The position numbers were made by a program, and so were the translations under genes. Shown here in pieces: positions 1 to 64,000 of a stretch of 64,000 nucleotides of DNA (position 1 is its first letter; the number at the start of each line of letters is the position of its first letter). Origin of the DNA: Sugiyamaella lignohabitans (lineage: Eukaryota; Ascomycota; Dipodascomycetes; Dipodascales; Trichomonascaceae); the NCBI RefSeq assembly GCF_001640025.1, contig NC_031673.1:248001-312000 (forward strand), given 5' to 3'. Under the pieces are notes generated by a model that did no database searches, was not told the DNA's origin, and saw only the letters and a list, made by a program, of their open reading frames with translations.

Positions 1-1
1 C

Positions 2-62
2 TGCCTCCGGCGGCTGGGGCTCCGCCCCAGACCCCGCTGCTCCTCTCGCTTCGCTCGAGTCG
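2..62 (+). repeat. GC-hairpin arm, single, type A end
   Basis: TGCCTCCGGCGGC core, hairpin CTGGGGCTCCGCCCCAG and the type A terminus CTCTCGCTTCGCTCGAG. Type A is the common, imperfectly self-complementary end. Confidence 0.9.
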
Positions 63-409
63 ATGCTTTGGAGTCCCCTGTTCTGGGTTCTCTTCGGGGT
101 TGCAACCTCGCAATTTCAGAACTGTTGCCTAATCAATAAGCTTACTATTACCACTCTAAATAATATTATTAATAAAATAGTAATGTGAATGTGTCTATTA
201 CTATTACCATAGTAATTACTTTTTTACAACAAAAAATACAGAAATACAGGTTCTTTGGCTACTACTAGTTCTAATAATTCTGAGGGTTGTCTGACTGCTT
301 GGATTTTTCATGGATTGTGCTCTCTGTTCTTTGGCTCGCGACTTCACACAATGTCAGGAAAATCTCCGCCATCCACCATGAAGAGCTTCTAGCCGATGAC
401 CCCAATGCC

Positions 410-470
410 CGACTCGAGCGAAGCGAGAGGAGCAGCGGGGTCTGGGGCGGAGCCCCAGCCGCCGGAGGCA
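410..470 (-). repeat. GC-hairpin arm, single, 53 bp after TUF1 stop
   Basis: Type A arm on the minus strand; its TGCC end faces the TUF1 stop codon, so it is in sense orientation for that gene. Confidence 0.9.
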
Positions 471-523
471 GAGTGACACGACGAGAATACTATGTACATT
501 AGATTTATATACGGGAGAGAGAA

Positions 524-1822
524 CTACTCGATGATACGGGTGACGAGACCAGTACCGACAGTACGGCCACCCTCACGGATGTTGAATCTCTGGCCGACCT
601 CGATAGGAGTGGGGTGCACGAGCTCTCCGATCATTTCGGTGTTGTCTCCGGGGAACACTTGGTGGTCGTGTTCAATTCCCTCAGGGAAGGTCAAGGTAAC
701 AGTGACATCAGCAGACGAAACAAACATTTGAGGTCTGTAGTTAACACCGAAAGGAGAGTGACGACCACCCTCTTCCTTGGTCAAAACATAAATAGAAGAC
801 AAGAACTTGGTGTGGGCCTTAACGGTTCCGACCTTGGCAATGACCATACCACGCTTAAGATCCTCACGCTTAACACCACGCAACAAAAGTCCAGCGTTAT
901 CACCGGCTTGGGCCTTGTCAAGCTCCTTCTTAAACATCTCAATACCGGTAACAACAGTGGTAATAGCCTCTTTGTGGTGACCAACAATCTCCACTTCCTC
1001 ACCCTTGCTAAGAACACCACGCTCGACTCTACCAGTAACGACAGTACCACGACCAGGGATCGAGAAAACAGACTCAAGAGGCATCAAGAAAGCATTGTCC
1101 AAATCACGAGAAGGAGTGGGGATATACTCGTCAATACGGTCCAAAAGCTCTTCAATCTTTTGGACACCAATCTCAGGACGCTTGTCCTCAAGAGCACATA
1201 AAGCAGATCCCATAACAACAGGAGTGTTGTCACCATCAAATCCATAGGTAGTCAACAATTCACGCATTTCCATCTCGACCAACTCCAACATCTCGGGGTC
1301 GTCAATAGTATCGACCTTGTTGACGAAAACAACCACATGTTGAATACCGACTTGACGAGCCAACAACAAATGTTCACGGGTTTGAGGCATTTGTCCATCC
1401 GAAGCAGCAACTACAATAATAGCACCGTCCATACGAGCAGCACCGGAAATCATGTTCTTGATATAATCAGCGTGACCAGGACAGTCGACGTGGGCATAGT
1501 GACGGTTATCGGTTTCATATTCGACGTGAGCTGAGGTAATGGTGATACCACGAGCTCTCTCTTCAGGAGCCTTATCAATAGAAGCATAATCAAGGAAATT
1601 AGCACCTCCCTTGGATGCCAAAACCTTGGTAATAGCAGCGGTCAAAGTGGTCTTACCGTGATCGACGTGACCAATGGTACCAATGTTCAAGTGGGGCTTG
1701 GTTCTTTGGAAAGTCGAGGCCCAACGGCTGTTGATAGCAGCACGAGGAACCACCGACTTGCTAGCAGTAGAGAAAACTGTGCGGAGTGCAATTGCTCCGG
1801 GCAATCGCAAGTTACCAAACAT
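524..1822 (-). CDS. TUF1: Mitochondrial translation elongation factor Tu
   Basis: GTPase that delivers aminoacyl-tRNA to the mitochondrial ribosome. The protein is 432 aa, as usual for the family, with all GTPase motifs: GHVDHGKT (about residues 51-58), RGITIT, DCPGH (113-117) and NKVD (168-171). Domains 2 and 3 follow and end in the conserved [10 protein letters not shown]. The first ~45 residues are rich in Arg, Ser and Ala without acidic residues, as expected for a mitochondrial presequence. The open frame extends upstream only to a TTG; the ATG at 1822 is the first plausible start and gives MFGNLRLPG. No intron. A GC-hairpin arm (410-470) lies 53 bp after the stop. Identification is secure. 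Confidence 0.96.
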
Positions 1823-2008
1823 TTTTAGAGAACTGGTCCTGTAATAAAACAAGTTGCTAAACAATCCGAGCGTGAACTGTGGAAAAAATCCCGTTCCGGA
1901 TGCACAAATTTTTCACTGCCGCATAAGCGCATACATTCCTTTACCCTGCAGCCATCTCGTCCCCCCTGACTGGCTGCACTGAACGGGAAATTTCAGGGGT
2001 GGGGTTGA

Positions 2009-2068
2009 GCCTCCGGCGGCTGGGGCTACGCCCCAAACCCCTTTGCTCCTCTCGCTTCGCTCGAGTCG
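2009..2068 (+). repeat. GC-hairpin arm, decayed
   Basis: Type A arm with substitutions in the first hairpin (GGGGCTACGCCCCAAACCCC), so an older copy. Confidence 0.85.
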
Positions 2069-3358
2069 GGGCGTCGGGGGTGTCATCTGGTTGTGAGTGC
2101 TCGGTGGTTCGTCGGGCGGGTTTCCATCTCTGGAGTGGGATGTCGGAGTTCTTGTTCAGCAGCGAACGGAGAGCTCGCGGTGAGAAAGATTCGAGGATAT
2201 TCAGATTAAAACCTGGAATTGATAAATATTTTAGACTCTTTTTGAACCCTTCGAGCACTTACACTTAAATAAATAATCTGCCCGACATTCGTCGATATTC
2301 TTTTGACTCTACTCGAAAGAAAGACTTTTTTCTGAGCAGTGATTTCAGCAGAAGTGCAATGATGAAATAATTATTAGCAGTATTCTCAGACGTGGAATGA
2401 CAAATTCAAATCGTAGTCGAATGACTGAAAAAAGTTGCAAACGCAGGGTCCATTGTGACAGTGTTGATCAATGCAGCAATCAACAATCATTTATTGAAAG
2501 GCCAAAATCTTTCTTATTTGAGCACTAACAATGATAGCAACATTTTCCACACCAAAGTTTACTCGTCTGCTTTTTATTCTGCCTCTTGGTTTGATTTATT
2601 ACTGTAGAATCCTGAATATGATGTCTGTTTCACTTTCATGGCTGATAATATTTTAATGACAGTCATTGAAAAAATATCCACTGGCAACAGTATTAAATTT
2701 AACACTGTGAACTTGCATGTGAATAGAACTGAGTCTTGCTGCTGAGATACCCATCTGCTCTGGATTATTTATACCACTCAATGCTGTTTCTTACATAAGC
2801 TTTCATGAAAGTCACCTTTTAAATCTACTGTATGCTTAAAGCCTTTGTAGGTGTAGAATCAAGGGGCCCTATTGTTTCTGGCTGGTCATAAGGACGCTTA
2901 GTAAATATCATTCAGTATAGAAAAGAGCTTCAATTACAGGCAAATGTCATACGTGGTAATAGTAAGAAACTCATCATGTAGAAAGCGAATAATCGCTAGT
3001 GTGAGCAACCTACTGATCTTGATTAAAGCCTGGCCATGACGAACCTGCATGGAAATATCTTACTGAAGATGATAAATTCGAAGTTCTCTTGCTATTGAAT
3101 CTGTATACCATTATATAAGTAACAGCAATCGGCATTTCCCTCTATGAAGAGCCTGGGGATGGACTACAGTTGGATGAATAATTAGGCTAAGTAAAGCGAA
3201 CAAAACGTTTGTGGAAAGTTTTCCTGAGGATATTCAATTGCAGTACAGAGAATACAATTCCGATATCTACAATTGAAGGTTTGCGGAACATAGGCTCAAT
3301 TGGCCTTGTGGAAGTAACCAGCTCCACACCTCTCGGCTAGCAGTGGGACCCCAGGCAC

Positions 3359-3420
3359 CGACTCGAGCGCAGCGAGAGGAGCAACCAGGGTCTGGGGCGG
3401 AGCCCCAGCCGCCGGAGGCA
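3359..3420 (-). repeat. GC-hairpin arm, single
   Basis: Intact type A arm (loop variant GCGCAGCG) about 140 bp before the 208-aa gene. Confidence 0.9.
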
Positions 3421-3562
3421 GACCCCCGTGAGAGGGCCCAAGCTTAGCGGTTCGGCGGAGACAGATTCATTATGGCGCTAGGGTGACATCTCCATAAGCA
3501 TCGTAGAAAGTAGCCATTACCAGGAACTGTGATCACTGCTAATGTTCTGAAAACCCAACAAC

Positions 3563-4189
3563 ATGGAAGTGCTATTCAAATCGATCGTTCGTAGTATTGT
3601 CAGCGTGTACAAGGACGAGCTGACGTTCACCAAGATCGAGGACTGTGTCGAACAAACTCAGTTTCTGCGGTCCTACGTCCCAGAGCGAGAACTGATTTTG
3701 ACGTACAAAAGCAATGGGTTTCGTCAGACTGATAGGCTGATGATGGACAGTGTCGTGGCAGCAGTGGAAGCGCAGTTCAAGGCCAGACAGTACCCCGCAT
3801 GCTCAGTCAGTATCAGGGCATCAGAGAACCTCCCGCTCTTCATTTTAGACTGCCAGTCACCCGAAGTAGCAAAAGACGTTATTTCTTGTCTTCCCTTAGT
3901 AGTCCGTACCACGTGTTTCACAGAAATGGTGCGAATGTTCCCGATATCGCGGTACCTGGACCTACCAACATGCAATGTCGTGAAGTATAAAGTGTCTGAC
4001 TTCAGCCGCCATCTCCCGTTCTCAATGAAATACAAGCAACGCGGATACGACATCCCGCTCTCGGTCCGCGAAAAACACGCCTCGCTCGGCCACATCCTCT
4101 ACTACGAAAAGTCCAGCGTGCCCGACGAGACGTTCAAAGTGTTCTACATCTACGTCATCCAGGCACCGTCCCCTGACACGGCCCCCTGA
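3563..4189 (+). CDS. Unrecognised 208-aa protein
   Basis: Complete ORF of 208 codons, ATG in the context AACATGG. Composition looks like a folded globular protein: alternating hydrophobic residues, no signal peptide, no membrane segment and no low complexity. Codon use is like the neighbouring genes. Visible segments include EVLFKSIVRSIVSVYK at the N-terminus, VEAQFKARQYPACSVSI in the middle and FKVFYIYVIQAP near the end. I could not assign it to a family; a small fold of beta strands and helices is possible. It converges on the REEP-family gene, with an inverted pair of GC hairpins starting 33 bp after its stop. Confidence 0.75.
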   Translation: MEVLFKSIVRSIVSVYKDELTFTKIEDCVEQTQFLRSYVPERELILTYKSNGFRQTDRLMMDSVVAAVEAQFKARQYPACSVSIRASENLPLFILDCQSPEVAKDVISCLPLVVRTTCFTEMVRMFPISRYLDLPTCNVVKYKVSDFSRHLPFSMKYKQRGYDIPLSVREKHASLGHILYYEKSSVPDETFKVFYIYVIQAPSPDTAP

Positions 4190-4222
4190 ATACATTTCCT
4201 GTTTTTGTGTACGTGGCCCGGC

Positions 4223-4362
4223 TGCCTCCGGCGGCTGGGGCTCCGCCCCAGACCCTGGTTGCTCCTGCTTCGCAGGAGATGGCCGGGACCGTCGACGGAA
4301 CGACTCGAGCGCAGCGAGAGGAGCAACCAGGGTCTGGGGCGGAGCCCCAGCCGCCGGAGGCA
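4223..4362. repeat. GC-hairpin inverted pair after the 208-aa gene
   Basis: Plus arm 4223-4278 (type B end CTCCTGCTTCGCAGGAG) and minus arm 4301-4362 (type A), 22-bp spacer; begins 33 bp after the stop. Confidence 0.92.
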
Positions 4363-4510
4363 GCAACACCTGGGAAGAAGCAGGGGCAGGAAAGAAACAT
4401 AATCGTATAAGTAAGAAGAGGAGAGAATAAAATAATAATAATAAGTTACCGGTTACCGTGAACAGAGGGACATAAGGGACATAACATGAGTGGAGAGGTC
4501 GGGAGCGTGA

Positions 4511-5879
4511 TCATCTCCAGGCGAACCAGCCTTTGGTCGCAACGGGCGTGGCCTCGTCAGAAACTTGGCTCTTGGAATCGTTGTGCTTGGCTTCGTCGGT
4601 GGCTACAAGATCAAAGTCGTCCGACTCGAGAATGGAAGAGGGAGCAGGGGTGTCGCTGGAAACAGCAGTTTCTTCGATCTTCTTGCGCTGCTCTTCCAGC
4701 GACGACATGAGCTGCGCCAGCTGGGCGCGCTGTTCGTCGAGGTAGTCCAGTTTATCGGTTTTAGATACAAGGGTCTCGGGAATATTGAATGTCAGGGCAG
4801 ATGCTCGGCTCAACAATGACGACAGAGTACTTGGTACTGAGGATCCATACGAATAAGCTGATTCGGGGATCCGGAATTTCGAGAATATCATGTCCACATA
4901 CGAACTGGATGTTCCGCTCCTACCACCAGCACCACCACTAACACCGGTAGCTGAACTGGGATCAGAAGGTACTGGATCTGTAGTGGTAGAAGAACTGTCT
5001 TCGGTCTTAGTACCAGAACCAGCAGAAGCAGAGTCAACAGAAGAAGCTCCAGAATCGGGGCCGAAAATCAATGAGCTAATGACAGTCTTGGCCCATTTGG
5101 TCAGTCGTGTGAGATAATCAACGCCCATGGACTTGACGGTGTGATATGCGGACGCCACGATCTCGTCAATCTGCTGTTCATGGGTCCGCAGAAACGGTTG
5201 CACTTGGTTGAAATATAAATACGAGGCTCCTTGAAACTGTGGCAATACCAGCCACAAAGTGAACATGAGACGCCAAAACTCGTACAACGGAATCAGTTTC
5301 AAGAAAAGACCCACATACGCCTCGACAGTCAGCTGTACTGCTACAACCACCCAATAAATAAGCCACGGACGCAGTAACGTGATATCATCTCGTTCCAGCG
5401 CTTTATACGACGCCAGAACGGGGAATACAAATGAGGCCAGGGAGCTAGAAATCGGGTTAGATACGGATCTCGGGGGCTGAGGGGTCTCGGTGGGTGGGGG
5501 GTTCTGCCTCCGGCGGCTGGGGCTCCGCCCCAGACCCCGTGGCTCCTCTCGCTTCGCTCGAGTCGGGCGTCTACGGTCCCTGTTCATGCTGGGAAGTGGT
5601 TGAATCGACGCCATGAGCGATTCTCTACAGATAACACATGAACATGAATGAACATGATCCGACATGAATGAACATGATGCGACATGAATGAACACGATGT
5701 GACATGAATGACCATGAACGGACATGAATGCACATGAACGAACATGAATGAGCATGGACATGAATGCAAACGAACGAACATGAATGAACATGAATGAACA
5801 TGAACAGTCTCTGAAGAAGAAAAGCTAATTCCATTAGAATACTAACTCACCTTACGGATCGGAAGAGGAACCCAAGCAT
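4511..5879 (-). CDS. REEP/HVA22 (TB2/DP1) family ER membrane-shaping protein, two exons
   Basis: Exon 1 is 5851-5879 (29 nt) and exon 2 is 4511-5444; the intron 5445-5850 has donor GTGAGT and branch CTAAC, with acceptor CTAG. Splicing gives a 320-aa protein starting MLGFLFRSVSSLASFVFP, which restores the family's N-terminal FPxxASYKAL motif and removes a tandem repeat that would otherwise be translated. The hydrophobic hairpins include WLIYWVVVAVQ and FWRLMFTLWLVLPQF, typical of TB2/DP1/HVA22 proteins that curve ER tubules. The long Ser/Thr/Asp-rich tail and the length are unlike Yop1 (about 180 aa) and closer to REEP1-4 and fission yeast Yep1, which acts in ER-phagy; that assignment is inference. 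The intron carries a GC-hairpin arm and a minisatellite. Confidence 0.88.
5505..5565 (+). repeat. GC-hairpin arm in REEP-gene intron
   Basis: Intact type A arm, antisense to the gene, about 60 bp before the acceptor. Confidence 0.9.
5634..5806. repeat. Minisatellite of an AACATGAATG-like unit
   Basis: About 170 bp of imperfect tandem copies of a ~10-bp unit, ACATGAATGA with variants (ACATGATGCG, ACATGAACGA), lies entirely inside the REEP-gene intron. On the minus strand it reads as His/Ser/Cys/Val-rich spurious peptide. Confidence 0.85.
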
Positions 5880-6536
5880 CTTGACCACAGGCAATAAATA
5901 TAACTAGAGTTTGAGAATGTGAAACTGAGTCCTAAACAAGGTAGGGAACAGAGTGAGAAGAAGGAGAAGAATCAGAACCAGACAGAGCCCAATGGAATAC
6001 GTCAGGAAATAGAGTACTGAGTTGATAGTCAATGACAGTACAAATCGCACGATAGAGCGTGCGGAATCAACAATCAATCAATCGATGAATCAGCCAACAA
6101 ATAAATCAGTCGGTCAGTCAGCCAATCAGTTACCGGCTGAGTAAGTTAGTTATAGTTTAATAACGGAGATGGAGATACCAGAACCAGATCAGTGAGATAA
6201 ACAGGTGCTAGTCATAAACGAAATCGCAGTTCGGAGATGCCGCTTCTGCCAGTTCCAGCAACGAGAGTAAGTACAATCAAACAGGCCCTAGAAACACACA
6301 ATCACATACACACACAATACAGCCACGAATTCAACAGTCGAGCTCGCAATCAGGTCTTCAATCGCAGTAACAGCGGCGGCGGTCCTAGTCAACTGCGGTA
6401 GTAGTTTATTGTATAATGTAACTATGCAGGTCGCTATCATCAGGTGCATACAAATAAAGACCCGCAGCATACCCCTGCCCGGCCACCACTATAACGGGGC
6501 GCTGACAGGGGCCTGGTTGGCGGGGGCGGTGGGCGC

Positions 6537-6785
6537 TGCCTCCGGCGGCTGGGGCTCCGCCCCAGACCCTGGTTGCTCCTCTCGCTGCGCTCGAGTCGGG
6601 CATGGGGGTGCGGGTTGTGTGGTCTCTGGGGGAGAATTGGGGGTCTGGTGGGCCTGTTCGCGCTCTTTTTCGTCGTTTTCGCCCGCTGCACACCCACCCA
6701 GCTGGCAGCGCACGCCCCACGCCCGACTCGAGCGCAGCGAGAGGAGCAACCAGGGTCTGGGGCGGAGCCCCAGCCGCCGGAGGCA
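6537..6785. repeat. GC-hairpin inverted pair
   Basis: Arms 6537-6598 and 6724-6785, both type A with matching GCTGCGC loop variants, and a 125-bp GC-rich spacer. Confidence 0.92.
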
Positions 6786-7272
6786 GCACCCACCGCCCCC
6801 AGCCAGGGTCCGAGCACGGGTTGCATATAACGTTATAGAGGATCTCTGCATGCACGCTGATAAAGCACCTCTGACGGTCTGGTCCGATCAGGGAAGCGAT
6901 CGGAGCCACCTGACTGATGGGGCGACACTGGTCCAGGTGGGAGGAGGGTGGACCTGGGCAGTTGCCGGTTGGGGGGTGGCACTAGTGTGGCTTGTTTGGG
7001 GGTAGTGGGATGAGACTGCGATCTCGGGGACTGGTAATGGAATGGAGGGGAGTGTTTGTGTAAGAGAACGAGAGCAGGAGCAGGAAAGAGAGCTGGGGGG
7101 CGGTAGCTGCGAGTCGCACCGTATCAGCAGACGATACCGTTGCGGTGCTGCTGCGTGCGTTCGGGATTGCGGTGTCCGATAAGACTATCAGCCGGCCGGC
7201 GGGATCGCAGCAGCGGGCAGGGTGCGTCGGTTGCTGTTGGCTTGGCTTGGCCCCGGTCTTGGGTTGGGGGTG

Positions 7273-7453
7273 TGCCTCCGGCGGCTGGGGCTCCGCCCCA
7301 GACCCTGGTGGCTCCTGCTTCGCAGGAGATGGCCGGGAGAGCTGGGGCCGCTGGGGTCGCTGGGGGACATGGGCTGGGCACACCCCACGCCCGACTCGAG
7401 CGCAGCGAGAGGAGCAACCAGGGTCTGGGGCGGAGCCCCAGCCGCCGGAGGCA
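7273..7453. repeat. GC-hairpin inverted pair
   Basis: Arm 7273-7328 (type B) and arm 7392-7453 (type A), upstream of the PRC1 TATA box. Confidence 0.92.
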
Positions 7454-7596
7454 GCACCCCAACCCCCAATTATAGACCCCCAAGAGGGCTGGTTCGACGA
7501 TTGCCTGTTGGAGCAGGCCGCCACAGGACGGTGCAGGGGAGGTGCATGACAAGCGTGCTGGGGTCGGCGGGGCCGTCCTAATACGGCTTCGAGGGG

Positions 7597-7604
7597 TATA
7601 TAAG
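7597..7604 (+). promoter_or_regulatory. TATA box, probable PRC1 promoter
   Basis: TATATAAG lies about 570 bp before the PRC1 ATG, and the sequence after it is pyrimidine-rich. The distance implies a leader of about 500 nt unless a 5'UTR intron is removed. Confidence 0.5.
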
Positions 7605-7754
7605 TGCCGTTCGATCCAGTGGCTCGCTTTATCTCGCTTTCTCATTCATATCAGTTGCTCTGTCTGTCTATTTGTCGGTTTGGCGGTATTACCATAAGAT
7701 TGATTGATACAGACTGGTTTAGGATTGGTCACGGCGAGTGCGAATTGGATTCTT

Positions 7755-7915
7755 GTAAGTGCAATTGGCTGGCTGGCGGGTTGCTACGGGTCTGGTGGCG
7801 CTGTAGCGCCGTCGGCAGCTGGCAGTGACTGCTCGGGTGCTTGAGGGTTGCTTGCTATTGAGGGTAATGGCTGTTGGTTTTTGACTGTTGTGGTTCTAAC
7901 AAAGGATTTTATTAG
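7755..7915 (+). other. Putative 5'UTR intron of PRC1
   Basis: A GTAAGT donor at 7755 is followed by CTAAC at 7896-7900 and an ATTAG acceptor ending at 7915. The donor and branch match the introns confirmed by protein homology in this window, although the branch-to-acceptor gap (15 nt) is slightly longer. There is no protein evidence because it lies upstream of the ATG. Confidence 0.4.
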
Positions 7916-8170
7916 GTTTTTGAAGTCAATTTTGGTTCCCGGTACTCAATTGCAATTGGTTTTGTGGTTATTGAATCAGATCGTTTCACTGGTTTGTGAT
8001 TTGTAGTTAGTTTCAGTTCAGTTCAAGTTCTGAATTTGAAGGTTCATTTTTCTGATTGTCGATTGCTGGTTTCTCAATCGACCGTATTCTTATCTTTTTT
8101 GGAATTCAGTTTTTGGAATTCAGTTTTTGGATTCATATTCTTCTTTTTGAGCACATTAGTAGTAGTAGCA

Positions 8171-9940
8171 ATGAAGCTCAACTCGGGATTGACCGCTCTG
8201 GCGGTCTTGTCATCGGCCTCGGCTCTTTTGGTTCCTCCTTTTACTGAAAAGAAAGAGGACTCGTCGTCACCGTCGACTCAGCAATTCAAGTTCCAAATTC
8301 CCAGTGAATTGGGCTCCATTGACGGCTTGTCGAGCTACTTGCACATAGATAGGGCCCAGGTGGCTTCTATTATGCAGACCTTGGCCCATGAATTGGGCCA
8401 GTCGTGGCACGATATTCCCTCGCTTGCTATTGACTCGTGGTACGAGGTGTTGAAACACAGCCCTCAGTCATTCCCTGAACTGCGTGAGAACCTCGTTCGT
8501 CAATTGGAACTCTCCCGGGAATTGAATCTGCCAGTTAGTCAGGTTATGGACTGGGGTCTTAAACAGAGTTCTAGTGCTCATGGTGGAAAGGCCGGTGTTG
8601 CCTCTTCGTCTTCTTCCTCGTCGAATGTCAAGGTTGACTGGGAACATGTGGTTGAAAGTGATAACTTCCCTGCTCATAGTTTGAATGTCAAGTCACCAGG
8701 TTCGCTTGGAATCGACAAGGTCAAGCAATATTCCGGTTATTTGAACGATAATGAGAATGACAAGCACTATTTCTACTGGTTTTTCGAGTCTCGTAACGAT
8801 CCTAAGAACGACCCAGTTATTCTGTGGTTGAATGGAGGTCCTGGATGTTCTAGTTTGACTGGTTTGTTATTTGAGAACGGACCTGCCTCGATTAGTCCTG
8901 AATTGAAACCCGTTCATAACCCATACTCGTGGAATAACAATGCTTCTGTTATTTTCCTTGACCAGCCTGTCAATACTGGTTTCTCGTACTCTGACTCGTC
9001 GACTGTTTCCGACACTGTCACTGCCGGTAAGGATGTTTACGTTTTCTTGTCACTGTTCTTCCAACAGTTCCCTGAATACAACAACCTTCCATTCCATATT
9101 GCCGGAGAGTCGTATGCCGGTCACTACATCCCCGTATTTGCTTCCGAGATCTTGTCTCACGACGACCGTAATTTCAACCTCAGTTCGGTGCTTATTGGTA
9201 ACGGATTGACTGATCCTCTTCGTCAATACGATTTCTACGAGCCCATGGCCTGTGGAAAGGGTGGCGAGCCATCTGTTTTGAGCCAGGAAGAGTGTGATGG
9301 AATGATCAATTCTCAACCCCGATGTGATAACCTTATCAATGCCTGTTATAACAGCCAATCGGCCTGGACCTGTGTTCCTGCCACTGTTTACTGTAACAAT
9401 GCCATGATGGGACCATACCAACGAACCGGTAAGAACGTGTATGATATCCGAGCCAACTGTGAGGGTGGTAGTTTGTGTTACACTGCTTTGGACGATATTG
9501 ATAAGTACCTCAATAAGCCCGAAGTCAAGGCTGCACTTGGCGCAGAGGTCGACGAGTACGCTTCGTGCAACTTTGATACCAACCGAAACTTTGTATTTGC
9601 CGGAGACTGGATGAAGCCATACCAAACCAGTGTGACCGACTTGCTTGAGAAGGATATTCCTGTGCTCATTTACGCTGGCGACAAGGATTTCATCTGTAAC
9701 TGGCTCGGTAACGAGAACTGGTCGAAAGAACTCGAGTGGTCTGGCGGTGACAAGTTCAAGGCCGCTCCACTCGAGCCCTGGAAACTCGCCGACAAAGAAG
9801 TGGGCCAAGTTCGCAACGCCGGATCCCACTTCACCTTCCTGCGAATCTACGGCGCCGGCCACATGGCCCCCTACGACCAACCCGAGGCCTCGCTCGAGAT
9901 GGTCAACAGATGGATCTCCGGCGACTTTGCCTTTAACTAA
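8171..9940 (+). CDS. PRC1: Vacuolar carboxypeptidase Y precursor
   Basis: Serine carboxypeptidase of the vacuole, 589 aa. The ATG at 8171 starts a classic signal peptide ([18 protein letters not shown]); the open frame extends 45 codons further upstream, but that stretch is T-rich leader. A propeptide of roughly 130-150 residues with a Ser-rich linker precedes the catalytic domain. The catalytic residues are visible: Ser314 in [10 protein letters not shown], Asp in [12 protein letters not shown] (504-506) and His564 in [11 protein letters not shown], with the oxyanion motif [10 protein letters not shown]. Many Cys residues match the disulfide-rich insertion of CPY. The leader is long (about 550 nt from a TATA box) and may contain an intron at 7755-7915. 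A GC-hairpin arm begins 50 bp after the stop. Confidence 0.97.
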
Positions 9941-9990
9941 ACGTGTAACTTTTTTATCTCTTTAACTCGAAATCTGTAGTCCTGTCCTCG

Positions 9991-10052
9991 TGCCTCCGGC
10001 GGCTGGGGCTCCGCCCCAGACCCTGGTTGCTCCTCTCGCTTCGCTCGAGTCG
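9991..10052 (+). repeat. GC-hairpin arm 50 bp after PRC1 stop
   Basis: Intact type A arm, sense orientation. Confidence 0.9.
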
Positions 10053-10086
10053 GGTTTGGGGGTGGCGGAGCGCTCCGTTGGGGGTC

Positions 10087-10234
10087 GGCCTCCGGCGGCT
10101 GGGGCGCTGCCCCAGACCCCGTGGCTCGCTTCGCTCGAAGCTAACACTCCCAGGACGGTTCTTCTCTGTTGTCGGGTCCAGTATCGAGCGAAGCGAGCCA
10201 CGGGTCTGGGGCAGCGCCCCAGCCGCCGGAGGCC
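10087..10234. repeat. GC-hairpin inverted pair, near-perfect
   Basis: Arms 10087-10138 and 10184-10234 share the rare loop GGGGCGCTGCCCC and a shortened terminus; they are complementary except for one deleted base. Confidence 0.92.
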
Positions 10235-10420
10235 GACCACCACCACCGGCGTTGGCGCAGGGCGATGCCCAATGCGGCATGAGTTAAACAGATGGCTATC
10301 GGCGGTGATGCTGATAAGGGAGGTGCATGAGCAGGCGGCAGGGGGCTGCTGATAAGGATGCCTTCTGCTGACCATCTTTTTTTTTCTGAACGTGGTTTGT
10401 GTTTTACGAAAGAAGGGGAC

Positions 10421-10560
10421 TGCCTCCGGCGGCTGGGGCTCCGCCCCAGACCCTGGTTGCTCCTGCTTCGCAGGAGACTGCCGGGACCGTCGACGAAACG
10501 ACTCGAGCGAAGCGAGAGGAGCTACCAGGGTCTGGGGCGGAGCCCCAGCCGCCGGAGGCA
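10421..10560. repeat. GC-hairpin inverted pair
   Basis: Arm 10421-10476 (type B) and arm 10499-10560 (type A); the spacer closely resembles that of the 4223-4362 pair, pointing to a copy of the whole palindrome. Confidence 0.92.
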
Positions 10561-10966
10561 GCCCCCAGAGGCAGCGCCCAGGAGGTGGAACAGGTGTTGC
10601 AAAAATAATCATGTTATTGAGCTACATAGATAAGACCAGGCGGCCGATGCTAGATCTAGGAATTAACAGAAAGCAGGCAGGACAAAACTTTTGTTTATGC
10701 TTCTCCAAATAGCGATAAATAGGAAGTGTGTGTGGGTCGGTTCAGATAAGAAAAACCGGTTTTGGGGCCATATCAGTCGGAATAAATAATGTGTGATAGA
10801 AAAATGAACTAAAACAGAAAGGAGCCATATGCAGAAACAGGCAAGAGATGAGGCTGATCTGAAAAAAAATAAAAAAATTAAACCCCGATCACGCTACCAT
10901 TATCTCTTATCAGTTGTTGGTTTAGTTGTAGTTGTTATCTCGTCAAGTTTAGTTGTTGAGATAAGT

Positions 10967-11344
10967 TTAGTTCTCGTAGTCAGAGGCAGACGACTCGGAA
11001 TACGAGTCATAGGCAGAGAAGTTGGACGAGGCGCTAGCAATACTGCTACTGCTGACAGTAGACATGACACTGGGTCTAGGAGCAGCCTGGCCGGCTTGCT
11101 TCTTAGTAGTAGTCGAAGTGGTTTTTGAAGCTGGAGTGGTGGTTGAGGATTTCTTGTTCCACCAAGCGTTCTCTTCAATACAGGCACCAGCACAACATCC
11201 ACACTTTAAGTGATGAGTGGTGTCGGTCTGATAGTCCTGCATGATTAACGTAGGATGGTGGTTGGGAATGCTATTGCTAGACTCTTGGGGTCCCTTAGGG
11301 ATGTAGATATTGTCAAGGATGTTATGAAGACGACTGGAATCCAT
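10967..11344 (-). CDS. Small Ser/Thr-rich hypothetical protein
   Basis: 125-aa ORF from an ATG at 11344. It has a charged N-terminal part, a Cys cluster (HHLKCGCCAGAC, about residues 45-56) and a Thr/Ser-rich second half ending in an acidic SASDYEN tail. A TATATAAG-like box on the same strand at 11564-11571 is about 220 bp upstream and supports transcription. No family recognised; no signal peptide or membrane span. The Cys cluster could bind metal or be palmitoylated, which is speculation. It is the only convincing ORF in a gene-poor 4.5-kb stretch. Confidence 0.6.
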   Translation of the reverse strand: MDSSRLHNILDNIYIPKGPQESSNSIPNHHPTLIMQDYQTDTTHHLKCGCCAGACIEENAWWNKKSSTTTPASKTTSTTTKKQAGQAAPRPSVMSTVSSSSIASASSNFSAYDSYSESSASDYEN

Positions 11345-12099
11345 TTTGGCTGTGTAAAATGTGTAGAAGTTGTAGTTGTAGTTGTGTAGAAGTGTTGAAA
11401 ATATTAGTATGAACTAATAAAGTTTGAATTGGAAACTGGAAGTGAAAGTAGTAGTAGACGTGGAAGATAAATGCAACCGCACGACAAAACTTAGCAGAAC
11501 AAAAACAAATAAAACAGATAGGCTCAAAGACTAACCAAGACGAATATTAATGGATGACGCTTTCTTATATACTTTTACATCACGACAGCTAAGTTTGCGA
11601 TAACAGCATCCGAGCATGCCAAACCGACAGCTGCCCCACGTTTCTTTTTTGCAGGAATTTTTTTTTTACTCCATTTAGGTTAATTATAGTCTTTGCCATA
11701 ATTACTTCTTCTGCTTGATGGGCTCTGCCTGGACCCTGGTTACATATCCTAACATATGCAAATTTAGAGTCATTGCGCGATAAGCGTTTGTACTGCTGCC
11801 GCTCATGTAGCCAATGTACTGAGCGATTAAACGAAACTCCCGCACTGCCTCACCATCCACTCATCCAAAATACCTCAAAACACCACCCCCAGGCAGCCCT
11901 GGCTCGCCTCTTGCACATGACTCCCTTTTTGATCATTTTCATACATTTTCCACAATCTTTTTACTTCCACTACACCTCGGCCCTCGCTGCATCCTTTTTC
12001 TCTTTTTTACATGGTTAGGGTCCGTCCCGTTTCGGCGTCGTACAGTACAGCCGTGCGCCAATTTAGCCAGGGGGCCGGTGGGGTCGTTGGGGGTCAGAC

Positions 12100-12160
12100 T
12101 GCCTCCGGCGGCTGGGGCTCTGCCCCAGACCCCGTGGCTCCTCTCGCTTCGCTCGAGTCG
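12100..12160 (+). repeat. GC-hairpin arm, single
   Basis: Type A arm with loop variant TCT. Confidence 0.9.
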
Positions 12161-12589
12161 GGCTGTGGGGGACGGGGTCGTTTGGGGGTGGCAGCCCAGG
12201 AGTGGTTGATGGAGGGGCACTTAGAGGGGGTTGGTGGGGTTGCTAGAGGGGGCAGTTGAGAAAGATAATTAGAGAAATACTTATAGAAATACTTAGTGGG
12301 GGTGTTGAAGAGATAGATAGACGGGTTACGAGTGGTAGTTGGAGGGGTACATGGGGTCGATAAAGGGGTCACTGGAGTTCAGGGGGCTGTCAGTTGAGTT
12401 GACACTTCCTCGGTTGGGGGGGGTCTACTGCCGCCTATTCAGGTTGTCAGGCGGGTAAAAAAAGTGACTGATGCCATGATTTTGATGCCTTTGGTGATGA
12501 TGCTCCTGGAAATGATGCCCTCAAACTTGACATTGTCTTGTGATCCGCGCTGCATTACTACCAACTGGGATAACTATCAATACGCTCAT

Positions 12590-12850
12590 AAGCGTGCTTC
12601 ATTGCGATGTTCGATTCATTATATTCGATTATTTACATTTTGTTCATATTACCATTATTTTGCTATGTTCTATGTTCGATGTCGAAATTTCGAAGTTCTA
12701 GATTTAATGTACTATGTTCGATGTAGTATATTCGATATTCGATTCTGTATTCCATATTATATTCCATATTTTATATTCTATATTCTAAGTTCTATGTTTC
12801 ATATTCTATATTCTATACTCGTTATAATAGTGACATCCACCGTCTCCGCG
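12590..12850. repeat. AT-rich low-complexity tract with TTCGAT/TTCTAT motifs
   Basis: Imperfect repetition of ATTCGAT, TTCGATGT, TTCTATATTC and TTCCATATT words over about 250 bp. It underlies a 221-codon open frame with a biased Tyr/Phe/Ile composition, which I do not accept as a gene. Confidence 0.6.
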
Positions 12851-13787
12851 TTTTACATAAATGATTTACATACTTTTACATTCATTGTGTCAATGATATT
12901 GCTATATACAGTAGTAGAATTAAATGAATCAGGAGGTCAATCAATTGTTAATCGATTACACATTTTCCTTCGTTCACGCTCTCCCTATACTGCATCATCA
13001 TGTATCATGTACTCCACACAACAACTGTCATGTAATTTCGTCGGAACTGCTGATGCCGTTGTAGAGTTACCATGGCAGACTTCTGTTGTAGAGTTCCATT
13101 GTAAAACTACCGTTGCTCTTCGTTTATAGTGTACGGTACGTGTATTAAATTACGACAGGCAGGGTAAAAGTTAGGATTTTTAGATAATTAAATGTCGCAA
13201 CTAATTAATTCCAGTGAGAAATGAGCAAATGAACTTGTCTCGAACATCCTTAGATTACAACTCCAAAACGAGTAAACTAGCAAACGAGCTGATGAACAGA
13301 CGAGCAAACGTGAGCATGAGTATCAGCCCCTTGTGACATGTCACACACCAGTTGCTAAATTCGCGAAAGAGCTAAGTCTACTGCTACAACGAAACAAACG
13401 CAAGTGACGTCAAACTAGGCTCGGATTATGAATTAACTGAGACAATGGCGGTTGCAAGCATAGCATACCTGCGAGTCCTCTTGTTACCGATCGGTTATTT
13501 ATTTTACTATACTAGTTACTGGGCTTTGTGGTACGAGGCATTGTTCGTAGTCTAAACGGAAATGGCTCTGCAAACGGAAATGAGCGCGGCGTTACCAATT
13601 CCCGTTTACAATTGCGCCCTAAACTTATTAATAGCAGCTACTCTCAACAGGGCAAATGCGCAGCATGCCCCTCTTCGGTACCTGACATTCGAAAAGAACA
13701 ATCAAACGCACCCACCAAACAATCCTGCCCCCTCCTGTCCCTTCCCCCTCTCTCCTGCCCCTCCCCATTTACCCACCACCCCACGCC

Positions 13788-13848
13788 CGACTCGAGCGAA
13801 GCGAGAGGAGCCACGGGGTCTGGGGCAGAGCCCCAGCCGCCGGAGGCA
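13788..13848 (-). repeat. GC-hairpin arm, single
   Basis: Type A arm with the AGA loop (complement of TCT). Confidence 0.9.
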
Positions 13849-14062
13849 GACCCCCTCCCCTCATCACGCGACAGGTCGAGACCCATGCACTTTTACCGAC
13901 ACGAGCATGAGCCTAAAAAGTAAAATGTAAAAAACGAGCGCCTTCTGCCGCGCGTCTATTACCATATGTAAAAAATGAAACGGGCCCACGATCCACCGTT
14001 GCTGTTGCCATGTCACCTGACCCACAGGATGGGTTTCCCGAACGGGAGGAGGGGGAGGGGTG

Positions 14063-14117
14063 TGCCTCCGGCGGCTGGGGCGCTGCCCCAGACCCCGTTG
14101 TGCTCCGCTTCGCGGAG
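14063..14117 (+). repeat. GC-hairpin arm, type D end
   Basis: Terminal hairpin is GCTCCGCTTCGCGGAGC, a perfect variant; first-hairpin loop is GCT. Confidence 0.9.
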
Positions 14118-14223
14118 CGGTTGGGATGGTGGGCGGGGGAGGGGCCAGTGGGTTCGGAGATGTGGCCTGGAGGGGGATCGCCTGCTGCCCCTGCGTCGTG
14201 GGAAGGCACCGATCGCCAGGGTC

Positions 14224-14367
14224 TGCCTCCGGCGGCTGGGGCTCCGCCCCAGACCCTGGTTGCTCCTGCTTCGCAGGAGTTTTGTACGGGGAGACCGCCG
14301 ACGCAACGACTCGAGCGCAGCGAGAGGAGCCGCGGGGTCTGGGGCGCAGCCCCAGCCGCCGGAGGCA
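14224..14367. repeat. GC-hairpin inverted pair after TPD3
   Basis: Arm 14224-14279 (type B) and arm 14307-14367 (type A, loop GCA); ends 81 bp from the TPD3 stop. Confidence 0.92.
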
Positions 14368-14448
14368 TCCTCCCCCCCTCGAGAGAGAGTGAACAGATTT
14401 AGTTTATTAAGGAGGACAAACACAGGCCAGTGGTGGTACACGCGGGGG

Positions 14449-16682
14449 TTATTTTTCCAGGAGAGGTTTGGCGAGGACGTCGATTTCTTCGAGGCTTTTG
14501 TTGGCGAAGTAGCGCACGTCGACGTCCGAGTCTCCAGTGAGCTTTTCTAGACGGGGGATGATTGTTTCGGTGATGATTTGTTTGGCCAGGGGAGACACTG
14601 GTTTGTTGGCCGTGGCAGCGGTGGACTCGGACGTTCCAGTGGAAGGTTCAGTGGTGGAAGATGCCGAGTCGGTCTTGGCAGCAGCAGGAGAAGCAGGTCC
14701 GGTGGTGGTGGCAGAGTCCTGCTCGTCACCACCGTCAGTCCAGGTCAAACAGGTCTCGGCAAGCACTTTAAACGATTTGGCAATGTTGAACCGGATGTTG
14801 GGAATGGCATCGTCTGTCAGGTTGATGATGAATGGCAGGATCGAGTCAGTGATGGCCGCTTGGTCCATGACGGGAATCAGCGTCGTAATTGCAAACAACG
14901 CAGTCAGTCGGTACAAATAATTCGAGTTCTCGGCCACGGCAATCACGTTTTGAATGATTTCATCTTTAGCCCAGTCGACTCCAAACACTTCAGTTAGTTT
15001 ACGCAGATTCAGAGTAGCAGCTTCTCGGATCGAGAAAACACTGTCCCATAACCACGTCATACACAGAGGACCCAGCTCTTTATCGAAAAACGAGACTCCC
15101 AATTGCTCGGCCAACAATGGAATATACTCGATAATAGCCAGTCGTACTCTCCATTGCTTGTCCTTTGCCAGCTCGCTAATGGCAGGTAAAAGCGATTTCG
15201 ACAGCAGTTCAATGCCAATCACATCATTCACAATCTTGAGTTTCGAAATAATGTTCAGTCTTACATCGGGGAACTCGTCCTTTAGCATCTGTAAAAATGT
15301 AGGTAATAAGTATTGAGTAGTTTTTTCCTTCTCCAATAAAGGTGCCAAACGACTGATTTCACTAGCAAGCGCGGCTCGTACATGCTGAGACGAGTCTTCG
15401 GCCAAAAGCTCGACATTAGGAATGATTTCCGAAATAATTGCCGCCAGAGGAATTAGACTACAGAACCCGGGGATCTGTTTCGAAATAGCAGTTCGAACCT
15501 CGGCTTCCGAATCCTTCATGAGCTTGACAAATGAAGGAATAAACTTCTCGCGCAACTCACTGCCGTCCAAACTTCGCGCCAATCGTTCATATCTATCAGC
15601 AGCCATGTATCTCACTCTCCAGCTCTTGTCATTAAACAAATCTAAAGTCAATCCAATGAGCTCGGAATTATATTTAGTAATCGACTGCTTTTTCAGCGAC
15701 TCCGCAATGGCAATCAAAACGTCCACTGACAACAACCTTACTGAGTCCTGATCATCAGTGATTTGCGAAATGAACATTGTATGAAGAGTCGAGTTTTCGT
15801 CGAAATCCAGTTCGGGCAGTTCGCCAATGATTTTAGGCAGACTAGTGGCTGCTGCTCTACGAACCATGGGAGCCTCATCCTGAGTCAAGTCCTTATAAAG
15901 GACTAATAAATCATTGCGTTCTGTACCCTCGAGCTTGCTAATAGCTGCTGCATATAAACCAGTAGCCGATACCCGGCTTGTGAACCAGTCGGTGGATGAC
16001 AATCTGGTGATCAGAGGCAGGAAATACTCCTTGACCTGGCTGGTGGAAAACGCCTGGCAAATCAAGTTCAAAGACTCGACCGCCTTATCACGCACCACTG
16101 GCTCCTCTGCTCCCGACAGCGCTTCTAAAGCGGGAATCAGCACATGTGCATTATCAGGGCCTCCCACGTACGGAATAAACCCGCCCAACTCCTCGGCCAA
16201 AACCGTCAAAACCTCGTCTTCGTCCTCCTGCGTCACCTCCTCTAAAAACGGAACCAGCTCGGTCCTAGTCCTCTCCTTGCCCAGTGCAAGTGAAATGGTC
16301 GACAGACGTCTCATGGCATTGAGTCTGAAAGTCACGTCATCATGCTGCTCCTGTTAGTGTTCTGTTTCTCTGGCGAATTCGCGGGTGGGGGGTGTGCCTC
16401 CGGCGGCTGGGGCTCCGCCCCAGACCCTGGTTGCTCCTCTCGCTTCGCTCGAGTCGGGCGTGGGGAGAAGGGACAGTTCTGGGGTGGTGGACGTGTCTCC
16501 TGGATCCCCACGCCCGACTCGAGCGAAGCGAGAGGAGCAACCAGGGTCTGGGGCGGAGCCCCAGCCGCCGGAGGCACACCTGCCCCCCAGCTGTGAACAC
16601 TTACTTTGAGCTCGTCGAGGAGCAGAGCCAGGGGATACAGCTCATCGGTTGTAGCCGGCGAGTCTACCGATGCTTGGTTCAT
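14449..16682 (-). CDS. TPD3: PP2A scaffold (A/PR65) subunit, two exons
   Basis: Structural subunit of protein phosphatase 2A, built of about 15 HEAT repeats. Exon 1 is 16605-16682 and exon 2 is 14449-16344; intron 16345-16604 has a GTAAGT donor and branch CTAAC, with GAGCAG as acceptor. Splicing joins LYPLALLLDELK to HDDVTFRLNAMRRLSTI, matching the first repeat of PR65 without a gap. Using the AG directly behind the branch would add two residues. The predicted protein is 657 aa. A Ser/Thr/Ala-rich insertion near the C-terminus (roughly 45 residues) interrupts the last repeats and explains the excess over human PR65 (589 aa). The intron contains an inverted pair of GC hairpins, and another pair ends 81 bp beyond the stop. 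Confidence 0.95.
16395..16576. repeat. GC-hairpin inverted pair in TPD3 intron
   Basis: Arms 16395-16456 and 16515-16576, both type A and fully complementary by eye; they make up most of the 260-nt intron. Confidence 0.93.
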
Positions 16683-17377
16683 TTTCGTGTGGGTTGTGTG
16701 CCTGACAGATCACGGGTTGTGGTGTTGTGGATTGGTTGATTGTAGTTGATGAAACCGTCAGAAAAGTGCAATCGGGGTGGTTCCAGTAATTGAAATGATT
16801 CGTGAGATGTCCAAAATCAACCGTCTGTCGTTAGTCAAGAACTGGTACGGGTCAATTGATTGGTCTTGTGATTGGATGGGTCGTCCTCGGTCGGTGTCTG
16901 ACGTTGTGGAAATGCGGTCAAAAGTCGTGATACCGGAATCGCGATCTGGTTTGTATCTGCTGGTCGTGGAAATCGTCCTATAGTAGCAGTACCAGCACCC
17001 GTTTGATGAGTTTTGACTTCTTTTTTCGTTTGCCTGTTTCCGTCAGCCACTTGAGAAGATTGTTTGTTGCTCAGTCACAATCGCGCGCTTTGTAGTACAA
17101 CAAACCTCGGAAATCTATCAATCGTTTTTAAAGGTTGTGCCAAAGAAGTTCACGAGCTGCTCACACTAACAATTCCCTGTTCTTGTGCCGTTTCGGTGTA
17201 CAATATCGTATGACGTCTATCAAGTGAGAATGCGATAACTGCGATGCTTGTTTTTGTTGGTTGGCGTTTACTGCACTGCTAAAACAACAAGCATCCATCC
17301 ACTGACCCTTTTTTCTGCTCCTACACGGCTCACCCGCCGCGGGATGTGCGGCGCGGTGCTCAGGGGTTGGTGGGTCG

Positions 17378-17437
17378 GCCTCCGGCGGCTGGGGCTCCGC
17401 CCCAGACCCCGTGGCTCCTCTCGCTTCGCTCGAGTCG
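17378..17437 (+). repeat. GC-hairpin arm, single
   Basis: Type A arm beginning GGCC rather than TGCC. Confidence 0.9.
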
Positions 17438-17827
17438 GGCGTCGGGGGGTGACCGGTCGGTTGGGAGTTTGCTGTGGGTTTTGAGCTTGTGGGTCGAGTG
17501 GTAGAGGTTAGAATGTCGGAGGATGAGGGCGGTATATGCACCGCCTACTGTTCTCATTGGCAGTTGCAAGGTAGGATTTTTTTTTCAGTTTTGCTGTCTT
17601 GTAAGTCAATTTCGAAATAGTCCAACTGTAAATAGATTTAAGAAGGTAAAACTTGTTACAATGACAAAATGATTCAATTAACTCATTCATCTAGATTCTC
17701 CATATGTTACAATGCTTGTTTACCCCGTATGTACTCAGTATATGACATCTATAACAGAGATTTCATTTCGGTGTTTGTGGTAGAAAAATCACCTTTAACA
17801 GTCCCATTCCCACTGCTGAAACTGGAA

Positions 17828-18238
17828 CTAATAGTGGAAATTTATGACTGCTTGTTTTTCACAAATACGACTTTCACGCGGAAGTCCTGCTGTCAATAGA
17901 TTATCCATAATATTTCTCCCTTGAGTGGGTTGACATCCTCCTGAAGGCGGATCGTCTACGTTACTTTCTTGCTCTTCTTGACACATGGAGACAATCTCAC
18001 TCATATCAATCTAGTTAAAGTCCCAGAATAATACACCACCACTATTATCATCTATATATATATATATATATATAGCACTGTTCCCCGTATCTCTAGTGTC
18101 CGGTAACATGACGGTGGTCTCACTCCTGAACTGATACATATTTTGCGTTCTATATACCGCTTGACGTGGTTCTGTCTTATTTTCAGACTCAATTTCACTC
18201 TTGTTCGAAAAATCAATTAATAATACTGGTTGTTGCAT
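17828..18238 (-). pseudogene. Possible decayed ORF with one in-frame TAG
   Basis: Two short reading frames on the minus strand, 75 codons (18014-18238) and about 60 codons (17828-18010), lie in the same frame and are separated only by a TAG at 18011-18013. The second part has coding-like segments such as DDPPSGGCQPTQGRNIMDNL. A (TA)n tract inside the first part is read as Ile-Tyr repeats. No intron that removes the TAG is obvious. It may be a relic of a gene or mobile element; the family is not recognised. Confidence 0.3.
18053..18074. repeat. (TA)11 microsatellite
   Basis: Uninterrupted TA dinucleotide tract of 22 bp in a gene-poor region, inside the decayed minus-strand ORF. Confidence 0.9.
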
Positions 18239-18526
18239 GTAGCCCTAATCGGGCACTTTCAGGGGAATGCATAATAGTCACAATATAAATAAATATAATA
18301 CTAAGCCTTGAAGCCATATTTCCACCTCAAGAGCTTTGATTGACTCAATTCAAAGACGTTTACACCCCATCTGCTGATTCTCAAAAACGCCTCTTATCAT
18401 ACCACGTACTCAACACCCATTTTCTGTAAACGCTTTGCTGAAAACCACCCTCACCCTCAGCATGCAGGGTCCACATATCACGCAAATCCTCGCATATCAC
18501 ATGCCCACACACTCTCAGGGGCCAAC

Positions 18527-18665
18527 TGCCTCCGGCGGCTGGGGCTCCGCCCCAGACCCTGGTTGCTCCTCTCGCTTCGCTCGAGTCGTTCTCCCGATAG
18601 CCCCCGTAACTCCTGCGAAGCAGGAGCAACCAGGGTCTGGGGCGGAGCCCCAGCCGCCGGAGGCA
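18527..18665. repeat. GC-hairpin inverted pair
   Basis: Arm 18527-18588 (type A) and arm 18610-18665 (type B). Confidence 0.92.
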
Positions 18666-18879
18666 TGACCCACCACCCCAGAGCCCAGACACCGCAAGCC
18701 CGAGTTTAGAACCAGAGATTGTGGCTTGAATTGGCCTGGAATTGACTTCCAATCAATATACAATAGAAGTTGAAATGGACCCTAACCCTTTTGATTATTA
18801 TGAGCAACAGTTAGTTCTCTGGAATAGCGGAAAAAGTGCTTCAAAACACTATTCCCCAATAGCTCTGGATATCGACACC

Positions 18880-18940
18880 CGACTCGAGCGCAGCGAGAGG
18901 AGCAACCAGGGTCTGGGGCGGAGCCCCAGCCGCCGGAGGC
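18880..18940 (-). repeat. GC-hairpin arm, single
   Basis: Type A arm that ends an open stretch starting at an ATG at 18775 (MDPNPFDYYEQQ), which may be a gene relic. Confidence 0.9.
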
Positions 18941-19514
18941 CGCCCCCGTCCCAGAAGTTGACCCTTACCCTGGGAAATTCGAGGGCCGAAGGGGGTTGCA
19001 GGAGCGGGCCAATCAGAGCGAGGTAATTGGGAATTTCAGGGCAAGCGGTCGCTGGAGCTGGCAGGGGGTGGGTAGGGGTTGGCGGATTGAAAAGATTGGC
19101 ATGTTTGAGTGGAGGAAGGATTCTTGTCACCACCAGAACTGGCGAAGCAACGAAACACAAATTTCGGGGCAATTGTTTGTGAAAAGCAAGGAGGAGCAGT
19201 GACAAGAGCGTGCTTTGTAGAGATTGGCGCGGTTTTGTTGTATTTATTTATTACAGACTGAGTGATTGATTGATTATCAGGGGTCTAGAGTTAGAGCTTT
19301 GATAACTGGTGAAGCGAGTATCAACAAAGATCGGGAGTTTGTGTAGAAAACTCTCGATTATCCAGTTGAACAAAGTTCCCAAGGTTAAATTGTCAACTTC
19401 AACTTTTTTAATACAGATTCAGTGAAGGTCGAAGTACCAAGTAGACACCACTGATAGCAACATCAGGACACTAGGGGACAACCAACTAATTTCCAAGTCA
19501 AACCGATATTCACG

Positions 19515-20207
19515 ATGCTTTCTAGAAGTCTAAGGACCAATATGGGCGTGTCAAGCCCTTTGAGAAGTGTTCTTATGAGACAGAATGGAGCAGGAGCCAG
19601 TGCCAGTAAAATGGCAGTGTTGAGATCGTGTTTCCACAACGTGGCCGGAGGTACTGAGCAAGGAGTTCCACCAGTGGGATTCCGAGTTCACCGACCTCCT
19701 ACCTGGGACGAGTCACACGAGTCTGCTCTTGACAAGGCCACGAAATTCTTTTTATTATCAGAAATGTTCAGAGGTATGTGGGTTGTATTGGAACAGTACT
19801 TCCGTGCTCCATACACCATCTACTATCCATTTGAAAAGGGACCAGTGTCGCCTCGATTCCGTGGTGAGCACGCATTAAGAAGATATCCCTCTGGCGAAGA
19901 GCGTTGTATTGCCTGTAAATTATGTGAAGCCATCTGTCCCGCCCTGGCCATCACTATTGAAGCCGAAGAGCGTGTGGACGGGTCGAGAAGAACTACTCGT
20001 TACGATATCGACATGACCAAGTGTATCTACTGCGGCTACTGCCAAGAATCGTGTCCTGTCGATGCCATTGTCGAGACCCCCAACGTCGAGTACTCTACCG
20101 AGACCCGTGAAGAGCTGCTGTACAACAAGGAAAAGCTGCTTGCCAACGGCGACAAATGGGAGCAAGAAATCCAGTACGGACTCGACGCCGACGCTCCCTA
20201 CAGGTAG
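19515..20207 (+). CDS. NADH:ubiquinone oxidoreductase 23-kDa subunit (NDUFS8/TYKY)
   Basis: Matrix-arm subunit of respiratory complex I that carries iron-sulfur clusters N6a and N6b. 230 aa. Two ferredoxin-type 4Fe-4S motifs are complete: Cys131-134-137-141 ([12 protein letters not shown]) and Cys170-173-176-180 ([12 protein letters not shown]). The N-terminal ~40 residues are basic and Ser-rich, as a mitochondrial presequence should be. [16 protein letters not shown] is diagnostic of the family. No intron. Its presence excludes the Saccharomyces lineage, which lost complex I. A pair of GC hairpins begins 76 bp past the stop. Confidence 0.96.
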
Positions 20208-20283
20208 TCCACCACCACTCTCGCACAAACCTTTTTTGCATGTAAAAATAAAAACAATCGCACCTTCTCTGGGGGAGGGGTCG

Positions 20284-20443
20284 TGCCTCCGGCGGCTGGG
20301 GCTGCGCCCCAGACCCCGTGGCTCCTGCTTCGCAGGAGACTGCTACGACCCTGGGGACCGGGCTGCCGACCTCCCCACGCCCGACTCGAGCGAAGCGAGA
20401 GGAGCAGCCAGGGTCTGGGGCGGAGCCCCAGCCGCCGGAGGCA
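20284..20443. repeat. GC-hairpin inverted pair after NDUFS8 gene
   Basis: Arm 20284-20338 (type B, loop TGC) and arm 20382-20443 (type A), 76 bp after the stop and 46 bp before the next ATG. Confidence 0.92.
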
Positions 20444-20489
20444 CGACCCCCGCCCCCTGAGGTGCGGCTGGGATAGGTCCCTGCATGAG

Positions 20490-21716
20490 ATGGCGACGTC
20501 GGGAAGTTGGGGTTGGATGTGTTCAGGAGGAGGAATCGGAGTCATGGAATTGGACGAGCTCAGTCAGGAGGGCCGTGTGGTGAATAAACCGACGGGGTCG
20601 GGGAGAGGTGGCGATGCGAAGGTGGGGCGTGGAGGTTTGGCGAGGGAAAGTGGTCGTGGGGGCAGTGGAGGTGGCAATGGCAGTGGCAGTGGCAGTGGAG
20701 GCGGTGACGGGTTCTCGTTTTCTGGGGGAAGTCGAAGTAACAATGGTGGTGTGGGTTCTGACAGGTTAAACGGAATGGTCGGTGTAAGTGGTTCTGCTAA
20801 TATTGGGTCTGGAAATGGGTCTGGAAGTGGGTCTGGAAGTGGAGGTGGAGGTGGAGGAGGAGGGGCGGTTAATGGGACGGCAAGAGCTCGGACTCGTTGG
20901 TGGTACCGTCCTCTGGTGAATGGATATAGTGCACTGTCTGGAAGCGATTTAGAAGCGTCGAGAGCGTTTGTGGATACGAATATTTCTCCGTTATATAGCC
21001 AGCTGAAAAGTAGCAGTCTGTTACCGGACAACCGGGTGTTACGGGATGTCATTGGCCTGGGAATATCTCCCATTCGAAGACGAAGACGTAGAAGAAGGAG
21101 TCTACGAGACCACGATTCAGACTCGGTGTCTTCTGTTGGTTTAAATGACAGTAGGATTCCTCAAAACCGCATGAATAGCGACAGTGGTTCTAATGCTGGC
21201 AGAAGGACCGCCGGGTCGGCCAATAGCGGTGCTGGTAGTGGAAGTGGTGGAGACAGTTCGATCTCTTCAGGACGAGGACTATCGAGCTCGTCCAATAGCA
21301 AAGCGGGTCAATCTTCTCGATCAAGTCGGACTGGCCAACGAGGAACCCCATCGAGAAACCATTCTGGCAATGGCGATGACAACGACGAAGACGGGTACAC
21401 TGAAGACACGTTTGAACTGTTCCAACAAATGCTGCCTCTAGCACTCATCTGCTCGTCTCTCACTGCATTTATCCTGCCTCTTTACGACGGAACCGTCATT
21501 TACTACGTCCGCTGGACAATGACTCTGATATCAGCCATGATCGGACCTCGTCTCACCGGCGGTATGTACCCTTCATTGGGGGTTCTCATCTTCGGGCTCA
21601 TGATCAACAAACCACTCGCTATCTGCACCATGGGCCTGGCTGTCTGGGTCATTTTCTTTCTGGCTCTGGTCATGACGAAAGCTCTGGGACTGGGAAGTCC
21701 TGTCGACGAGATTTAG
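20490..21716 (+). CDS. Gly/Ser-rich membrane protein of unknown function
   Basis: 408 aa from the ATG at 20490; the frame is open further upstream but only through a GC hairpin. An alternative start is 20544 (MELDELSQ). Residues ~30-130 are Gly/Ser/Asn-rich repeats, followed by a basic run of eight Arg residues (IRRRRRRRRS) and another Ser/Gly-rich linker. The last ~100 residues hold three to four hydrophobic segments, including LPLALICSSLTAFILPLY, LGVLIFGLMINKPLAI and GLAVWVIFFLALVMT. The family is not recognised; the conserved part is probably the C-terminal membrane domain. A single GC-hairpin arm starts only 3 bp after the stop codon. Confidence 0.75.
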   Translation: MATSGSWGWMCSGGGIGVMELDELSQEGRVVNKPTGSGRGGDAKVGRGGLARESGRGGSGGGNGSGSGSGGGDGFSFSGGSRSNNGGVGSDRLNGMVGVSGSANIGSGNGSGSGSGSGGGGGGGGAVNGTARARTRWWYRPLVNGYSALSGSDLEASRAFVDTNISPLYSQLKSSSLLPDNRVLRDVIGLGISPIRRRRRRRRSLRDHDSDSVSSVGLNDSRIPQNRMNSDSGSNAGRRTAGSANSGAGSGSGGDSSISSGRGLSSSSNSKAGQSSRSSRTGQRGTPSRNHSGNGDDNDEDGYTEDTFELFQQMLPLALICSSLTAFILPLYDGTVIYYVRWTMTLISAMIGPRLTGGMYPSLGVLIFGLMINKPLAICTMGLAVWVIFFLALVMTKALGLGSPVDEI

Positions 21717-21719
21717 GAC

Positions 21720-21770
21720 TGCCTCCGGCGGCTGGGGCTGCGCCCCAGACCCCCTGGCTCGCTTCGCTCG
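21720..21770 (+). repeat. GC-hairpin arm 3 bp after a stop codon
   Basis: Short arm with loop TGC and a truncated terminus GCTCGCTTCGCTCG. Confidence 0.9.
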
Positions 21771-21934
21771 TTGCTTGGACCGTGCGGTGGTGCTAGTTGG
21801 ATGGTCCGATTTGTTACTGTATTCAACGAAAGAAGGAGATAAAAATAACATGCATGGCTAATAAATAAATAAAAAACAAAATAAAAACAACATCGCAGCT
21901 GATACATCTCGAGGCGAAAGTAGCGAGCGAGTGT

Positions 21935-22390
21935 TTAGTCTGAGTCAGAAACATCTTCGTCGGGCTCGTATCCTACAGGTGCGAGTCCAGGAGTCAAACC
22001 TGCCCACTGGCTGGATTTCGACGACGAACTAGCATCCTCGTCTTCGTCTTCAACGATGTTTTTCTTGGATTTGCGTTTGGTTCGGCGGCCAAGAGGCTCG
22101 GGTTTCATGGCAGCTCGCCGTTCGAGAATCTTCTTTTGCAGCTCCTCCAGCTCCTCAGAACTGATTTTGTTGTTTTCCAGTGCTGTCAGGTTCTTCATTC
22201 GCTGTAAAGCTTTCTTAGTCTTGGCCAGTTTCGGATCCAGCGACGCTTTCAGCTCCACCTTCTTCTCAATCTGGGCCCGACGAGCCTTTCTCTGAGCCGG
22301 CGTCAACCGCTTTTTGTGCACCCCTCCGGCCCCATACTCCTCGTCCGCAGGCAGTGTCTTTTCCAGCAAACGGTCCAAAGACGACGACAT
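21935..22390 (-). CDS. RRT14: Rrt14-like nucleolar protein
   Basis: 151 aa from the ATG at 22390 (MSSSLDRLLEKTLPAD). It is highly basic and helical in the middle (KKRLTPAQRKARRAQIEKK) and ends in an acidic tail preceded by GLTPGLAPVGYEPDED. The TPGLAPVG block followed by an Asp/Ser/Glu tail is what I recall at the C-terminus of yeast Rrt14, a nucleolar factor linked to rDNA transcription and ribosome biogenesis. The assignment rests mainly on that block and on composition. The frame is open to a TTG further upstream, but no ATG lies there. Confidence 0.75.
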   Translation of the reverse strand: MSSSLDRLLEKTLPADEEYGAGGVHKKRLTPAQRKARRAQIEKKVELKASLDPKLAKTKKALQRMKNLTALENNKISSEELEELQKKILERRAAMKPEPLGRRTKRKSKKNIVEDEDEDASSSSKSSQWAGLTPGLAPVGYEPDEDVSDSD

Positions 22391-22541
22391 TCTTGGCTTT
22401 CTAAAATTCCCACTGGTTCTCAACCGTCAGCAGCACTGATCCACTCTGAAAATAAATTTCACTGCCATCTGAAGATCGCCGCAAATTATCGATATGGGTT
22501 AGGGTAGACTCACGAGAGGGAAATTTCAGGGGTCAGGGGTC

Positions 22542-22681
22542 GGCCTCCGGCGGCTGGGGCTCCGCCCCAGACCCCGCTGCTCCTCTCGCTGCGCTCGAGT
22601 CGGTTCCGTCTCCGGTCCCACTCAACTCCTGCGAAGCAGGAGCAACCAGGGTCTGGGGCGGAGCCCCAGCCGCCGGAGGCA
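22542..22681. repeat. GC-hairpin inverted pair
   Basis: Arm 22542-22602 (type A) and arm 22626-22681 (type B), upstream of RRT14. Confidence 0.92.
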
Positions 22682-23117
22682 GACCCCCCTCCCGGGGTCA
22701 GGATCCTGTCGGAGGGTGTCGTGTGGTGAGCGGAGGAGTGGATTTGGGTGGTGAATGGGGTTTAAGAGTTTGGTTTGCGGGTTGGAAGTTGCGTTGTGGA
22801 GGGATCAAGAGGTGGTGCTGGCTACAGGCAGTGGTTGGGTCTGGTACGGTCAGGGAGTGGAGTTGGTGTTTTAGTTTGCAATCATGGAAGAAGAATCAGG
22901 TCAGAAGCTGAACCGAGGTCGCCGAAAGCCAATTTCGAGTTCGGAATGTTGATTTTCGACCTGTTAGAGCGGTCAGTGGCAGTGGCATCTGCAGCGAAGC
23001 CATGCAGCTTCATACAGGTACTGGTGGGTTTTAAGTAGCATTTATCACCCCCAAAACATCTGGAAACGACGTAACAACGACTACTCACAGTCTCGGAGCA
23101 GACCCGATCCCCGCAAA

Positions 23118-23169
23118 GCTCGCGAAGCGAGCACAACCAGGTCTGGGCGGAGCCCAGCCGCCGGAGGCA
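23118..23169 (-). repeat. GC-hairpin arm with shortened stem
   Basis: Type C end (GCTCGCGAAGCGAGC). The first hairpin reads CTGGGCGGAGCCCAG: one base pair is lost from both sides. Confidence 0.9.
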
Positions 23170-23560
23170 TCTGACCCCCCAACCCAATCCAGAACCCCGT
23201 TCTAAGACCCGTACCCCTTTGTAGCATGTGGCCAGTGTGCAATTGTCGATTGAGGCAGAAAATTTGGCAGTCTGGTGACGGGATTAAAAATAATATGGAG
23301 AGGCCGACAGCGGTCTGGACTGTGGAAATGGAACAGACCGACAGGATCGGCCAGGCCCGAAATGCGGGGAAAACCCTAGCCACTGCATTGCCGGGCAACG
23401 TAAAGAAGTGAAAAATAAACATCTGACCAAATATAGTTTGGGACCCGGTAGCGAGTAGACAGGGCTCTAACAGTCAGCAAAACGACGAATCTGGATCGGC
23501 AGGATATTCGCCGCTAGAGCTAGCAACACTGGGGTACTGTGGTGTCTACCTTATTCGGTG

Positions 23561-23569
23561 TATATATAG
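23561..23569 (+). promoter_or_regulatory. TATA box upstream of the 23883 gene
   Basis: TATATATAG lies about 310 bp before the ATG at 23883 and is followed by a CT-rich stretch (repeated TCGTTCTCGTT), a usual yeast leader pattern. Confidence 0.45.
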
Positions 23570-23882
23570 GAAGAGTGAGAGCGGAAGTGGGACTCGTTTT
23601 CGTTCTCGTTCTCGTTTTCAGCTTCAGCATTATCGATCTGCGATCTGGATCATAAGAATTGTGTAGTGGTACTTGTTTGGTGGTCAGTGAAGAAAACACA
23701 GTTTTGGAACCAGTGGCCTTTGTACTTTATTTCTAATTATTACATCACATTGGTTGTGTGACAACAAAAAGACAGAAACAGAAACAGAAACAGGAACAGA
23801 AACCAGAACGAAAAACAAAAGAGACGGTAGATTTGAGTCTGCCTGAGAAGTGCTTGTGCGTCGTAAGAAAGAAGAATTCGCC

Positions 23883-24764
23883 ATGTCTAAGAAAAGATCG
23901 TTTAATTCGTTCGAAGAGGATTTGTACCAGAACCATATCTCGTCGTCGTCGTTTTGTCCGAATATTCTGGTCCATTCGTCGGAAGAAGTGTTTCCTCCAT
24001 CACCTCCTGGTGACATGGTTCAAGACGAGCTCGAGTCGTACTGCAACAGTAACAGTAAACACAGCACCAGTTCGGCATATACAACATCTGCTGCGTCATC
24101 CACTCTATCTCTAGACTCGACAATATCGAAGAAATCACTTGACTCTCAACAATCCTCGTCACTGATGCACATTCAGATCCCATCTGGTCCAGGGACTCCC
24201 ACTGCACAACCACTGGGTTCACCTAAGAAAAGCCGCAACTGTCACATCGACCTGTCTCGATTTCTAGTGCGAGGATCTCAACTAGCATTCACTGTTCACG
24301 AAAGTGCTGTTCTGTACTTACCATTTGAATCCACGCCCATTCGCATGCCGTTATCCAACGTCCTATCGAGTGAAAAGCCCAGAGCTATCCTCTTCTTTCC
24401 GGGAATGAATTCTGATAAACAGACCAACGAGCTACCTTTAGACGTATTACAACTACCAATCGTGCGAGAAATCGGATGTATAGTGAGTTCTGCCGCGTAC
24501 CGACCACTTCCGACCCCAGTCTCGTCCACCACCGACCTCCCCTACGAGACAGGACGGCCCACTCAACGCATAATCGCCGAGCTCTACGACGAACGAGGCT
24601 ACCTAGCACGATCCTGCCGCGTTCTCGACCCCCTTGGCGGCGGCTGTGTGCCCATCCCCAGCATCGTCTACATCAAAGACCTCCAAGTGAAAGTCACGGT
24701 CCCGTTCCAGTGTGTCCTACCCTCACAACTCCGCGACATCATCTCCCAGCTCGTCGAACTCTAA
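23883..24764 (+). CDS. Unrecognised fungal protein, 293 aa
   Basis: ORF from the ATG at 23883 (MSKKRSFNSFEEDLYQ), with a good context CGCCATGTC. Residues ~1-120 are Ser/Thr-rich and probably disordered, with PPSPPGD and GTPTAQPLGSPKK motifs that could be phosphorylated by proline-directed kinases. Residues ~125-293 look folded (LSRFLVRGSQLAFTVHES, RAILFFPGMNSDK, IVYIKDLQVKVTVPF). No membrane span. Family not recognised. It faces the AIG1-family gene tail to tail, with an inverted GC-hairpin pair between them starting 44 bp after this stop. Confidence 0.75.
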   Translation: MSKKRSFNSFEEDLYQNHISSSSFCPNILVHSSEEVFPPSPPGDMVQDELESYCNSNSKHSTSSAYTTSAASSTLSLDSTISKKSLDSQQSSSLMHIQIPSGPGTPTAQPLGSPKKSRNCHIDLSRFLVRGSQLAFTVHESAVLYLPFESTPIRMPLSNVLSSEKPRAILFFPGMNSDKQTNELPLDVLQLPIVREIGCIVSSAAYRPLPTPVSSTTDLPYETGRPTQRIIAELYDERGYLARSCRVLDPLGGGCVPIPSIVYIKDLQVKVTVPFQCVLPSQLRDIISQLVEL

Positions 24765-24808
24765 CCCGGGCCCTAATTTATTTATTTTCTCTTTCTTTAT
24801 GGGGGGTG

Positions 24809-24944
24809 TGCCTCCGGCGGCTGGGGCTCCGCCCCAGACCCCACTGCTCCTCTCGCTGCGCTCGAGTCGAGCTTCAGGGTCCCAGCCATCTCCTGCGAAG
24901 CAGGAGCCACGGGGTCTGGGGCAGAGCCCCAGCCGCCGGAGGCA
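24809..24944. repeat. GC-hairpin inverted pair between convergent genes
   Basis: Arm 24809-24869 (type A) and arm 24890-24944 (type B); 44 bp and 39 bp from the two stops. Confidence 0.92.
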
Positions 24945-24983
24945 CAGAACCCCAGAAAATGTCACAGTTTGAGGATTTGCGTG

Positions 24984-25610
24984 TTACTTAAAGAGTCGCT
25001 GGATAGTCTTGAGCAGTTTGAATGAGACTGTTACGAGGACGGTGGATGCGGCGAAGATGATGGCCCGCTGTTGCACAGACACCAGGCCGAGAAGCGGGTA
25101 CGGGAAGAACCCGTTGTGGTCGAAGGTGTGGTGGATCCAGATCCAGTAGGCACAGGTCATGGCGCTGAACATGGCAAAAGCGCTCGCCATAGAAGTTTTC
25201 CAGGGCTCGGCAAAGACCAGGACGTCAATTACCTCGAAAACCGCTGGGTAGAGGTGGAGTCGCATGTCCAGCCATGGAGTGGGGTCTAGTCCGAGTCGTT
25301 TGTCTCGAAGAAGGTCGGGGTCTATGGATTTGATGGTCCAGTATAGAATCGTGATGAGGAGCTCTAAAGGAGCAGCTGCAATGTTAAGACGTTTGTGAAT
25401 TGCTGCCAGGTGTCTGGATTCAGTGATGGCTGATAACGCACCAAATGACTGCGCCAGCGCTGCCACTGATAAGCCAATGATTGTCAGGTACTGGAAATGT
25501 GACCCATATGCTTGGTTGATGACGGTGATGTGTTTATAAAGAATGAAATAGAATCCTTCGTAGAAAAGATAAAGCGCCGAAGCGTGAAGTGCCAGCTGAG
25601 CAGACCTCAT
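24984..25610 (-). CDS. FAR-17a/AIG1-family multi-pass membrane protein
   Basis: 208 aa with about six hydrophobic helices. AIG1 and ADTRP in animals are atypical membrane threonine hydrolases of fatty acid esters of hydroxy fatty acids; the catalytic Thr of human AIG1 is residue 43. Here QYLT places a Thr at residue 43 as well, and HLYP (His119) followed by HHTFDHNGFFPYPLL fits the conserved His region and the NGxxxYPxL signature. Catalytic conservation is inferred, not tested. ATG at 25610; no intron. Likely ER or vacuolar membrane. Confidence 0.85.
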   Translation of the reverse strand: MRSAQLALHASALYLFYEGFYFILYKHITVINQAYGSHFQYLTIIGLSVAALAQSFGALSAITESRHLAAIHKRLNIAAAPLELLITILYWTIKSIDPDLLRDKRLGLDPTPWLDMRLHLYPAVFEVIDVLVFAEPWKTSMASAFAMFSAMTCAYWIWIHHTFDHNGFFPYPLLGLVSVQQRAIIFAASTVLVTVSFKLLKTIQRLFK

Positions 25611-26726
25611 ACTGTACCAAAATTTCAGTATCTAGCAATAGCAATGTAGTAGTTCTAAATGGTGGTGAACCGTCTATTTTTAAGAAAACTAAACCAAAAA
25701 ATTTTATCCAAGTGTATTTCCAATACCCTTTTCTGTCTTTTTAGTAGTATTTTCTCAGGTGTTAACAACAACAGCTGTTTGTGGAATTTTTTGGAATGGT
25801 GGTCTATCAGAAGAAGGTGTTATTATTGCATGTGAAAAGATAAGGTGGCAGGAATCACGTGCGGGCGATCTAAAGGTGGCTTGATTTATAGAATGAAGGA
25901 AAAAGATTCAACTGACGAAGGGTGATACAATTGTATCTGAAGATGGTCATGAGAGGAACGAGAGTGTTCGTATATCCTAGAGTTGAAATATTCTGGAAGC
26001 AAGGCCTTTTGATCAATTTAGTACGCTCTTATCAAACAGGTTATAACGAATCACTGTCATTCTGATAGTAGCTCTATGAAAATGTCCATTAAATTGAATC
26101 CTTATTGGAGAAACATGGGAATAGCACGAATACAATTTTGATCGAAATAGGTGATGAGGCGATGGAAATGTGACGCTCAGTCTCGATGACAGCTCTTCTT
26201 ATCTACGCCAAGATAAGGCAGGGATCTGCCATCATGATCTGCATTTGCAACAGGGGCATGCCTAATCTTTTATCTTTGTACATGCCTAAATTAACTCAGT
26301 TTTAAGAAGTGTAAATATAAAAGCAATGGTTGATATTTGAGTAGCAGTTGGTCTGATTCTAGACTATGATTGTCTACTACTATTGAAATTGAAGATCACT
26401 TGAACTTTCGAGTTAAGACCTCTCATAAGCTTGCCTGCTGACATAGAATTGTGATTTATGGTTTTGAACTGAGATAATTTCATGACTCAAAAAATATTGT
26501 GATAGGAGTATAGCTGCCAACTAATGATCAAGTGAACAGAAACCCCCCGTTAATCCCATCCTCGTTTATTTAAACTGAAAGGAACAAATGCCATTCATCT
26601 GGCCCCCTTTACACCACCTAGACGCATATTCAATTGTTTTTTACTCTTACTGTATTATCATATATATAAGCTGAAGGAACAAATCCTGAGAAGAAGAATA
26701 AGGAATTATAGAGTCATGCTAGAAAT
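25611..26726. other. Intergenic 1.1 kb, nothing recognised
   Basis: AT-rich, no hairpin arms, no ORFs; presumably the promoter of the AIG1-family gene and the 3' flank of the secreted-protein gene. Confidence 0.55.
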
Positions 26727-27341
26727 CTACTGCTTTTTTTGCTGAGAAGTGTGGTGTTTGGTAGAGGCAGCAATTGCTTCGTGGGTCAAGGTTTGACTCT
26801 GTTTAGTGAACTTTTGCTGGAATTGAACCATGTTGTATTCTCCAGCAATGTTACTGACCTTAGCAAGATTTCCCGCCAAAAGATGCATGGCTGGTACCAA
26901 TGCAATATCAGCAATTCCTCCAATAGTGTTACCAAGTAGAACCTCGACACCATCTGTCAAAGACTGGAAAGTGGGTCCTAAAATGGCCTCAATGGCAATG
27001 TTAGAAAGACCACCAGTAATTGGAGCCAAGACATTTCCTACAATTCCAATCATATTGTCAATTTGACCATCTAATCCAGTAATGAAATTAGTCACCACTG
27101 CAGCACCTGGTCGACTACCAGCATGCTTGAGAATGTTGGTACTCTGATCAATTCTCTGTTGAGCATTGATCATACCAGATTTGACCCCGGCGGTGATAGG
27201 ATCGTCTCTAGCAGCCAACCATTCACGAGCACCATGTTCATGCTCATGATGATGGTGTCCATCGTTGTCGTAGTACTGAGCAGAGGTACCGGCCACAATA
27301 GCCAAGGCAGTAATAAGTCCAGAAACTTTAGAATAGCGCAT
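26727..27341 (-). CDS. Secreted His-rich hypothetical protein
   Basis: 204 aa starting with a clear signal peptide (MRYSKVSGLITALAIVAGTSA, probable cleavage before QYYDND). Directly after it is a His/Glu cluster, GHHHHEHEHG, that could bind metal ions. The rest is Gly/Ala/Ile-rich amphipathic sequence (NILKHAGSRPGAAVVTNF, MIGIVGNVLAPITGGLSN) with no Cys, resembling small fungal surface or secreted proteins. No GPI signal is seen; the C-terminus is basic and Gln-rich. An AT-rich TATA-like site on the same strand lies near 27413-27423. Family not recognised. Confidence 0.75.
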   Translation of the reverse strand: MRYSKVSGLITALAIVAGTSAQYYDNDGHHHHEHEHGAREWLAARDDPITAGVKSGMINAQQRIDQSTNILKHAGSRPGAAVVTNFITGLDGQIDNMIGIVGNVLAPITGGLSNIAIEAILGPTFQSLTDGVEVLLGNTIGGIADIALVPAMHLLAGNLAKVSNIAGEYNMVQFQQKFTKQSQTLTHEAIAASTKHHTSQQKKQ

Positions 27342-27780
27342 TTTGTTTTGTAGTTGTCAGTCGGTCAAAATATAGAGAGCTGGTATAGATAATTGAAACA
27401 AGGGAAATATCCTGATATAAATAGTTGACCAGATATAAACAAACGACCTACTTCATAATCGTGTAATCATACTAGGTTTGAAGATAGACTATTGTAAATT
27501 AGGCGAATCCTTGTCATCACCTCGTTGACTAGAAGACAAAGAAAGAAGGTTTGTAAACTCAATTAGCCGAAAGTCCATAGTGATTCGTTGGTCTCCGTAC
27601 TTCACAGATCTATATACCCTTCAATTCATATCACTCATATTTCAATGACAGTCATTCAACCAGTAAATCAAATACGACTGAGTGATGCACAATACTAATA
27701 AATCTTATGAGCCCGGTGAACCTCCACAACCCCATGCTAAACTCAATTCAATGCACAATTAATTATTAGAATACATAAAG

Positions 27781-28986
27781 CTACTCGAGCTGAGCGAGTG
27801 AAATTAAAATAGCGTCTTCAGTGCGACCACTAGCTCGGATAGCAAATCGGCCGTCGAAAATTCCCGTTGCATCATCAAGCTCATTAAGCTCTTCCTTGTC
27901 GTTCTGCACTGCTTTATTGACATCAGCCCACCGTCCATAAACTAATAAAATATGGCTACTGCTTTTAGCGCCATCAAAAATAGTACCCTTTTTATCGACA
28001 ATCGGACGAATTGGTTCATAAGCAGTGGCAGATGAGGCTACAAACTCCTCACTGGGAACATAGGCAGTATACGTGTATCCACCAGGGTATATGGATTCAG
28101 AAAATATTTTACCAAAAGTCTTGGCAATTCGAACTGTATAGCCAAAACTATCTTTATTCGTAAACAGAACGCCCGAGCTCGACGTGTATGCATCTTTGGG
28201 CGAGACAACCTTCTTGGACTTTGTATCGACAGTGACTCGCGTACCTAGCGGCACTCTTTGATTATCTAATTTAAGCACATTTTGTTCTCCGATCTGGACA
28301 TATTCAGTGGATGCTTCTAATTGTAATTGCTTCTTTGATTTACGAGAACCCTTCTTCTTCTTTACTCCGCCAGTAGCTGATCGAGGCAGTTTGCCAGCTA
28401 CAGTCAGTCCTTCCAGAAACTGGCTGCTACTATGACTCAGAAACGGCAATCCTGGGATCTTGGGCAGTTTCTTAGCATACTGCAGAGGCTTCAAATCTGT
28501 AAATAACAAGTTCCGTAAATAGCTGGGTGTAATATAATACTGTAATAACGATGCCAATCTAATGCATTCGGGCGACGGTCCCTCAGACTCCTTCTTAGCG
28601 TCCTTTTTAGATTCCGAACTCTCTCCCGCTTCATCAAACACAACCTTCTTTGGCTTTTCTACCACCGAATCACTAACAACAGTATCTCCATCCTGATCCA
28701 CAGCATCGCTACCTGACACATTTGCAACGTCGAAAATGACTATCTCGCTCGCCCCATATAAAACAGCAGCTCTGGCAATCTGATGCGCGATATGACTGGC
28801 CTGCTGCTGCGACCGGCACACACCCGGTCCAATTGTCGACGAGGGAATACACAGCGACAGAGTAGATTTCTACGACCAGTTAGTACCCGATCCAGACCAT
28901 CCTCACCCTTCAAACCGCTCAAAGCACCCTCCAAACCCGCCAAAACCCCCCTCAACCCCCCACAAATCACACCCACTTACACTCAT
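27781..28986 (-). CDS. SPOUT-fold RNA methyltransferase (SPOUT1/C9orf114 family), two exons
   Basis: Exon 1 is only ATGAGT (28981-28986); exon 2 is 27781-28869; intron 28870-28980 has a GTAAGT donor, branch TACTAAC and a TAG acceptor. The spliced 364-aa protein begins MSKSTLSLCIPSSTIG, then CRSQQQASHIAHQIARAAV, as in the family of human SPOUT1 and yeast YGR283C/YMR310C. An acidic/Lys-rich insertion follows the first strand (EIVIFDV), and the conserved core includes YITPSYLRNLLF and YGYTVRIAK-like sequence (FGYTVRIAKTFG). The C-terminal AILISLAQLE ends the SPOUT trefoil knot. The yeast members are nucleolar and poorly characterised. It is divergent from SMD2 across 402 bp. Confidence 0.9.
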
Positions 28987-29143
28987 TCTATCCCCAAATA
29001 ACTCTCCAAACCACAAACTTCGACCTCGTTCCGTGCCAAGTTCCTTATCAAAATAAAACCGACCCTCGAACCTTTGATCCACTGCATGCAGCATATATTT
29101 TTTCAGCACGGCTGCAGGACCCTGAAGATCTCAGGTCCCCTCC

Positions 29144-29283
29144 TGCCTCCGGCGGCTGGGGCTCCGCCCCAGACCCCGCTGCTCCTCTCGCTCCGCTCGA
29201 GTCGTTTCCGTCTCCGGTCCCGGCCAACTCCTGCGAAGCAGGAGCAACCAGGGTCTGGGGCGGAGCCCCAGCCACCGGAGTCA
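29144..29283. repeat. GC-hairpin inverted pair in the SPOUT/SMD2 promoter
   Basis: Arm 29144-29204 (type A) and arm 29228-29283 (type B, slightly decayed), about 105 bp before the SMD2 ATG. Confidence 0.92.
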
Positions 29284-29388
29284 GCACCCCCCTCCCCAAG
29301 TGTGTTACCCGGCCGGGAGGATAAAAGCAGATCTGCGACATTGCCAGGAAGTTCACCAGAATACGATTAATATTGCCATAGATTGAAG

Positions 29389-29787
29389 ATGTCGTAAGTA
29401 GCAATTGCACCTGTTGGGGGGTTCGACCAGTAACTAACGTGTTTCAGGGAACTTGTAGGGCGTCCGCGATCCGAGCTGACTGATGTAGAGCTAGCTAAGC
29501 TCGAGGAATACGAGTTCAGCCACGGCCCGCTGTCGGTGCTCCAGTCGGCGGTTCAGAACCACAGTCAGGTCCTGATCTCATGTCGAAACAATAAAAAACT
29601 GCTCGCCCGTGTAAAAGCGTTTGACCGCCATTCGAACATGGTTCTTGAAAACGTCAAAGAAATGTGGACCGAGACCCCTCGCAACGCCAAAGGCAAGAAG
29701 GGCAAGCCTGTCAATAAAGACCGGTTCATCAGCAAAATGTTCCTCCGCGGCGACTCTGTCATCCTGGTGCTCAAAAGCTCTGCATAA
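29389..29787 (+). CDS. SMD2: Small nuclear ribonucleoprotein Sm D2, two exons
   Basis: Core spliceosomal Sm-ring protein of U1, U2, U4 and U5 snRNPs. Exon 1 is 5 nt (29389-29393, ATGTC), the intron is 29394-29447 (54 nt, donor GTAAGT, branch CTAAC, acceptor CAG), and exon 2 is 29448-29787. Splicing gives 114 aa starting [16 protein letters not shown], then the helix [18 protein letters not shown], Sm1 with [16 protein letters not shown] and [11 protein letters not shown], and Sm2 with [12 protein letters not shown]. Length and every landmark fit SmD2. A nested cluster of GC hairpins begins 44 bp after the stop. Confidence 0.95.
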
Positions 29788-29831
29788 CTCCTCTATTTAT
29801 TTTGTTTCTTTTCTTCTTTCTCGTGTGATCA

Positions 29832-30178
29832 TGCCTCCGGCTGCTGGGGCTCTGCCCCAGACCCCGTGGTGCTCGCTCCGCGTGCTTTTTTTGGGGGTGA
29901 GGGTGGTGCCTCCGGCGGCTGGGGCGCTGCCCCAGACCCCGTTGTGCTCGCTTCGCGAGCTTTCGTCGACTGGTTATTTCACAATTTTCGGTGGACTGAC
30001 CACTTCACGAAGCTTGTGTTTGCTCGACGGTCGCAGCCAACTCCTGCGAAGCAGGAGCCACGGGGTCTGGGGCAGAGCCCCAGCCGCCGGAGGCACACAC
30101 CACCCGTTCTCGAGCCCAGCCATCTCCTGCGAAGCAGGAGCCACGGGGTCTGGGGCGGAGCCCCAGCCGCCGGAGGCA
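29832..30178. repeat. Nested cluster of four GC-hairpin arms
   Basis: Two plus arms (29832-29884, decayed; 29907-29960, type C) followed by two minus arms (30041-30095 and 30124-30178, both type B). It lies between the convergent SMD2 and CCDC47-like genes, 44 and 57 bp from their stops. Confidence 0.92.
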
Positions 30179-30235
30179 GCGCCCCCAGAAGACTACGTAG
30201 AAAGTACATTATTTTACAAGAGAGTGTTAAGGGGA

Positions 30236-31719
30236 CTAGCGTCTGATTTGCTTGCTGCGGAGCTTGCGTTGCTCCTTCTCTTTCGACTTCTGGTCGAGCT
30301 TCTTCTGCTCCTCGGGACTGAGTTTGGCAAGAGCGGCCTTCTTTTCACGCAGGGCCTCGGTCTTCTTTTGAGCAAGTTCCTCGGCCTTAATGAGGTCAAG
30401 TGCCTTTTGTACCTTCTTGATCTCGGCGTCACGAGTGGCCTTGATCTTCTTAGCGACCTCAGGTCTCCAGGTCTTCTTGGCAACAAGAATGTCCACAAGG
30501 TTGATGGCAGAGTTCAGAATACGGGCCGAAAGCTCGGATTGTTCCTTGTTAGAGGGGAATTTGAGTGAAAGGTAGAGTTTAGTCTTGGGCTCGAGATCCT
30601 TCAATGAAAGAGGAGCAGTAGGTTGTTGGTCGGTAATGGCAAAGTATTCAAGCACTTTCTCGACACCAGGGGTCTCAAGAGCTTGGAAAAACTCCTTGGC
30701 AAGCTCAACAACAGTATCAGTGACCTCGGCACTCTCAGTCATAAAAGTGAAACTAGGAGGAAGCTTGTCAGAATCAACAGTACGAGTAATCGACAAAAAG
30801 TAGTTCTGGTCTCTGGATCGGCTCATGTTTTCCTTATTAACAACAGCAAACACAAAAGGATCAATAGCAGCAGGGTCGGAAGGAGTAATGACAACATCGA
30901 TCTGGTCACGAGGGTTGAATCCCTGTAAAAAGATCGAGGTGAAGTATTCCATAGACAAAGTGATGAAATTCTGACGTCCCAATAAACGGAACTTGGCAAG
31001 AACATGAGATACATTGACACGACCTGTGGCATAGGTGTTATAAGCAGTAGCTCCATCAGTGACGATATAGTCAATAGACTTGGTCGACGTGATGTTGGGT
31101 TTAGGACCCACCTGGTAGAATTGGGTCTGCAGAACGTCAAGATGGGCCTTGATCCAACTCGACACTTTACCCTGATTGACACGAAGTCCCAGGAAATGCA
31201 GAACCACATATCCCATGATGGAAAGAACAATCAAAAACTCCTTGCTCCAATCATACACCCTGGCTCTTTGCAAAGGACCCATACTGTTCCACACCTCAGG
31301 ATCAATTGGCTCATTCGCCGAAAAAAAAGTGTTACTCAAAAAACCCAAAATACTAATCTCCTGTTAGCTCCAAAACTTACACGAGGGAGACTGCCTCCGG
31401 CGGCTGGGGCTCCGCCCCAGACCCTGGTTGCTCCTGCTTCGCAGGAGTTTCAGCAGGCGACCCCCAACGAAACGACTCGAGCGAAGCGAGAGGAGCCACG
31501 GGGTCTGGGGCAGAGCCCCAGCCGCCGGAGGCAGTTCCCATCCCCAAAAACTTACGGATGAGGAGCCGAAGTGGGTGCAAAAGTGTCAGCACCGGCAATG
31601 GAGCTGGCTGCGACGTTGCCTGAACCAGAGGGAACATAGGCTTTGAACTCGTCATCAGCAGCAAAAACAAGCCCTGCACTCAAAAGAGCAGCGCCAGCAA
31701 CAAAAAATCCGCTTCTCAT
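30236..31719 (-). CDS. CCDC47/DUF1682-family ER membrane protein, two exons
   Basis: Exon 1 is 31556-31719, the intron is 31353-31555 (donor GTAAGT, branch CTAAC, acceptor ATTAG), and exon 2 is 30236-31352; 426 aa. Exon 1 supplies a signal peptide (MRSGFFVAGAALLSAGLVFA) and a short lumenal segment. Exon 2 holds a transmembrane helix (FLIVLSIMGYVVLHFLGL), the conserved cytosolic domain and a Lys/Glu-rich coiled C-terminus ending in KLRSKQIRR. Human CCDC47 is part of the PAT complex that helps multi-pass proteins fold in the ER; the same role here is inference. The intron carries an inverted GC-hairpin pair. The acceptor is set by reading frame and by the spacing seen in other introns. Confidence 0.9.
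31392..31533. repeat. GC-hairpin inverted pair in CCDC47-like intron
   Basis: Arm 31392-31447 (type B) and arm 31473-31533 (type A); they fill most of the 203-nt intron. Confidence 0.92.
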
Positions 31720-31905
31720 TTCACGTCAATCGCCTTCCAAGTACAATTTCAAACCGGCAGGTGAAAATTCAGTGGTGTACACTCTCAAACAAGTCCTCCT
31801 CGATCCACTCCAACAAACGGCACCTCTCACATGCACCTCCCGCGTGGAACTTTTCAGATCGTTTCATCACGTGACATTTCAGGGGGTCTGCTGGAGGGTG
31901 GGGTA

Positions 31906-32045
31906 TGCCTCCGGCGGCTGGGGCTCTGCCCCAGACCCCGTGGCTCCTCTCGCTTCGCTCGAGTCGTTCTCGTGGGGGTCCCTGGGCAACTCCTGCGAAG
32001 CAGGAGCAACCAGGGTCTGGGGCGGAGCCCCAGCCGCCGGAGGCA
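31906..32045. repeat. GC-hairpin inverted pair after Red5-like gene
   Basis: Arm 31906-31966 (type A) and arm 31990-32045 (type B), 59 bp beyond the stop. Confidence 0.92.
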
Positions 32046-32104
32046 GGTCCCCCCTCTGAGGTGTGGGAATGGGTTCTATTGGGTCTACGGAGCTAGATAG
32101 GGTG

Positions 32105-33847
32105 TTATATGCTTATAAAGTCTTCGTTGTCGTCGTCGGGCAGGTGGTTGTTGTGGGTGAAGTCCCACTGCATTACGTCTGAGTCGTCTGAGCTCACGTC
32201 GTCGGCAGAGTCGTCGTCGTCCGAACCCGACTCGTCGTCATTGGAGCCATCGTCGTCGTTTTCGGATTCGTCGTTATCGCTGTCATCGTCGGGTGATTCG
32301 TCTTCCGCGTTTATCATGTCTATAACTGCGTCAAGATCTATGGGTAACGAAGAGTCTTCAGTGGTATTGGTCACGTCGTGCGTCTCGAACTTGCCCTCTT
32401 CTTTGGCTCGGAGGATATGTTTGAGTGGACACTTTTTGCGATGACACTGGCCTGTCGCTTCAAAGTCCGGACACTCAAACACATGTCTCTTGTCGCACTT
32501 GTCTCCTGTGTCGCAGTAACCGTCGAGTGCAAACCATCTACAGACTAGGGCACCTGGTGCTACCTTCATGTGTGAGAATTTACAGTTCTCTCTAGTACAG
32601 TTGCCTCTCAGGAAATGCACACACAGTGGAGAATTATGTGCAGTAGGGTTATGGCTCAGAGTGCACGACGGGTCATTGCATCCGCTCGTCAAGTAGTTCT
32701 TGCAAATACGAACGTGGTTAGGATCGTGTTTATACCGGCACGACTTGCCATTAACACAGGTACCTGTGTGAGTTGTTAGTATCACTGTCTCGTTTCCTTC
32801 AGTTTCTATAAAAGGTTTTCGCTTACCTGTTTTAGTGAAATAAATGCAGTTCTTGTCGTATCTATAAGTTTGTTAGTATGTTCTTGGAGCGGTATTTCTC
32901 GCTTGTTATTTTAACTGGTGTTCATATTTCTGTCGTCCCTGCCCTTTCTATGTGGTTTCTATCATTTCATGACATCCATGATATGCGTACAGAAAGATGA
33001 AGTCCACATAGTAGCACTGGTAGTAGCACTTGGTAGTAGCACTTGGTAGGGGTGGTTGTATGACATGACTGACTCGATTAAAATGTTTTATCATTTCTAG
33101 TTTCAGTGCACTTATCAATCAAATAAACGTAGAAAAAAGCTAGTTCCGATTTAAAAACAAGCGAGATAATATGTTAGTGAATGATCTACGCACCTGTCGT
33201 TGGAAAGTGGGTTCTTTCGCAGTAAGTTCCCTGATTTAGTTCGAACATAGGAAACTCCCTGGATTGTCGTTTTGCGGGGTGTGGATTCTTTAGGTTGCTC
33301 TGAAGGGTCTACTCGAATCAGTTTCGATCCATTTTTGGCCGTTCTATACTTGACTCCTCCTATGTCGACGGTACCATCACTATTAGCTACTGGTTTTGGC
33401 GCCTTGATCGGGGTCGATGAAGTTGCTGACGTCGTATTCGAACCTGTAGAAATACCGGTACCGCCACTGGTTGTTGTTGAAGATGTTGTTTGTGACGAAG
33501 ACTCTTCTACTCTTTTCCACTGATGTGTTGGTCCTGTACTCTGATGATGATGATAACCTCCACGGTGTGCTCCACGATAGCCACCTCGATATCCTGATCC
33601 TCTTCCTCGATACGAATTTGAGTGATATGGTCGAGTCATATGTGAATTTTTATGAACTCCCTGGTCGCCAGTTGGATTTCCTCCACCACCTAATGCCTGT
33701 CTGGCGTTCTTGTGGCGATTGATGGCTCCTATAAAGCATGTTAGTATTTGTGTTACGAATTTTACTCGATGATTCTCGAATCGTTTATTGATCCGTCTTA
33801 CCTGCCAGCCTCGCTATTTGATCTAGAAGTTCTGCGTCAGAGGCCAT
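32105..33847 (-). CDS. CCCH zinc-finger protein, Red5/ZC3H3-like, four exons
   Basis: Exons 33802-33847, 33194-33728, 32827-32861 (35 nt) and 32105-32763; 424 aa. Introns have donors GTAAGA, GTGCGT and GTAAGC, with TACTAAC branches. The tiny third exon completes the first finger: C-I-Y-F-T-K-T-G-T-C, then VNGKSC and RYKH (C-x8-C-x5-C-x3-H). About five CCCH fingers follow in tandem, then a long Asp/Ser-rich acidic tail. The N-terminus (MASDAELLDQIARLAG, INRHKNAR) is followed by an RGG-like GRGSGYRGGYRG segment and short GGVKYR and GVSYVR motifs. Architecture resembles human ZC3H3 and fission yeast Red5, which act in nuclear RNA surveillance, 3'-end processing and export; orthology is inferred. 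Confidence 0.88.
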
Positions 33848-34342
33848 TTCTATAAATAAGAATAAATAAATAATAGGTTGAAATTTGAAGATGAACCTGA
33901 AGTGAAAGTGTGCTTTATAAGTAATAATATCAGCATGCAGAGGTGATAAGTAAGTAATTCCAAGAAGAACGTGCGGCTGTATGACTGGAATATTCTGTGA
34001 GGCCCCTGACCGTACAACAGTCGTGACTTCATTCGTTAAAAAAGCATCTGGCGACTTTCTTTTACAAATTTTGATGAGTTTCACAAAACCATCCGGTGAT
34101 CCCAAGTGAGATCTCTGGGTCAAATTTGTACCCTGGCGGCTGATTTGGAGTACTTTATCGGTATTTTAATAAGTGATTGTTCATATGCATGCATGATGCA
34201 GGGACCCTGCATGCATTTGTTTACATTAGATGGCATTTCCAGTTGCAAACACACCAAGAAAAAGAACAAGCACACATTCAATAAGTGAATTTTTGCCTTT
34301 AAACATTGGCAGAGCAAGGACTCAAGCAGGAAGTTTACTAAA

Positions 34343-35931
34343 ATGGTACCCCGTGAGTAAGTCAGGATTAGAACCCAGCAACACCGAGCGAAGCTAGCCA
34401 CGGCGTCTGGGGCAGAGCCCCCCAGCTGCCGGAGGCAATTTATCATCATAAACTAACCAGTGAAGTAGAAATTCTCGGAACTACTCAGAATGGGCATCGT
34501 TCTGTTCTTATATTGATGCCAAAAGACCACACTTGAGAACTTCCTATTTAGCAAACCGGTTCTGGGGCAGAAGAAAGGTCGATAATTTGCAAGCGGTTCT
34601 TAGTAGTATCAATGATGCAATCAGAGCGCACAATATTACAGTTGAAAAGCAGCAGGTTGTAGCAGACCAGCTTCGCGAGTGGACTACGACTCTCGCAGAC
34701 CCTCTGACGAGACGATTTGTGCTTGATCTGTGTGATTCCACTCAAGGTATGTTTAATCCCAAATTGATGACTGCTTTTTTTGATACGATTGAGTTCTGGT
34801 CTACTATCCTAGCAGTCTCCTGCGAAGCAGGAGCCACGGGGTCTGGGGCGGAGCCCCAGCCGCCGGAGGCATGTGAGGGATCATGTTACTAACCCAGGTT
34901 TAGAGCTTTGGAGTAGAGATCAGTCCTCGTCCAGTAGAGTTCTGCAGGTGGTTTCGTTGTTAGAGAAGTTGAAAGCAGAGGAAGAGTTGAAGTTCAAGGC
35001 AGCTTGTGATTTATTACGTGCTGAGCACCAATATCATCGGGCTCTTTATAAGAAGAACAAGACGAACGTGGAGATCATGAAACTAGAGGGACGAGTCGAT
35101 TATCTTAAAACAAGAGTGGAGAAATATGAGGAAGGGTTCACCAATTCAGCATTTAAAATTATTAAGAAGTGCGCCGACATGTTTTTCCAGCATATTTTTA
35201 TTGTCAACGAGAAAAATAAAGACCCATTAAGTGCTGCACTTACAATTATTGATGGGATTAAGGACAGTCCTGCTGGTAATATTGAAAAATGTGTATTTGC
35301 AAAATCTGCAGGGAGTACTACAGCTGGTCTAGAGGTTGCTGAGAGCAGTAGTTTATCTTTGTCGCCTAGAAGAGTTCCCGGCTCTTCTGACCATCAGGAT
35401 AATATCGGCTTTGACAGCTCATCTATTAGCTGTTCCTCAGGATCACTGTATCTGAATCATTGGTTACAGGATGTGCGGACAAGAAATGCCAGTGGGAATA
35501 GTGGTAGTAAACAGTTGAACCAATCGCCATTCGCGGGCTTTGAATTGCATGGATCTGCTACTGCTGCTGAATGTACTGAGTCGAAAGATGGATTTGGAGA
35601 CCAGACGCTTCAGAGTTTCTTATCTGCTCTTGATGATATCGGTTTACAAAAGGCACCAGAAGCAGTAGAAAAGCATATGGAGGCGGTTATGAGATCAACA
35701 GTATGGTCTAATAATGGCGAGGACGATTCTCACAACGATGGTAATGATGATGTTGTTTCGCCTATAAATTTCCCCACTTCCGAACCAAGTAACGTGTGTC
35801 AGAACAATGACCAGTATATGAAACCAGATGAGAGATATAGAACCACCACCACCACCAAAGCATATCAGTCTGATTCCCACACAAACAGAGCGCTATCGAA
35901 CGGCGGTAGTATTGAAACCGAGTACTTTTAG
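34343..35931 (+). CDS. Unrecognised coiled-coil protein, three exons
   Basis: Proposed exons are 34343-34356, 34469-34746 and 34904-35931, giving 439 aa (MVPRE joined to NSRNYSEWASFCSYIDAKRP). Both introns have CTAAC branches 10-11 nt before the acceptor, donors GTAAGT and GTATGT, and each contains a GC-hairpin arm. Residues ~100-230 are strongly helical (VVSLLEKLKAEEELKFKAAC, KTNVEIMKLEGRVDYLKTRV), suggesting a BAR-like or simple coiled-coil dimer. The C-terminal half is Ser/Asn-rich and probably disordered. Family not recognised. Exon 1 could instead end at an alternative GTGAGT, but that breaks the frame. Confidence 0.7.
34385..34437 (-). repeat. GC-hairpin arm, decayed, in intron 1 of the coiled-coil gene
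   Basis: Several substitutions and an extra C in the first stem; an old copy. Confidence 0.85.
34817..34871 (-). repeat. GC-hairpin arm in intron 2 of the coiled-coil gene
   Basis: Intact type B arm, about 30 bp before the acceptor. Confidence 0.9.
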
Positions 35932-36117
35932 ATCCGAAAATAACGACTACACGGTCCTGGATAGATACCAATAGTATACAACATACAACTACAAAAAAAA
36001 AGTCCATTTGAATAGATTAAATAGATATACATTTTTTTTATATTATATACAACACTCTAAGTAGCATCGAAACGATGCTTTATAAATAAATTAATGCAAA
36101 ACTCATGCTTGACAACT

Positions 36118-37380
36118 CTATAAAGCGTTGTTGTCGCGGGCAAAGAACTTTTTACCCATTTCATATGACGATATCATAATTGCACAAGCAGGGGATACTT
36201 TTAAAATGCGTGGAATTGCTCCGACATACAGAGCACCAACACCTTCTGTTTTCAAAATTTTCATCATGAATGGAAGCATGCCCATGCTCGATGACGAAGA
36301 TGCATGATGTCCGATTTGACGACGAGTCTTGCCAACGTCAAAGGGTGTAGTCAGAATAGCAGCAATCGATCCACCCACAGACCCCGCAATAAATGCTTGT
36401 GAGAAGGTGCTGGAATCTGATTTTTGATCTCTAAAATAATGCGTCTGTGCTAACTCTGCTCGAATAAACTCGACACATGCCCAATAAATACTTGAAAAGG
36501 GTACATCTCTCCAAAGTGTTAATACCAATCCTCTCCACAGCGAAGAGAATCCTTGAGTAGCAACCATTTCTCGCACACCTTTTGTGACTACCTGTACAGC
36601 ATCAGGACCCTTGGCTGACTGTAGTCTTGTTTTTACCAGTTCGATGGGTGAAACTACGGTAGCAGATAAAGATCTAGCCAACCCACCACATATTAAAGGG
36701 TTGAGAATGGTCGATTCAGAGAGTGGTGAATTGTCTCTCATATATTCATAAGCAATGAAATAAACAACATTTGAGGGAACTGACATTAACAAAGTTAAAG
36801 ACAGACCTCTCCATAAGGCTGGTAATCCTTCTCCGGCTACTATTTTGCGAAATCCATCCCAGGTTCCATTAAGACGATTCATCTTAGTCTCGTCTACAGC
36901 ACATGAGGTTGAAATTTCAAGCTGAGATGCCACACAATAATCGATGGTACTAGGAAACCAAAACACATCTTTACAGCACGTAGTGACGCCTACTCCACTG
37001 GGGATCTGTGTGATTGGGAAAGATTTGACGGCCATTTCTGCTGCTGCTACACCTGTCGAAGAAGACAGTCTCAGGCTTTCTAATGAAGAAACAGCAACCT
37101 TGGATAGATTATTTCGAACTTGTCCAGCCGCCGCTTTGTAACTGATCTCGACTCCTTTATTACTAGCATTTGCAACTTTATTCTTTGCCAAATCAATGAA
37201 ATCCACCATAGGAAAAGCACTTTGTTGTTGCATTCTTACTCTTACCACATCAAACGGAGTAACCACGACCGATGTCAGCAATGATCCGGAACACGCCGCC
37301 ACCATTTTCTGATAAATAGTGATTTTGTGGTGGCTGTGCCCATCGACCACCGGGCCACTCAGATTCGCCCCTGATGACAT
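36118..37380 (-). CDS. MTM1: Mitochondrial carrier, MTM1/SLC25A39-40 type
   Basis: Inner-membrane solute carrier, 420 aa with three repeats. The carrier signatures are visible: TPFDVVRVRMQQQ (near residue 42), SPIELVKTRLQSAKG and TPFDVGKTRRQIG. ACSGSLLTSVVVTPFDVVRVR and a large insertion in the first matrix loop are typical of Mtm1 and its animal homologues SLC25A39/40. Yeast Mtm1 is needed for manganese loading of mitochondrial superoxide dismutase and for iron-sulfur homeostasis, and the animal homologues import glutathione. The protein is long for a carrier (usual ~300) because of that insertion. No intron and no GC hairpin nearby. Confidence 0.92.
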   Translation of the reverse strand: MSSGANLSGPVVDGHSHHKITIYQKMVAACSGSLLTSVVVTPFDVVRVRMQQQSAFPMVDFIDLAKNKVANASNKGVEISYKAAAGQVRNNLSKVAVSSLESLRLSSSTGVAAAEMAVKSFPITQIPSGVGVTTCCKDVFWFPSTIDYCVASQLEISTSCAVDETKMNRLNGTWDGFRKIVAGEGLPALWRGLSLTLLMSVPSNVVYFIAYEYMRDNSPLSESTILNPLICGGLARSLSATVVSPIELVKTRLQSAKGPDAVQVVTKGVREMVATQGFSSLWRGLVLTLWRDVPFSSIYWACVEFIRAELAQTHYFRDQKSDSSTFSQAFIAGSVGGSIAAILTTPFDVGKTRRQIGHHASSSSSMGMLPFMMKILKTEGVGALYVGAIPRILKVSPACAIMISSYEMGKKFFARDNNAL

Positions 37381-38434
37381 ACTTTACGATATACCTGGTA
37401 TTGTCGTGTCAGGTCAAATCGATCCATGTAATTTATAACATAAATATACTTTCTAGCCGCCGATATTTTGTCACGATCTGGATCGCGGTTAGGGGATCTG
37501 ATAATTCTTCTCACCTAACCCACAATTGTTACTGCCGTGGGAGAGTATCCCCGGTTGATATTTCTAATCTAAAAGTTTACAGTGAATTTATAAGATATGG
37601 ATAGAGCTCACAAGATGTTTCATGACTGGGATAAGAGTATATCGGATGATAAATGGAGCTTATAGACCTAGTTTCTCTTCCGAACCTTAGCTAACCGCCG
37701 ATTACCGACGGCAGTTTAGGCGCCTATCCAGCCGTATAACGGTAATCTGCAATTAGATAACTCAGGGGTAGTTTTCCATGTCTCCAGTTTGTCAATATTC
37801 TACCGCCAATAAATATAATTAATTATCGATAGGGCGGAGCCATTGTTTTTCACCGGAGCACTAACATTTGCTATTTTAGAATGAAATGTCCAAGTCCATA
37901 TAATATTTTATTCTTGTATTTGACTCTGTCTGGTGAACTATCTGGCTGTTGGAGTCCTGTTCTAAGCTTCTTCCTCTCTCTCAATAAAGCCTTTTGTATA
38001 GAATTTAATCAGAAATTTAAAGTCTGGTAATTTACGGATCTCGACATAACTGACAGCGACCTAAGTGAACCATTCGGCCACAGGCCACATGAATGCGGGT
38101 GTAATTCTGAGATTTCTTCCACCCGAGCCCAACACTATCCAAACTTTGAATCCAGAATCCATGGTTTTAATAATTCCCTTTACTACTTCTTAAATCTAGT
38201 AAACTGAGTTAAACATAGGACCAATTAAGTCCAAGTTTGAACCTCGAACCCTCTGTCCGAGGCACGGCACTGGAGAAGGCGCTCCGCTCCAGCGGCTACA
38301 GTTACCCGGTGATGATGCCGATAGATACGGGCAGGTGACCAGGAGTGCAATAACAATAACCTTGACTGGGTGTGATAGTAGGACCTGAACAGACTGCCTC
38401 TGATCGATATTGGTGACCCTGTGGTTATCAACCA
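37381..38434. other. Divergent MTM1/KOG1 promoter region
   Basis: About 1 kb with no hairpin arms and no ORF accepted. Confidence 0.55.
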
Positions 38435-41400
38435 ATGACTTTGTGGCAGACCTGGAATTCAAATAGCGGTTCTGGTCCGGCAAATGGCCACGGATCGCAT
38501 CACCCACATGATAATATCAATCGGAGTATCAGTAATGGAAACAACATGAACATGAATACAAGTACGAATAATGATGGTAGCGGTACACAAGGCTCCGGAC
38601 CATCACAAAGTTTGGAATCTTCTATAGTAAATGGTTTTGTCAATGGTCATGGAAATGGACACATGGCTATTTATAATAAATCACACACCAACGGCAATGG
38701 CCATACCAATGGTCATGTTTCCCATGAAGGTGAACCACCAGCTGGTTCAAATGTATCAACTACTTCTTCCACAAATACACTCACAAGACCGCATCCAAAC
38801 CCACCATATAACACAGTGGTACGCCATGGATTCGCTGCTGATTATGAATCAGAGCACTATATGTCACTGCTAGCTGAGGTAAGGATCTTATTTTCTGATG
38901 TTGGAACTGTACAGTTACTATTTCAGAGCAGGATTAGTCAAGGCATGAAATACATTTTTTTGGTCGTTGACTGTATTTTTGACTATATGTTTATGTAATC
39001 CTACGAGCTGCTGATGATGATAACATTTCGGCTATGGGCTAGAGAGAGGGAGAGTAACGTAACTCTGGATATCGGCATACCGGCTTTCCAACAAACCAGA
39101 TAACTAACTTTCTAGGTGTTCTATATCTATTTTGAAGACAAGCGTCACGAGACAGCTGGAAACCCCAAGAAAAAAGATTCAGAGGAGCAGACGTCAGAAT
39201 GGCGGATCCGTGATAGACAACGGACTGTAGCAGCTGCTATTGTGCTCTGTTTAAATATCGGTGTAGACCCTCCAGATGTCATCAAGACACAACCATCGGC
39301 TAAACTTGAGGCATGGATAGATCCCGGAGCTATGAATGATCCCAAAAAATCACTAGAAATGATTGGCAAAGCCCTTCAAAGCCAATACGAGGCACTGAGT
39401 ACAAGAACTAAATATAAACAGAGTCTTGACCCTAATGTTGAAGATGCTAAGCGGTTTTGTATGTCGCTAAGACGTAGTGCACGAGACGAGCGAATTCTAT
39501 TTCATTATAATGGTCACGGTGTACCAAGACCTACACCAAGTGGTGAAATTTGGGTGTTTAATAGAGGCTACACTCAGTATATACCTGTTTCTGTCTATGA
39601 CTTACAAACGTGGCTGGGAGCACCCTGTATTTATGCCTATGACTGTCATGCAGCAGGTCATATTGTCAACAATTTTAATGCGTTTGTGGAAAAGAGAAAA
39701 GAGAATGAGAAGAAGAATGGACCCGATCCCAATGGTCCTCCTGCTGAAGCGTATGAAAACTGTATTCAACTTGCGGCTTGCCGAGCAGACGAGGTACTTC
39801 CAATGCATCCTGAATTACCGGCTGATCTGTTCACTTGTTGCATAACGTCGCCAATTGACATAGCAGTTCGCTGGTTTGTCATGCAATCGCCTTTATTACG
39901 AGGTCAGTTTGACAATCTCAGTATTCCGGGAAAAATCACTGATAGAAGAACGCCATTGGGTGAGTTGAATTGGATCTTCACTGCCATTACCGATACTATT
40001 GCATGGTCTACCTTAGAAGGACCACTATTTAAACGACTTTTTAGACAGGATCTGGTGGTGGCAGCTATGTTCCGTAACTTTTTGTTAGCAGTGCGAATTA
40101 TGAGGGTCCACAATTGTCATCCAGTATCATCGCCCGAACTTCCTGATACGCATAATCATCCAATGTGGGATGCATGGGATCTGGCAGTTGACCACTGTCT
40201 AGTGCAATTGCCAATGTTACAAGCGGCATCTGAACCCGGTGGTGTCCCATATACCTATAAACATTCCGACTTTTTTGAGCAGCAGTTGACAGCGTTTGAG
40301 GTGTGGCTCAAGTACAAATCGTCTGATTTAGATAAACCACCTGAGCAGCTACCGGTATTGCTACAAGTCTTGCTTTCTCAAATCCATCGTTTGAGAGCAC
40401 TGGTTCTGCTTAGCAAGTATCTTGATTTAGGTCCCAAAGCAGTTCATCTCGCTCTTTCCATCGGTATCTTCCCATATGTTTTGAAATTACTGCAATCCCC
40501 TGCCCCGGAGTTGAAGCCAGTTTTGGTGTTTATATGGGCACGAATCATGGCTGTTGATCACAAGGCTATTAAGCAGGAGCTAGTTAAAGAAAATGGCTAT
40601 GCTTACTTTATCAATATTCTGATTCCTCAAGACGGCCCGGTGGTGAATGCAATTAATGTTCCCGAACACCTGGCCATGTGTGCTTTTGTCACTGCTTTGT
40701 TCTGTGAAGGATACAAGCAGGGCCAGCGTTTGTGTATGGGCCCAGATTTGTTTCAAGCTTGTTTGACACATACTGAAGAGCTTGAAAGTCCGCTATTAAG
40801 ACAATGGGCTACTCTCTGTATCTCACAGCTATGGGATGGATATCCAGAAGCAAAATGGCAAGCACTAGTTAAAGATAAGACAGCATTGGACAGATTGTCA
40901 AGATTGTTGAATGATCCAGTTCCCGAAGTTCGAACTGCTTGTATCGTTGCTTTGACAACTTTTCTCGGTGATGGCGAAACTGTTAACCCCAATAGCCCAA
41001 ATATCAATGCCACTGCTGTCACTAGTGGCTTGACGCACGGAGACATTCGACAGAAGGAGCTGTCGTTTGCCATATCTGTACTGGCACTAACCAATGATGC
41101 TTCGTCTATTGTTCGACGAGAAGTGGTAGTATTCTACTCTAAATTCGTTAAACAGTATCGCAGTAGATTTTTGGTCGCAGCATATTCATCACTGGAAGAA
41201 GATGTGGCTATTCTCCGCAGTCAGACAAATATTGACGATATTCGAGCAAATTCACCTGCTCATGGATCTATCTACACTGTAGTTTGGAGGGCACTACTGG
41301 TATTAACTGAGGACCCATTCCCAGAAGTTGCCGACTATGCACAAGATGTTGTCGACTATGTATTCCAGCTTCTTCGTAAAACACCACTCTCAGCAGAGGT

Positions 41401-43078
41401 CGAGAAGCTGGAACAGTACCTAGTACAATACTCAATGAGCTCATTATCGGTAAATCTACCTGAGCTCCAGAATAACAGTCCTAACAAGGCTACTCGTGTT
41501 TCATCAATGGGACCATCAGCAGTCGCTGGATCAGGGGTTGGACATGGGTCTCATAATGGACCGACTTCAGAATCCAAGTTTTCCCAAACTCTTCTCAAAC
41601 GGTCTGTATCATTTGCTAATACTTTAAAGCAATATGCTTGGGGCAGTGGAGAAGAGGAACAGCTACAATCACAGAACCAACATCCACAACATGGACGAGC
41701 TGGGAATGGTTCAGCATCCGGGTCGAACACGTTGTGGGGAGGTTTTGGTGGTAGTTTTGTCAATAGCACTGGAGCAGGAGCTGGAAACCTTGGAAATACC
41801 AGGTCTGCATTCCCCACTGTCACTACAGTAGCGTACGGAGTAGGCCGTCGACCTAGACCAGTTAGATACCAGACCAAAGACTACACCAAGAAAATTGTCC
41901 TTCCCTTGGCAAGTGGCTTTTTTGAATGGAGCTGCGAGTATTTCCAGGAACCTCAGATGTGTAACACCGAGTCTGACGAACCAGGCAGTGAGAGGTATCT
42001 TGAACGAGTATGGAGAAAGTCTCGTAACGAGCATATCATTGCTGAAACTCAAGTTCAAAAGGAAATGGCTGTATATGGCGGTTGGTCTACACATGTCGGT
42101 CTTCTTAACAATCTGACTCAACCTACCAAACTTGAATTTGCGCAATTCGAGCCTCATCTGGTGGGAGTTGATGATCGAGATGGTGTAACTGTGTGGGACT
42201 GGACTGAAAGTACTAAACTCAACCGATTTTGTAACAGCAATCCTGTTGGTACTCGAATTACCGAGGCCAAGTTTTTGAACGAGGATGATGTACCATTGCT
42301 GCTTACGGGATCAAGTGAAGGTGTAGTTCGAATCTATCGTCATTACGAGTCTGTCAAGAATATTGAACTGGCCTGTTCTTGGCGTGTGTTGACTGATCTA
42401 TTACCAGCCCATCGTAACAGTGGTCTCATAGCCGAATGGCAACAGTCTCGTGGAGCCTTGTTAGTAGGTGGTGATGTCCGAGTCATTCGTGTCTGGGATG
42501 CTCCGCGAGAACTATGTACGAGCGATATCCCTGCTCGGTCTGGCAGTCCTGTCACTGCTCTTACATCTGACCAAGTGGCTGGAAACATCGTTGTAGCCGG
42601 TTTTGGTGACGGTGGTATTCGAGTCTATGATAGAAGACTTGGTCCTCGTGAGTCGCTTGTCAAGACATGGAAGAGACACAAGTCGTGGGTTGTTAATGTT
42701 CGTATGCAAAGAGGTGGTGCTCGTGAGCTTGTTAGTGGATCCACCGACGGCCAGGTGTACCTCTGGGATATCCGACTTGATGAACCAGTTCTGTCATTCC
42801 AAGCCCACTCGAATGGAATGCGTGCTATTGATGTCCATGAGCATGCTCCAGTTATTGCCACAGGCTCGCAAACAGTAGGTATCTGGTCCACAAATGGAAA
42901 TCGTGTTGCTACTGTACGACCACCGTCTAGTGGATATAGCCTTGGAAGTAAAGCATCCCAAGTATCGGCGCTCTCGTTCCATCCTCATCGTATGATCATG
43001 GCTGTCAACAACGTCCAGGACGCCCATATCGGCGTCTTCAACTGCACAGACGACCCGTCCCGAAAGTACGGACGATGA
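38435..43078 (+). CDS. KOG1: TORC1 subunit Kog1/Raptor, two exons
   Basis: Exon 1 is 38435-38878, the intron is 38879-39115 (donor GTAAGG, branch CTAAC, acceptor CTAG), and exon 2 is 39116-43078; 1468 aa. The substrate-binding scaffold of TOR complex 1. Exon 1 encodes an Asn/Gly/His-rich low-complexity N-terminus, then RHGFAADYESEHYMSLLAE, which joins VFYIYFEDKRHE. The Raptor N-terminal caspase-like domain follows (FHYNGHGVPRPTPSGEIWVF, YDCHAAGHIVNNF), then HEAT repeats, a Ser/Gly/Asn-rich linker (about residues 900-1000) and a C-terminal WD40 propeller (DGQVYLWDIRLDEPVLSFQA). Length fits yeast Kog1 (about 1550). A single GC-hairpin arm starts 60 bp after the stop, between this gene and convergent LTV1. 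Confidence 0.96.
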
Positions 43079-43138
43079 AACACTTAGCATTTAAACTGTA
43101 TTATTATTTATTCACTTTGCTCCTTGAATTGACCTGTC

Positions 43139-43193
43139 TGCCTCCGGCGGCTGGGGCTCCGCCCCAGACCCCGTTGCTCCTGCTTCGCAGGAG
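43139..43193 (+). repeat. GC-hairpin arm 60 bp after KOG1 stop
   Basis: Intact type B arm, sense to KOG1 and antisense to LTV1. Confidence 0.9.
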
Positions 43194-43262
43194 AACTTTG
43201 AATCAACAGAGGGATTCTGTTGCTAATGAGTTATATAAATATGATTAAATAATGCAATTTCG

Positions 43263-44501
43263 TTATTTCTTGTACATCTTCTTACCTTCAACGACATAGT
43301 TGTCGAGGAAGTCGTCCATGATGGCTTCGAGATCGTCTCGTTCCTTCGACATGTCAAAGGGCTCATTGGCTTCTTCCTCTTCGTCGTCGTCATTGTTGTA
43401 TTCCTCTTCAATTTTGTCGAATCGGTTATCTAGCAGGGTCAAGCCGTCGTTTCTAAATAATGCAGAACTGGACATGGAGAAGCCCGTAAGATCGGTCTTG
43501 GCACCAATCTTCTGCTTTCTTCCGCTTTTCGTGATGCGTCTTCCTGAAGGCACTTGTGAGAGAGACCCTACCTCGTCCCTATCTTCATCGAATTCGTCAT
43601 CACTGACACCATCAATAGGAGCTTTTGATCGCGATTGGTCGAGCTTGAACTGACGGAATGCAGTCTCCCAGTCCTCTTCACCCTCCTTCGCCGTCACCAT
43701 GTACTTGGCTGGCTTGGCTGGCATTTCCCGGCCGTTATCTGAATCATATGCTTCATCATCAGAGTAGTCTTGACCACTGAAATCTTGATCAGGATCATAA
43801 TCAGCCCACTCATCTTCGTCTTCTTCAATCTCCTCTTTCTGGCCACTGGAGATCAGTTGACCGAAGACATCCTCGTCGTCATCCACATATTCTTCATCTT
43901 CAAGTGCTTCTAACACTTCTCTAAGTCTCGGGTCCATATCAGGTTGTAAACCAGCAATCTCATCTGGAATATTCTGCTGGTCTTGATATGTTCTTTTAAG
44001 CGTATCTTTGGATGGCAGGACATCGCTCGGTAGATTTACTTTATTTGCAGCTGCATAGTCGGATTTCAGTAGCAGGTTTCCGTCCTTGCCAAAGCTTTGT
44101 TTCTCTTTTGTGGGTTTCTTGGAGATATAAACAGCTGAAGGATCCTCTCCTATGGGTTTCAAGTGTTGCATATAATCATATTTACTATCATCGTATTCGA
44201 TACCGTACAAAGCGGCTTCACCCTCGTTATCACGCCGTCCTTCTTTTCTAAAAGTCTCTTCATCTTGTGCCAAAACATCTGCCGTCAGCACTTTAGAAGC
44301 ACCCCCAGTACTAGAATATGAAGGTGTAGGGGCCCATCTTTCTCTTCTTTCTTGTTTCTGCTTGGCATCGTTCAGATTATCCAACTTCACCAGCACTCTC
44401 TGAGAAGCATCCGGGTCATTAATCAACGGATCTTCCTGTGATCTGTACACCAGACTATAAGTGTCGGCCTTTTTCTTATCAATCCACCTCTTAGGACCCA
44501 T
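43263..44501 (-). CDS. LTV1: 40S ribosome export/biogenesis factor Ltv1
   Basis: 412 aa from the ATG at 44501 (MGPKRWIDKKKADTYSLVYR). Ltv1 is a non-ribosomal component of pre-40S particles that guides head assembly and is released after phosphorylation. Conserved blocks visible are DPDASQRVLV, EAALYGIEYDDSKYDYMQHL (with KPIG after it), DMDPRLREVLEALEDEEYVD and acidic stretches, ending in a basic VVEGKKMYKK. The upstream open frame begins with TTG, so the ATG at codon 5 is used. No intron. Confidence 0.95.
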   Translation of the reverse strand: MGPKRWIDKKKADTYSLVYRSQEDPLINDPDASQRVLVKLDNLNDAKQKQERRERWAPTPSYSSTGGASKVLTADVLAQDEETFRKEGRRDNEGEAALYGIEYDDSKYDYMQHLKPIGEDPSAVYISKKPTKEKQSFGKDGNLLLKSDYAAANKVNLPSDVLPSKDTLKRTYQDQQNIPDEIAGLQPDMDPRLREVLEALEDEEYVDDDEDVFGQLISSGQKEEIEEDEDEWADYDPDQDFSGQDYSDDEAYDSDNGREMPAKPAKYMVTAKEGEEDWETAFRQFKLDQSRSKAPIDGVSDDEFDEDRDEVGSLSQVPSGRRITKSGRKQKIGAKTDLTGFSMSSSALFRNDGLTLLDNRFDKIEEEYNNDDDEEEEANEPFDMSKERDDLEAIMDDFLDNYVVEGKKMYKK

Positions 44502-44743
44502 TTTGAATAGCAATAAATCAGTTTCAAGCTTATTAACCTTCTAAAATATTGTCCCAGGATGTCAGTCTAAATCTGTAATTTTTCACATGCGGCTTGACAA
44601 AAAATTCTTATCAGTGCTTCGATAGAGGTAAGGAACTGCACCTGCATCACCCCCCTGAACTTCTCTTATGGGACTAATTCTCCCTTCAGACCCTCTGACC
44701 TCACTTTACCAGTCCCAAAACCCCATGCTGAGGCCCCTAAGCC

Positions 44744-44783
44744 CGACTCAAGCCCGGCGAGAGAAGCCCAGCCGCTGGAGGCA
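44744..44783 (-). repeat. GC-hairpin relic
   Basis: CGACTCAAGCCCGGCGAGAG followed by CCCAGCCGCTGGAGGCA; the first hairpin is half deleted. Confidence 0.75.
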
Positions 44784-44888
44784 GCGTAAGAACGCCCTTA
44801 AAATTAACTGGTGTATTTTTTCTATATCTATGAAACAAGAATTTAGACGATTGTCTGTTTACCTGTTGTATTAATTATTAATGAAACG

Positions 44889-47288
44889 CTAGGACTTGAT
44901 CCAGCTGCTGACGGTACCAGCTGTGGTGTAAATCATGGCACCAAGACCGGCAACGGCAAGCACGACGTCTGCCAATACCATGTACCAAGACTGTTTGACT
45001 GCCTTCAGATGGAGCAGAGGCGGATAGATGTAGACTAGCGGGATACATGCAAAGCTTCCGATGAGAGCGACAAACTTGTCGAGATCATCGGCACCACCCC
45101 ATGCGACAAGGGCGGTCAAAAATGTGAGGAAAAACCGGAATACGTTCTTCTGCCACTTGATTTTAGTGTTGTATTTACCACTGCGAACAAATAGCCAGTT
45201 CTCCATGATACGAATGGCAGGGAACAGTTGCAAAGGTGTTGATAGCAGAATAGCTGCTGAATACAGGAACTGTACGCCATTGACAAAGTGCGAGTCTTGA
45301 GGCAGGTTGAGAATAATGACAGTCTTCACCTTGGTTCCATATGCGGCATATTGCAAAGCTCCCATGGACACAAATACTAAAGTGATGCCAACCATAACAC
45401 CAGCAAGAACAGGAGTGAACTTCTGAGGATGCTTCATCGATTCTTGAATGGGGATGATAAGTCCGATTCCTTCATAGGTGAAAATGGCTGTTCCAATAAA
45501 TAGCGTCCATGATTCACTGTTGAACATGACTACATCAGCAACTCCTTGTTCAGCAATGGTATGGGCGCCGTAGTAGTAAAGATACACAAGTCCAAGTAAA
45601 ATGAAGAAATCTGCTACCAAAGCAGTACCTGACAACTTGGCGATATCTCGAATCATTGACAGTGGTAAAAATACAATGAGTTGCAAGAAAATAAATACTT
45701 CAACTCTTATAAAAGTTTGATTATTGGTAACGGCCATTACAAATGCTTGTAGATTCTCCGATACAAACACGATATAAGCAGCAGCGAAACCGATCTGAGA
45801 AATGACAATGGAGAACAAGATCAACTGTCTCATTCGAGGACCGTATAACACGCCTCCAATATCACCAAAACTGCCACCTCCAACTCGGTTTTTCGACTCA
45901 ATAAGCAGCAAGAAACACCAATATGAAATGAGAGATACAAATACTAGCAATACTGAGCAAAATAACAGACCACCATTGGAGTAAGCTTTGGGCAAAAACA
46001 ACACACCAGTTCCGACGAAACTCTTTAGCAACAGCATTACAGCCTTTGTCTGGGTCGCATTACCGGGTCCATGATGAGCTGATTTCTTTCTTGATAACCG
46101 TGGTCTTGAAATAAGAGCACTGGTTTCATCTTGGTCCTGTTCCTCATCTCCGTTGCCATTTCCACCAGAACCAGCACCACCACTACCACCAACAGAAGCA
46201 CCACCAATGCCACCATAACCAAATGGACTCCCAGCGCCGTCTTCTTCATCGTCTTCATCTTCATCGTCTTCTAACTCTTCACCAGCAAAGTGTCCGTAAA
46301 TGCTCAAAAATTCAATGAAATTCCTTGTTAAAAATGCTGGACGACGAGTATTCTGAGACTCGGGATCATGACGATTTCGTGTTTGGTGGTTATGGGAGAT
46401 AAAGTTACGGCGGAATCCACCGGGTGCCTTGATATTCTTGGTATCAATAGGATGGCCATCAGGACCAACAATAGCCGGTCGAGGAAGGTCAAATGAGCGG
46501 GATCGGCCTCGTTTCGTAGCGGCATCTCCCTCTTCATGCTCTCGTTGCCAATTATACAGTTGACGAGTTATATCTCCACCTTGTAAACGAAGAGACATGA
46601 ACTTGTCATCATCGTCTACAACATCAGTAGCTCGATTACCAATTCCTGCGGTTCCGTTACCACCAGCACCATTACTAGTACCAGCAGTCAATCCATCATT
46701 GCTACCTAGACCAACACTACCGTCATAATCAGAACCAAAGTCACTTCCTCGGGCCTCACGAACTAAATGACGCCCAACTACCTTGACAATCTCAGGATCG
46801 GGGTTATCGATATCAATAATAGACGAGCCTTGGTCCGAAATAGATACCGCTGATGACCCAGGGATATTGCTACCTAGTAAATTACTAGGAGATGCACTGG
46901 ATGAAGACATGGCCCTTGATAATGTTCCGTTACCGCTACCATTACCAGTTCCATTACCATTGGAATTACCAATAGCATTGCTAGTACTTAAACTTGTGGC
47001 CAACCCACTTGAAACACCTCCGTTAATGGCATTTCCAAAGCTTTTCCGCTGTAAACTGAACGACCTTCGATCTGTAGAAAACACATTATCATCAAAATCT
47101 GATACAGCAGCAGGACTAGCACCTGTTCCAGGGCCAAGACTCCGTTGAGAAAACGAGCCTACTGTAACCGGGGATCCCAACCTCAAAGATGCTTGACGGA
47201 AAGGTGAGCCTGCCATCGACCCCCTACGGCTATTTGTGCTGTCATTAGCAGACTTAGGAGACGAAGAAATGGGTTTAGGAGATGACAT
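44889..47288 (-). CDS. AVT3/AVT4: Vacuolar amino acid transporter, AVT3/AVT4 type
   Basis: 799 aa from the ATG at 47288. An N-terminal cytosolic region of about 400 residues is rich in Ser, Asn and Gly with acidic runs, typical of Avt3/Avt4. The C-terminal ~400 residues form the amino acid/auxin permease domain with about 11 membrane helices. It begins at TKAVMLLLKSFVGTGVLFLP, the conserved first helix with the unwound GTGVLFLPKAY motif. These transporters export neutral (Avt3) or neutral and basic (Avt4) amino acids from the vacuole; which paralogue this is cannot be told by eye. A decayed GC-hairpin arm lies 105 bp past the stop. Confidence 0.9.
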   Translation of the reverse strand: MSSPKPISSSPKSANDSTNSRRGSMAGSPFRQASLRLGSPVTVGSFSQRSLGPGTGASPAAVSDFDDNVFSTDRRSFSLQRKSFGNAINGGVSSGLATSLSTSNAIGNSNGNGTGNGSGNGTLSRAMSSSSASPSNLLGSNIPGSSAVSISDQGSSIIDIDNPDPEIVKVVGRHLVREARGSDFGSDYDGSVGLGSNDGLTAGTSNGAGGNGTAGIGNRATDVVDDDDKFMSLRLQGGDITRQLYNWQREHEEGDAATKRGRSRSFDLPRPAIVGPDGHPIDTKNIKAPGGFRRNFISHNHQTRNRHDPESQNTRRPAFLTRNFIEFLSIYGHFAGEELEDDEDEDDEEDGAGSPFGYGGIGGASVGGSGGAGSGGNGNGDEEQDQDETSALISRPRLSRKKSAHHGPGNATQTKAVMLLLKSFVGTGVLFLPKAYSNGGLLFCSVLLVFVSLISYWCFLLLIESKNRVGGGSFGDIGGVLYGPRMRQLILFSIVISQIGFAAAYIVFVSENLQAFVMAVTNNQTFIRVEVFIFLQLIVFLPLSMIRDIAKLSGTALVADFFILLGLVYLYYYGAHTIAEQGVADVVMFNSESWTLFIGTAIFTYEGIGLIIPIQESMKHPQKFTPVLAGVMVGITLVFVSMGALQYAAYGTKVKTVIILNLPQDSHFVNGVQFLYSAAILLSTPLQLFPAIRIMENWLFVRSGKYNTKIKWQKNVFRFFLTFLTALVAWGGADDLDKFVALIGSFACIPLVYIYPPLLHLKAVKQSWYMVLADVVLAVAGLGAMIYTTAGTVSSWIKS

Positions 47289-48806
47289 AGTGTAACTCAA
47301 TGAATATCCAATCGAAATAGTATCAAAACAAACTATTGAACCTCTAATAAAGTACCGAGATCAAGTCGCGATCTCTGTGAACAGTCTCCAGGCTGGCAAT
47401 TCCAATATTACAACCAAAGCAAGAATCCAGGAATCCTATTCACCACTAATATACTCGAATTAGATGGCTAAGAAATCAAGACAAGATAAACTTGGTCACC
47501 TATATTTGATACAACAGTAGGTGCACTTGTTATCCCGAGTCCACTTGTGTATATATATTCTTATCTCGATTATCGCTAATCAGTACTCGATCAGATGGAT
47601 ATAGTCACTTGACAGTAATCAATGATGCAATTAATTGTCGGAAGGAAAAACCCGTCGATTATCGGCTCTTTAAATTGCAATATACAATCCACCTCGAAAT
47701 CAATCAACAACACAAAACTTTCCGTGTATTTGTTTGCGCCAGACGAATGTTAAGTTTCAGTGCACAAGCTGTTATCAACCACCGTCAATCGCCCTCCTCA
47801 CTAATAACATTACACGGCGCTCCTCGACAGCACGAAATTAACCTCTGATCGCGCGCCGTGTCACCCTTGCCTACTCGGACTCCGGTCACATGACAATTAA
47901 CCATCTCTACCCGGGTCCTTTCCGTGGGGGTTCCTCGGAAACCGGCTCCAACATGACCCGACCCTGTGCTAATCTTACGCAATTGCTCTTAGATTAATCC
48001 TTCCTTCTTTGTTGGTTGCTTAACTTTGGTACTGTAGGGGTGGTTCTGCCTCCGGCGGCTGGGGCTCCGCCCCAGACCCCGCTGCTCCTCTCGCTTCGCT
48101 CGAGTCGTTATTTGGGGGAGCCAGGACTTGTCGGGAGAAAGACATTGCCTCGATTAAAGAATTCTTTTCTCGATGAAATTCTTTGGTTTACTTGATATTT
48201 TCCTTCTCTAATACCACGAAGTCACTGAGCATCATGTTCAGCCCGCCAAGTGCTATTCGACTCAAAATTCAGGAGCAACCCTTACAATCTTTTCAACAGA
48301 AAATCCGAAAACAATTCTCCAATTAATACCAGAGAACCAAGAGTTTAGCCAAAGATTTCGGCTGCTAAAGTAGTTGACTAAGTAGAGGTGCTATGCATGT
48401 TCTGTCGATCTCTTGTGGACCCTGCATCTGGAAGCCAACAGCTTTCCTAACAAATTTAACAAATCCTTACCAATATTACATAATCTAGTGGATATCCAGG
48501 TCAAAATCGACATTAGCGTACCTATGTTTTGTCTACAGCTGACAAAGGAGACTCTTGCCAACGACTTGGTCCACCACCCTGGAATATGGTCAGATCTGGA
48601 TCATATACCTCGTATGAACCTCCGACAATTCCGATGTATAGTACGGGTTATCAAAAGCCTTTTTCTGAAATCAATTGCTCTTCACTTCCACTAAATTTAA
48701 TATTGGGGTTCAGGGAACAAAATGTCTAATTGAATTCGTATAAGATCTTATGTTTGAATGTTTCATCATGCATTAATATAATATAAATAAAGTCGTAACA
48801 GTTGGT
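47289..48806. other. Intergenic 1.5 kb between the AVT-type gene and RPC25
   Basis: Contains one hairpin arm (48047) and short coding-like fragments near 48411-48730 that I could not support as a gene. Confidence 0.5.
48047..48107 (+). repeat. GC-hairpin arm, single
   Basis: Intact type A arm. Confidence 0.9.
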
Positions 48807-49534
48807 CTATTCCCACCAGGATACAAGACCCATACCGTCAGTTTGGCAGGATCCAATAATAGAATAAGGTGGCACTTGGTTGTGGACCTGTTCTTCTTCT
48901 TCAACGCCTGGTCTTTTTGGTGGTTGGTTACTGAATATCTCTTGCTCAACTCTGAATCGAATTTTCTCGTTGGTATCAATATACAATTCGCTTTCTTCAG
49001 TCTTCCACAACCAAGCTTGTTCTCTGGGAACAAATGAACACTCTTCAAAGAGCAATGACTTTGGAATATGAATATCGTCGAAGAACTCCATCTTGACATT
49101 GATGCCCTCCTCGGTACAAGAAGATACCCATCCCACGAGAATCTCGCCCACAAACGGTCTAAAAACAATCATTCTAAACACAGCTGCCCAAAGTTAGCAC
49201 CAAATCAAACCAAACAAGCACTCATGACCCCTCGCAACCGACTCGAGCGCAGCGAGAGGAGCAGTGGGGTCTGGGGCCCAGCCGCCGGAGGCACACCCCC
49301 ACCACCCAAAAAACACAACCACTTACTCTTAACAAATACAGCACCGTCACCAGGTCGTATTAACCCGTCTCCTAGAGACTCAATGTCATATAAACAGATG
49401 CATAACCCGACGTTTGGGATGACGCGATTAGCGTACTTGCGGTTGATCTCCTGGCTCAGTGCCTCGGGAGTCTGCTTGTCGAACTCAGACGGTTCCAGCC
49501 TGATAGTATCAGATATCTTCGTCAGAACAAACAT
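48807..49534 (-). CDS. RPC25: RNA polymerase III subunit C25 (Rpc25), two exons
   Basis: Exon 1 is 49327-49534, the intron is 49184-49326 (donor GTAAGT, branch CTAAC, acceptor CAG), and exon 2 is 48807-49183; 194 aa. It is the stalk subunit of Pol III, paralogue of Rpb7. Exon 1 gives MFVLTKISDTIRLEPSEFD and IPNVGLCICLYDIESL; exon 2 gives VFRMIVFRPFVGEILVGWV, the S1-like domain, and the signature end GSCQTDGMGLVSWWE, which is nearly invariant in Rpc25. The joint reads KTVFR. A GC-hairpin arm with an internal deletion (49239-49293) sits in the intron. Confidence 0.95.
49239..49293 (-). repeat. GC-hairpin arm with deletion, in RPC25 intron
   Basis: Type A end; the first hairpin is reduced to CTGGGGCCCAG, an 8-bp internal loss that still leaves a short palindrome. 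Confidence 0.88.
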
Positions 49535-49734
49535 CTCAAAAGGCGAGCTCCCCCGGTCGTCTATGTGTATTTCTCTCGGACCGTTTGTTTCTGTGAAATT
49601 TATGTACTCTCATCCTCCTCCTGCCGCTGCTTCTCTGAAAAATAATTCCCGTCAGCCGTTCCAACTTGCATATCCTGCGTTACCCCTGGTTTTGCTTCAA
49701 CTGGCGAAACGGGTACACCGTCAGGGGTGGGGTC

Positions 49735-49795
49735 TGCCTCCGGCGGCTGGGGCTCCGCCCCAGACCCCACTGCTCCTCTCGCTGCGCTCGAGTCG
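49735..49795 (+). repeat. GC-hairpin arm, single
   Basis: Intact type A arm about 200 bp upstream of RPC25. Confidence 0.9.
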
Positions 49796-50285
49796 GTTGC
49801 TGGGAGGGGAGAGGGGGTCAGTATCATTTTGGGGTGGGCAGATGTGCGGGTTCAAAGGTATAAGAAGAGCACTGAACCCCAAATAATTCAACAGAAAGCC
49901 ATTGAAATAGCAATTTTCACCTTTCAAAATTGATCTATACGGCTCAGAATTGATGCTTTCATTGGTACCGACAGACTTCTAAAAGAAGGAAACGCCCAAC
50001 ACAGGCTGTTTCTGTATCCTCACTGCAGACGGTGTCGACTGAGGGTCACTCTCAGTTGTACTTTCAGTACCTACATTCCAGAAACAATTGACAAAAAGTC
50101 TTTTAATGGATTTTAATATATGCTTTTTACTCAGTTCAGATGCTTAATGTTTTTTTTTCCTTTTCCAATAGTTTTACATTTCCACGGCCGGCAGACTGAA
50201 CTCACCCGGGACTCCCAACTTCGTCCCCAGTTCCACAAACCCACCCACTACCAAAACGTTTTTAAAACACGGGGCTCCCCACGCC

Positions 50286-50346
50286 CGACTCGAGCGAAGC
50301 GAGAGGAGCAGCGGGGTCTGGGGCGGAGCCCCAGCCGCCGGAGGCA
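50286..50346 (-). repeat. GC-hairpin arm, single
   Basis: Intact type A arm about 350 bp upstream of SDH1. Confidence 0.9.
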
Positions 50347-50691
50347 GACACCCAAACCTGGGGTACTGCGGCTGGCCGATTCATGCCGACAGCGGTCGCG
50401 ACTTTTCCCGGCGGATCAGTTGTCAACCGGGAGGTTAGGGTAGTCGGTCGGAGCACAGCAGCGACGAAAAATAAAATACAGCGGCTATGATTGGTCGGAC
50501 AGGAGGAATAGTTAGAGCGATGGAGATAGACAATAGGGTCAGGTTTTTCGACCCGTCTCCACATAAAATATTTGATAGGAGGAGGAACCAGGACCAAGAT
50601 CATCAACAGACGAGAACACTTTTGTTGGCATTTGGTGACAAGATTCGATTCATTTGTTGGTAATAAACGGGTCGGTTAAAACGAAGTCAAA

Positions 50692-53162
50692 ATGCTGAGT
50701 GCTCTTAAGAGAACTCCATTGGTAAGTGATTGCGAGCAGGTGCAATTCGCGTGGTCCGAGTCCCTGCCAACTGCACTACAATCTGGAATTGGTGGAATTA
50801 AGTCTGTCCAGAACTGGAATTTGTGAATTTTATGACCCGGACATTTCTCCGTAAAAGCAGTTTATGAACCAAGACGGCATTCAGCCTTGTTTTCAGTCAT
50901 ATCCGGCCGTAATATGTCAAGTCATGTCAAGCCATGTTCCCCCATGGTCTGGTTCATATCCAGCTGGCCCCAATTTGCGGATTCGACTTTTCACAGCCGA
51001 GAGTCAGTAGTAATTGACAATGGCATATTCCATCCATTTCATTCGTAACCGATATACTAACGAGATGCCAGAAAAATGGCGCTGCCAGATCGTTCCACAC
51101 TTCACGCAGTGTCAGCAAGATCTTTTCCCAGCAGGTAAGTCTCTCACGGATGGCAGTGTGCCTCCGGCGGCTGGGGCTCTGCCCCAGACCCCGTGGTGCT
51201 CGCTTCGCGAGCTTCCGGGACCGTAGACGCACTACTCGAGCGAAGCGAGAGTAGCCACGGGGTCTGGGGCAGAGCCCCAGCCGCCGGAGGCAGGCCCCAG
51301 GCCCCCAGAACGAATAAGAACTAACCCGTATGAAGCCCATCCGAGCCCAGGAGGCCAGTAAGCATGTCAGTTCGAAGTATCCAGTGATTGACCACGAGTA
51401 CGACGCCATTGTGGTTGGTGCCGGTGGTGCAGGTCTGCGTGCTGCTTTCGGTTTGGCCGAGGCTGGTTTCAATACAGCTTGTATTTCCAAGTTGTTTCCT
51501 ACTCGTTCGCACACAGTAGCTGCTCAAGGTGGTATTAATGCTGCTCTTGGTAACATGCACCCTGATAACTGGAAGTGGCACATGTACGACACAGTCAAGG
51601 GATCCGATTGGTTGGGTGACCAAGATGCTATTCACTATATGACTAAGGAGGCACCTCAATCCATTATCGAGTTGGAACACTATGGTGTGCCATTCTCTCG
51701 TAACGATGAGGGCCGTATCTACCAACGTGCTTTTGGTGGTCAATCCAAGGAGTTCGGTAAGGGTGGTCAAGCATACCGTACTTGTGCCGTTGCTGATAGA
51801 ACCGGTCATGCTTTATTACATTCCTTATATGGACAGTCTTTGCGACACAATACTAATTTCTTCATTGAGTTCTTTGCCATGGATTTGCTGATGCAGGATG
51901 GCGAGTGTGTGGGTGTCATGGCCTATAACCAGGAAGATGGTACTCTACATAGATTCCGTGCTCACAAGACCGTTTTGGCCACTGGTGGATACGGAAGAGC
52001 ATATTTCTCATGTACCTCTGCTCACACATGTACAGGAGATGGTCTTGCTATGGTTACCAGAGCTGGTTTGCCATTACAAGATTTGGAGTTTGTTCAATTC
52101 CATCCTACTGGTATTTATGGATCAGGATGTTTGATTACTGAAGGATCTCGTGGTGAAGGTGGTTACTTGTTGAACAAGAACGGTGAACGTTTCATGGAGA
52201 GATATGCTCCTACTGCCAAGGATTTGGCTTCTCGTGACGTTGTTTCTCGTTCCATGACTTTGGAAATCAGAGAGGGCCGTGGTGTTGGTCCTGAAAATGA
52301 CCACATCTACTTGCAATTGTCTCACTTGCCTGCCGAGGTGTTGAAGGAGAGATTGCCTGGTATTTCTGAGACTGCTGCTATTTTCGCAGGTGTCGATGTC
52401 ACCAAGGAACCTATTCCTGTTCTTCCTACCGTCCACTATAACATGGGTGGTATTCCTACCAAGTGGACCGGTGAGGCTCTTACTGTGGATGAGAACGGAA
52501 ACGACAAGGTTGTTCCTGGTCTGTATGCATGTGGTGAAGCTGCCTGTGTTTCCGTTCACGGAGCCAACAGATTGGGTGCCAACTCATTGCTTGATTTGGT
52601 TGTATTTGGTCGTGCTGTTGCCCACACTATCCGTGACCAATTGACTCCTGGTACTCCTCTTAAACCCGTTTCTGCTGATATTGGTCATGAGTCTATTGCC
52701 AACCTTGACAAGGTCCGTACTGCTACTGGATCCAAGTCCACTGCCGAGATCCGTCTTAATATGCAAAAGGTCATGCAAACCGATGTGTCTGTATTCAGAA
52801 CTCAAGAGTCTCTTGAAGATGGTGTCAGACGTATTACCGAGGTTGACAAGTCTATTGTTGACTTGGGTACCACTGACCGTTCTATGATCTGGAACAGTGA
52901 CCTTGTCGAGTCTCTTGAATTACAGAACCTGTTGACCTGTGCCATGCAAACTGCTTACTCTGCTGTTGCTCGTAAGGAGTCTCGTGGTGCTCATGCCCGT
53001 GAAGATTATCCCGAACGTGACGACGTCAACTGGATGAAGCACACTCTTTCATGGCAAGACAAGCCCGGTGACCCCGTCAAGCTCGGCTACAGAAACGTCA
53101 TCTCCACCACACTCGACGAGGCCGAGTGCCCTTCAGTGCCTCCTGCCAAGCGTGTCTATTAA
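50692..53162 (+). CDS. SDH1: Succinate dehydrogenase flavoprotein subunit, three exons
   Basis: FAD subunit of complex II. Exon 1 is 50692-50721 ([10 protein letters not shown]), exon 2 is 51072-51134 ([20 protein letters not shown] plus one Gln), and exon 3 runs to 53162. Exons 1-2 form the mitochondrial presequence. The exon 3 acceptor is either AAG (exon from 51336) or CAG (exon from 51351), both in frame, giving 639 or 634 aa. The mature protein shows the FAD-binding motif [20 protein letters not shown], the His of SHTVAAQGG that carries covalent FAD, and the active-site region [19 protein letters not shown]. Intron 2 (51135 onward) contains an inverted GC-hairpin pair; intron 1 is 350 nt. 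A single arm starts 71 bp after the stop. Confidence 0.95.
51159..51292. repeat. GC-hairpin inverted pair in SDH1 intron 2
   Basis: Arm 51159-51212 (type C) and arm 51231-51292 (type A variant CTCTCGCTTCGCTCGAG with CTACTC), 18-bp spacer. Confidence 0.92.
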
Positions 53163-53233
53163 CGAACTCAAACAAACAACGTAAATATATTTTTGTAATC
53201 GCTTTTTTTGCGGGTCCTTTGGGGTTCCGGGTC

Positions 53234-53287
53234 TGCCTCCGGCGGCTGGGGCTCCGCCCCAGACCCTGGTTGTGCTCGCTTCGCGAG
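53234..53287 (+). repeat. GC-hairpin arm 71 bp after SDH1 stop
   Basis: Intact type C arm, sense orientation. Confidence 0.9.
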
Positions 53288-53514
53288 CCGCTGGGTCTTT
53301 GCTGGTTCGGTTTTTGTGGCAGTGCTGTTGTAGGCAGAGTCGAAGAAGACTGAATTGTGATATCTGTCCATTGAATAGAGGTGACCCGGGCTCAGGGGGA
53401 ATCGGGACTCATGCGGCGTAAGTCGTGACGCGGGTCGAAATGTTCGTGAAGATGCGCTTGGTAGATCACTCTTCATTATATTATTCACAGTTTAGGTTTG
53501 GAGTCAAGTTCAAG

Positions 53515-54193
53515 ATGTATGGTGATATTGCGAATAAACTGATTCAGGACGCCAAGCTGACTCAGATGCTTGAAACTCTTCCTCTGTATCAGGAAGAACT
53601 GGTTCGAAGTATAGTGAGAGAGGTGCGGGACCTGCATCGCGATACTGAAGCGGTGCTGGCACGGTATGGAGGTGAACTTCCGACTCAAGACAGAAAAGTT
53701 GCTTGTTGGATCTTTGTACAGCATCTGTGTATGAGGAGAAACAAGCGTTGTTTGCTGGCGTACCAACGTCTACGATCTACTCGTTTGGATGCAATGGCAT
53801 GGAACGATGTAGACACCATGGACCAAGAGGTGCTCAACAACCTCAACCCGAATGAACAAGATTATTTACGAGATTATTCCGAGTTATTGGTAGATTACAA
53901 AGGCGAGTGGGTGGATGTTGACTTGACAGGATCACTAGAGCCACCACGGGATCTCTTCATCGACGTCCGAGTCCTGAAAGATGCTGGTGAGATCCAGACC
54001 GAATATGGGTAAGTTTTAGTTGTTCGTCGCGCAAATGAGTGATCAGAGGTTTTAAATTCAATTGATTCGTATGCTTCAACATCATACTAACATCATGTTT
54101 AGTGTTTTCAATCTCACTAAGAACAGTCAGTTTTTCGTGCGCCAAGCAGACGTCCAGCGTCTCATCCAGCAAGGCTATCTTCAGAAGCTGTAA
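53515..54193 (+). CDS. PSF1: GINS complex subunit Psf1, two exons
   Basis: Exon 1 is 53515-54008, the intron is 54009-54102 (donor GTAAGT, branch TACTAAC, acceptor TTTAG), and exon 2 is 54103-54193; 194 aa. Psf1 is part of GINS, which with Cdc45 and Mcm2-7 forms the replicative CMG helicase. Landmarks are MYGDIANKLIQDAK, CMRRNKRCLLAYQRLR and FIDVRVLKDAGEIQTEYG, joined across the intron to VFNLTKNSQFFVRQADVQRL. The frame is open 30 codons upstream, but MYGD is the family start. Confidence 0.95.
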
Positions 54194-55012
54194 ATGAAAG
54201 ATCGAGATCAATGCTGTTTAACCTGTGATTCTACAGTTTCTATTTCTGGTTTCGAATTGGATTCAATCCCTGGTCCAGTTACGCTTGAAGCACGCATACA
54301 CAGGAAGCGGGCACGTACTCACTGATCCCTTCGATTAAAAGCATTAGGACTCCCAAACCCAAATACTCAAGGTGTATATGACTAATTGTTGAAGGATTTG
54401 GTGGAGTTGGTGCGGTAATTGGTGGAGTAATTGGTGGAGGATTGGTATTCTTATGCTCCAAAAAGCATCCTATCGATGTCAATAGCGATGCCGCTGTATT
54501 TATTTATTATTTAATTTATTCATAGATTTCACAGGGGATCTTTGCTGGGTCCAAATATAACGAGGAAGTGTTTCTTGAACGCTTTTGGCAGTTTCTGGGG
54601 ATTCTACTATGCTAACCTCCCATTGATCCTGCTATTCACGAATCTTAAGTTGTTCTGGGACCTCCTGAGTCCGACTCGAGCGCAGCGAGAGGAGCAGCGG
54701 GGTCTGGGGCGGAGCCCCAGCCGCCGGAGGCAGTACCCCACCAGAAAATAAACCTCGAGTACAAAAATTGAAACCCCAGGGGTCGTCAGGTATAGAGGCA
54801 GGAGGAAGAGTGCATAAGTGCACATGCGATGGTGCAGATATGCGGCGCCACGGAGCGGTGTGGTTTTATTCGTAATCGAAGACTACTGTAGAAGCAGCAT
54901 CAACCACCAACACAGACAACCAGTACAAAGAAATTGGCCAGGCAATCAGAATAGACTGAAATATAAATCGAATTCCAGGTGCCAGTAACAGAAATAGAAT
55001 AGCCAAATAGCA
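54194..55012. other. PSF1-RPT1 intergenic region
   Basis: One hairpin arm at 54672; otherwise no ORF or RNA gene seen. Confidence 0.55.
54672..54732 (-). repeat. GC-hairpin arm, single
   Basis: Intact type A arm about 280 bp upstream of RPT1. Confidence 0.9.
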
Positions 55013-56329
55013 ATGCCACCAAAAGCTGACTGGGAGAAGTACAAGGCGCCAATTGATGGCGACGACGAAAAGCCTGAAGAGAACATTGTGCCACTGTCCG
55101 AGGGCGACATCCAGGTACTCAAAACATACGGTGCTGCTCCATATGGTTCGGCATTGAAGGTGATTGAGAAAGATATTAAAGATATTCAGGGACGAATCAA
55201 TGAAAAAGTTGGCGTCAAAGAGTCGGACACCGGTCTGGCAGCTCCACATCTATGGGATATCATGGCTGACAAACAGACTATATCACAGGAACAACCATTA
55301 CAAGTAGCCAGATGTACAAAGATCATTCAGTCGCCCGAGGACCCTGAAAAGGCCAAATATGTCATTAATGTCAAACAAATCGCAAAATTCGTTGTCAGCT
55401 TGGGCGACCAGGTCTCACCCACTGATATTGAAGAGGGCATGAGAGTCGGTGTGGAGCGTAATAAATACCAGATTATGTTGCCACTACCACCGCGTATTGA
55501 TCCATCTGTTACAATGATGACTGTCGAAGAGAAACCCGATGTCACTTATGGAGATATTGGTGGAAGCAAAGAACAGATTGAAAAGCTTCGTGAGGTCGTA
55601 GAGCTGCCTCTGTTATCTCCTGAAAGATTCGCTAATCTTGGTATCGATCCTCCTAAGGGTATTTTATTATATGGACCTCCTGGTACTGGTAAGACGCTGT
55701 GTGCGCGAGCCGCGGCAAACAGAACCGATGCTACTTTTATTCGTGTTATCGGTTCTGAGCTTGTCCAGAAATATGTCGGTGAGGGTGCAAGAATGATCAG
55801 AGAACTGTTTGAAATGGCCAGAACTAAAAAAGCATGCATTATCTTCTTTGACGAAATCGATGCCATTGGAGGTGCGCGTTTTGATGATGGTGCTGGTGGT
55901 GATAACGAAGTGCAAAGAACCATGTTGGAGCTGATTACTCAATTAGACGGTTTCGATCCCCGTGGTAACATTAAAGTCATGTTTGCCACCAATCGTCCCA
56001 ACACTTTGGACCCTGCTTTACTAAGACCCGGTCGTATCGATCGTAAGGTCGAGTTCAGCCTGCCCGATATTGAGGGCCGTGCCAACATTTTCAGAATCCA
56101 CTCTAAGAGCATGTCCGTTGATCGTGATATCCGATGGGAGCTGATTTCTAGACTGTGTCCTAACTCGACCGGTGCTGAACTGCGTTCCGTATGTACTGAG
56201 GCCGGTATGTTCGCCATTCGTGCCAGAAGAAAGGTCGCTACTGAAAAGGATTTCCTCGCGGCCGTCGACAAGGTCATCAAGGGTAACCTCAAGTTCAGCA
56301 GTACCTCACAGTACATGCAATATAACTAA
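55013..56329 (+). CDS. RPT1: 26S proteasome regulatory ATPase Rpt1
   Basis: AAA+ ATPase of the 19S base that unfolds substrates. 438 aa, intronless. It starts [16 protein letters not shown], with an N-terminal coiled coil and OB domain, then Walker A GPPGTGKT at 221-228, Walker [17 protein letters not shown] around 275-290, and the arginine-finger region [13 protein letters not shown]. It ends YMQYN, as in Rpt1, without an HbYX motif. It lacks the Asn/Ser insertion that S. cerevisiae Rpt1 has near residue 110. CTG codons at 55604 and 55610 encode the invariant Leu residues of [13 protein letters not shown] single GC-hairpin arm starts 45 bp after the stop. Confidence 0.97.
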
Positions 56330-56374
56330 TCATTTTAATAAACTCCTCATTGTGATCTGTCTTTTGCCGGCTTT

Positions 56375-56426
56375 TGCCTCCGGCGGCTGGGGCTCTGCCC
56401 CAGACCCCGTAGCTCGCTTCGCTCGA
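56375..56426 (+). repeat. GC-hairpin arm 45 bp after RPT1 stop
   Basis: Loop TCT, short terminus GCTCGCTTCGCTCGA; sense orientation. Confidence 0.9.
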
Positions 56427-56725
56427 TTGAGAGGGGCCAGCAAATGATTTAAATATAGGGATAATGAATTTAAATGAGTTAAAAATGGGTTGGTGGATTT
56501 GGGCGAAAATGCGTGGTATGCTGCGGGTAAGGCTTGCAGATATTAAAAATACAACATATAAACTTATAATGTGGCATACAGCTTCATAGTACCAATATAT
56601 AGGCACTTTCGAGTGCTTTGTTCCAAAATATGAGAAAAAATATGATTAAACAGCTACGAAAAGAATAAAACGGATTGTGAAAAGTTTCCTCGAATATTAC
56701 TTGCAGACTCACAAATCAAGAAATC

Positions 56726-56797
56726 GGTTGCATGGTGTAGCGGTTATCACATCAGATTTTGATTCTGGGAATCCCGGTTCGACTCCGGGTGCGACCT
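56726..56797 (+). tRNA. tRNA-Gln(UUG)
   Basis: 72-nt cloverleaf. The acceptor stem pairs GGTTGCA with TGCGACC (one G-T pair), the anticodon stem pairs TCAGA with TCTGG around loop TTTTGAT (anticodon TTG), and the T arm is CCCGG-TTCGACT-CCGGG. The internal promoters are TGGTGTAGCGG (A box) and GGTTCGACTCC (B box). No intron. A T-rich stretch right after the gene is the Pol III terminator. Confidence 0.93.
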
Positions 56798-56800
56798 TCT

Positions 56801-56818
56801 CTTTTTGTTTTTTCAACA
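56801..56818 (+). terminator. Pol III terminator of tRNA-Gln
   Basis: T-rich run (TCTTTTTGTTTTTTC) starts a few bases after the tRNA 3' end. Confidence 0.6.
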
Positions 56819-56986
56819 ACTTTCTGAGTAATATATTCAAGAAGGGTTGTTTCTTTTTCATTACTCTAATTAATTCCTAGCTGACTTGTTCAAAGCAAAA
56901 GCTAGGGTCTGAGGCGGGTCCGAAGCAGACCACCAAATGATTCGTACAGTAAGGTAATAAATAATATACATTTGAATTTCCGTTCT

Positions 56987-58528
56987 CTACAAGTGATATA
57001 TTCTATTGTCCAACTCCAGCAATCGACAAAAATCTTCAGTTTGGTTGTTTCTGATTTCTGGAGGCTGCTGGTTTTTCCACGACGAAGTTGGGGCCGCCGG
57101 AGTTTCAGTTTGAACCTTGAAGTTATTGGGGATTGTCAGAAGATCTTTATCTACAATGTTCTCGTTGACCCACTGCAACTCAGTAGAAATATGTTCATTC
57201 AGAGAATCGATATCATTCACATGCGGTAGTTCGTCAACTGTTTGATTAGATGAGGTTTTGAAGTATTTGTGAAATGCTCGTGTTATTGCGAGCCATTCAG
57301 GATCGTATGATAAGCCTGTTTCTTCCTCAGTGACCTGTGCACTATCACCATCATCAAGAGTTGAGGGTCTCCTCTTGCGTTTTTCTGGTCGTGTCTCTAC
57401 TTCTATGGTTATATGCTCAATAAAACGTCGTCCTGGGAGGCACTTGTCCAAGGCAAGAAAATGCGTTTCTGGCGCACCTACTTTGTTTACATTATTGGGA
57501 GCCTCTGATTTCACCGGTTGATCAGTTGAAGGTTCTAACGACAGTTCGCTAGAAAGATCGATCTCATCAGAATTCAAGGCTTCCTTTTGAAAAGTCTCCT
57601 CCTTTGCATGTAAGACGTTGCTTTTATTTGCCTCATTATCGTTGGCAGTCTCATCCAGCAATCCCTCTAACTCAATCTCGTCTTCATTCTTCTTATCGTT
57701 GTCAGTCTCATCTAGCAATTCCTCTAAATCAATCTCGTCCTCGTTTTTACTTTCTTCTTCAATAAGTTTAGTGGCATTTTTTGTTTCATTTACAATTTCC
57801 TCGTGAGGTTCGTGCTTTACAAGTGCTTCGTATCTAACGTGTAAATGCGCACTAAACCAATAGTCTGGTCTAACATTCTGTAGGATCGATCCTGCCGCAG
57901 GAGAGCCCAACCTACCGGTATCCACATCTCTCGCAAGATGCTTTTTAAATCGCAGAAGTTTTTTCAAATCACCAAAATGTTCGATTCTCGCTGGCCAATC
58001 ATGGCTCATCATAACATTCAAACCTTGACGCAGCATGAGAAGTTTCATAGTATCGAACTTTCTTACATGATATACAGACCTCTCCGAGCTGCCATTGTAT
58101 GGCAGTTTCTCTAAATGGTGCCAGTGAAAGTGTTGATGATTGTATATTCCCGACAAGCCACCTATTTTCAAACCATTAAAATTTACTACACTAGCAGCTC
58201 CCATGTAATAAATATTCGGCGCAGCCCATCCTCCATAGAATAATTCCCATAAATAATTACTGGATTCATGATTACCACCAATGAACAACGTCAAATACGG
58301 CGCCTTTTTCTCTCCGGTATAATATTTGTGAAAATCACCCAGCTTGCGATACTTGGGTGGCATTGCAATGCAATTCATGTCCTGTTCATTGCGTAAAGCC
58401 TGAAAATCTCCACATATTAATACCAGATCAACAGGCTTATTCAATTTGCCAATGGCCTCGTATATGGAGTCCAACTCGCCATGGCAACAGCCTTCAACCA
58501 CAATATTAAAAGATTTCTTCCTCATCAT
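56987..58528 (-). CDS. DBR1: Lariat debranching enzyme
   Basis: 2'-5' phosphodiesterase that opens intron lariats in the nucleus. 513 aa from the ATG at 58528; the upstream codon that opens the frame is TTG. Metallophosphatase motifs are VEGCCHGELD (11-20), CGDFQALRN (39-47), GGNHE (84-88), MMSHDWP and SAHLHVRYEA. Two imperfect acidic repeats (NEDEIDLEELLDETDNDKK and EDEIELEGLLDETAND) form a linker before the conserved C-terminal DBR1 region (FLALDKCLPGRRFIEHI). The acidic linker makes it longer than yeast Dbr1 (405 aa). Confidence 0.95.
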   Translation of the reverse strand: MMRKKSFNIVVEGCCHGELDSIYEAIGKLNKPVDLVLICGDFQALRNEQDMNCIAMPPKYRKLGDFHKYYTGEKKAPYLTLFIGGNHESSNYLWELFYGGWAAPNIYYMGAASVVNFNGLKIGGLSGIYNHQHFHWHHLEKLPYNGSSERSVYHVRKFDTMKLLMLRQGLNVMMSHDWPARIEHFGDLKKLLRFKKHLARDVDTGRLGSPAAGSILQNVRPDYWFSAHLHVRYEALVKHEPHEEIVNETKNATKLIEEESKNEDEIDLEELLDETDNDKKNEDEIELEGLLDETANDNEANKSNVLHAKEETFQKEALNSDEIDLSSELSLEPSTDQPVKSEAPNNVNKVGAPETHFLALDKCLPGRRFIEHITIEVETRPEKRKRRPSTLDDGDSAQVTEEETGLSYDPEWLAITRAFHKYFKTSSNQTVDELPHVNDIDSLNEHISTELQWVNENIVDKDLLTIPNNFKVQTETPAAPTSSWKNQQPPEIRNNQTEDFCRLLELDNRIYHL

Positions 58529-59100
58529 CCAGATCAAGTATAATGGCGGATTAATCTCACAGCGATGGAGCGAGCACGTAGACTAATATCAAAGCCGCAG
58601 TTGAGCCGCACCTTTGAGTTCACAAGCTATTACAACTGATTTCGTAATTCAACAAGAGCTAGATAAAAGAAATTGACCGATTGCTTTCGATTAGCAGTGA
58701 AACGATGTGCTGGCTGGTCTTTTATTGGAACAGTGAAAACAAATAAATGCCTTCAGGAATTCAGAGCCATATAGGAATTGTCAAGCTATCTGGTTTAATT
58801 CGAGCATTTCCTTTTAATAGACTTTTTGACACTCCAGCGACCTATAGATTATTATTTAATGGCTGTCTCCTCTATTTGCGATATCTTTCTTATTGACTGG
58901 CGGGATTAGAATAATTGATTCCATATCCCCTTGTGATTATCATTACCCAAATAGGATTTCACCCGTTAAAATATTTATCTGCAGATGTTAGGGATTGTTA
59001 TCTAATCTTTTGAAAAAAATATAGACCACTACTGCAAAGTGAACCAACCGGTGAAATTTTGATCTCATAATAGCAGTGGTTATTCCAACATTTGTTAAAA
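58529..59100. other. Divergent DBR1/BFR2 promoter region
   Basis: 570 bp, AT-rich, no hairpin arms and no other feature seen. Confidence 0.55.
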
Positions 59101-60591
59101 ATGCCATCCTTAGCTGACCAGCTGGCTAAGCTGGCAAATCCAGAACCCGTTGATTTCGATCCTGAAGATTTTGAGAACCGAAATCCAGATGATGATAGCG
59201 GCAACGAGTTAGAAGTTAACAAAGCTGCCACTGAGCATTATTTGGAGGTCAGTAAGAGTTCATTAAGAAATGACGAGTTAAACGTTGATGGTGTGAAATA
59301 TGTTGGTAAAAGAGTGAAAAGAGATGCATTATTTGAACAAAATGGTGGTCACTCTGAGGAAAGTGACGATGACGATGAAGAGGAGGTCGAGGGTGAGGAT
59401 GACTCCGAGGAAGAAGAAGAAGAAGAGGAAGATTCCGAAGAAAACGATGTCGTCAATGGAAATGAATCCGAGGAAGAAGATGAAATGCAATCTGATGATG
59501 ATATTAGCGAGAAAAAAGAGCAACGAAAACTAAATGGTTCTGCTAGTGATGGCGTCCCCGAAGATGAGGTAGCTAAACGTGCTCAACTTCAAGAACTGAT
59601 CGATGCCGAGCGTAAGAACTTGGCTGGTCGACTGTCAAATACTGCCAAGGCTGACGCTGAAAAAGGCTCTGCAGTTCAACATCAACTGAATATCTATGAA
59701 AGCATTATTGATTGCAGAATCAAACTCCAAAAATCTATCCAGGCGGTGAACGAGCTTCCAATTTCGAGAAGCAGTGCTGAAAAGTTCACTACCGAGGCTA
59801 CGCCTGAATTAATATCCAAAAATAAAGAATCAGTCTTTGATTTGTTAAATAAAGTCTCTCAACTTCGACTTCGACTATTACAAAAAGATGGGCTTACTGA
59901 TTTACCCAAAAAGTTGAGCAAAAAGCGCTCTCTTACTACTGCATTTGAAAACGCCCAGTCTTTGGACAAACCACTATACGGTTATCGCGAGTCTGTTTTA
60001 ACTAAATGGTCTCAGAAAGTCCAGTCTTCTACTGGATCTATGGCATTACAATCCAGCAAATTCAAGTCATTAAACCAGACTGCAGCAATTCAAGTATCGA
60101 CTGTTTTGGCTGATATGGAGAGGTTGGTTAAGAGAACCAAACTAAATCGTTCCAACGTCAAAGCTCTAGGGCTAGAAACTGTTGCTGAAGACCAAGAGAA
60201 GCAGGCAAAGACAGTTGATATCCAAGAAGAGGACCATATTTTCGACGATACAGACTTTTACCGTCAAATTTTGAAGGAACTGGTCGACAGAAGAATGGCT
60301 GATTCTGGAAACACTGCTGGTCTGAAGTGGACTGTGACAAAAGCCAAAGTGAAGAAGAATATAGACACCAAAGCATCCAAGGGTCGTAAACTACGGTACA
60401 CAGTGCAGGAAAAAGTGCAGGGCTTTGACGTTCCTCGCCATACAACTACGTGGACAGACGAGCAAATTGATGATCTATTTGCATCCCTCTTGGGCCAAAA
60501 GATTAAAATCGATGAGAATGATAATTCAGATGCTGAAGAAGACAAACCAGAAGAAGAACCCGAGAATGATGGTCTTCAGATCTTTGGTTGA
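59101..60591 (+). CDS. BFR2: Small-subunit processome factor Bfr2/AATF
   Basis: 496 aa, ATG at 59101 (MPSLADQLAKLANPEPVDFD). Bfr2 is a nucleolar protein needed for early pre-rRNA cleavage and 40S biogenesis, the homologue of AATF/Che-1. It has the N-terminal DPEDFENRNPDDD, a long Glu/Asp/Ser run (about residues 83-145), the AATF leucine-zipper-like domain (YGYRESVLTKWSQKVQSS) and the C-terminal TRAUB domain (FDDTDFYRQILKELVDRRM, ASKGRKLRYTVQEKVQGF). Divergent from DBR1 across about 570 bp. No intron. Confidence 0.95.
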   Translation: MPSLADQLAKLANPEPVDFDPEDFENRNPDDDSGNELEVNKAATEHYLEVSKSSLRNDELNVDGVKYVGKRVKRDALFEQNGGHSEESDDDDEEEVEGEDDSEEEEEEEEDSEENDVVNGNESEEEDEMQSDDDISEKKEQRKLNGSASDGVPEDEVAKRAQLQELIDAERKNLAGRLSNTAKADAEKGSAVQHQLNIYESIIDCRIKLQKSIQAVNELPISRSSAEKFTTEATPELISKNKESVFDLLNKVSQLRLRLLQKDGLTDLPKKLSKKRSLTTAFENAQSLDKPLYGYRESVLTKWSQKVQSSTGSMALQSSKFKSLNQTAAIQVSTVLADMERLVKRTKLNRSNVKALGLETVAEDQEKQAKTVDIQEEDHIFDDTDFYRQILKELVDRRMADSGNTAGLKWTVTKAKVKKNIDTKASKGRKLRYTVQEKVQGFDVPRHTTTWTDEQIDDLFASLLGQKIKIDENDNSDAEEDKPEEEPENDGLQIFG

Positions 60592-60717
60592 GACCAGTTC
60601 ATTATTTCATGGTCATGCCCAATTCACAGTTTGTAATAATAGTATTTCATATAGCTGTTGGTCATTAGTCATTAATTGTTATTTATATTTCCCATAGATA
60701 TCATAATATCATTGATT

Positions 60718-61872
60718 TTAGGAATCTGATTCCCCCGAATCGTCATAGTCGACTAGAGATGGCTTGGCATCAGGAGTTGAGATTTCTCTACTTTTGGCCT
60801 TCTCCTGAACAGGCGTCCTGTTCTCAGTCCTGATCCGTTTCGGCCTAGACGGGCTCATGTCTATAGAAAATGATTCAGTGGAATGTCTTACGATATTTCT
60901 TATGGTGCTCACGCTTAAAGGAACGTCTCTTTGATTCTGCTTTTGATCGTTGAATATTGTGCTGTGGAGTCTATTATTAAGTTCTGTCTTTGGTTGTGAT
61001 CCACCAAACTCGCGAGAATTCGCTTCTATGTCGTCTTGTACGCTGGCTTCTACCAGGGGTATTGCCAAGGATAGCTTATCTTTTATCCTAGACTCTTCCT
61101 CTTTCTTCTTTTTAATCTCATTTTTCTCATTCTAGTATTACCGGGTTAGCATATAGTCCATACAACAATGTAATTATACCATTCATTTTTCATACTTACT
61201 CGAAAGCTCTCACGCAATTTTTGTGACTGAGTATATGGGTCATCCCATTGCTTTAAATTCGCCTTGTATATATCAAGTAAAGCCTTATTATCCTTGTTTT
61301 GTTTGGTCTGGATTTCATTCTCTTTCTCTATGGTTGAAAATGGATTGGAATCTGAGGGGACTGTTTCATGTAGTTCTGCTTGTTTTGCTAGCTCATCTTC
61401 AGCAGTTCTTCTTGCTCCCTGATCAATTTTATAATCGGTGTTTTGTGGATCAGTAACTATTACAATAATTCCACCACAAAGATGACATTTGAACTGGAAG
61501 CTCCAAATGGGCGTAGTATGATAATTCCCTATTTTCTTCTTTTCCGCATTATACCGCGTACCTTGAGCTAATCGTTTATCACATGATAAACAGTAGGCAT
61601 TATAAGGGAGCTCGAACCTAACTACCAGAATCCCTTGATCTAACTTTCGTGCTCTTTTGCCGAGTGCATGTTGATTAGCCAACTGATTCAGGTTCTGTTT
61701 TCCATCTATTTCTGTTAGAACTTTTCCAAAAGAGATTTAAAATTAGATACTAAAGCAACTTACCATAATCTGGAGGATAGTATTTGTTATAGCCTGCAAT
61801 TTCTCGTTAGTTAGAGTTCTTATTAGTCCTTTCATTCAATACTCCACATCTCAACCCGAGCTTACCTTGCAT
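60718..61872 (-). CDS. CWC16/CCDC130 (Yju2-family) splicing factor, four exons
   Basis: Exons 61866-61872 (7 nt), 61764-61793 (30 nt), 61200-61705 and 60718-61131; 318 aa. Introns of 72, 58 and 68 nt have GTAAGC/GTAAGT donors and CTAAC branches. The spliced N-terminus MQGYNKYYPPDYDGKQ leads to LGKRARKLDQGILVVRFELP and the zinc-binding pairs YCLSC and KCHLC, then IWSFQFKCHLCGG. The last joint gives LRESFRNEKNEIKKKKEEES and SLAIPLVEA, matching CCDC130. Fission yeast Saf4 and human CCDC130 act at the catalytic steps of splicing; whether this is Saf4-like or Yju2-like is best judged CCDC130/Saf4-like. The C-terminus is Ser/Arg/Lys-rich. Confidence 0.93.
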
Positions 61873-62233
61873 TATTGTACCCTTAAACCGCACACCGCAC
61901 GCTTAAATTGTATCAAAACTCTACACCTATGGTATCATATACGTAGATAAAATCCCAAATTGTTAGCTAAATTGCCAATGGTGATGGCCACTGGTGTGAA
62001 AAGAGATATCTAAAACATCAATGTCATCTGTATGATAGCCGATCATTTCATATGCAACAGCCGTTCAACACCTTGTGATTTCGTCAAGGGTCCAGAATGA
62101 CAATCAATGCATATGCATAATCTGCAAGGCCAACACGTAGACTAATTAATAACATAATAAATGCAATCTTCTCAGCACACTTTTCAAATTTAACTCTAAA
62201 TATTAATATATTACAGGATCAATTTTAACTTGA

Positions 62234-62750
62234 ATGAATATGTCAAATAATAGCGATCATAAACGAGATACTCCTGCAGGAAAGCCACGGAGCTTTCAAT
62301 CAGAGGGCAGAGTAATAGGTACCACCAAAACCTTTACAAAGAGTGAAAAACAGGATAACATTTCACAAGAGAGCAAATCAAAAAAGCTCCGAGCAAGTTG
62401 AAAAACCTGGTATTAAAGTGAAAATTAAACCTAATGACCGTCTACGCAAAGCATTCAGGACCAGGGGCCATGTCTTAGGAACATCAGAAATTGTCGACCC
62501 ACTAAACTCAGAGCTTGAATCCAAATGCGAGTCCGACTATTATTCGCAGTCCGAGTCCGACTTTGACTCCGAGTTTGAATCTGATCTTGAGTTTGATGTG
62601 CTATATGGCCGACGAATTGAATTTCAGTCGAGGGTGAGTGACAATGTTCCAGCACAGCCTACAAGTGTGAATATTATTGACTTCTTAACCAACCCACTTC
62701 CTAGTATACCTCCCAACCCCCAAAATAATAGGCATCTCCACCAAAGCTAG
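62234..62750 (+). pseudogene. Frameshifted hypothetical ORF
   Basis: An ORF from the ATG at 62234 (MNMSNNSDHKRDTPAGKP) stops at 62399-62401 after 55 codons. A second frame, shifted by +1, is open from 62343 to 62750 and carries an acidic repeat (SESDFDSEFESDLEFD) and INIIDFLTNPLP-like sequence. The two overlap at an A6 run near 62389-62394; one A fewer there would join them into about 170 codons. It may be a pseudogene, a sequence error or a programmed frameshift. Family not recognised. No intron signals explain it. Confidence 0.45.
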
Positions 62751-62901
62751 CTCAGATCTGGACCTGATTTTTCTTACTCCTCGGTATTTTTCCCAAAGCT
62801 GCAGTCGCAATGAACCTGTTTCTTCTACTTAATTTTTAAGCCACTCAATCAGTTTCTTATTTTATCCTATACCTACGATCAAAAACATCTGAATGGCGAG
62901 A

Positions 62902-63056
62902 TGCCTCCGGCGGCTGGGGCTCCGCCCCAGACCCTGGTTGTGCTCGCTTCGCGAGCGACGTCACCCACTGAGCGAAATTGAGGCTGTTGTTCGTCCGGAG
63001 CGCTCGCGAAGCGAGCACAACCAGGGTCTGGGGCGGAGCCCCAGCCGCCGGAGGCA
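62902..63056. repeat. GC-hairpin inverted pair, perfect arms
   Basis: Arm 62902-62956 and arm 63002-63056, both type C and fully complementary by eye, 45-bp spacer. Confidence 0.93.
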
Positions 63057-63295
63057 GTGCCCTTCTAGGGGTATGTTGAGGTGCAGTGAAGTCGATAAGG
63101 TTCTAGTGAATAATACGAGATGCAGCATTGCAGCATGCATGCGAGCTTAATTGAGATAGTCAGGGACATTGTTATCATACAAGTATTAAGGTACCACAAA
63201 TAGCCATATGTGGCTAGCGTGACAGAGGCGCATGCAAGTCTACCTATATACATATGTATTTCATGTATCTGTGTATATTGTTTCTATTTAGCTAC

Positions 63296-64000
63296 TTAGA
63301 ACTTGTAAACCTGGTCCTTGTTGTAGCCGAGCTCCTTCAAAGCACCAGTCAACTCACCTTGGTCTTGGGGAGAGACCTTGGGGCCAGAGAGAGCATTGTA
63401 GAATGGAGGAGGACCACAGACGAAGATCTTGATGTTCTCGGAGTCAGGCTTGGGGAGGTTCTTAGAAAGGAATTCCTTAGAAATGTAACCAGTCTCACCG
63501 GTCCATCCACTAGGAGGCTTGTCCAAGAAGTAGGTGACCTTGAATTGATCGGGACGGTCCTTGATAAGAGCCTCAATCTCGTCACGGATCAAGACATCTT
63601 CCTTAGTAACATTGGCATAGAACAGATTGACCTTAGTCTTGTCATTGGGATCCTTGTGGATAGCTTGCAAAAGTTGGTACAAAGGAGTGATACCAGTACC
63701 ACCACCAAGGAGAGCAATCTCCTTGTGGGCATTAGGAGTCCATTGGTACTTGGGGAGAGGACCCTTGAAAGACAAAACATCGTTGGGCTTGAGGCCGTGG
63801 ATATGGGTACTCATAAGACCGTTCTCGTACTTCTTAACGACCAATTCGAAATCACCCTTGTGGTCGACATCGCTGATAGGAGTATAAGGGCGCAAGACGT
63901 TCTTACCGTTCTCTCTAGTGAACTTGGCAAGAACGGCACTAGCAGTGGTCAAACCCAAAACGTGGTCCTTAGAAGGAAGCTCGAAAATGACCTTCTTGGT
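63296..64000 (-). CDS. MCR1: NADH-cytochrome b5 reductase, mitochondrial type, partial (N-terminus beyond window)
   Basis: FAD flavoenzyme that passes electrons from NADH to cytochrome b5 and other acceptors. The window holds the C-terminal 234 codons; the frame is open to the right edge, so the start lies outside. Visible are the FAD motif RPYTPISDVD, the NADH-binding GGGTGITPLYQLLQAI, YFLDKPPSGWTGETGYI, and the CGPPPFYNALSGPK and LGYNKDQVYKF ends. GPKVSPQDQGELTGAL before the end resembles Mcr1 more than Cbr1. Confidence 0.9.
   Translation of the reverse strand, partial: TKKVIFELPSKDHVLGLTTASAVLAKFTRENGKNVLRPYTPISDVDHKGDFELVVKKYENGLMSTHIHGLKPNDVLSFKGPLPKYQWTPNAHKEIALLGGGTGITPLYQLLQAIHKDPNDKTKVNLFYANVTKEDVLIRDEIEALIKDRPDQFKVTYFLDKPPSGWTGETGYISKEFLSKNLPKPDSENIKIFVCGPPPFYNALSGPKVSPQDQGELTGALKELGYNKDQVYKF

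What the first reader, a model, noticed from the sequence alone, without database searches (positions are those of the whole stretch)
1..63056. Dense family of short GC-rich hairpin elements across a nuclear yeast region
About 60 arms of 51-62 bp (31 plus, 29 minus, counted by eye) share TGCCTCCGGCGGC, the hairpin CTGGGGC-loop-GCCCCAG, ACCC and a second terminal hairpin. They encode nothing plausible, show no transposase and are far GC-richer than their surroundings. They recall the GC clusters of yeast mitochondrial DNA and bacterial REP/MITE elements, but here they interrupt introns and intergenic DNA of ordinary nuclear genes about once per kb. I do not recognise them as a described family.
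Basis: partly seen in the sequence, partly recalled or inferred. Interest (0 to 1): 0.88.

Follow-up and report, generated by a model that had tools for sequence, protein, structure and literature searches.

The report
Bacteria-like hairpin repeats in yeast nucleus
A yeast nuclear genome is peppered with thousands of short DNA hairpins whose core sequence also occurs as dispersed repeats in unrelated bacteria, which suggests that a protein-free repeat crossed between the domains of life.

Summary
The window holds 60 arms (31 plus, 29 minus); the genome (15.9 Mb, 4 contigs) holds 5,807 exact copies of the 13-base head and 5,473 of the head-plus-stem core, reversed controls 0. About half the arms form heads-outward doublets; the canonical unit is ~140 bp with two different ends, and 1,065 such junctions occur genome-wide. 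Arms are 94-97% identical between units, spacers 53%. No target-site duplication was seen, and no RAYT or Tc1/mariner-type transposase was found. Arms avoid long ORFs and concentrate in GC-rich domains.

Unexpectedly, the core is not yeast-specific. It occurs as dispersed, mostly heads-out repeats in scattered bacteria. Members of the Solidesulfovibrio family carry a double-hairpin form; one copy shares 35 consecutive bases with a yeast arm. The exact pattern is absent from 298 other Pseudomonadota sampled.

Best reading: a REP-like, hairpin-forming, protein-free repeat kept uniform by recombination-coupled copying, probably of bacterial origin. It fails tested features of REPINs, MITEs and SINEs. 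How it spreads is inferred, not shown.

The parts
4223..4362 (.). doublet, A-end + spacer + inverted B-end (140 bp)
7273..7453 (.). doublet A/B (181 bp)
10087..10234 (.). doublet D/D (148 bp)
10421..10560 (.). doublet A/B (140 bp)
14224..14367 (.). doublet A/B (144 bp)
16395..16576 (.). doublet B/B (182 bp), with GGGCGTGGGG inverted inside
18527..18665 (.). doublet B/A (139 bp)
20284..20443 (.). doublet A/B (160 bp)
22542..22681 (.). doublet B/A (140 bp)
24809..24944 (.). doublet B/A (136 bp)
29144..29283 (.). doublet B/A (140 bp), right head with 2 changes
29907..30095 (.). doublet C/A (189 bp)
31392..31533 (.). doublet A/B (142 bp)
31906..32045 (.). doublet B/A (140 bp)
51159..51292 (.). doublet C/B-like (134 bp)
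62902..63056 (.). doublet C/C (155 bp)
2..62 (+). single arm, B-type
410..470 (-). single arm, B-type; 53 bp beyond the stop of the EF-Tu ORF 524-1822; 35 bases from its second base (469 down to 435) equal a bacterial copy (L162)
2008..2068 (+). single arm, B-type
3359..3420 (-). single arm, B-type
5505..5565 (+). single arm, B-type, inside intron 1 of a YOP1-like gene
6537..6598 (+). arm, B-type; heads-out with 6724-6785, 249 bp overall
6724..6785 (-). arm, B-type; partner of 6537
9991..10052 (+). single arm, B-type, 50 bp beyond the stop of ORF 8171-9940
12100..12160 (+). single arm, B-type
13788..13848 (-). single arm, B-type
14063..14119 (+). single arm, C-type stem variant GCTCCGC-TTC-GCGGAGC
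17377..17437 (+). single arm, B-type
18880..18941 (-). single arm, B-type
21720..21773 (+). single arm, D-type, 3 bp beyond the stop of ORF 20490-21716
23117..23169 (-). single arm, C-type, shortened central stem
29832..29886 (+). single arm, C-type, decayed
30123..30178 (-). single arm, A-type
34383..34437 (-). single arm, decayed
34816..34871 (-). single arm, A-type
43139..43193 (+). single arm, A-type, 60 bp beyond the stop of the Raptor-like ORF 39332-43078
44735..44783 (-). single arm, strongly decayed
48047..48107 (+). single arm, B-type
49238..49293 (-). single arm, B-type, with a deletion in the central stem
49735..49795 (+). single arm, B-type
50286..50346 (-). single arm, B-type
53234..53289 (+). 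single arm, C-type, 71 bp beyond the stop of ORF 51330-53162
54672..54732 (-). single arm, B-type
56375..56428 (+). single arm, D-type, 45 bp beyond the stop of the proteasome-subunit ORF 55013-56329

Best explanation
A family of short, protein-free, hairpin-forming dispersed repeats that works like bacterial REP/BIME elements, amplified in a yeast nucleus. SHOWN: an arm is a nearly fixed ~32-base core (head GCC-TCC-GGC, stem CTGGGGC-loop-GCCCCAG, then ACCC) followed by an exchangeable second hairpin (types A, B, C, D). Arms occur singly or as heads-outward doublets; the commonest unit is A-end + ~22-bp spacer + B-end (~140 bp). Flanks are unrelated and no target-site duplication is seen. Spacers have drifted while arms stay nearly identical; linkers and second hairpins are shuffled between arms. 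The core is shared with dispersed repeats of scattered bacteria. INFERRED: the hairpins expose single-stranded DNA or stall forks; at such places repair or replication copies arm sequence from another arm. This mostly overwrites existing arms, keeping them uniform and mosaic, and now and then seeds a new site without a target duplication. Selection removes insertions from coding and promoter DNA, so copies remain in introns, between genes and beyond stop codons, above all in GC-rich, presumably recombination-active domains. INFERRED: the founding copy came from a bacterium; the closest copies seen are in the family of Solidesulfovibrio.
For: Real and genome-wide. Doublets: heads-out neighbours under 200 bp 37, heads-in 1; A-B 20 of 37 pairs, A-A 0; 1,065 A-B junctions genome-wide, control 0. 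Arms conserved beyond the rest: A arm 96.5%, B arm 93.7%, spacer 53% pairwise in 18 units; 100 spacers, 99 distinct, 77.5% mean identity to a consensus against 57.2% when shuffled. Mosaicism. No TSD of 3 bp or more in 37 doublets. ORF avoidance and GC association: 7 of 139 arms overlap a long ORF at 47% coverage; arms per 10 kb against GC3 rho 0.76, against masked inter-ORF GC rho 0.81, 26 pieces. Arm head within 100 bp beyond the stop of 26 of 79 ORFs, before the start of 6 of 79. Folded form: second-hairpin stems vary in compensated ways. Bacterial sharing: with 0 of 298 other Pseudomonadota.
Against: No new insertion, empty site, excision or conversion event was seen; mobility rests on dispersal alone. 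Intactness is only slightly higher in arm-dense pieces (57 of 67 against 44 of 62 perfect cores, p = 0.058). Partner arms of a doublet do not share variants (16 against 14.2 and 7 against 6.2 expected), so copying between the two arms of one unit is not seen. Five LINE-like copies carry no arm inside, so no nested insertion could be dated. Predicted single-strand folding is moderate (DNA z -1.5 and -1.0 for the two strands of a B arm, -2.75 and -2.80 for an A arm; RNA -2.1 and -1.6 for a B arm) with no clear strand preference. Only the core is shared with bacteria: the whole 62-base arm has no match in plasmids or phages, and neither the exact 33-base yeast core nor the B hairpin occurs in IMG/VR. 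The Myxococcota MAG has heads-in pairs (2 of 2).
Confidence: 0.45

Rival explanations
1. Trans-mobilised single-stranded element (REPIN-like): a HUH or other hairpin-cutting enzyme of the yeast recognises the two unlike ends of the A-B unit and moves it through single-stranded DNA; single arms are remnants.
For: Two different ends sharing one core, heads-out hairpins, variable spacer and no TSD match the REPIN layout described in PMC3116915 (abstract and passages).
Against: Y1_Tnp (PF01797) had no match in the yeast and in 8 of 9 bacteria searched, while it rang in 5 of 14 controls. Single arms are as intact as doublet arms: 47 of 63 against 57 of 73 perfect. Copies moved as a unit should share spacers, yet 99 of 100 spacers are distinct. 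No gene family recurs clearly beside bacterial arms.
Confidence: 0.2
2. Selected gene-end or chromatin element: arms are kept because they act near 3' ends (termination, RNA stability, insulation).
For: Heads lie within 100 bp beyond the stop of 26 of 79 ORFs; with ORFs of 100 aa or more, doublets number 7 in 6.1 kb of convergent gaps, 7 in 25.9 kb of tandem and 3 in 23.9 kb of divergent gaps (8 further doublets fell inside such ORFs and 7 in gaps over 2.5 kb). Inverted repeats gather at poly(A) sites in S. cerevisiae (PMC6420913, abstract).
Against: Arms within 200 bp of a stop are no more intact than others (28 of 36 against 76 of 100); single arms in tandem gaps show no orientation bias (4 against 7); 5 of 26 ten-kb pieces, all with long ORFs, have no arm.
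Confidence: 0.17
3. An ordinary MITE of an unrecognised DDE transposase: ~60-bp inverted ends with an internal spacer.
For: Long inverted ends, ~140 bp length, no coding capacity.
Against: No TSD (0 of 37 at 3 bp or more; longest direct repeat in 20-bp flanks 3.81 against 3.77 expected); no DDE_3 match (rang in 3 of 14 controls); about half the arms are single; arms far more conserved than spacers. hAT and Helitron searches are uninformative because no control rang.
Confidence: 0.08
4. The likeness to bacteria is convergence: the same structure and host machinery (for example a shared repair activity) drive unrelated repeats to one sequence. This concerns origin and can hold together with any of the mechanisms above.
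For: Within bacteria the head stays fixed while stems change in a compensated way, as if the sequence itself were recognised; E. coli intrastrand-triplex repeats show a comparable hairpin-plus-third-run plan (PMC4666352).
Against: About 24 independent bases agree (my count), and 35 consecutive bases in one copy; nothing in the fold seems to require GCCTCCGGCGG; the exact motif is rare in sampled bacteria (0 of 298; 0 of 99).
Confidence: 0.3

Closest known systems
Dispersed GCCTCCGGCGG-headed hairpins of Solidesulfovibrio and its family, Acetobacteraceae, Polymorphobacter and others (found here; no name known to me)
   Same: Same head, stem position and AGACC continuation; heads-out pairs in the alphaproteobacteria; a double-hairpin arm in the Solidesulfovibrio family; triloops TCC, TCT, GCT and GTT seen in both
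   Different: 1 to 281 exact copies per genome in nine bacteria against 5,473; other second hairpins; A/G-rich rather than G-rich upstream in alphaproteobacteria
REPINs / REP-BIME with RAYT
   Same: Short inverted doublets of conserved arms around a variable spacer, non-coding DNA
   Different: No GTAG or CGTC tag, no RAYT found, single arms not decayed, eukaryotic nucleus
E. coli intrastrand triplex motif (PMC4666352; related to box C repeats)
   Same: Hairpin followed by a third run: GGGG-loop-CCCC-AGA-CCCC gives the mirror repeat GCCCCAGACCCCG; several E. coli copies also lie as close opposite-strand pairs (positions in the paper's Table 1)
   Different: Different sequence; triplex formation of the yeast arm is untested
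Mitochondrial GC clusters and double-hairpin elements of fungi; Volvox palindromes
   Same: GC-rich single or double hairpins in intergenic and intron DNA (recall for the fungal ones); Volvox palindromes also reach the nucleus (PMC2670323, abstract and passages)
   Different: Those spread in organelles, and that paper suggests the Volvox nuclear copies are inert; here the nuclear population is huge and largely intact
MITE / foldback elements
   Same: Inverted ends, no coding capacity
   Different: No TSD, constant arms with diverged spacer, many single arms

Membership tests
REPIN / RAYT-associated REP | inverted doublet of conserved arms, spacer less conserved | tested here: met
REPIN / RAYT-associated REP | doublet arms more conserved than single arms | tested here: not met
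   57 of 73 against 47 of 63 perfect, p = 0.69
REPIN / RAYT-associated REP | RAYT (Y1_Tnp) in the genome | tested here: not met
   PF01797 0 matches in the yeast, six frames without introns; rang in 5 of 14 controls
REPIN / RAYT-associated REP | GTAG or CGTC tag at the foot of the palindrome | tested here: not met
   arm sequence; tags from PMC8266576 (passages) and the title of PMC3733652 (listing)
MITE of a DDE transposase | terminal inverted repeats | tested here: met
MITE of a DDE transposase | target-site duplication | tested here: not met
   0 of 37 doublets at 3 bp or more
MITE of a DDE transposase | related transposase in the genome | tested here: inconclusive
   DDE_3 no match; hAT and Helitron searches had no ringing control; other DDE families not searched
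SINE / LINE-mobilised RNA | target-site duplication | tested here: not met
   (doublets only)
SINE / LINE-mobilised RNA | pol III promoter boxes, known small-RNA origin or LINE-like tail | tested here: inconclusive
   no Rfam family on the arms at gathering score; no arm inside five LINE-like copies; pol III boxes and tails not scanned for
mitochondrial GC cluster / double-hairpin element | residence and spread in mitochondrial DNA | not testable with these tools
   no mitochondrial contig is held
intrastrand triplex motif | hairpin plus a third run able to form triads | tested here: met
   by sequence only: GGGG, CCCC, CCC(C) in order; the first three C of the third run at 92-93% of arms. The stem-length rules of PMC4666352 were not applied
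intrastrand triplex motif | triplex formed in solution | not testable with these tools
   needs CD or NMR
GCCTCCGGCGG-headed bacterial repeat | fixed head, stem, GACC, in several copies | tested here: met
GCCTCCGGCGG-headed bacterial repeat | descent from a common ancestor | tested here: inconclusive
   35 bases shared with one bacterial copy; no intermediate or dated transfer

The most novel reading that the evidence does not exclude
A protein-free repeat crossed from bacteria into a yeast nucleus and multiplied there to more than 5,400 copies without bringing any enzyme, using machinery that bacteria and yeast share; it would be a cross-domain selfish DNA element defined by structure alone.
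Probability: 0.4. Interest if true: 0.95.

Novelty: new variant of a known kind. Interest (0 to 1): 0.82.

Why it matters
REP-like repeats are regarded as bacterial, and their spread is usually tied to RAYT enzymes. Here the same kind of repeat, with the same core sequence as a bacterial family, fills a eukaryotic nucleus, and no RAYT is found. It makes two questions testable: whether a DNA hairpin can be selfish without a dedicated enzyme, and whether such repeats pass between domains. It also gives a natural system of thousands of DNA hairpins, many at gene ends, in a culturable kind of yeast.

Tried and rejected
Chance or composition: rejected (reversed controls 0 in every genome; two made-up patterns of similar make-up gave 0 stretches in IMG/VR against 7 for the real one). 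Known RNA family: only a tRNA in the window. Autonomous partner: PF01797 and PF13358 no match; PF14214 and PF05699 uninformative. Nested insertion in LINE-like copies to obtain an empty site: none. REPIN singlet decay: not met. Gene-end function by conservation: not met. Arm-to-arm copying within a doublet: not seen. A gene family beside bacterial arms: 279 ORFs from 120 loci, largest cluster 5, spread over four loci. The 24-of-26 'head towards the gene' bias beyond stops I discount, because heads-out doublets produce it by geometry and single arms show none. The idea that one strand folds better, from GNA triloops (59 of 59 B hairpins on the minus strand; stability of GNA mini-hairpins from PMC4686876 passages), is left as a lead: predicted energies are about equal on both strands, the central stem has other loops too (TCT and GCT in 36 of 121 read arms), and in bacteria GNA/GNNA loops lie on the plus strand (49 of 94 Acetobacteraceae, 14 of 72 Sphingomonadales and other alphaproteobacteria) or are absent. 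Sequence words in the literature: 70 papers; the 20 listed look unrelated by title.

Caveats on counts: arm searches allow 3-4 mismatches in the 18-base head, so badly decayed arms are missed. Of the 144 arms, three are false: two palindrome self-matches (window 7312, L019:1815) and a chance match in a reading frame (L016:5636); the last is also one of the 7 of 139 ORF overlaps, and all three are among the 70 'single arms'. The two self-matches stand in for real doublets, so 37 heads-out pairs stands. ORFs are mechanical, without introns, and some are spurious in GC-rich DNA. The sample is the window plus pieces of contig C1 only; searches also read the five LINE loci (one arm, L159). Bacterial loci were fetched by a pattern that demands the TGGGG...CCCCA stem, so stem frequencies there are biased. 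The spacers come from units with exact ends on contig C1 only (100 of 1,065); I chose their consensus by eye. In bacteria, arm centres fall in ORFs of 200 aa or more in 37 of 94 (Acetobacteraceae, coverage 86%) and 33 of 72 (other alphaproteobacteria, 82%) but in 12 of 16 in IMG/VR contigs (78%), so depletion is not seen there.

Full report
OBSERVATION. The window is G000:C4:248001-312000 of a 15,932,016-base genome in four contigs. The head TGCCTCCGGCGGC is found 62 times with up to two mismatches, against 0.85 expected; 60 of these are arms, 31 plus and 29 minus. Genome-wide there are 2,918 + 2,889 exact heads and 2,728 + 2,745 copies of head plus stem plus GACC; the reversed patterns give none. 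In a 264-kb sample (the window and twenty 10-kb pieces of C1) the 29 fixed core bases are perfect in 104 places, with 28 at 1-6 mismatches; the peak at 7-9 mismatches I read as the palindrome matching itself out of register.

HOST. Window genes are ordinary nuclear fungal genes (EF-Tu, Raptor, DBR1, LTV1, CCDC47, carboxypeptidase). Named relatives of two window proteins include Trichomonascus and, for one, Yarrowia. Four contigs of 5.93, 4.95, 2.77 and 2.28 Mb resemble the karyotype of Sugiyamaella novakii; the same paper says S. lignohabitans also has four chromosomes (PMC12232646, passages). I think the host is Sugiyamaella lignohabitans, but that rests on recall and fit. Its genome paper (DOI recalled) is not held, so I cannot exclude that it mentions these repeats.

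ANATOMY. Reading an arm from its head: GCC-TCC-GGC mini-hairpin; CTGGGGC-loop-GCCCCAG; ACCC; a variable linker; a second hairpin. The leading T is 85% conserved; the next 32 positions are 88-100% conserved apart from two loop positions. Second hairpins: B 59, A 31, C 15, D-like 6, others 32 of 143 arms. Perfect second-hairpin stems occur in compensated variants such as CTCCTGC/GCAGGAG, GCTCGC/GCGAGC, GCTCCGC/GCGGAGC, GTTCCGC/GCGGAAC and GCCAGC/GCTGGC, the last three once each, which points to a folded form. B stems contain two mismatches that on the minus strand are adjacent G.A pairs (by eye), and their three-base loop reads GNA in 59 of 59. GNA loops give unusually stable DNA mini-hairpins (PMC4686876, passages). 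The core also reads G-run, C-run, C-run, with the mirror repeat GCCCCAGACCCCG, the plan of an intrastrand triplex (compare PMC4666352: abstract, passages and one section). Whether any of these forms in the cell is unknown; predicted folding is only moderately better than shuffled sequence.

DOUBLETS. Close neighbours are heads-out 37 times, heads-in once. A-B pairs are 20 of 37, A-A none. Aligned A-containing units (22) begin at TGCC and end at GGCA, with few exceptions, and flanks do not align. In 18 canonical units pairwise identity is 96.5% (A arm), 53% (spacer), 93.7% (B arm) and about 30% in flanks. Genome-wide 1,065 exact A-spacer-B junctions exist; of the 100 listed spacers 99 differ, with a mean of 77.5% identity to one consensus; 26 of the 100 score below 70%, close to the shuffled mean of 57%. 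So most units share an ancestor, most copies are old enough for spacers to drift, and yet the arms stay uniform. Linker variants combine freely with second-hairpin types. Together this suggests copying of arm sequence between sites. Imperfect cores mostly show C-to-T and G-to-A changes, 28 of 52, as in ordinary decay.

INSERTION SITES. 37 doublets show no target duplication. Upstream of heads 41-59% of the bases at -12 to -4 are G; since this lies outside both ends of a doublet in mirror fashion it is either a worn outer part of the arm or a preference; I cannot tell which. 7 of 139 arms overlap an ORF of 200 aa or more although such ORFs cover 47%; of the seven, one is the intron case and one a false arm. 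Arm density follows GC3 of neighbouring ORFs (rho 0.76, p 7e-6, 26 pieces) and masked inter-ORF GC (rho 0.81). GC3 is not made by insertions, so arms gather or survive in GC-rich domains; recombination is my inference. Heads lie within 100 bp beyond stops more than before starts (26 against 6 of 79 ORFs), and doublets are densest in convergent gaps. Arms near stops are not more intact.

BACTERIAL RELATIVES. Exact copies per genome in nine bacteria: 33, 12, 47, 43, 44, 281, 56, 228 and 1, reversed controls 0. Close pairs are heads-out against heads-in 25:0, 15:0, 6:0 and 1:0 in Acetobacteraceae, Sphingomonadales/other alphaproteobacteria, IMG/VR and Solidesulfovibrio loci, most spans 80-128 bp; the Myxococcota MAG is the exception with 0:2. 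The stem changes in step (T-A 191, C-G 26, others 4 of 221) while the head stays. The motif is patchy: 0 of 298 other Pseudomonadota and 0 of 99 other members of the Roseococcus family, but 16 of 58 other members of the Solidesulfovibrio family (Desulfovibrionaceae by recall), five of them with 7 to 155 copies and eleven with 1 to 3. In one of these (G318) the arms read are double hairpins: head, stem with a three-base loop, GACCCC, second hairpin. One copy in another (G312, L162) shares GCCTCCGGCGGCTGGGGCTCCGCCCCAGACCCCGC, 35 bases, with the yeast arm at window 469-435. The whole yeast arm has no match in the plasmid or phage collections, and the exact yeast core none in IMG/VR.

MECHANISM. 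No RAYT was found (with ringing controls), no Tc1/mariner-type DDE; hAT and Helitron remain open and other families were not searched. LINE-like reverse transcriptases exist (13 RVT_1 matches), but five copies carry no arm inside. The REPIN model (PMC3116915, passages) predicts decayed single arms, and copies moved as a unit should share spacers; neither is seen. I therefore favour copying through repair or replication at hairpins, without a dedicated enzyme, at 0.45. The steps of copying are inferred throughout.

ORIGIN. By my count about 24 independent positions agree between yeast and bacteria, in a motif that is rare in sampled bacteria; I put shared descent by transfer at about 0.6-0.7, and bacteria as the source because the bacterial forms are more varied and more widely spread. 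Convergence under a shared recognition factor remains possible (0.3). Wood and insect-gut habitats would offer contact; that is recall plus remarks in PMC13130702 (passages).

PRINT. Searches for the sequence and for such repeats in yeasts or eukaryotes listed no paper that I recognised as describing this family; listings were read by title and abstract start, a handful of papers in passages, and the library lacks most subscription papers.

NOVELTY. As a kind, short dispersed hairpin repeats are known. New here, as far as I could search, are the nuclear setting and scale, the two-ended unit with module exchange, and the bacterial core. I call it a new variant of a known kind.

Noticed in passing
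L157-L161 (yeast LINE-like loci): Five RVT_1-bearing copies of about 5.4 kb, 96-99.8% identical, spread over all four contigs, with a ~170-bp internal direct duplication and no arm inside.
   Followed up: partly
window 1-60000 and L009-L028: ORF GC3 varies from 0.35 to 0.54 between 10-kb pieces and tracks arm density, an isochore-like pattern in a yeast.
   Followed up: partly
window 5630-5810: A microsatellite-like run of ACATGAATGA units in the same YOP1-like intron that holds the arm at 5505, seen by eye.
   Followed up: no
L120, L147, L072, L123, L143: In some alphaproteobacteria the bare head GCCTCCGGCGG is repeated in tandem upstream of a full arm; some G318 stretches (L172, L173, L176) do the same.
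   Followed up: no
L149-L155: IMG/VR contigs with heads-out bacterial pairs, arms not depleted from long ORFs there: either prophages with host repeats or misassigned host DNA.
   Followed up: no
window 16395-16576 and many single B arms: Single B arms are often followed by GGGCGTGGGG or similar; in the 16395 doublet this is inverted inside, hinting at a second, longer B-B unit.
   Followed up: partly
L011:6528-6684: An arm with a ~20-bp internal tandem duplication, a possible trace of slippage or template switching.
   Followed up: no
L013:8233-8775: Tandem duplication of a ~200-bp stretch that includes an arm, 80% identical.
   Followed up: no
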